Virus record (IMG/VR): IMGVR_UViG_3300044624_000249
Span: 1-20,461 of that record
Direction: 5' to 3' (one strand)
Source of the DNA: a virus
DNA: 20,461 nt
The notes below the pieces were generated by a model, which saw only the letters and a list, made by a program, of their open reading frames with translations, ran no database searches and had not been told where the DNA came from. Positions within the stretch are counted from its first letter, which is position 1, and each line of letters begins with the position of its first letter. Both the position numbers and the translations under genes were made by a program. Of the stretch, positions 1 through 20,461 are shown piece by piece.

Positions 1-162
1 GTTAACTGGAGTAGAACCAGTGACCCATCCACCTGTGTAGGTAATGTCACTTGCCCAACTAAAGTTCCAAAAGTCTTTTTGATCGTAGACTAGTTCTTGA
101 GCAATGATTTGCCCATCGAAGCCAGCCACTTGGTTTAATGTGTTTTGGCTAAATTTTGCCAT
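1..162 (-). CDS. 5' end of a probable tail-fibre or structural gene, cut by the window edge
   Basis: An open frame of 54 codons begins at the ATG at 162 and runs off the left edge. The start is fixed by a strong Shine-Dalgarno (AAGGAG) seven bases upstream. The protein begins MAKFSQNTLNQVAGFDGQ and continues with an aromatic segment containing DQKDFWNFSW. A short 'DFWN' stretch followed by a 'TGG' turn resembles the first beta-sandwich of phage fibre or baseplate proteins, but this is family resemblance only. It follows the 620-residue fibre gene in the same direction after 81 bases that hold a promoter-like motif and a hairpin, so it may have its own late transcript. The product is incomplete here and its function is inferred from position. 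Confidence 0.75.
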   Translation of the reverse strand, partial: MAKFSQNTLNQVAGFDGQIIAQELVYDQKDFWNFSWASDITYTGGWVTGSTPVN

Positions 163-190
163 ATATTTTCTCCTTGCTTTCTCGCTATTG

Positions 191-221
191 ACCCCATCGT
201 GCTATCTCGCAGTTATGGGGT
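191..221 (-). promoter_or_regulatory. Hairpin in the leader between the fibre gene and the left-edge gene
   Basis: On the coding strand ACCCCAT (221 to 215) pairs perfectly with ATGGGGT (197 to 191). The 17-base interior contains a second possible three-base pairing (TGC with GCA). It lies downstream of the ATAAATACA motif at 229..237 and upstream of the AAGGAG site of the left-edge gene, so it would form in the 5' leader of that gene's transcript. No U tract follows, so it is not a typical terminator. A role in RNA stability or translation is inference. Confidence 0.4.
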
Positions 222-228
222 GTGATCT

Positions 229-237
229 TGTATTTAT
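229..237 (-). promoter_or_regulatory. T4-like late promoter motif, ATAAATACA (copy 1)
   Basis: The coding strand reads TAACATAAATACAAG just after the fibre stop codon and 66 bases before the next ATG. The core matches the T4 late promoter consensus TATAAATA except at its first base. It shares TAACATAAATACAA with the copy at 2639..2647. Promoter function is inferred from the motif and its placement; no -35 element is expected for this class. Confidence 0.55.
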
Positions 238-243
238 GTTAAG

Positions 244-2106
244 TTACTTGTAACCGATTTCGCCTGTAGTTGGATTATAATACAATTGTACAGTAAAATC
301 TACGTTACCAGTTACGTCACGAATTGGTTTTACAAACAAACTATTTGCTTGTGTACTATCCAATCCAGTAACTGCATTTCCTGCATGTACAATAATTGTA
401 TTAGTATGTTGATTAAGTTTACCTGCTCTACCACCAATTGCAATTGCATTAGCACCTTGTTTTTCTATACCTGCTTCCCAACCGATTGCTATAGAATTTC
501 CACCTTGTGCATTAGCAGTATTTCCTGTACCAGCGGCATAATATCCAATTGCAATTGAGCCATTTCCTTGTGGCGATTGAGCGGCATAACTTCCTACTGC
601 AACAGCGCCTAATCCTTGACTTCCTAAATATGCCGCTTGTCTACCAATAGCAATTGCATCACCCAAGTCGCCATTTGCACCTGCTAATCTACCAATACCA
701 ATAGATGCATTACCTGCATTTGCTTGTTTTGCTTCAGCACCTAAGCCGATTACCCAAACGTTACCAGTACCTGATGACCCAGCATTATAACCAATAAATG
801 TAGTTAAGTTTGCACTTACGTTTTTACCCGCACCAAATCCAAGCGCAACACCATTTTGACCTGAAGAGTTTGCACCTGCACTCACGCCAATTTGCACTGT
901 ACCTTCGCCACCTGCGGCATTGCCTGCACCTGATCCAATAGCAATACGATTAGTGTTGTTTGCAGAATTACCTGCACCAGCACCAATAATAACTGCTGGT
1001 TGTGTGTCTCCTGTATACGTGGCTGCACCATTACCTAAAACAACACTATTGCTTAGTAATCTAAATTGTTTAGTTGTTAATGTTGTACCACTGATATTTG
1101 CAACGTTTGCATTTCCTGCAACGTTGAATGTAATATTTCCATTTGCAACAGGAATACTTACATTACTATTTCCATTTGAAAGTAATGCCGCACCAATATT
1201 GGTTAATAAACTACCATCGCCTGAAAAGAAATTAGCAATTGCAAGATTGCCTAAGTTTGCATTACCTGAACTTAAATTGCCAGACACAGATAACGATGTT
1301 AATGTACCAACACTAGTAATGTTAGGTTGTGCGTTTACAGTTACTGTATTTGCTAGATTTGCTGAATTGGCATAAGTTGCATTTGCCACAGTTCCAGTTA
1401 CATTTGCTCCTGGAATATTTGTTAAGTTAGCACCACTACCATTGAATAAGTTTGCAGTTACTGTGCCGTTACTATTCATATTACCATTTAATGTAATAAA
1501 ACCAGTAGTAACTGCGGCAGAATTAGTAGTACCACTTACAATTAGTGATGTTAATGTACCAACACTAGTAATGTTTGGTTGTGCATTAGTTGTTAATGTA
1601 CCAGTAACTGTGCCTGAAACTATTAAGTTTCCAGGAATAGCAACGTTGCCAGTTACTTCATTAAATGTAAATCCAATATTTCCACCAAATGAACCTGCGT
1701 CATTATATTGAATTTGTGTATTACTACCGCCAGGTGTGCCATTGCCTCCACCATTACCAGCAGCCGACCAACCTAAATTGCCTGTACCATCTGTTTGTAA
1801 AAAGTAACCATTTACACCACCTAAAATAGTAACATTGCTTGCATCGCCTAAGTTTGCATTATCACTTGCAACAAAATTATCAACAGTTACAGTATTAGTA
1901 GAATTGTTAAATGTAAACGCATTACTACCAAACAATGCACCATTGAAGTTGAATTGCACATCTGTGTTTGAGCCAGCCGCAATTGGCGCAGACCCTGTAA
2001 AAATGTTCAAATTAATTGCATTTGGAGTAATACTAATATCACTCACTTCTGGCTGAAATGTAGCCTCAATCTGTTGAACAACAATGTTTGATAGAATTTC
2101 ACTCAT
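244..2106 (-). CDS. Tail fibre protein with trimeric-adhesin-like IAIG repeats (620 residues)
   Basis: This is probably a receptor-contacting fibre at the distal end of the tail. Residues 1-130 are a Ser/Asn/Thr-rich region with a Gly-rich hinge near 117-128. Residues 174-188 and 258-272 repeat NAQPNITSVGTLTSL, a repeat common in marine phage fibres. Residues about 372-565 carry roughly a dozen IAIG/AIG-x-x-AG units (for example 388-395, 484-492, 517-525, 538-546, 554-562), the pattern of the left-handed trimeric beta-roll of YadA-like heads. The last 35 residues (SLFVKPIRD, then LYYNPTTGEIGYK) resemble the end segment that often precedes a chaperone domain in such fibres, but no S74 peptidase domain follows. 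The start overlaps the preceding stop as TAATG, with AAGG upstream. Trimer formation is inferred from the repeats. Confidence 0.85.
   Translation of the reverse strand: MSEILSNIVVQQIEATFQPEVSDISITPNAINLNIFTGSAPIAAGSNTDVQFNFNGALFGSNAFTFNNSTNTVTVDNFVASDNANLGDASNVTILGGVNGYFLQTDGTGNLGWSAAGNGGGNGTPGGSNTQIQYNDAGSFGGNIGFTFNEVTGNVAIPGNLIVSGTVTGTLTTNAQPNITSVGTLTSLIVSGTTNSAAVTTGFITLNGNMNSNGTVTANLFNGSGANLTNIPGANVTGTVANATYANSANLANTVTVNAQPNITSVGTLTSLSVSGNLSSGNANLGNLAIANFFSGDGSLLTNIGAALLSNGNSNVSIPVANGNITFNVAGNANVANISGTTLTTKQFRLLSNSVVLGNGAATYTGDTQPAVIIGAGAGNSANNTNRIAIGSGAGNAAGGEGTVQIGVSAGANSSGQNGVALGFGAGKNVSANLTTFIGYNAGSSGTGNVWVIGLGAEAKQANAGNASIGIGRLAGANGDLGDAIAIGRQAAYLGSQGLGAVAVGSYAAQSPQGNGSIAIGYYAAGTGNTANAQGGNSIAIGWEAGIEKQGANAIAIGGRAGKLNQHTNTIIVHAGNAVTGLDSTQANSLFVKPIRDVTGNVDFTVQLYYNPTTGEIGYK
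1295..1332 (-). repeat. 38-bp direct repeat inside the fibre gene (copy A)
   Basis: This segment matches 1547..1584 at 37 of 38 positions by direct reading; the difference is the A/T at base 30. It encodes the core of the second QPNITSVGTLTS unit (about residues 260-271). Near identity at the DNA level, third codon positions included, suggests recent duplication or gene conversion rather than only protein-level constraint. Confidence 0.8.
1547..1584 (-). repeat. 38-bp direct repeat inside the fibre gene (copy B)
   Basis: This is the partner of 1295..1332, 252 bases away, an exact multiple of three, so recombination between the copies would keep the reading frame and delete or add 84 residues of fibre. 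It encodes the first QPNITSVGTLTS unit (about residues 176-187). Confidence 0.8.
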
Positions 2107-2621
2107 TATTGATACCTTACAATAACGCCAATCGGTTCTTTGTTAAAATTAATTTCTGAACTTAATGCATCAGTGCGTGATACGCCCATTGTAACTACAA
2201 CTAGTGTTGATGGATTTGCTGTGCTTGCCGCACTTGATGGAATTACTGGTGTACCATCACCATTAACGTTGCCTGTTAAATCAGAAGGAATATAGATATA
2301 TCCCAATCCGCTTGCCGCAGTTGTAAATGCCGCAGTTAAGTTAGCACTGTATGTGTTTGCACCAGTATTAGGTTGTGGACTAGATAATGTTAAATTACCC
2401 AACACAACTTCATCTGGATTTAATGTTGAATATTCAACTGTACTGCAACTCCAAAATTTAGCAGTTGCATTTACATTCCAACCAGTACAGTCAATAGGCG
2501 CAGTATTTGCGTATGTAAATTGAAATGGCAAGGTATAACTTTCGCCAGTGTAAATTTCGATACACTGCATCTCAGTACCAGCAAGTGTTAGTGTTTTAGA
2601 TCCGTTTAATAATAAACTCAT
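2106..2621 (-). CDS. Putative tail-tip or baseplate structural protein (171 residues), function unknown
   Basis: It lies between the tail-tip protein and the fibre, so a fibre-attachment or tip-decoration role is likely by position. The N-terminal part (MQCIEIYTGESYTLPFQF at 18-35, then a CTGW turn) looks like the small beta-sandwich at the start of BppU-like receptor-binding proteins, in which an aromatic strand is followed by a 'D/C-T/L-T-G' turn. This is recognised by eye only. The middle is Thr/Ser/Asn-rich and the end (KEPIGVIVRYQ) is a beta strand. The start has a good site (TAAGGAAAC) and is 17 bases from a late promoter-like motif. The stop codon overlaps the next ATG by one base (TAATG), so expression is coupled to the 620-residue fibre. 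Confidence 0.8.
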   Translation of the reverse strand: MSLLLNGSKTLTLAGTEMQCIEIYTGESYTLPFQFTYANTAPIDCTGWNVNATAKFWSCSTVEYSTLNPDEVVLGNLTLSSPQPNTGANTYSANLTAAFTTAASGLGYIYIPSDLTGNVNGDGTPVIPSSAASTANPSTLVVVTMGVSRTDALSSEINFNKEPIGVIVRYQ

Positions 2622-2638
2622 GATTTTGTTTCCTTATT

Positions 2639-2647
2639 TGTATTTAT
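2639..2647 (-). promoter_or_regulatory. T4-like late promoter motif, ATAAATACA (copy 2)
   Basis: The coding strand reads TAACATAAATACAAATAAGG, starting at the last bases of the tip-protein stop codon. If transcription begins about six bases downstream of the core, as at T4 late promoters, the leader would be only about a dozen bases, holding little more than the AAGGA ribosome site for the gene that starts at 2621. Function is inferred. Confidence 0.55.
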
Positions 2648-2648
2648 G

Positions 2649-5474
2649 TTATCTAATTAGATAAGCCTGAAAGCCGCCACCAGTTACGTCAACTCTAACT
2701 CCTGCCCCATCAACTTTCATCATTACCCCTTTACCTAAAACTAATGATGTGGGCGAACTATAAGTAGTTGCTGAAACTTGGATTGGTTGATTTTCAACTA
2801 ATCTATGAGTTGATAATTGAAATCCAGTATCACACTGTGGCATATTGGGGTTTATGTTAAAATTGTTAAACAGTGCTATTTGTACGTTTGCATTTGCATT
2901 AGCAACCATTTGCAGTGCCAAATCAAATCTTACACTAGTACCTGCAGTAGAGTTTCCAGAATAATTTTCATATTCAATAACCCACCAATCATGATCTCCG
3001 TTATTGATTAGTAGTTGAGCCGCGCCCCATGGATTATATTGTGATGTACTGTCTGCAATATATCCATTAGCAGTAGATGAAGTGTTTTGATAGAATGGAA
3101 AATAATAATTTGCACCGATACTTCCGTTGCCAACTAAGTACTTTGGCGTATCAAAATTTAAATTTCCAATATCTGTACCAAAGGTAGTAATATCTACAGG
3201 AAGTACAATATTTCCACCACCAACTGCAATATCGTACCCATATCCACTTAATGGTTTCATGCCACCACTACCTGCAGCCATATTAACGTAGGCAATAGTA
3301 TTTGATTGAATGTTATTGCCAGTAATAGTATTCGCTTGAATGTTATTACCTTGAATACCACCAGCAGTAATTCCAATACATGCATTGCTTAATGCAACAG
3401 TTGGAACTAAGTTAAGATTAAATTGTGTATTACTTACAACATTTGCAACACGTGTGTTTGCTTGTAACGTACCAGTACCACTTGTAATAGTTACAAAACC
3501 ACCTACTGATAAGTTAGCAATACTATCTGATGTAACTAACGTACCACTACTATTTGCATTACATGCCGCAAACGTTTGATAACTTGTAACATTAGTACCA
3601 GTCCAACTAATGCCAGTGCTTGCATTTGAACGAGCACCAGCATACCTATTACGTGCTGTAACAGACCAGTAATATGTATTGCTTGCTAGATCACCACTGT
3701 TAATAGTTATCAATGTGTTACCAACTAATGGTAAGCCATTTGCACTGTTAACTGTAGTATAAAATTTATGATTTGCAGTATTGCTATCAGTACCAACGTT
3801 AAAATCTAAGTTAGTAACTAGACCTTCATAAGGAACATTACCTACAACTTGCATTTGTGCAATTGTGTTTGCAATTTCTAATGTAACTGCTGGTGCGTTT
3901 GGAGTTCCAATAATATTAGGATCGGTCAATCCAGTGTTATCTGCTGGAATAAAATCAGTAATATCTAAATCGTCATCATAGATAGTTCCATTATACTCAA
4001 ACGCTTGAATTTTTGCACCTAATGAACCATCTGCAAATTTCTCTTCAATTACAGTACTAACTCTGAATAACTTGTCAGTCCATCCATACTCTGCTAATGT
4101 AACTTTAACAACATCGCCTGCTTCTATCTGAATACCTGAATAGTCTAATTGAAAACCAATTACTAAATCTTCACGACTTTGTAATAGTCTGCGAATACCA
4201 ATAAACTTGGCTTGCACAAAGTTGTTAACCAATTGATTTTGTATAGTTAGTTTATTGACTGGTTCATTAGCACTAATCAGTGCAGGATACTCAGCAAACA
4301 AATCTACATATGCATAATTAGTTTGATCTTTGATGTTAGTATCTGGATATTGCATCTCTAATTGATTAAATGTACCATTTAAGTCAACAGGGCTAATATC
4401 AATACCACCAATTAAGTTAGTGCTTGTAACACTATACAAATCATTGATTGTTAATGGGTCTGGTGTTTGATCGTATGCCTTATTGATGACAACTTTCCAC
4501 TTACCACTAATTTCGCTATACTGCAACCAACTATCACATGCGTCTACTAAGTTTTGCAAGTTAGTTAAGCAATCAATACCTGTATCTAATGGTCCATTGA
4601 TACGATAACGAACTTGTGTTGCTGGATTACCATTAACGTCAGTGTAATCAATTAGTCCATCACTATAACTGTCTAATGCAGTTAAACTTGCAGTGTCAAT
4701 CTGTGCTAATGGAATACCACAGCCATAACGTTCATTCTGCATATAGTCAAGCATGACTTCGCCTGGCTTAGTTAAACTGCATGTAATTTTAGCAGTTAAT
4801 GTACCTAATCCAGTAATGCCTGCGTTTTCATCATAGATTAGTTTAACAATCATGAATGCAGTGTTGCTCATAGTTGGTGATTCACCACCTGTTGTATAGA
4901 TAGGACCATTCCAACGTTGATCTGCAGGAATACTTGCATCACTTAAAATTTGACTTGCAGTGAGTCCGCCTGTGTTCGTACCACTACTTGATCCATTAGG
5001 GAACAAGTAAATGAAAATCTTGTTTGCAACTTTTGTATCTACTTGTGGACTGTTTTGTGCGTTGTTAGTTAAACTTGCAACTGCGCCATTTGTACCAAAC
5101 GTTACTAACTTATTGTCATAGTAAATTTGATCAAACGTAATTGTTTCACCATCTGGAACTTCACTTACTGCCTGCACAAACCACATTGTCTTTTGGTCTG
5201 TACTAATTTTTGCATCAGTAATCGAACTACCTAAGAATGCAGTACCATATGATACTGGCAATTTGTTATTTGTTGCTGGCGGCAACTGAATACGTGCGCC
5301 ACTAGTTTCTGCTCCTGCGGCTTTACTGCCTGCACGATTACCTATTAGTTTGCTGACAGCAAACGCCAATACTGCTTGTATTGCAAACTTAGCAACAAGA
5401 CTTGCACCACCTGTAACAATGGCAAGACCAATAACGGCTGCTACGCCAAGAATCTTTTTTACCGTCTTACCCAT
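2649..5474 (-). CDS. Tail tip / central fibre protein, lambda J-like by position (941 residues)
   Basis: This is probably the tail-tip hub and host-contact protein. Residues 8-24 and 27-45 are hydrophobic and glycine/alanine-rich, as at the start of many siphovirus tip proteins (lambda I/J type); they need not be membrane anchors. Residues 60-330 hold conserved-looking tip features (LPVSYG at 72-77, MWFVQAVSEVPDG at 97-109, a GIPL segment near 253, a CDSW segment near 313). Residues about 525-625 look like a fibronectin-III-type domain with a YYWSVTARN strand. Residues 709-728 repeat GNNIQ-x-NTI twice. The C-terminal 200 residues are beta-rich and may contact the receptor. The start has AAGGAG upstream and overlaps the end of the acetyltransferase gene by eight bases (ATGGGTAA). 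The assignment rests on size, order and motifs. Confidence 0.82.
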   Translation of the reverse strand: MGKTVKKILGVAAVIGLAIVTGGASLVAKFAIQAVLAFAVSKLIGNRAGSKAAGAETSGARIQLPPATNNKLPVSYGTAFLGSSITDAKISTDQKTMWFVQAVSEVPDGETITFDQIYYDNKLVTFGTNGAVASLTNNAQNSPQVDTKVANKIFIYLFPNGSSSGTNTGGLTASQILSDASIPADQRWNGPIYTTGGESPTMSNTAFMIVKLIYDENAGITGLGTLTAKITCSLTKPGEVMLDYMQNERYGCGIPLAQIDTASLTALDSYSDGLIDYTDVNGNPATQVRYRINGPLDTGIDCLTNLQNLVDACDSWLQYSEISGKWKVVINKAYDQTPDPLTINDLYSVTSTNLIGGIDISPVDLNGTFNQLEMQYPDTNIKDQTNYAYVDLFAEYPALISANEPVNKLTIQNQLVNNFVQAKFIGIRRLLQSREDLVIGFQLDYSGIQIEAGDVVKVTLAEYGWTDKLFRVSTVIEEKFADGSLGAKIQAFEYNGTIYDDDLDITDFIPADNTGLTDPNIIGTPNAPAVTLEIANTIAQMQVVGNVPYEGLVTNLDFNVGTDSNTANHKFYTTVNSANGLPLVGNTLITINSGDLASNTYYWSVTARNRYAGARSNASTGISWTGTNVTSYQTFAACNANSSGTLVTSDSIANLSVGGFVTITSGTGTLQANTRVANVVSNTQFNLNLVPTVALSNACIGITAGGIQGNNIQANTITGNNIQSNTIAYVNMAAGSGGMKPLSGYGYDIAVGGGNIVLPVDITTFGTDIGNLNFDTPKYLVGNGSIGANYYFPFYQNTSSTANGYIADSTSQYNPWGAAQLLINNGDHDWWVIEYENYSGNSTAGTSVRFDLALQMVANANANVQIALFNNFNINPNMPQCDTGFQLSTHRLVENQPIQVSATTYSSPTSLVLGKGVMMKVDGAGVRVDVTGGGFQAYLIR

Positions 5475-5940
5475 TAATTAACTCCTTAGTATCACATACC
5501 CATATTAATTCATCTTTTGTATAACCAAAACGTGAAAAGTCTAAGTTGTGCATTGTTGTAGGCGCATTGATTGTAAAGAAATTAATCTTTTGTTCAATTT
5601 GCAAGTTCTTGCATTCATCTGTAAATTTCTTAATTAATCTATATGCAATTGTGCCTTTTCTATGTTCTTCTTCAACATACAATAACATTTGATGCATGAA
5701 TAAGATATCTGGGCACCAAACATTTGGTGATTTCATTCCTACCATTATAGCAATTGGTTTATTATCTTTTTCATATACAAGTGCAAGACCTAGACCATGA
5801 ATGATACCATTGTATAGTTTGCTTAGATATTCGTCATCAAGTTCTGCACCTGGAAAATAGCCAACGTCATCATCCATGTGTACCTTATGCACACACTCAA
5901 TAAAATAGTTTACGTCAAATTTATTTGCTTCTCTAATCAT
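5467..5940 (-). CDS. GNAT-family N-acetyltransferase-like protein (157 residues)
   Basis: The fold pattern is that of GNAT enzymes, which move an acetyl group from acetyl-CoA to an amine. The N-terminus MIREANKFDVNYF is a typical beta1-alpha1 start. Residues 52-70 (LALVYEKDNKPIAIMVG) form the beta2-beta3 hairpin. Residues 85-106 (MLLYVEEEHRKGTIAYRLI and onward) are motif A with the CoA loop. The loop is degenerate: where R/Q-x-x-G-x-G/A is usual, H93 and I98 occupy two conserved positions. A strand (INFFTINAP, 119-127) and FSRFGYTKDE (135-144) fit the end of the fold. It sits three bases after a minor tail gene and overlaps the tip gene, with no clear ribosome site, so translation is probably coupled. 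Its target is unknown; it may act on a virion protein. Confidence 0.8.
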   Translation of the reverse strand: MIREANKFDVNYFIECVHKVHMDDDVGYFPGAELDDEYLSKLYNGIIHGLGLALVYEKDNKPIAIMVGMKSPNVWCPDILFMHQMLLYVEEEHRKGTIAYRLIKKFTDECKNLQIEQKINFFTINAPTTMHNLDFSRFGYTKDELIWVCDTKELING

Positions 5941-5943
5941 TTG

Positions 5944-6636
5944 TTAATTTTGGTTCACATTAATATTTTCATTGTTGAATTGACTCCCGCCTAATCCAGC
6001 ACCACTAGTAACTGTTGATTTAGTCTTTGGATCTTGTCCAAAGTCTAGTGTTTGATCTGCTAGTGAGTAAACGTTGTTCATCGAACTATCTGTTGTATTG
6101 AACTGTTGCCAACTTGTTTTGTTGGTCTTACGTCCTGCAATACGATTTTCTAGTACAACTTTATAACTGCTTGCGTTAACTGTTACAGTGAAATTGTCAA
6201 TTAAATCTTCACGATCTTCATTGATTGCATAACTTGTAACAATACCTGTAAAACGTGTATATGTATTTTGCAACACAAACATATTTGCTGTGCCTGCATT
6301 ACCATAAAATCCACGTAAAATTTCTAGTTTACTGCCCTTAATGTTACTATCAAGTACTAGATAGATGTTATTACCATCTACACCTGACAATGTAACACTT
6401 GTGTCTGCTGAGGTTACACGTAAGTTACGTGGTTGTGTACCAACAGCAACTAGACCGCCTAGTGCTTCATAAGTTACGTTACCGATTACTTCATCTTTGT
6501 ATGCACTACTAAATGTATAGATGCCTGCAATACCACCATTACTAGTGTTACCATAATCGTTATAAATTGTTAATTTAACAAACTCTGCGTTATTAATAAA
6601 CGGAGGACTGTTTGCTACTTCTGGGATATTTTCCAT
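5944..6636 (-). CDS. Minor tail protein, distal tail/hub-like (230 residues)
   Basis: Its position two genes after the tape measure matches the lambda M/L region, where proteins initiate the tail tip. The chain is beta-rich. Residues 129-165 (FTGIVTSYAINEDRED, then FTVTVNASSYKVVLEN) and 166-189 (RIAGRKTNKTSWQQF, then TTDSSMNNV) look like the C-terminal signature of hub or distal-tail proteins of the DUF2163 / lambda L kind, where a GRRTN-type turn is followed by a short 'D-x-S-M-x-x-V' element. The identification is by eye. The last 25 residues are low complexity, ending in Asn repeats. The start is set by TAAGGA, in which TAA is the stop of the preceding gene. Confidence 0.72.
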   Translation of the reverse strand: MENIPEVANSPPFINNAEFVKLTIYNDYGNTSNGGIAGIYTFSSAYKDEVIGNVTYEALGGLVAVGTQPRNLRVTSADTSVTLSGVDGNNIYLVLDSNIKGSKLEILRGFYGNAGTANMFVLQNTYTRFTGIVTSYAINEDREDLIDNFTVTVNASSYKVVLENRIAGRKTNKTSWQQFNTTDSSMNNVYSLADQTLDFGQDPKTKSTVTSGAGLGGSQFNNENINVNQN

Positions 6637-6646
6637 GACTTATTCC

Positions 6647-7336
6647 TTATGTTGTGCCAACCCACTCGTATAACTCAAACGAGTCAGTAAATTCTAATAG
6701 TGCATTGTTAGTTGTAACGTTTCCTGGACCTTTAGTTGCACCACCTGGAATCAATTTATATGTAGGCATGTTAGGACAGAACATATAAAAGTCGCAACTG
6801 TTACCAACAGTGATACCATCACCAACAACTGAACCACTAATAATATTAGGTCTGCTTGTAGTTACAACAACGTTTGCTCCTGTGCCACGTGTTACTGTGG
6901 TTTCGCTAGTAAATGGATACGTGTTGTTACCAATCTGAATCAAATCGTTAGGCGCAAATAATACTGTACTTGCCGCTACTGCTGGCAAACCAGTTAATGT
7001 CAACACATTGCCTACATATGATACTACAGTAATCGCATTGATTTGTGCTGTTGTCATTCTACCTCGATATTTAAATATCCATGATAACTGTGGCAAATCA
7101 CTGAATGTAATAACCTGCGGAGTATAACGATCTAATGTATCAAGTGCTTCCATTAAATCACGTGATTCACTGTAGCGAAAACTGCTTGGCATTTCTAACG
7201 TAAACTTCCACGGGTTGAAAGTTGGAGTCAATGAAGTACGAGGTTGTTCGTTGCGAGTAAACTGAATACCAACCACGTTTCTGCGATTGATATCAATACT
7301 ACTGCAAAAATTTAAAATTGTTTGTAAGCCTGACAT
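6647..7336 (-). CDS. Minor tail protein directly after the tape measure (229 residues)
   Basis: By order this should be an early tail-tip protein (the lambda M or distal-tail slot). The N-terminus MSGLQTILNFCSSIDINRRN is followed by residues 24-50, with QFTRNEQPRTSLTPTFNPWK and then EMPSSFRYSESRDLMEALD, an opening seen in marine phage minor tail proteins in which the protein describes its own tail-axis domain. The centre is beta-rich with Val/Thr repeats, and the C-terminus ends in LLEFTDSFELYEWVGTT. No enzymatic motif is seen. Start context is TAAGGAATAAAAC-ATG, with TAA the tape measure stop. Confidence 0.7.
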   Translation of the reverse strand: MSGLQTILNFCSSIDINRRNVVGIQFTRNEQPRTSLTPTFNPWKFTLEMPSSFRYSESRDLMEALDTLDRYTPQVITFSDLPQLSWIFKYRGRMTTAQINAITVVSYVGNVLTLTGLPAVAASTVLFAPNDLIQIGNNTYPFTSETTVTRGTGANVVVTTSRPNIISGSVVGDGITVGNSCDFYMFCPNMPTYKLIPGGATKGPGNVTTNNALLEFTDSFELYEWVGTT

Positions 7337-7346
7337 GTTTTATTCC

Positions 7347-10265
7347 TTATGCTGTTCTATATGGTGTTTCTTTTTTAGCCATTTCAACAGCGCCAAATAA
7401 TGTTCTGCGATTTTCAGCAAATAGTTGTGCAACTGATTTTGCATCTAAAGCACTAATGTTGTTAGTGATGTAAGTGTTGTTTACTGATCCAGATACGTTA
7501 TTACCGCCTTTACCGCCTCCAATTTGATCGTTTGGAATGATTGTGCCTGCTGTTCTAGGAACAAATAGTTCTGGGCCTTTTTCACCAACAATACTTGGTT
7601 TATTAACTGGAGGACTACCACCTTCTGCGAAGAAACCAATTGCAGTTTTAGCAATGTTAAGAAACAATTTTGTAGCAGTTGCTTTTAGTTCAACCATAAG
7701 CAAATCTTTAATGATTGATAGTGCAAAATCTTTAAACTTAAACTTGCCTGTATTAACAAACTCATCCAATGCTCTGCCCATATTTGCAAAAACTGAATCA
7801 AATTTTTCCAAAGCAACTGCCGCAGGATCAATACTACGTTGCAACTCTTCCATTCGTTTTCCAATTGCCGCAGTAACATCATTACGTTCTGAATTTTTCT
7901 TGGCTGCTTCAACTTTCTTTCTCTCTGCCGCTTGTGCTTCAGCACTAGCAATTGCTTCGTTTTTAACAGCATTAGCAGTTTCAACTGCAAGCGCATAACG
8001 TTCTGCGCCTAATTTAAGTTTTTCTTTTTCTAGTTCAAGTAAAGTATTTTGATATGTAACTTCAATCTGACGCAAACTATTTTGTAGTTCAAGTTGAGCA
8101 GTAACTTCATCAAGTTTATCACCGTACAGTCCAACTAATTCTAGTTCGTCTGTAATAGCCTTTAAAGCAGCCTCATTGGTATTGGCAACTTGCTTTAAAT
8201 CTTGCAAACTATTTCTTTTCTCAAGTGCAATATTTTCTTTTTCAATTGCTTCTGCCGCTTTTTCAGCGGAATCAAGTTGTTCAACAGTTGCGTTTTTGAT
8301 TGCAACACGTTGCTCTCTGATTAGTGCAAGCGATGTAGCCCTTGCTTGATCAGTTAATTGATCATTTTCCATAACTTGACGTTGCTTATCATCTAACTGT
8401 TTAAGCGCATCACTCTGTTCTTTAAGAATATCACGTTTTTGTGATGCCAACGTAACATCATGTTCACTCATCTTAAGTGAATCAAATTGAAATTTTAGGT
8501 CGTCAAGTCGTGTTTCTGATTGCTGTGTAAATGCACTAGTAACTTCAAGAATGGCACGTTTTAAATCTCTAAACGCATCTGCTTGTCGTTTTACTCTTTG
8601 TGTTTCTTGTTTAGTAAGATCATTTTTGTGCTTGTCTCTAAGTGCTTTGGCCGCAGCCTCTTCTTCTTGTTTCTTTTTAAGAGCAGCCGCTTTTTCATCG
8701 TCAGAAGCAGCCTTTGCGGCTCTATCTTCGCCAGCAACGCCTGAGATTTCTTTTAAGTAATTATAAAATTCTCCTAATTTATTCATACCTGTGTTAAGAT
8801 AGCCAATTAGTGAAGTTAGCCATCCAGGCGATGATAGTTTTGAAGTAACACTATCCCATGCTTTTCCAACTGAGTCAAATATTGGCGACAATTGGTCTGA
8901 TAGATAACTTCCAAGAAGTTTTAATAGTCCGATTGCAATTCGCACTACTTCGACAAATTTATTAAAAATACCACCAAAATCAATAAGATTTTCTTTGCTT
9001 CCAGTAATTGATTTGTATAGTAAATTAATTACTTCAACAATACCAGTAAAAATGGCAATCCAACCTACAAAGCGCATTCCAATGCTGAATATTGCTTTAA
9101 ATATGTTGCCTAAAGATAATGTAAGTTGAGAAATTCTTGCTATTATTCCACTCAATCCTGTTAAAGTACCAGCAGTTTTTAAAATTTTACCACGTGACGA
9201 ATCAAATACGCCAAAAGCAGTACCAATACCAACTAAACTGTTACTGATACTTTTTAAATCTTTAGTGAACACGACACTAAAGCCACGTGCATTTGCACTC
9301 AAGCCAGTCATTGCTGATGCAAGACCACTCATTGCGGCTACTGCTAATTGAGGACCTTTAACAAGTGTTAAAAAGGCAATTGCTATACTAGAAACAAGTG
9401 AGAATATAGATTTAAGACTAGAAGCAAGACTATTAACATCAGTAGTTAACTTTAATACTGCGTTGGCGGCATCAATAAACACTTTTGCAGGGCCAGGCTC
9501 TTGTGATAATGCATCAAAAGCAATAGCAGCCGCTGTTCTAATGTTAGTGAATCCTTCAGCAATTGTTGGAGTTGTTTTTGCAAACTTCTCTTCAATTGAA
9601 TCAGCAGACTTTAATAGTGCTTCAGTTACAACTTTTGCAGTTAACTTGCCATCTTCTGCAAGTTCACGCATTTTACCAACTGGTACACCTATTGACTTAG
9701 CAAGTTCCATCATTGTTGATGGTGATGCCTCGAACACAGCGTTAAATTCTTCACCGCGCAATACGCCTGAACCCATTGCTTGGCTAAATTGTAGAATAGC
9801 ACTTGCAGATTCTGCCGCAGTTGCACCACCAACCTTCAACGATTTAGTGAAAGATTCTGTTATTTGACCAACTTGATCTTGCGATAGACCCAATTGAGTA
9901 GAAGCAACAGTTAGTTTACTGTACAGATCACCTACTGAACTTAAATCACTGCGTGAGCGACCAGCAATGCCTGCAAGAGTACTAAATTTCTGATTGACTT
10001 CTTCTTGAGTAGCACTAAACGCACTTAATTTATTGCGAACACTTGTTACGGTGTCTGATAATGACGCAAATCCGGCAGAAATAGCACCTACTGCGACAAC
10101 TCCTCCTAGTCCTCTAAGAGAATCACCGATCCCCGACACTTGTTTTTGTAACGCACCAAAGCCTTTGCCGCCCGTACCCATGCGTCCAATCTGTGCTTGC
10201 AATCTATTAAGAGAACTTGTTGCACTACTTGTATCAATGTCTACTGCATATGTTAAACTGGCCAT
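7347..10265 (-). CDS. Tail tape measure protein (972 residues)
   Basis: It sets tail length and passes through the tail tube at DNA ejection. Residues about 78-235 are a clear tape-measure N-terminal domain (TIGR02675 type), including FNAVFEASPSTMMELAKSIG at 174-193 and LREL/DGKLTA features. Residues 286-305 and 390-420 are hydrophobic helices, usual in tape measures and possible membrane-insertion segments. Residues 515-800 are charged heptad-like helix (Lys/Glu/Ala-rich coiled coil). Residues 879-910 carry the C-terminal signature EGGSPPVNKPSIVGEKGPEL, with FVPRTAGTI after it. The start has TAAGGATTATAC upstream. Following the usual rule of about 1.5 angstrom per residue, a tail of very roughly 145 nm is predicted. 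Confidence 0.95.
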   Translation of the reverse strand: MASLTYAVDIDTSSATSSLNRLQAQIGRMGTGGKGFGALQKQVSGIGDSLRGLGGVVAVGAISAGFASLSDTVTSVRNKLSAFSATQEEVNQKFSTLAGIAGRSRSDLSSVGDLYSKLTVASTQLGLSQDQVGQITESFTKSLKVGGATAAESASAILQFSQAMGSGVLRGEEFNAVFEASPSTMMELAKSIGVPVGKMRELAEDGKLTAKVVTEALLKSADSIEEKFAKTTPTIAEGFTNIRTAAAIAFDALSQEPGPAKVFIDAANAVLKLTTDVNSLASSLKSIFSLVSSIAIAFLTLVKGPQLAVAAMSGLASAMTGLSANARGFSVVFTKDLKSISNSLVGIGTAFGVFDSSRGKILKTAGTLTGLSGIIARISQLTLSLGNIFKAIFSIGMRFVGWIAIFTGIVEVINLLYKSITGSKENLIDFGGIFNKFVEVVRIAIGLLKLLGSYLSDQLSPIFDSVGKAWDSVTSKLSSPGWLTSLIGYLNTGMNKLGEFYNYLKEISGVAGEDRAAKAASDDEKAAALKKKQEEEAAAKALRDKHKNDLTKQETQRVKRQADAFRDLKRAILEVTSAFTQQSETRLDDLKFQFDSLKMSEHDVTLASQKRDILKEQSDALKQLDDKQRQVMENDQLTDQARATSLALIREQRVAIKNATVEQLDSAEKAAEAIEKENIALEKRNSLQDLKQVANTNEAALKAITDELELVGLYGDKLDEVTAQLELQNSLRQIEVTYQNTLLELEKEKLKLGAERYALAVETANAVKNEAIASAEAQAAERKKVEAAKKNSERNDVTAAIGKRMEELQRSIDPAAVALEKFDSVFANMGRALDEFVNTGKFKFKDFALSIIKDLLMVELKATATKLFLNIAKTAIGFFAEGGSPPVNKPSIVGEKGPELFVPRTAGTIIPNDQIGGGKGGNNVSGSVNNTYITNNISALDAKSVAQLFAENRRTLFGAVEMAKKETPYRTA

Positions 10266-10274
10266 GTATAATCC

Positions 10275-10571
10275 TTATTTTTTACGCATTATATTATTAA
10301 TGCGTTGTGTAATGTAATCTGTAGTTGGTTTAGACATGCCTTCTGGTGCTTTATTGCTTTCGCCTGCATCTAATTCAGTTGCATAAGGGTAATCTGCTAC
10401 AATTTTATTGCCTTGCAAACGAGTACGTTTACGTGCATTGCCTGATTGAGCAGGAGTAGCGGCTTTAAACACTTCATAGGCTTCTCTAGGCACATTATTT
10501 AATTGCTTTTGTATGCGCTGAAGGCTCGGAGTAATAGTATTGCTGACGAGTCTAAATTTAATATTAGCCAT
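10275..10571 (-). CDS. HK97 gp10-like tail/neck component (98 residues)
   Basis: The start MANIKFRLVSNT (10571) is preferred because AAGGG lies upstream and the ATG overlaps the chaperone stop as ATGGCTAA; an upstream in-frame ATG at 10598 has no ribosome site. The segment TPAQSGNARKRTRLQGNKIV, then ADYPYATELDAG and APEGM, matches the short HK97-gp10-like family, whose usual form has 'TPVkTGnar' and 'YPYA..LdeG.s.qAP.GM'. That family normally joins head to tail or completes the tail, and its gene usually lies before the tail-tube gene. Here it lies between the chaperones and the tape measure. Confidence 0.75.
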   Translation of the reverse strand: MANIKFRLVSNTITPSLQRIQKQLNNVPREAYEVFKAATPAQSGNARKRTRLQGNKIVADYPYATELDAGESNKAPEGMSKPTTDYITQRINNIMRKK

Positions 10572-11120
10572 TATCTTTACCCTTATTAAACATTTCAAGT
10601 AACTGATCAGTAGAATATACTTCTGCTGGTACTTGCCCTTTATTCATAGATTTTTTGTGGTGAAAATTTTCGTAACTCAATGCCGCATCAATAACATACA
10701 AATCAAATGTGTCTGCTCTTTTTAAGATTTCGCTTGGTAATAGACCATATCTTTTACCAAGCCCATCGATTTGCATTATTGAGAGCATTTCTCTAGAGTC
10801 TACATTTATTTCACCACCTGTTACTTTCCCAACTGTTCTGTAATCTTAGCAATAACTTTCATCAAAATGCCTGTTGGCAAAGTGCTTTCTTTAGTAAGAA
10901 TTTGTTTGCCTTCTTCGTCAAGAATTAATGTTCTAACGATTTCTACTAATGCACCAACGTCATTTTTTTCACTCAAATTTGCAAGACGAGTGAATACGTC
11001 CATTGGTTGGCGATCCCAAGTATAAAAGGTTAGTGCTTCCTTATATTCCTTGATGACTTCCTTATCGTCAATGGATACTTCGATTAATTTTGGTGCTGAT
11101 GCGAGTTGTGATAATTTCAT
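10564..11120 (-). CDS. Tail assembly chaperone, frameshifted long form (lambda GT-like, 185 residues)
   Basis: This is the fusion made when ribosomes slip back one base at GGGAAAG (10830 to 10824). Ninety-nine frame-0 codons (11120..10824) are joined to 86 codons of the -1 frame (10824..10564). The -1 frame is open from the slip site: it continues VTGGEINVDSRE into MLSIMQIDGLG, so the downstream ORF that could start at ATG 10788 has no need of its own start, and that ATG has no convincing ribosome site. The T-like part contains LPSEILKRADTFDLYVIDAA, as expected for the extension that recruits tail-tube subunits to the tape measure in lambda. The stop overlaps the next gene's ATG. Frameshifting itself is inferred from sequence. 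Confidence 0.85.
10821..11120 (-). CDS. Tail assembly chaperone, short form (lambda G-like, 99 residues)
   Basis: This is the frame-0 product ending at TAA 10823..10821, directly after the slippery heptamer. It is a small acidic-basic helical protein with FYTWDRQPMDVFTRLANLS at residues 32-50, typical of tail chaperones placed between the tail-tube gene and the tape measure. It would coat the tape measure before tube polymerisation and be absent from the mature virion. A ribosome site (AAAGGAAAAAC) precedes the ATG, and a late promoter-like motif lies 25 bases upstream, so this gene probably starts a transcription unit covering the tail tip genes. Confidence 0.85.
   Translation of the reverse strand: MKLSQLASAPKLIEVSIDDKEVIKEYKEALTFYTWDRQPMDVFTRLANLSEKNDVGALVEIVRTLILDEEGKQILTKESTLPTGILMKVIAKITEQLGK
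10824..10830 (-). other. -1 programmed frameshift site, G_GGA_AAG
   Basis: Codons in the zero frame read TTG GGA AAG TAA. The heptamer GGGAAAG fits X_XXY_YYZ and is identical to the lambda G/GT slip site. After slippage the tRNAs re-pair on GGG AAA and decoding continues GTA ACA GGT. The stop codon is immediately adjacent to the heptamer. Downstream there is only a weak short hairpin (AGAG with CTCT around 10781..10798), so any stimulatory structure is not obvious. Confidence 0.88.
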
Positions 11121-11145
11121 TTGTTTTTCCTTTAAGTTGTTGTAA

Positions 11146-11154
11146 TGTATTTAT
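11146..11154 (-). promoter_or_regulatory. T4-like late promoter motif, ATAAATACA (copy 3)
   Basis: The coding strand reads TGAATAAATACATTACAA, overlapping the stop codon of the 60-residue gene and lying 25 bases before the chaperone start. These 18 bases are identical to those at copy 4 before the scaffold gene. Promoter function is inferred. Confidence 0.6.
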
Positions 11155-11333
11155 TCAGAATCAATTGATTCTAATAGTTGATTAAGCAGTGCAAGACGAA
11201 ATGTTTGCTTTGCTTTTAGTTGTTTGATTGTGGCCTGCATGTTGTCTAACATGGGCATCATTTTTGCTTCGTCTGCGATTAGACTACGCAATTTTTCTTG
11301 ATCTGTTTTTAACCAGACGTTTTCTTCGTTCAT
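11151..11333 (-). CDS. Small helical protein between the tail tube and chaperone genes (60 residues), unknown
   Basis: The start at 11333 (MNEENVWLKTDQEKLR) is chosen because AAGGA lies seven bases upstream; an ATG five codons earlier (11348) would place that site inside the coding sequence. The chain is charged and predicted helical (EKLRSLIADEAKMM, then NMQATIKQLKAKQ), possibly a short coiled coil, and ends ESIDSE. No family is recognised. It lies between a strong intrinsic terminator and a late promoter-like motif, so it may be expressed only by read-through from the tail-tube transcript. Confidence 0.65.
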   Translation of the reverse strand: MNEENVWLKTDQEKLRSLIADEAKMMPMLDNMQATIKQLKAKQTFRLALLNQLLESIDSE

Positions 11334-11353
11334 AATTTGTTCCTTCATTTGTT

Positions 11354-11382
11354 AAAAAAGGGGAATAGTTTCCTACTCCCCT
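11354..11382 (-). terminator. Intrinsic terminator after the major tail protein gene
   Basis: The coding strand forms a 10-bp stem, AGGGGAGTAG with CTATTCCCCT (one G-T wobble), closed by a GAAA tetraloop and followed directly by TTTTTT. This is a canonical rho-independent terminator, 25 bases after the tail-tube stop codon. Confidence 0.92.
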
Positions 11383-11407
11383 CTTTATTTCACTTAGTCA
11401 GTAAAGA

Positions 11408-11893
11408 TTAAGGGTTTTTGCCAACAGTCATATCACCATCGACAGCAAGTGTCATTGGTGATACCCAAACAGGCGCTTCTGGACTAACAGTTGGTGCAAG
11501 TGATGAGATATAACCCACGCCAGTGTAGTAGTATGCGTTTGCTGTTGAGGCATTGCCATTCATTACAATCTTGAATGAAACAGGAACTTTATTAATTGAA
11601 AGTCCTGAAATACCTAGCACTGCGGCATTACCTGATGAAGAACCAGGTGTTGTGCCAAAGTATCCTGTTGGATCGATAACGATATTTGTAGAAATTTCGT
11701 TATCTGCAGGTGTTGTGATTTTGTTTGTGTCGATAGAACAGAAGTCTGTCCATGCAAAGATACCAGTTGAATTGGTAATCGTAACATCTTGCAAACAAGT
11801 AACTGATAACGCGGCGTTAGCAACGTTAGAAGTGTCGGTACTAACCAATAGTGTTGGTTGAGTACCTGTTGTATTTACGGTAAGTCTTGCCAT
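11408..11893 (-). CDS. Major tail (tube) protein, probable (161 residues)
   Basis: It would form the stacked hexameric rings of the tail tube. The evidence is its place just upstream of the chaperones and tape measure, its own strong ribosome site (AAGGAGAAATAAA) and a strong terminator right after it, as expected for an abundant protein. The sequence is beta-rich with few charged residues: MARLTVNTTGTQPTLLVST, then a central NEISTNIVIDPTGYF and ending MTLAVDGDMTVGKNP. The length is in the small range for tube proteins. No sheath-like gene is beside it, which supports a non-contractile tail. No diagnostic motif is visible, so the call is mainly contextual. Confidence 0.75.
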   Translation of the reverse strand: MARLTVNTTGTQPTLLVSTDTSNVANAALSVTCLQDVTITNSTGIFAWTDFCSIDTNKITTPADNEISTNIVIDPTGYFGTTPGSSSGNAAVLGISGLSINKVPVSFKIVMNGNASTANAYYYTGVGYISSLAPTVSPEAPVWVSPMTLAVDGDMTVGKNP

Positions 11894-11918
11894 TTTATTT
11901 CTCCTTAAGGTTAGTGGC

Positions 11919-12365
11919 TTATGTATTAAATTCTAGTCGTGTCATCTGAAATGTCCAGTCGTGACGTTCTGCTTGTGTTGGACCATATACCAGATTTTGT
12001 TCAAAAGTTACACTAAAGTAACCATTAAACAATGGTATATTGTTAATTTGATCTACTGTTAAGTTAGCAATGATAGCATTAACTTGTATATTGTAAGGAT
12101 CATCTTGGAAACTAATATAAGTAACTCCAAATTGATCTACAGCATTATAAATGCTACTACAATATGTAACACCCAATTGATTGACTGACCTGCTTACAGT
12201 GTGTACATCACTGACGTAAACGCCATAACGTACAACATCTGCTACACTTGGAAAGTCATCATAGATTGGAATATTCCATTCATTAGGAATAGTTAATCTC
12301 AATGCGTCGATAATCTCACTGGTTGTAATGAGAGGAGCATTCAATGGAACATAAGTTGTTACCAT
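11919..12365 (-). CDS. Putative tail terminator / tail completion protein (148 residues)
   Basis: Its position directly before the tail-tube gene matches that of the ring protein that caps the tube and joins it to the neck. The N-terminus (NAPLITTSEIIDALRLTIP, 8-26) starts with a helix, and residues 27-50 (EWNIPIYDDFPSVADVVRYG) fit the alpha-beta fold of tail terminators, where a helix is followed by 'P-V-Y-D' and a strand. The C-terminus has GYFSVTFEQNLVYGP and DWTFQMTRLEFN, two strands. Family membership is inferred. Translation is coupled to the upstream gene through a TAATG overlap, with AGGAG inside the upstream gene. Confidence 0.6.
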   Translation of the reverse strand: MVTTYVPLNAPLITTSEIIDALRLTIPNEWNIPIYDDFPSVADVVRYGVYVSDVHTVSRSVNQLGVTYCSSIYNAVDQFGVTYISFQDDPYNIQVNAIIANLTVDQINNIPLFNGYFSVTFEQNLVYGPTQAERHDWTFQMTRLEFNT

Positions 12366-12892
12366 TAGAAATATCTCCTATCTCCGTTAAAGAAATTAGG
12401 GTCTGCTGTCCAGTTCTCTTCAAGTTTCGTTGTAGGCCCTTGAGGAGCATCCATGAACAAGTCATACCAATTGCTTAACTGAGTTGCTTTATCCCATTCT
12501 TCTTCACATCGCATCTTAGCAAAATCATAGTTCATCCTGTCAACTTCGTTCATGTTTGAAACGTCAGTAACAAGACTTTCATAGAATACTAAGATAGCAC
12601 CAAAGGTATCAAGTCTACGCAATGTTTGATCATTTTTAATTAACAAACTAGGATCAAATGAACTGATTAATTGTCCATTAGGCAGATTCGTATAATAGTA
12701 AGCACCAATTACTGTGTCGCAGTAGTTCTGCCACCAGCCAAATTCCATCTTATATAGCCACTCTTGTGAACTGACTCTAAAATATGGATCCCAATCGATT
12801 CGTAATGCTTCCGCACGGCGTTCAGCCGCAGGGTCGTAAAACTGAATTGTTTGCACAGTTGCATCTGAGATTCTTTGAAAGGGTACTGACAT
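12365..12892 (-). CDS. Putative head-tail connector/neck protein (175 residues)
   Basis: It follows the capsid gene and precedes the tail terminator-like gene, the normal slot for adaptor or stopper proteins. The N-terminus is MSVPFQRISDATVQTIQFYD; the chain is rich in Tyr and Trp (EWLYKMEFGWWQNYCD) with helices around 80-150 and a C-terminal tail ending FFNGDRRYF. No family is recognised. The start is preceded by TAGGAAAATAAT and follows a large hairpin after the capsid gene, so its level is probably set lower than that of the capsid protein. Confidence 0.65.
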   Translation of the reverse strand: MSVPFQRISDATVQTIQFYDPAAERRAEALRIDWDPYFRVSSQEWLYKMEFGWWQNYCDTVIGAYYYTNLPNGQLISSFDPSLLIKNDQTLRRLDTFGAILVFYESLVTDVSNMNEVDRMNYDFAKMRCEEEWDKATQLSNWYDLFMDAPQGPTTKLEENWTADPNFFNGDRRYF

Positions 12893-12911
12893 ATTATTTT
12901 CCTAGACAAAT

Positions 12912-12937
12912 GAGAGAGTATGTTTCCATACTCTCTC
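12912..12937 (-). terminator. Strong hairpin with GAAA loop after the capsid gene (weak terminator or RNA-stability element)
   Basis: Eleven perfect base pairs (12912..12922 with 12927..12937) are capped by GAAA on the coding strand. The bases after the stem read ATTTGTC, so the U tract is poor. It lies eight bases after the capsid stop codon. It may act as a partial terminator or protect the capsid mRNA 3' end; which of these is inference. Confidence 0.75.
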
Positions 12938-12945
12938 TATTCAGA

Positions 12946-14001
12946 TTAATCCTGAAGAATGTTAATTGCACCACCACGACGACCGTCGCCGACGCCAGCA
13001 CCGAAGTATCCAACGCCTGTGAGCCACATCTGTAAGCCTCCCGGAGTTTCTCCAGTCTTTAACTGTAGACCTTCCTTCATAACAGTGAACAATGCACTGT
13101 CACCGAAGTAAGCACCAACAAGCACTGGGCTTGCTGAACCTTGACCGAGTAGAATACGGTTTGCAGACTGCAAGAAGGTTGTGAACATGATTTGGCAACC
13201 ATATACAGATTCAATCTTACCAGTTGACAACAGTTCGTTACCAAGTGCAGACAAGTTTGAACCGCCTGCTTGTGAAACTGCACCACCGGTCAATTCAGCA
13301 AGAAGACGAGTCAATGAAGAACCGCTTCCACCAGCCGCACCAGCAACATATTCAGTTACATAACCGTTAGAGTCAAGAACGATGACAGGAGCACCTGGCA
13401 TACGAGCAACCTTGAAGTTCTGCTTGATGTTGCGAACAAGTTCAAGCACTTCACTTGCAGAGAAGCCAGTTGTCCAACCTGCAGTGTTTGAAGGAAGACC
13501 TGCAGAAAGCAGTTCCATAGCACCTAGTGCTGTTACACGGTCGAAGCCGTCATCAGAAGTTGGATAGAAAGTGTTACCTGGAGTTGCTTTGAATGACAAG
13601 AATGCCTTAGTGACACGTTGGTCAACTTTTTCAGCGAATGACTCGCCAAGTTCTGCACCAAGAGTTGCTGCCAACTGGAATGATGTAGTCCAGCCGTAGA
13701 AAATGTCGAATGCAGTTGTTGCAACTGCTGGTGATGCAGTGATAGAACCTTGACCAAGTGATGGGTTCTGTACAACTGCGTTACCTGTTCCCCAAGTACC
13801 ACCAGTACCATTTGGATTATAGTCCGCGTAGGTAATTGGTGCGAATTGTGGAACTAAAAATTCGTTACCCTGTGTAGGTGTAACAACGTTGGTCATGTTA
13901 ACAAGACCGATTGATTCGTGCATTGCACGTAGTGCGAATCCAGCGATTGCAGTTGTAAAACCGTCGCCTTCATTATTTGCGCCGCCTAAGACGTATGCCA
14001 T
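12946..14001 (-). CDS. Major capsid protein (351 residues)
   Basis: It forms the icosahedral shell, most likely with the HK97 fold. It follows the scaffold gene, has the strongest-looking ribosome site (TAAGGAGATAATATC), and its codons are visibly richer in G and C at third positions than neighbouring genes, which suits very high expression. Residues 1-50 (MAYVLGGANNEGDGFTTAIA and onward) resemble the N-arm of capsid proteins in marine phages. FLVPQFAPITYADY at 48-61, an aspartate-flanked helix LGESFAEKVDQRVTKAF near 118-134 and the C-terminal FTVMKEGLQLKTGETPG near 308-324 are compatible with the P domain and the last strand. No N-terminal delta domain for proteolysis is evident. Confidence 0.88.
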   Translation of the reverse strand: MAYVLGGANNEGDGFTTAIAGFALRAMHESIGLVNMTNVVTPTQGNEFLVPQFAPITYADYNPNGTGGTWGTGNAVVQNPSLGQGSITASPAVATTAFDIFYGWTTSFQLAATLGAELGESFAEKVDQRVTKAFLSFKATPGNTFYPTSDDGFDRVTALGAMELLSAGLPSNTAGWTTGFSASEVLELVRNIKQNFKVARMPGAPVIVLDSNGYVTEYVAGAAGGSGSSLTRLLAELTGGAVSQAGGSNLSALGNELLSTGKIESVYGCQIMFTTFLQSANRILLGQGSASPVLVGAYFGDSALFTVMKEGLQLKTGETPGGLQMWLTGVGYFGAGVGDGRRGGAINILQD

Positions 14002-14026
14002 GATATTATCTCCTTATTGTTGGCAA

Positions 14027-14803
14027 TCAGAGTATTTTTCGACTTGATGTTTGTGCAGATGCAGTTACTTTAACGCCTTTGAGTCCAAGATTCTTACCTA
14101 ATCCGTTACGTACAGCCCATGCATTAAATGCGGCTGGGTCACGTGAATAGTCTGGAATCCCATCATCCATAGCGCCTGCAAACTGACCACCATTTGGTCG
14201 TAAGCCTGAACCAGAAGACCCATTACTCTGTTTGAGAAGTTTAGGATTACCCTTTGCAACTTCTTCTACAAGTCCTCTGATTGTTAGAGGAGAACCATCT
14301 TGACCATAACGTTCACGACCCTTATTGTCGATAATTGCATAAGAGCCATCGTCATTCCACTCAATGTTGGACTTGACTTTGGTCAATGCATAATCTAATA
14401 GATCAGAATCAAATCTGTCTCCCATTGCTCGCTGAATATCAGAATCCAATTCCTTCTCACGAATCATTTGGTCTTTACGAGCCAAATCCATTTGAAGTTT
14501 TGAAAACTGTTCATGCAAGTCGTTGGTTGTGACACGACTCGAACGTTGATTGTTTTGAGGTTCTACTGGCTGTACGTTGCCACCGGATTGTTGTGCAGTT
14601 GTACGTGCAATGAAACTTAACGCCGCTTCAACTGATTCAAAGTTTTGTCCACTAGCGTTGCTAAGTGCATTCAAAATTGAATTAGTGGTGCTTTTACGAA
14701 TTGCACCTGGATTTACGTTCTGCTCACCATGATCGTCCATTTCTGAACCCTGCATAGTATCAGGGGCTTGATCGTTGCCAACGAAGTTAGATTTAATATC
14801 CAT
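14027..14803 (-). CDS. Capsid scaffolding protein (258 residues)
   Basis: It probably guides capsid assembly from inside and is then removed. It sits between portal and capsid, and has the usual composition: a disordered acidic N-terminus (MDIKSNFVGNDQAP), a central helix likely to be a coiled coil (NDLHEQFSKLQMDLARKDQM, then IREKELDSDIQRAM, about 93-127), and a C-terminal region rich in Gly/Asn and basic residues (GKNLGLKGVKVTASAQTSSR). No serine-protease or ClpP-type catalytic pattern is visible, so it does not look like a protease-scaffold fusion. The start has TTAAGGAACAATTA upstream, and a late promoter-like motif lies 48 bases before the ATG. Confidence 0.78.
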   Translation of the reverse strand: MDIKSNFVGNDQAPDTMQGSEMDDHGEQNVNPGAIRKSTTNSILNALSNASGQNFESVEAALSFIARTTAQQSGGNVQPVEPQNNQRSSRVTTNDLHEQFSKLQMDLARKDQMIREKELDSDIQRAMGDRFDSDLLDYALTKVKSNIEWNDDGSYAIIDNKGRERYGQDGSPLTIRGLVEEVAKGNPKLLKQSNGSSGSGLRPNGGQFAGAMDDGIPDYSRDPAAFNAWAVRNGLGKNLGLKGVKVTASAQTSSRKIL

Positions 14804-14851
14804 TAATTGTTCCTTAAGTTATAACGTAACAAACGAATTTTTGTTTTGTAA

Positions 14852-14860
14852 TGTATTTAT
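14852..14860 (-). promoter_or_regulatory. T4-like late promoter motif, ATAAATACA (copy 4)
   Basis: The coding strand reads TGAATAAATACATTACAA, the same 18 bases as at copy 3. It lies in the 79-base gap between portal and scaffold, and would drive scaffold and capsid independently of the portal. Confidence 0.6.
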
Positions 14861-14882
14861 TCAATGCTGATAGAATTAGTTT

Positions 14883-16502
14883 TTATCTACCCACGTTGAG
14901 GCCACTTAACTGTACTGCTACAGCCTGTTGTGGATAATATGTAATACCCATATTAGTTACTGGGGTGCCAGCACCACCTAGAATAGATGTGTTGTCATCG
15001 TCACCACCTGCTTCTTCTGATGCTTCTTCTTCATTATCGTCTTCACCATAATTTTCGTGAATTGGAATCATCGACGGACTTAAGTCACGTGACTGAATCA
15101 TTTCATTTGTTTCAGTCATTAGTGTTTTAAGTTTTAAATCTTGAATATTATCAATGAATACTTGTTCGTATTCTTGAATTTGTTCTTGTGGTGCAAGCAT
15201 ACCAATAAGTTCTCTAGCAACTAAACTGCTGATTACTGCATCATCTGGTGCAAGTGCTTTTGCTTCTTTGATTAGTGCCATACGATAGTTAGTATCGTGT
15301 GCTTCATAGTCAGTGTTATAAACTACTTCACCAGCCCAACGCATGTCCATAAAACGTGCGGCATAAGTGAAAATCATTTCTTCTGTGACTTCCATTAATC
15401 TTGCTTTGGCTTTTGCTAATCTATGCAACTGCTTGCGTTCTTCAATAATAGCAACGCCACTAGCGATTTGGTTCTTGCTATTACGCAATCCACCTAAGCC
15501 AGTTAGTGATTCAATCTGTTCTAAGATATCTTGTTGCTTTTTAATAATCATGTCAACATCGCCAGTATCAACTGGAATGGCTTCAATCTGACCTTCAGTA
15601 GCACGAACAATAGCACCTGCGTGTACTGGGATGTTAATGCCTTTGTCTGCACGAATTAATGTATGTGCGAATTGTAAAGCACTGTATGCTTCACATTCTA
15701 ATTTGTAATGTTCACGCTGTGCATCAGTTGCGGCATCAATATCTGATACGCCAATGTCGATTGAACGTGGGTCACGACGGCCATATGCAATGAATACTGG
15801 TATAGACATTCCTAATGGGAACGTACCCTCACCAATAAGTTTCGCTGGCTTGTCACTGTTGATGCCATTAGCACCTTTTTCTACTTCATAACTTTTCCAG
15901 TAACTTGGAGTTGTTGCACTACCTAAGTGATAACACTTGATGTAATAGCAATCTTCATCTTCCATTTCTTTAATCTTAACGTACTTAAGAATTGGTCTAC
16001 CACCGTAATAATCAAAATTCCAATCCCATACGTCTAATGGGCTGATTGCGCAAGTATATGGGCGACCTAAGTTGCCATCTTTTGCTTGGGGCATATCCAC
16101 CGCCACCCATGCATGGCCGAAGATACTTGTTAAATCACCAACACCTTCCATGAAAGCAGTTAACGTTCTATTGTTTAAGTCTGCATCTAATGTGAATAAG
16201 TCTGCCCACTCTGAATTTTTAGGGTTGATGTATGCACCACTTGATGTACAGAACTGCACATTGCGCTTAATGCCTGGCTCAAACAATACATCATTAATTG
16301 TGTCAACGACATAGCGAGTAATAGGTTGCGCAACAGTATTTGATATCAAATCTTGCCATAGATTTGAGTCTTCACTTGGTCTTTTCTTACGCACATATTG
16401 CTTGAAGGTATAACCACCTAGATAGGCATATTGGTAAGCCAGCATCTGCTCATAAATGGCCGAATAGATGGGACTCTTTTTTAGTAATTCTGATGTGTTC
16501 AT
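14883..16502 (-). CDS. Portal protein (539 residues)
   Basis: It forms the dodecameric DNA gate at one capsid vertex and docks the terminase. The length suits a portal. Residues about 55-80 (SNTVAQPITRYVVDTINDVL) are the helical start, 125-175 the wing region (FGHAWVAVDMPQA, then ISPLDVWDWNFDYYGG). Residues 260-290 (GVSDIDAATDAQREHYKLEC and onward) and 330-385 (IIKKQQDILEQIESLTGLGG, then IEERKQLHRLAKAKARL) form the stem and tunnel-loop helices. The C-terminal 60 residues include an acidic stretch (EDDNEEEASEEAGGDDD), common in portals. The start is weakly served (GAGAG upstream), and a late promoter-like motif lies 61 bases before it. Confidence 0.9.
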   Translation of the reverse strand: MNTSELLKKSPIYSAIYEQMLAYQYAYLGGYTFKQYVRKKRPSEDSNLWQDLISNTVAQPITRYVVDTINDVLFEPGIKRNVQFCTSSGAYINPKNSEWADLFTLDADLNNRTLTAFMEGVGDLTSIFGHAWVAVDMPQAKDGNLGRPYTCAISPLDVWDWNFDYYGGRPILKYVKIKEMEDEDCYYIKCYHLGSATTPSYWKSYEVEKGANGINSDKPAKLIGEGTFPLGMSIPVFIAYGRRDPRSIDIGVSDIDAATDAQREHYKLECEAYSALQFAHTLIRADKGINIPVHAGAIVRATEGQIEAIPVDTGDVDMIIKKQQDILEQIESLTGLGGLRNSKNQIASGVAIIEERKQLHRLAKAKARLMEVTEEMIFTYAARFMDMRWAGEVVYNTDYEAHDTNYRMALIKEAKALAPDDAVISSLVARELIGMLAPQEQIQEYEQVFIDNIQDLKLKTLMTETNEMIQSRDLSPSMIPIHENYGEDDNEEEASEEAGGDDDNTSILGGAGTPVTNMGITYYPQQAVAVQLSGLNVGR

Positions 16503-16576
16503 AAAATTATTTTCTCTCGCATTAATCTGGCAAATGCAGGTAATTCATCGTTTAGATAGATATTGTATTTATGCAT
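16499..16576 (-). CDS. Possible 25-codon mini-ORF linking the HNH and portal genes
   Basis: A tiny open frame fills the whole gap: its ATG overlaps the HNH stop as TGATG, and its TGA overlaps the portal ATG as ATGA. The peptide would read MHKYNIYLNDELPAFARLMR and five more residues, with a plausible amphipathic helix. The end-to-end junctions look like translational coupling, but no good ribosome site precedes it and it contains the late promoter-like motif, so the frame could be chance, or the remnant of a gene split when the HNH element entered. Confidence 0.3.
   Translation of the reverse strand: MHKYNIYLNDELPAFARLMREKIIL
16564..16572 (-). promoter_or_regulatory. T4-like late promoter motif, ATAAATACA (copy 5)
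   Basis: The coding strand reads GATGCATAAATACAATATC, seven bases or fewer after the HNH stop and 61 bases before the portal start. It would let the portal be transcribed late, without the terminase and HNH genes. Confidence 0.5.
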
Positions 16577-16995
16577 CATATCTTATGTTTACAGTTATCA
16601 TTATGCCAACGTGCAATCATTGCAGGACTTGTTTTCATACTGCAATGATTGCAACTTTTAGTTTCTTGATTACCAAAATGATTGCTTCTACCCTTACGAA
16701 TCATCTCTTGTGTATTCTCTCTGTGTGTACCTAAACGTAAATGATCAGGATTAACACACTTAGGGTTATCACAACTATGCAATACGCACATGCCTGCAGG
16801 AATGATTCCTTTGTGTTCTTCGTAACTTACACGATGCGTTGTACGCATTCCATGTTCTGCACGAATCATACCATAACCAACGTTGTTAGTTCCACCCTGC
16901 CATTCCCAACAGTTAGTAACATCGTTAATTTTAATCTTGTTTAGTAATCTTTGTAATATTGGCGTACTAGTGCCAATTGGTCTTCCTAATTTCAT
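16576..16995 (-). CDS. HNH endonuclease, probably a free-standing homing element (139 residues)
   Basis: The HNH_3-type core is clear: HRVSYEEHKG with H54, then VLHSCDNPKCVNPDHLRLGT with H73, C75, C80, N82 and H85, followed by a Thr/Arg/Lys-rich helix (ENTQEMIRKGR). The N-terminus has CWEWQGG-type features usual in this family. A second likely zinc site is at the C-terminus (C115, C118, H131, C135, in CNHC then RWHNDNC). Such genes cut DNA in phage-lacking relatives and spread into the same site. It lies between large terminase and portal with its own ribosome site (AAAGGAG) and 20 bases of gap. HNH proteins near terminases can also assist packaging; with terminase nuclease residues present here, mobility seems the simpler reading. 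Confidence 0.92.
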   Translation of the reverse strand: MKLGRPIGTSTPILQRLLNKIKINDVTNCWEWQGGTNNVGYGMIRAEHGMRTTHRVSYEEHKGIIPAGMCVLHSCDNPKCVNPDHLRLGTHRENTQEMIRKGRSNHFGNQETKSCNHCSMKTSPAMIARWHNDNCKHKI

Positions 16996-17015
16996 TTGTT
17001 TGCTCCTTTAATTTG

Positions 17016-18449
17016 TTACCACGTTTGATAATCTGTTTCTTGAATGCCACCAGCAATCTCTTCCCACGTAGGGCCACCTGGATACAGTGGACTTGGTGGC
17101 ATATGTTGTAAGCCTGGCTTCATGTGTCTTGCAAGACGTTGATCCATGCCAACGTATTCACTAATACCTATACTATCATGTTGGATTGGGAATAGATGAT
17201 GTATACCATAACGAATACAATCGCCTAAGCCATCGATGTGAGCATACTTTTGCTCAGTGTATTTCACTAATTTTTTACGTGTTGCGTCTTCATAGTGATA
17301 TGTTTGCAATGCATCTAATAAAAACTTATCATCGGGTTTAACTACTAAGCCACCTCTATTAATAAACGCATTACTAGTATTGTCAGTGTCGGCAATTAAT
17401 GGGTTGCTTTTACGACTGTTAACAATTTGAAAGCCATACTTCTCAAGAATAGTTCTATCAGTTACACCAAAGGGACTTGTAGTATCACGATTTGTTTGTG
17501 CGCCACTCATGTCAATGATTGAAAACAATCTACGTTGTGGAAAGTCTATGCGAATTGCTTCAGCAATACCTTCACTTCCACAATCTGGAATAGCATATGA
17601 CTTAAGAATTTCAATCTTACCATCTTTCTCGCCTGCTTTAGTAACTTGTGCAACAACGGCACACATAACACGCTTATTCCAGTCATGAAACGTGTACAAG
17701 TCGCCACCTCTATCTACAACTTCATTACAATGCTTATGCTTATCCCAAGAATAGTAAAACATGTCGGCCACAGATTCCCATTGGCACATATAATCTTGAT
17801 TAAACTTGAGGGGACTTAAGATACGTTTTTGTTCTTCAATGAACATACGATTGCCACTGCGCATTTGTTCATAATTGTAATGACGAACAATATACTTGTC
17901 TGGCATAGCAAGAGCCAACTTAAACAAATCGTACAGTGGGCCTGTACCATTAGGCGTACTGATTACAATCAATCTACCTTGTGTGTCAGGTTGTCCTACT
18001 TTAGGTCTTAAACGATTTGAAATTTCTTGTAGTGTATCTGCTGTGTACAATGCAGCCTCGTCAGCAATCCATACGCCTACGTTAAGACCTCGTAAGTTCT
18101 CACGTTGCTCTGCACTTTTACAACGAATGAAAATACCATTGGGAAACTTAATCGTTAACTCTGAATTATTAATGTCTTTGCCATCTTCTAAGCCAAAGTG
18201 ATTCATGCAACTCTTTTTAAGTGGCTCCCAAATCAAACTCTTAATCATTGCACCAGTAGGCGCACTATATATAATATCTTTTCCCTTGTGAAACTTCTCA
18301 TCAGTTGCAAATAATGGCAGTGCAATACTGGCAAGAAACGTCTTACCACTACCTACTGGCACAATATCAATGCAATGTTTATCTGTAGTTAACCAGTCTT
18401 GAAATATACTTGACTGTTCACCAAAGAGTGGGATATCAATTTGATTCAT
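17016..18449 (-). CDS. terL: Terminase large subunit (477 residues)
   Basis: This is the ATP-driven packaging motor and headful or cos nuclease. The Walker A loop is at 30-37 (VPVGSGKT) and Walker B at 125-131 (GVWIADE, with D130 and catalytic E131). The coupling motif VISTPNG is at 162-168. The C-terminal RNase H-like nuclease keeps three acidic positions: D256 (TFHDWNKR), D313 (IIDMSGA) and D406 or D410 (HIDGLGDCIRYG). In many large terminases an Arg or Lys lies inside Walker A; here that position is P31. There is no Shine-Dalgarno at the ATG, which lies four bases after the small-subunit stop, so translation is coupled. The C-terminal 50 residues are proline-rich and may bind the portal. 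Confidence 0.95.
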   Translation of the reverse strand: MNQIDIPLFGEQSSIFQDWLTTDKHCIDIVPVGSGKTFLASIALPLFATDEKFHKGKDIIYSAPTGAMIKSLIWEPLKKSCMNHFGLEDGKDINNSELTIKFPNGIFIRCKSAEQRENLRGLNVGVWIADEAALYTADTLQEISNRLRPKVGQPDTQGRLIVISTPNGTGPLYDLFKLALAMPDKYIVRHYNYEQMRSGNRMFIEEQKRILSPLKFNQDYMCQWESVADMFYYSWDKHKHCNEVVDRGGDLYTFHDWNKRVMCAVVAQVTKAGEKDGKIEILKSYAIPDCGSEGIAEAIRIDFPQRRLFSIIDMSGAQTNRDTTSPFGVTDRTILEKYGFQIVNSRKSNPLIADTDNTSNAFINRGGLVVKPDDKFLLDALQTYHYEDATRKKLVKYTEQKYAHIDGLGDCIRYGIHHLFPIQHDSIGISEYVGMDQRLARHMKPGLQHMPPSPLYPGGPTWEEIAGGIQETDYQTW

Positions 18450-18453
18450 TAAA

Positions 18454-18798
18454 TCATTTGTCTATGGTTGTAAACGTTACTGGAATACTTGGCATAACAT
18501 CTTGCCAATCATCTAATTCTTTAGTTGGAAAACTAAAGTTATTAGTCAATGCTTGACCTAATGTAGTATGATCGATCTCATGTTTGTCAGCAACAACTTT
18601 ACTTAAGAACATCTTTTCATAGTTCTGTCTAACAGGCATGTCACATGCAAGTATACTCATGTGATAACCTTCTGCCAACAATACTTCAAATGGCTTACCA
18701 CACTGATTAAACACAGCGTCTAAAATCTTTTCGCCACTTAGTTTGTTACTGCCTCCTGGCTTTCTGCCAGCGCCTGGTCTTGCTCCACCTTTACTCAT
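18454..18798 (-). CDS. Probable terminase small subunit (114 residues)
   Basis: It would recognise phage DNA and load the large subunit. The N-terminus SKGGARPGAGRKPGGSNKLS is the AT-hook-like basic GAGRK motif common at the start of small terminases. It is followed by a helical segment (EKILDAVFNQCGKPFEVLLA) and ends directly before the large subunit. There is a gap of four bases and a clear ribosome site (TTGGAGTACTATC). The helix-turn-helix cannot be confirmed by eye, so the name rests on the basic N-terminus and on position. Confidence 0.8.
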   Translation of the reverse strand: MSKGGARPGAGRKPGGSNKLSGEKILDAVFNQCGKPFEVLLAEGYHMSILACDMPVRQNYEKMFLSKVVADKHEIDHTTLGQALTNNFSFPTKELDDWQDVMPSIPVTFTTIDK

Positions 18799-18819
18799 GA
18801 TAGTACTCCAATGTTAACA

Positions 18820-19062
18820 TTATTCTTCGCCCAAAATAACTCTAAACTTATATTCTAACTTATAAGGCATGTGATTCATACCTGTGCGTGAACGTAATTC
18901 ACCACGCAACGTTTTAATTTCAGTTTGTGTAAGAGTAGGCAACAAATCTATAATGTTGTGAAATTGATTAGCGCAACATAAATGCTGTGCCAACTCATTG
19001 ATATCATACTTTGCAACTTTAACTTTCTTTTCAGGTGTGTTTACTGATAATTCATTGTCCAT
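18820..19062 (-). CDS. Hypothetical protein (80 residues) upstream of the terminase
   Basis: No family is recognised. The N-terminus is polar with lysines (PEKKVKVAKYD); the middle looks helical (INELAQHLCCANQFHNIIDL) and continues with LTQTEIKTLRGELRSRTGM. A ribosome site (AAAAGGAAATAATTA) precedes the ATG, inside the end of the upstream 54-residue gene, which overlaps this start by 11 bases. It lies 21 bases before the small terminase, so a packaging or DNA-binding accessory role is possible but not shown. Confidence 0.65.
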   Translation of the reverse strand: MDNELSVNTPEKKVKVAKYDINELAQHLCCANQFHNIIDLLPTLTQTEIKTLRGELRSRTGMNHMPYKLEYKFRVILGEE

Positions 19063-19216
19063 TAATTATTTCCTTTTTCTTACGTGTGCGCTTTGGCTTT
19101 GCGATAACTTCAACACTAACAGTTGTTTTAGTGTTTAGTTCTTTAGGTGGCAATAATAGTTCACCCTGTGGCTTCTTGCCAAACATATGTTTAATTCGTT
19201 CCCAAATTGATTTCAT
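19052..19216 (-). CDS. Small basic hypothetical protein (54 residues)
   Basis: A 54-codon frame reads MKSIWERIKHMFGKKPQGEL, then LLPPKELNTKTTVSVEVIA and a Lys/Arg-rich tail (KPKRTRKKKE). The ATG overlaps the upstream stop as ATGA and its own TGA lies inside the next gene, so it is held at both ends by coupled junctions. GAGGG lies upstream. An N-terminal amphipathic helix with a Trp, followed by a basic tail, could bind membrane or nucleic acid, but no family is recognised. The frame has no other explanation for this 150-base interval. Confidence 0.7.
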   Translation of the reverse strand: MKSIWERIKHMFGKKPQGELLLPPKELNTKTTVSVEVIAKPKRTRKKKEIINGQ

Positions 19217-19518
19217 TCTATGATACCCTCACTTTTTAAAATATTCTTAGCCCAACTTAGACCGGCATTGCCGCCCCACATTAGATATGCTTGTGTGCCG
19301 GGCGTTGGCTTACCTGGCTCATAGTATGTGTATGCACGACTTAAAAAACTATAGGTTCTTTTAACAGTATCTAAACTCACACTTTCACGTTTGGCAAACT
19401 GATTAGCACGTGCAAGTCCTACTGCTGTGCCACCTTTATTACTAGGTGTTGCTTCATCACGCATCTTTAATCCTGCTTGCGCATTGTCTGCCATGCTTTG
19501 TGTGGGTTTATAACTCAT
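19213..19518 (-). CDS. Conserved phage protein with a GGTAVGLARA domain (101 residues)
   Basis: The pattern GGTAVGLARANQFAKRE (29-45), then VSLDTVKRTYSFLSRAY (47-63), then a PGTQAYLMWGGNAGLSWAK stretch (77-95), is a domain met in many phage genomes, either alone or attached to head proteins such as prohead proteases and portal-associated proteins. Its biochemical role is not known to me. Here it is free-standing and lies upstream of the terminase. The ATG overlaps the upstream stop (ATGA), and its own stop overlaps the next start, so the three genes are coupled. Confidence 0.72.
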   Translation of the reverse strand: MSYKPTQSMADNAQAGLKMRDEATPSNKGGTAVGLARANQFAKRESVSLDTVKRTYSFLSRAYTYYEPGKPTPGTQAYLMWGGNAGLSWAKNILKSEGIIE

Positions 19519-19892
19519 ATATAAATCTTCTCGTAATCTTCAGGGTTATCTTCTGGATCAAGACCATCATAGATAATGCCATCACTTTTGCCTTTATACT
19601 TTAATGCACCAAAGACGCTTAACCATTTCTGATTCTTTTTGTTCCATGTTTGACATAGTTCTAAGAAACGTTCTTTACCAAACATTAATTCCATTTGTGC
19701 TTTACAATCGCTTGGTGTAGGATTGATATCAAACTTTGTGTCTTGTAACTTAAACATAAAGTCAATGCAACTATCGATCTCATACTCAGTCATGTAGGGT
19801 GACAACTCAACAGTCATCTTATCAAAGTTCTTGATGTGACCAGTATAGAAAGGTCTATCAATGATGCCGCGCAATGGTTTATTGTTTGACAT
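19515..19892 (-). CDS. Hypothetical protein (125 residues)
   Basis: The start MSNNKPLRGIIDRPFYTGH (19892) is chosen because GGAGAG lies just upstream; a longer frame back to 20006 has no such site and would overlap the previous gene almost fully. The protein has helices around DSCIDFMFKLQDTK and SDCKAQMELMFGKERFLEL, a Lys/Trp-rich segment and an acidic end (GLDPEDNPEDYEKIYI). No family is recognised. It overlaps the upstream gene by 14 bases and the downstream ATG by four. Confidence 0.68.
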   Translation of the reverse strand: MSNNKPLRGIIDRPFYTGHIKNFDKMTVELSPYMTEYEIDSCIDFMFKLQDTKFDINPTPSDCKAQMELMFGKERFLELCQTWNKKNQKWLSVFGALKYKGKSDGIIYDGLDPEDNPEDYEKIYI

Positions 19893-20217
19893 GGATCTCT
19901 CCATTTTCATAAAACGTATTGTGTGTGTTAAGTGGCACTGTGCCCTTAAGTTCTGCAGCCTTGTCTTTAAGTTGTTGCTCAGTAACAAAGCCGCCCAAGA
20001 ATTCATACACAGTGGTAAGTCCTAATAGTTTTAAATCAAAAATCTTTTGATTGTCTTCATTAAGATCACTAACGTCCATTTGTTGCATGATGGCTACACT
20101 TTTTGCAATGTCACGCATAAGTGGCTGAACACTTATGTATAAATGTCCATCACCACCCTTAATCATTTTATAGGTGTATTCGACGCCTTCCGGCGATGTG
20201 TTAACTTGTTCTGTCAT
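19879..20217 (-). CDS. Hypothetical protein (112 residues)
   Basis: Mostly helical by composition. Residues 22-45 (GDGHLYISVQPLMRDIAK, then SVAIMQQ) are followed by 60-82 (FDLKLLGLTTVYEFLGGFV) and a charged helix (TEQQLKDKAAELKG). The LGLTTVYEFLGGFVTEQQL segment is like proteins seen before the terminase genes in marine phages, but no function is known to me. It starts eight bases after the upstream gene, with TAAGGACAAAC as stop plus ribosome site. Confidence 0.68.
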   Translation of the reverse strand: MTEQVNTSPEGVEYTYKMIKGGDGHLYISVQPLMRDIAKSVAIMQQMDVSDLNEDNQKIFDLKLLGLTTVYEFLGGFVTEQQLKDKAAELKGTVPLNTHNTFYENGEIHVKQ

Positions 20218-20225
20218 GTTTGTCC

Positions 20226-20447
20226 TTAACGCTTGCGCTTCATATCGTATTCAATGTCTTTAGTGACACGACGACCTGCACGTTCTGCACGTTGATCTTT
20301 GGTTGCTGTTGATTCTTTACTGCGATAGCCTGATGCATACATTGCACGACCCTGCTTCTCAGCCTCTTCACGTGTTGCATATACTTTACCACTATCACCA
20401 TAGCGATACATTGCTTTACCTGCTCTCATTAATTTTTGTACTGGCAT
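20226..20447 (-). CDS. Small basic conserved phage protein (73 residues), unknown function
   Basis: The pattern RYGDSGKVYATREEAEKQGR, then AMYASGYRS, is a short motif found in small proteins of marine phages (a Gly-Lys-x-Tyr strand followed by an AEKQ helix and an A-x-Y-A-S-G-Y end), and can also be part of larger proteins. The C-terminus is highly basic (KDIEYDMKRKR). It is the first gene of the visible operon and has a good site (AAAGGAAGATAAC) near the right edge, so the operon probably continues upstream beyond the window. Confidence 0.7.
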   Translation of the reverse strand: MPVQKLMRAGKAMYRYGDSGKVYATREEAEKQGRAMYASGYRSKESTATKDQRAERAGRRVTKDIEYDMKRKR

Positions 20448-20461
20448 GTTATCTTCCTTTT

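Follow-up and report, generated by a model that had tools for sequence, protein, structure and literature searches.

The five copies of ATAAATACA at gene boundaries of this virus probably belong to one promoter class of ~35-kb lambda-ordered phages, whose putative reader is a specificity factor distinct from the housekeeping sigma. The motif, its strand, its positions and its rigidity, two putative promoter classes and the end of a small RNA can all be read from sequence comparison. The single-class reading draws on strand bias, placement, gene positions shared with relatives, rigidity, the small-RNA start and a separate sigma-70 early class, together with the occurrence of the same core at gene starts of T4 and of large phages coding for gp55.

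The window, meaning the whole stretch analysed (20,461 nt; IMGVR_UViG_3300044624_000249), is a genome fragment whose early genes lie outside it. Every gene is carried on the minus strand, and the genome is AT-rich (38% GC). Scanning both strands located five copies of the 7-mer ATAAATA, all on the coding strand and each within ATAAATACA, in agreement with the first-pass annotation, which had reported exactly five copies pointing in the same direction as the genes. Reading along the minus strand, element 5 (16564..16572) directly follows an HNH endonuclease gene (16576..16995), situated between the genes for the terminase large subunit (17016..18449) and the portal protein (14883..16502); the portal gene, with its start at 16502, is the first after the element. 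Element 4 (14852..14860) precedes the scaffold gene (14027..14803, start 14803) and the major capsid gene (12946..14001), the latter assigned by its position after the scaffold gene and belonging to a family found in 20 of 20 records. Element 3 (11146..11154) stands before a conserved 99-aa gene (10821..11120, start 11120), the first gene after it, of the pre-tape-measure operon; the tape measure gene (7347..10265) was matched to a PHROG family with an E value of 1.6e-71. Element 2 (2639..2647) precedes a 171-aa gene (2106..2621, start 2621) and the gene for a fibre-like protein of 620 aa (244..2106). Element 1 (229..237) lies before the left-edge fibre-type gene of family c12 (1..162, start 162, truncated at the record end), and most relatives carry the motif before the same family.

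The comparison with shuffled sequence proposed in the first-pass annotation favoured the motif: ATAAATACA was observed five times against 0.80 expected, and none of 100 dinucleotide shuffles reached at least five. The 7-mer is not enriched (5 observed, 8.1 expected in shuffles), so the enrichment within the window is confined to the 9-mer and its placement. Motif-compatible non-coding positions make up about 4.7% of the window and hold all five elements (p about 2e-7). The claim that all five are intergenic thus stands as regards gene boundaries and needs correcting at element 3, which overlaps coding sequence: a 65-aa ORF (11151-11348) ends on the TAA within it.

The motif is a family trait. 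The first-pass annotation had expected unequal density between strands and between genes and intergenic DNA, and this was borne out in the relatives: across 149 related loci, ATAAATA occurs 414 times in the sense and 41 times in the antisense orientation, and ATAAATACA 269 and 4 times, while control 7-mers are about even between strands. ATAAATA ranked top in an unbiased k-mer test. In 20 records totalling 567 kb, 96.5% of which is coding, 119 of 174 ATAAATA copies are intergenic, and 40 of the remaining 55 lie on the gene's strand. The family consensus is GNATAAATACAWTAT; no -35 box was found, with no column conserved between -60 and -5. Among 272 upstream regions, the exact ATAAATACA occurs 61 times and each single-substitution variant 0–15 times; on these counts the motif is more intolerant of substitution than is usual for sigma-70 promoters. 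Relatives carry it at the same five gene positions as the window virus, and structured leaders follow some sites. The gene positions behind the nested units envisaged by the first-pass annotation were recovered in this virus and nearly all relatives: the motif stands before the portal gene, the scaffold-capsid genes, the fibre genes and the gene preceding the tape measure. The view that it is confined to late genes failed, since in some relatives it also stands before an AAA ATPase gene and before replication genes (a DNA-polymerase-like gene and a primase-helicase operon).

Promoter function is indicated by the 5' end of a small RNA and by the separate sigma-70 early class. A non-coding RNA follows ATAAATA at 17 sites in the relatives. 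Its 12-bp terminal helix covaries, and its conserved 5' G is found 4–7 nt past ATAAATA (mode 5), in keeping with the geometry of T4 late promoters. These sites came out of a helix search, a choice biased in their favour, although the sequence and location that they have in common make chance an unlikely explanation. As MAFFT aligned the helix poorly, the RNA ends were lined up manually with a script. Consensus TTGACA-N17-TATAAT promoters were identified in several early operons, scored in those relatives whose early operon is covered, which indicates that the host enzyme reads a signal other than ATAAATA. Within the window, sigma-70-like matches (68, with 67 expected) are uninformative. The T4-late-like promoter set of the first-pass annotation accordingly holds as a putative single-element class before virion genes, while its start about 6 nt downstream is suggested by the 5' end of the conserved RNA in relatives.

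In the model that we propose, each site would be a stand-alone -10-type element, GNATAAATACAWTAT, without a -35 box and with its ATAAATA core spanning roughly -12 to -6, and transcription would start about 6 nt beyond the core. The early operon would first be transcribed from ordinary sigma-70 promoters. The host RNA polymerase core, together with a specificity factor that is not the housekeeping sigma, would then open the motif promoters. The units transcribed from these would be nested in part and would comprise the portal gene, the scaffold-capsid-head completion genes, the tail genes, the fibre genes and the small RNA. In some relatives, motif promoters would drive replication genes as well. 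The start site, the timing and the reader being a specificity factor are the parts of this model that we infer.

T4 late promoters, in Straboviridae and relatives, have the form TATAAATA and are read with gp55, gp33 and gp45, +1 lying six nt past the core. They and the putative promoters of the small family share an invariant ATAAATA core, the lack of a -35 element, an AT-rich start region, a place ahead of head and tail genes, and early promoters of a separate sigma-70 class; the putative start about 6 nt downstream would be a further likeness. The flanks differ: the small family carries G at -2 and, beyond the core, C and A (CAWTAT downstream), whereas T4 has T at -1. At -13, the T4 late region carries T in 83 percent of cases, compared with 24 percent in the family (A 40, C 31, G 3 percent). 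The small family also differs in its small lambda-ordered genomes, in that searches did not find gp55 or, among representative non-virion proteins, gp45, and in the use of the motif before replication genes in some relatives. The T4 late box position was taken as in PMC2988020.

With P2 Ogr and lambda Q, an activator or antiterminator turns on late genes after early genes. There, an activator site lies upstream of sigma-70 promoters or a single long late transcript is made, unlike the small family, and no -10-only element is repeated before each unit.

A gp55-like factor encoded by the lineage itself, as the first-pass annotation had supposed, did not emerge. Searches of the small phages with phrog_234, phrog_12791 and a custom profile built from 7 members, later enlarged, were run with T4 or large-phage positive controls and returned no gp55. 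Sigma70_r2 had no credible match in the large relatives, which included G006, a circularly permuted complete genome of 34.4 kb. A sub-threshold Sigma70_r2 match (G011, 13145-13264) falls in the tape-measure frame and was rejected. When 23 non-virion families were compared with gp55, profile against profile, the probability never exceeded 3 percent, and no clamp family corresponding to gp45 was present among the relatives' representative non-virion proteins, nor did gp33 turn up there. Two non-virion families without a known family, c21 (19515..20006) and c23 (19879..20217), are found in nearly all large relatives. A recognisable sigma fold in c21 was rejected, as its model (pLDDT 75) gave no structural matches; c21 may conceivably be part of the transcription apparatus, with c23 as a second, equally speculative candidate. 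A gp55-like or other factor may also lie below detection or in the early genes beyond the window. As a best guess, a phage-coded protein ranks ahead of an alternative host sigma, and that ahead of gp55 from a co-infecting large phage. The first of these, a protein whose divergence or novelty would hide any likeness to gp55, leads the ranking with somewhat less than even confidence. Comparably tentative is the proposition that the reader is either a phage-coded non-gp55 homologue, such as c21 or c23, or gp55 supplied by a co-infecting giant phage.

Reading by an alternative host sigma factor seems rather unlikely. It would fit the failure to find a reading factor in the phage and the identity of the promoter among genomes differing in early genes, but gp55-bringing phages of unrelated hosts use the same ATAAATA core, and we know of no host sigma with such a -10-only core, which counts against it. 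Two scans of bacterial genomes for relatives of TerL and of the capsid protein turned up no host, and no tRNA genes were found. We regard as improbable that gp55 (with the sliding clamp) of a co-infecting large T4-like phage reads the motif, a piracy of late transcription, although gp55 was not found in the small phages and large gp55-coding environmental phages of the same collection (PA5oct-like and others; G024, G031, G032, G040, G033) have ATAAATA at gene starts, on contigs chosen via the motif itself. Some of their sites are identical in extended form (AGCATAAATACAATAT, AAGCATAAATACATTAT), and the tail-fibre families c0 and c12 are common to G024, G032 and the small phages, suggesting overlapping hosts. 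On average the flanks differ: the large phages have G or C at -1, and the small family has G at -2 with a more pronounced CA following the core. Identity of the extended consensus with that of one large-phage lineage did not emerge. The large phages also have bigger genomes, with a gp55 of about 280–314 aa where found. Dependence is not obvious for small phages with full virion modules and sigma-70 early promoters of their own. In G033 (203 kb), where the motif is present, gp55 was not detected; its TerL shares 54 percent identity with the TerL of gp55-coding PA5oct-like phages of about 287 kb, so this contig is probably incomplete.

The same sense-strand placement between cistrons, past stop codons, and the structured leaders after some copies could instead reflect a role at the RNA level, in which intercistronic leaders are processed or bound by protein at the motif. 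This is quite improbable: the terminal helix of the small RNA begins just beyond the motif, which places the motif outside the folded RNA, the core matches a known promoter element, and sigma-70-driven early operons do without it. Still less probable is that a single-subunit RNA polymerase of the phage uses the motif as its promoter; a 606-aa protein of some relatives was considered as that enzyme because it shows motif A/B/C-like segments (RVHDSF) and its gene is preceded by the motif in two relatives. The protein was rejected for this role, being absent from the complete circular G006 as well as G002, G001 and G005, and its low-confidence model appears nearest to family A DNA polymerases; PF00940, in a search without positive control, had no match in any record. 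A chance or codon-usage artefact, which the AT-rich genome and the unenriched 7-mer might suggest, is ruled out for practical purposes by the strand counts of both the 7-mer and the 9-mer, the intergenic placement and the positions conserved over dozens of relatives.

T4 late transcription is regarded as tied to gp55 and a T4-type replisome. Widespread small phages with nearly the same core and without such parts would point to a new minimal sigma-like factor, a T4-like host factor or piracy. If a non-gp55 phage factor or a borrowed gp55 proves to be the reader, late transcription in the manner of T4 would have arisen on two occasions or be common to different classes of phage. The motif also offers a simple marker for annotating transcription units in these uncultured genomes.

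More distant kin, recognised by TerL, portal and scaffold proteins and the same module order, are DSL-LC06 (OR003941, Dishui Lake, 29.8 kb), whose annotated capsid protein is a distant match to that of the window, and the Pelagibacter phages HTVC202P and HTVC026P. ATAAATA has no strand bias in the two Pelagibacter phages, unlike the small family. DSL-LC06 differs from the family in lacking c21 and c23 and in that most of its sites are without the CA extension, and resembles it in strand bias, with seven sense copies of ATAAATA and one antisense.

The five ATAAATA sites reported in the first-pass annotation (229-237, 2639-2647, 11146-11154, 14852-14860 and 16564-16572) were recovered at exactly those positions on the minus strand, where all genes of the window are encoded, and a scan of both strands returned no further copy. 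The 7-mer itself is not enriched (5 seen vs 8.1 expected); all five copies extend to ATAAATACA on the same strand, and five ATAAATACA compare with 0.8 expected, a count reached in 0 of 100 shuffles. Placement outside genes held to the extent that all five lie at gene boundaries, which make up <5 percent of the window (p about 2e-7), with one site overlapping a stop codon. A short hairpin (ACCCCAT...ATGGGGT, 191-221) is located in the leader between the first putative promoter element and the left-edge gene.

The 20,461-bp IMG/VR record, covered entirely by the window, is a fragment encoding terminase, HNH, portal, scaffold, capsid, tail, tape measure and fibre proteins. No near-identical isolate was found; the named phages distantly related to it are Pelagibacter phages and the lake phage DSL-LC06, and >200 relatives were identified in IMG/VR by capsid or terminase. 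The HNH endonuclease gene (16576-16995) lies between the terminase and portal genes, an arrangement that nearly all relatives share; some of these have the putative portal promoter within the 3' end of the HNH gene.

Across these relatives, the ATAAATA motif is a family trait. In 149 loci, which overlap in part, ATAAATA occurs 414 times in sense vs 41 in antisense and ATAAATACA 269 vs 4, with five permuted control 7-mers near strand balance. The motif is present in all 19 of the largest records, and 119 of 174 sites are intergenic in 567 kb of 96.5 percent coding DNA. A ranking of 7-mers by sense bias over 272 upstream regions, made without assuming the motif, also placed ATAAATA first (101 vs 9). 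Single substitutions of ATAAATACA mostly occurred there 0 or 1 times, the only one in double figures being C to G at the eighth base (15). The family profile is GNATAAATACAWTAT, with no conserved -35 element. Most relatives have the motif ahead of their portal, scaffold, pre-tape-measure, c16 and c12 (fibre-type left-edge) genes; some additionally have it before the polymerase-like, c46, c30 and Dps genes. The deposited complete genome of DSL-LC06 (L212; 29.8 kb, circular) carries 7 sense vs 1 antisense copies; it has numerous genes for glycosyltransferases and methyltransferases, and none of its genes is annotated as acting in replication or transcription. The initial motif observation is confirmed, and a promoter role for the sites is well supported.

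A defined start is suggested by a small RNA, whose region lies beyond the window's end. In relatives whose records continue past the fibre genes, a further ATAAATA at the virion operon end is followed by a non-coding segment of ~73-120 nt, 3' of the Dps gene where one exists (L158:10166-10262 (+); L174:2718+; L166:3555+; L155 upstream of 2701 (-); L163 upstream of 6602 (-); about 12 more). Its ends pair as a 12-bp helix (GTAG...CTAC) kept through many compensatory changes, positions 4 to 12 mostly showing several pair types each. In total, 97.5 percent of cells are paired vs 68 percent (maximum 81) with shuffled partners, a statistic biased upward because sites were picked by helix search; the shared GTA...TAC ends and shared location are not imposed by that search. 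Between ATAAATA and the conserved 5' G there are 4-7 nt (mode 5), which most often makes the G the sixth nucleotide and puts it where a T4 late transcript would begin; this 5' end provides evidence for a putative promoter with a defined start. Many copies contain internal GCCAT segments, and no Rfam match at gathering threshold was found in the sources searched. In L158, an Rfam COG2908 RNA (RF02939, E 1.5e-17; 10326-10370 (+)) is directly 3' of the small RNA. Structured leaders (L160:12261-12390 (+); L163:5363 downward (-); L174:4857+; L066:19+) directly follow putative ATAAATACATTGT-type promoters ahead of the polymerase-like or c46 gene, and their GTGGATCA...TGATTCAC-type stems covary from genome to genome.

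The proposed analogy with T4 late promoters holds for promoter build and fails for membership of the gp55 system on gp55 itself. No gp55 was detected at E up to 10 in the window and 19 large relatives (T4 control, 2.5e-70), which does not support the suggestion that the lineage may have its own gp55-like factor. The profile phrog_12791 and custom profiles likewise found none in the small phages and detected gp55 in four large phages as a positive control. One relative, G006, is complete, since its terminase gene continues from one end of the record to the other with the loss of a single residue, so that the absence of gp55 reflects more than missing sequence; profile methods can nevertheless overlook a short, fast-evolving factor. 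The only Sigma70_r2 match, sub-threshold and within the tape-measure frame, was rejected. Single-subunit RNA polymerase (PF00940) gave no match in a search that had no working positive control, and Pfam and PHROGs revealed no sigma, clamp or transcription factor families among 94 non-virion representatives. No promoters of this kind outside the T4 type were described in the open-access literature searched.

Several large gp55-coding phages, together with family members and unrelated contigs, were among the matches listed for AGHATAAATACAWTAT. Like the small family, these large phages carry ATAAATA ahead of genes, and two of them (G024 and G032) have fibre families in common with the small phages; the average motif flanks are unlike, so that a single factor recognising the motif in large and small phages is no more than possible. 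The non-virion families c21 and c23, present in nearly all large relatives and both in the window, may be guessed to belong to the transcription apparatus of the small phages; neither occurs in DSL-LC06. The predicted c21 model is mainly helical, and no structural match to it was found. Some members encode a 606-aa protein (L161:2230-4050 (+); relatives in L160, L169, L171 and L174) with motif A/B/C-like segments and no Pfam match, which a low-confidence model likens to family A DNA polymerases.

Canonical sigma-70 matches were also observed. The relative G001 has seven of at least 11/12; six of them, each with a preceding TG, sit a short way 5' of genes that run opposite to the virion genes. 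Similar matches occur in G003, G004, G008 and G009, so that these genomes carry a canonical housekeeping-type signal separate from ATAAATA, making two promoter classes. Several records have no strong match ahead of early genes, and some matches elsewhere, within genes, are probably due to chance. In L156, inverted repeats TAGCACAGATTTGACAGTAAATCAAGTCTGTGCTA (14199-14233 and 14459-14491 (+)) overlap putative early-operon sigma-70 promoters, as an operator would. In the 36-kb record G003 (L159, L160), families c22, c23 and c24 each occur at two places, which suggests a duplicated module or chimeric assembly. A ferritin/Dps-like gene (L166:3090-3524 (+) and nine other genomes) is located near the virion operon end, except in G002 and G011, where it separates the portal and scaffold genes; its closest named phage relative is in the freshwater cyanophage S-SRM01 (34.7 percent identity).

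Follow-up and report, generated by a model that had tools for sequence, protein, structure and literature searches.

The window, by which we mean the whole stretch of DNA analysed here, is a 20,461-bp uncultured virus record whose late operon is encoded on the minus strand. It very probably encodes a tail assembly chaperone of the G/GT type, belonging to an uncultured phage of the siphovirus type, and a -1 slip in this gene would compete with termination at a stop codon lying directly against the slip site. Comparison with relatives indicates that the stop directly after the shift site is under selection, and that it is always UAA or UAG.

How would such a module operate? Most ribosomes would decode GGA-AAG and finish at the UAA next to it, yielding abundant G, while a minority would slip one base back on G_GGA_AAG (to GGG-AAA), resume at GUA and produce the GT fusion. 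No free T would be intended. By analogy with lambda, G would coat the tape measure, while tail-tube subunits would be brought in by the T portion of the scarce GT fusions. The adjacent stop would end G exactly at the slip; on entering the A site, it might also give the ribosome one further moment of slippage in competition with the release factor.

Slip site, gene context and protein identity

The zero-frame gene, encoding G, is a 99-codon open reading frame at 11120-10821 on the minus strand, which ends TTG-GGA-AAG-TAA and whose protein finishes in TEQLGK. The heptamer G_GGA_AAG (GGGAAAG) lies in phase at 10830-10824, and the TAA at 10823-10821 abuts it. Read from 10830, the -1 frame (GKVTGGEINV...GKDNG) supplies a T-like extension of 88 codons including GK, or 86 codons after GK, up to its stop at 10566-10564. 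A preliminary description of the sequence had recognised the lambda G/GT heptamer, the open -1 frame of 86 codons past the slip and the TAA at the very next base, and in all of this it was accurate. The presence of GGGAAAG is uninformative in itself, because about one copy is expected per window by chance (1 observed versus 1.19 expected). The -1 and zero frames overlap by 22 nt before the zero-frame stop (measured on L034, whose slip context is identical to that of the window), and by our own arithmetic the chance of this heptamer falling in phase within that overlap, which offers about five in-phase positions, is roughly 1.5e-4. It is the phase of the heptamer, its placement in the 22-nt overlap and its conservation that carry the weight, and conservation is the real proof.

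Downstream of the chaperone, with one gene between, lies the gene for a tape measure protein of 972 aa (7347-10265, minus strand; Pfam TMP_3 3.3e-52 and Tape_meas_lam_C 1e-7, PHROG tape measure). The intervening gene (98 aa, 10275-10571, minus strand), whose start overlaps the end of the -1 frame, is neck/tail-completion-like by its position and has a weak PHROG match (phrog_17193, E 0.19). Upstream, a 161-aa open reading frame (11408-11893, minus strand), for which Pfam and PHROG gave no match, is the probable major tail protein, placed by position only. Rfam and tRNA searches of the window returned no hits. Within the tail gene cluster there is also a GNAT-type acetyltransferase-like reading frame (5467-5940, minus strand; Pfam Acetyltransf_1 3.6e-4), and an HNH endonuclease gene (16576-16995, minus strand; Pfam HNH_3 6e-14) adjoins the large terminase gene. 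Around the start of this HNH gene, about 30 nt share 90% identity with the leader and beginning of the gene for the G chaperone.

Neither G nor T of the window has a convincing Pfam or PHROG match, and neither matches anything in 50,697 phage records (a collection of named phages that includes lambda). The T part of one related locus, L279, gave two weak hits to one Edwardsiella phage at E 0.2, which we did not believe. Ten of 13 T-domain relatives match phrog_6541, a family of unknown function (best E 3.5e-6). Structural modelling gives G a tail-chaperone-like fold: the AF2 model (pLDDT 82.8) matches a BFVD entry annotated as tail assembly chaperone (TM 0.83, E 3.8e-8). Among solved structures its best match is the HK97 chaperone 2ob9, at 8 per cent identity and with a middling VIA Z of 6.6 over 90 residues (rmsd 4.0); by Foldseek the same comparison is weak (E 0.39). 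The T model (pLDDT 72) matches free-standing uncharacterized phage proteins of 72 and 99 aa, the 72-aa protein best, which probably represent this extension annotated on its own.

Conservation of the slip site and selection on the stop

A protein search with G alone gave 141 viral-contig relatives, and in the best 80 of them LGK is followed directly by TAA without exception (80/80); the -1 frame is open for 78 to 94 codons in these best 80 of 141, save in L047, where the contig ends. With the wider alignment-led scans (best 80 of 330, 367 and 488 relatives), the loci total 353 including the window, all on viral contigs apart from one on a bacterial MAG contig. This last locus (L274, contig CAISLL010000046.1) carries the same slip-stop cassette in a lake betaproteobacterial MAG, possibly as a clue to the host, possibly as a phage contig binned by mistake. 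Because many contigs were retrieved more than once, counts were collapsed to distinct contexts. A script placed the site in 349 of the 353 loci, giving 146 distinct 180-nt contexts, with L001 and L002 (the window itself) left out before the count. Unplaced by the script were L030, L169, L307 and L314, of which the last two nonetheless have adjacent stops.

Among the matches listed, the heptamer is GGGAAAG or GGGAAAA in 142 of the 146 distinct contexts and the stop adjoins the slip site in 144. The prevailing arrangement is GGGAAAG-TAA (99 contexts), followed by GGGAAAA-TAA (29), GGGAAAG-TAG (10) and GGGAAAA-TAG (2), with GGGGAAG-TAA (2), GGGGGAA-TAA (1) and GGGAAAC-TAA (1) as minor forms; in the other two contexts, from the distant relatives L033/L275 and L276, the stop comes one codon later (GGGAAAG TTA TAA). 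Three of the 146 have no X_XXY_YYZ heptamer, namely those with GGGGAAG (L094, L252) and GGGGGAA (L350). G, T and the adjacent TAA all persist in these loci despite the altered heptamer, which could be a real weak site or a sequencing error. Conservation of the heptamer in relatives had been proposed in the preliminary description as a check, and it speaks for the reading given there: together with the chaperone-like fold and the tape measure downstream, it supports a lambda-type -1 programmed frameshift in a tail assembly chaperone. The same description supposed that in many relatives the stop lies further on, which fails among the window's own relatives.

For codon-level comparison the contexts were reduced to 89 clusters (<85 per cent identity), with the two contexts having the stop one codon on and those with <90 nt on one side left out. 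Over the 11 codons after the slip, the third codon position of the -1 frame is the most variable and no cluster has a stop (0/89), whereas the other two frames are interrupted in 33/89 and 82/89 clusters. Judged by codon-position entropy in the 89 clusters, conserved -1 coding begins right at the slip, upstream of any ATG. This pattern bears on the possibility that ribosomes stop at the TAA and restart in the -1 frame, giving a separate T. Such reinitiation would suit an overlap confined to the surroundings of the slip site, the ATG present at 10788, the apparent tendency of automatic annotation to split the gene, and the free-standing 72-aa 'uncharacterized protein' that is T's best structural relative. 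It would, however, require no conservation of the heptamer, which is kept nearly throughout the listed contexts, nor of -1 codons lying upstream of any start. The ATG at 10788, the first of the -1 frame, is codon 12 after the slip and pairs with the anti-Shine-Dalgarno sequence at -0.7 kcal/mol in the window. In the clusters the first -1 ATG is not at a fixed place (codon 12 in 42, 13 in 16 and 14 in 14 of 89), and its mean pairing of -3.8 (n 84) is weak against -6.98 kcal/mol at the G start (n 87). Since coding precedes the ATG, the ATG position varies and the pairing is weak, separate initiation at 10788 is unlikely, and we consider reinitiation a highly improbable source of T. The earlier warning that standard annotation would make two genes with a false start at 10788 was sound; gene callers will split such chaperones and mis-start the second half.

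Still less probable is a fusion made by readthrough of the UAA or by transcriptional slippage. Readthrough would stay in the zero frame, which past the UAA is the one that meets a stop within 11 codons in 33 of the 89 clusters, while it is the -1 frame that is conserved. The short GGGAAA run could in principle make RNA polymerase stutter, but for transcriptional slippage a run of three G followed by three A is short, and the frame-phased X_XXY_YYZ is the pattern that tandem tRNA slippage needs.

Is the stop merely carried along by the -1 coding sequence, or is it kept for its own sake? The GTA or ATA codon of T contributes its final two bases to the beginning of the stop, and its third base would be free if only T mattered. 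In all 89 clusters, nevertheless, the codon ends in A (GTA 68, ATA 20, CTA 1), while at other nearby codons of the same clusters valine is GTA in 109/298 and isoleucine is ATA in 112/487. On a maximum-likelihood tree of the 89 clusters, built without the slip region, the stop changed 4 times, always between TAA and TAG and never to TGA; on the same tree the codons of an invariant Pro changed 32 times, those of an invariant Tyr 13 times and those of an Asp 18 times. The constant A and the rarity of stop changes relative to synonymous codons argue that the stop is kept for its own sake. Slip site and adjacent stop appear frozen together while their surroundings drift, across a deep natural series, which argues strongly that a bacterial -1 frameshift signal can include, as a functional component, the codon following its slip site.

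Known systems and the possible role of the adjacent stop

Lambda (checked on NC_001416) has the same heptamer, the same frame step and the same order of chaperone and then tape-measure gene. It differs in that its TGA comes 15 nt after the heptamer, whereas the stop of the window is adjacent, and in that the window has the 98-aa gene between GT and the tape measure. Among 19 named phage regions, 14 have an in-phase heptamer with a long -1 reading frame, at stop distances of 0 nt in seven, 3 nt in three, 15 nt in lambda and 39 nt in three. The seven with the stop directly after the heptamer are RcMotherGoose, AH03, Axy19, ehaak_LB5, 33Fb.4, Mcat12 and CSP1C. Their heptamers, unlike that of the window, end in C (GGGAAAC, AAAAAAC, TTTTTTC), and some, such as Axy19, use UGA. 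RcMotherGoose and AH03 were deposited with a joined chaperone coding sequence and in both, as here, a single gene separates the chaperone from the tape measure. In a second chaperone family from viral contigs (L374-L458; best 80 of 132 relatives), for which a first single-sequence query had given no matches, the stop is adjacent in 45/73 distinct contexts, L430 and L458 having been left out for want of a stop. All three stop codons are used there, UGA in 23/45 adjacent contexts, and the non-adjacent stops lie mostly within 51 nt, with recurrent spacings of 3, 12 and 39 nt. Outside the lineage, therefore, the notion of a stop lying further on holds in part: the stop is not adjacent in 7/14 named phages and 28/73 second-family contexts, and adjacent in the rest.

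From these counts the adjacent stop is a common design rather than a very unusual one. Our literature search, so far as texts were accessible, turned up no study of adjacent stops in tail chaperones, although some may already be listed in the 2004 survey by Xu, Hendrix and Duda of frameshifts in chaperone genes. One published set has mean slip-to-stop distances of 26 and 36 nt (PMC10885494), and since this set, our lineage, the named phages and the second family all differ, spacing varies widely between families. Stops as the codon after the slippery sequence are also reported from Rous sarcoma virus and barley yellow dwarf virus (PMC4373837), and directly after the shift site of some dnaX genes (PMC5009743), all of them genes unrelated to chaperones.

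What might the stop do to the shift? Tandem slippage on G_GGA_AAG is standard and the heptamer is reported to be highly shift-prone in E. coli (PMC5009743); for lambda, the same source gives the 30:1 ratio and the binding roles of G and GT, and frameshifting of 6 and 7 per cent is recorded for two phage chaperone genes (PMC3711429). When HIV-1 constructs carried a stop as the next codon, frameshifting fell by about 70 per cent and extra eRF1 reduced it further; the authors cite earlier work in which extra RF2 abolished a shift in bacteria (PMC4373837). Rous sarcoma virus, though, showed no change when its natural adjacent stop was mutated (PMC4373837), and pea enation mosaic virus required a stop located one codon downstream (PMC5009743). 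The preliminary description had suggested that the adjacent stop could increase the shift rate or set it by release-factor level; the published work, all on other sites, speaks mostly for competition in which such a stop would lower or cap the shift, not raise it.

The kinetic part of this account has a serious rival, to which we give somewhat less than an even chance: the frameshift may be real and the stop no regulator, if G must simply end cleanly at the slip because a tail would be harmful or useless. The LGK at the end of G, invariant in both alignments, fits such a requirement, and so does the second family, where adjacency is common and the other stops mostly follow at short range. A clean end does not by itself explain the choice of stop codon. 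Among the matches listed, UGA occurs in none of the 144 adjacent contexts, while TGA closes 36/332 long reading frames in the same loci.

The absence of UGA is the freshest lead of this analysis. Heptamers of the lineage end in G or A (one in C), so that a UGA would produce an overlapping GUG or AUG in the -1 frame; a GTGA or ATGA overlap is a classic restart motif, and here it would stand close to an internal Shine-Dalgarno-like element. In the valine clusters where GTG would serve T and still make a stop, GTA is nevertheless found in 63/63. In the second family (best 80 of 132 relatives), UGA after a C-ending heptamer creates CUG, and it stands in 23/42 adjacent contexts with such heptamers; two T-ending heptamers and the single G-ending one have TAA. 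The stop might conceivably be selected also to forbid free T, in a slip-stop module tuned so that T exists only as GT, although we hold this to be rather doubtful; a tolerance of RF1-read stops only would fit the same pattern. Because background TGA differs (36/332 in the lineage loci versus 173/352 in the second family), base composition and hosts confound any comparison of the two families, and the UGA counts are non-independent through phylogeny, relatedness and base composition being possible causes of the pattern. The paired natural families make it testable whether a stop in the A site competes with late slippage and why UGA is excluded.

RNA signals around the slip

Upstream of the heptamer, anti-Shine-Dalgarno pairing peaks for 9-mers ending 6 to 11 nt before it, and the mean best pairing of the lineage is -4.71, compared with -3.48 (sd 0.20) in synonymous controls, of which 0/60 were as low. 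This internal Shine-Dalgarno-like signal holds for the lineage and is weak in the window, where the corresponding site (AAGATTACA, 10839-10847, minus strand) has a pairing energy of about -2.6.

Downstream, the mean fold z over +6 to +100 is -2.67 in the 89 clusters. We divided these into group A (56 sequences, window included) and group B (33, window not included), whose mean folding energies are both lower than those of codon-permuted controls (-25.5 versus -18.8, sd 0.42, and -28.1 versus -23.3, sd 0.59, respectively). In group A, two hairpins exceed their protein-preserving controls: HP1 (columns 16-23 with 43-50), paired in 71.4 versus 59.4 per cent (0/1000), and HP2 (columns 70-77 with 91-98), the top helix of an all-pairs scan, paired in 80.8 per cent versus a synonymous-permutation mean of 65.6 (0/1000). 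Changes on both sides of a pair occur at 72:96 (U-A/A-U/G-C) and 18:48 (C-G/U-A), but the number of pairs so changed is not unusual in shuffles (272/500). In group B, stem S1 (columns 13-19 with 69-75) is paired in 88.3 versus 72.9 per cent (0/1000), and its first pair varies between G-C, G-U, A-U and U-A. In such loci as L279, L304 and L349 it forms seven pairs, starting about 5 nt after the heptamer with its partner about 55 nt downstream.

Under a milder column-wise synonymous control HP1 keeps z 3.7 and HP2 z 4.1 (0/1000 each), and S1 z 2.0 (53/1000). Because HP1 and S1 had initially been chosen by eye from the very sequences used here, their significance is inflated to an unknown degree. 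RNAalifold predicted only S1 in group B and no pair in group A, and we temper the claims for the group A hairpins accordingly. As a group B pseudoknot we tried a crossing stem, S2, which is 82.3 per cent paired, but 83/1000 controls were as high, as were 134/1000 for the inner hairpin. No pseudoknot is claimed, because neither element exceeds the protein-preserving controls; Rous sarcoma virus, in contrast, also uses one (PMC4373837, PMC5009743). In published work, hairpins have been predicted in 3/5 phage clusters, with one judged relevant (PMC4066793).

In the window itself HP1 is not properly formed (5/8 pairs) and the near-slip fold z is +0.94, which leaves HP2 as the only strong structure, about 62 nt from the slip. 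This is further than usual stimulators lie, and a stimulatory role for HP2 in frameshifting would be a guess. The hairpin is perfect there, pairing 8/8, with its 5' arm GCTTGGTAA at 10762-10754 and its 3' arm TTACCAAGC at 10740-10732 on the minus strand.
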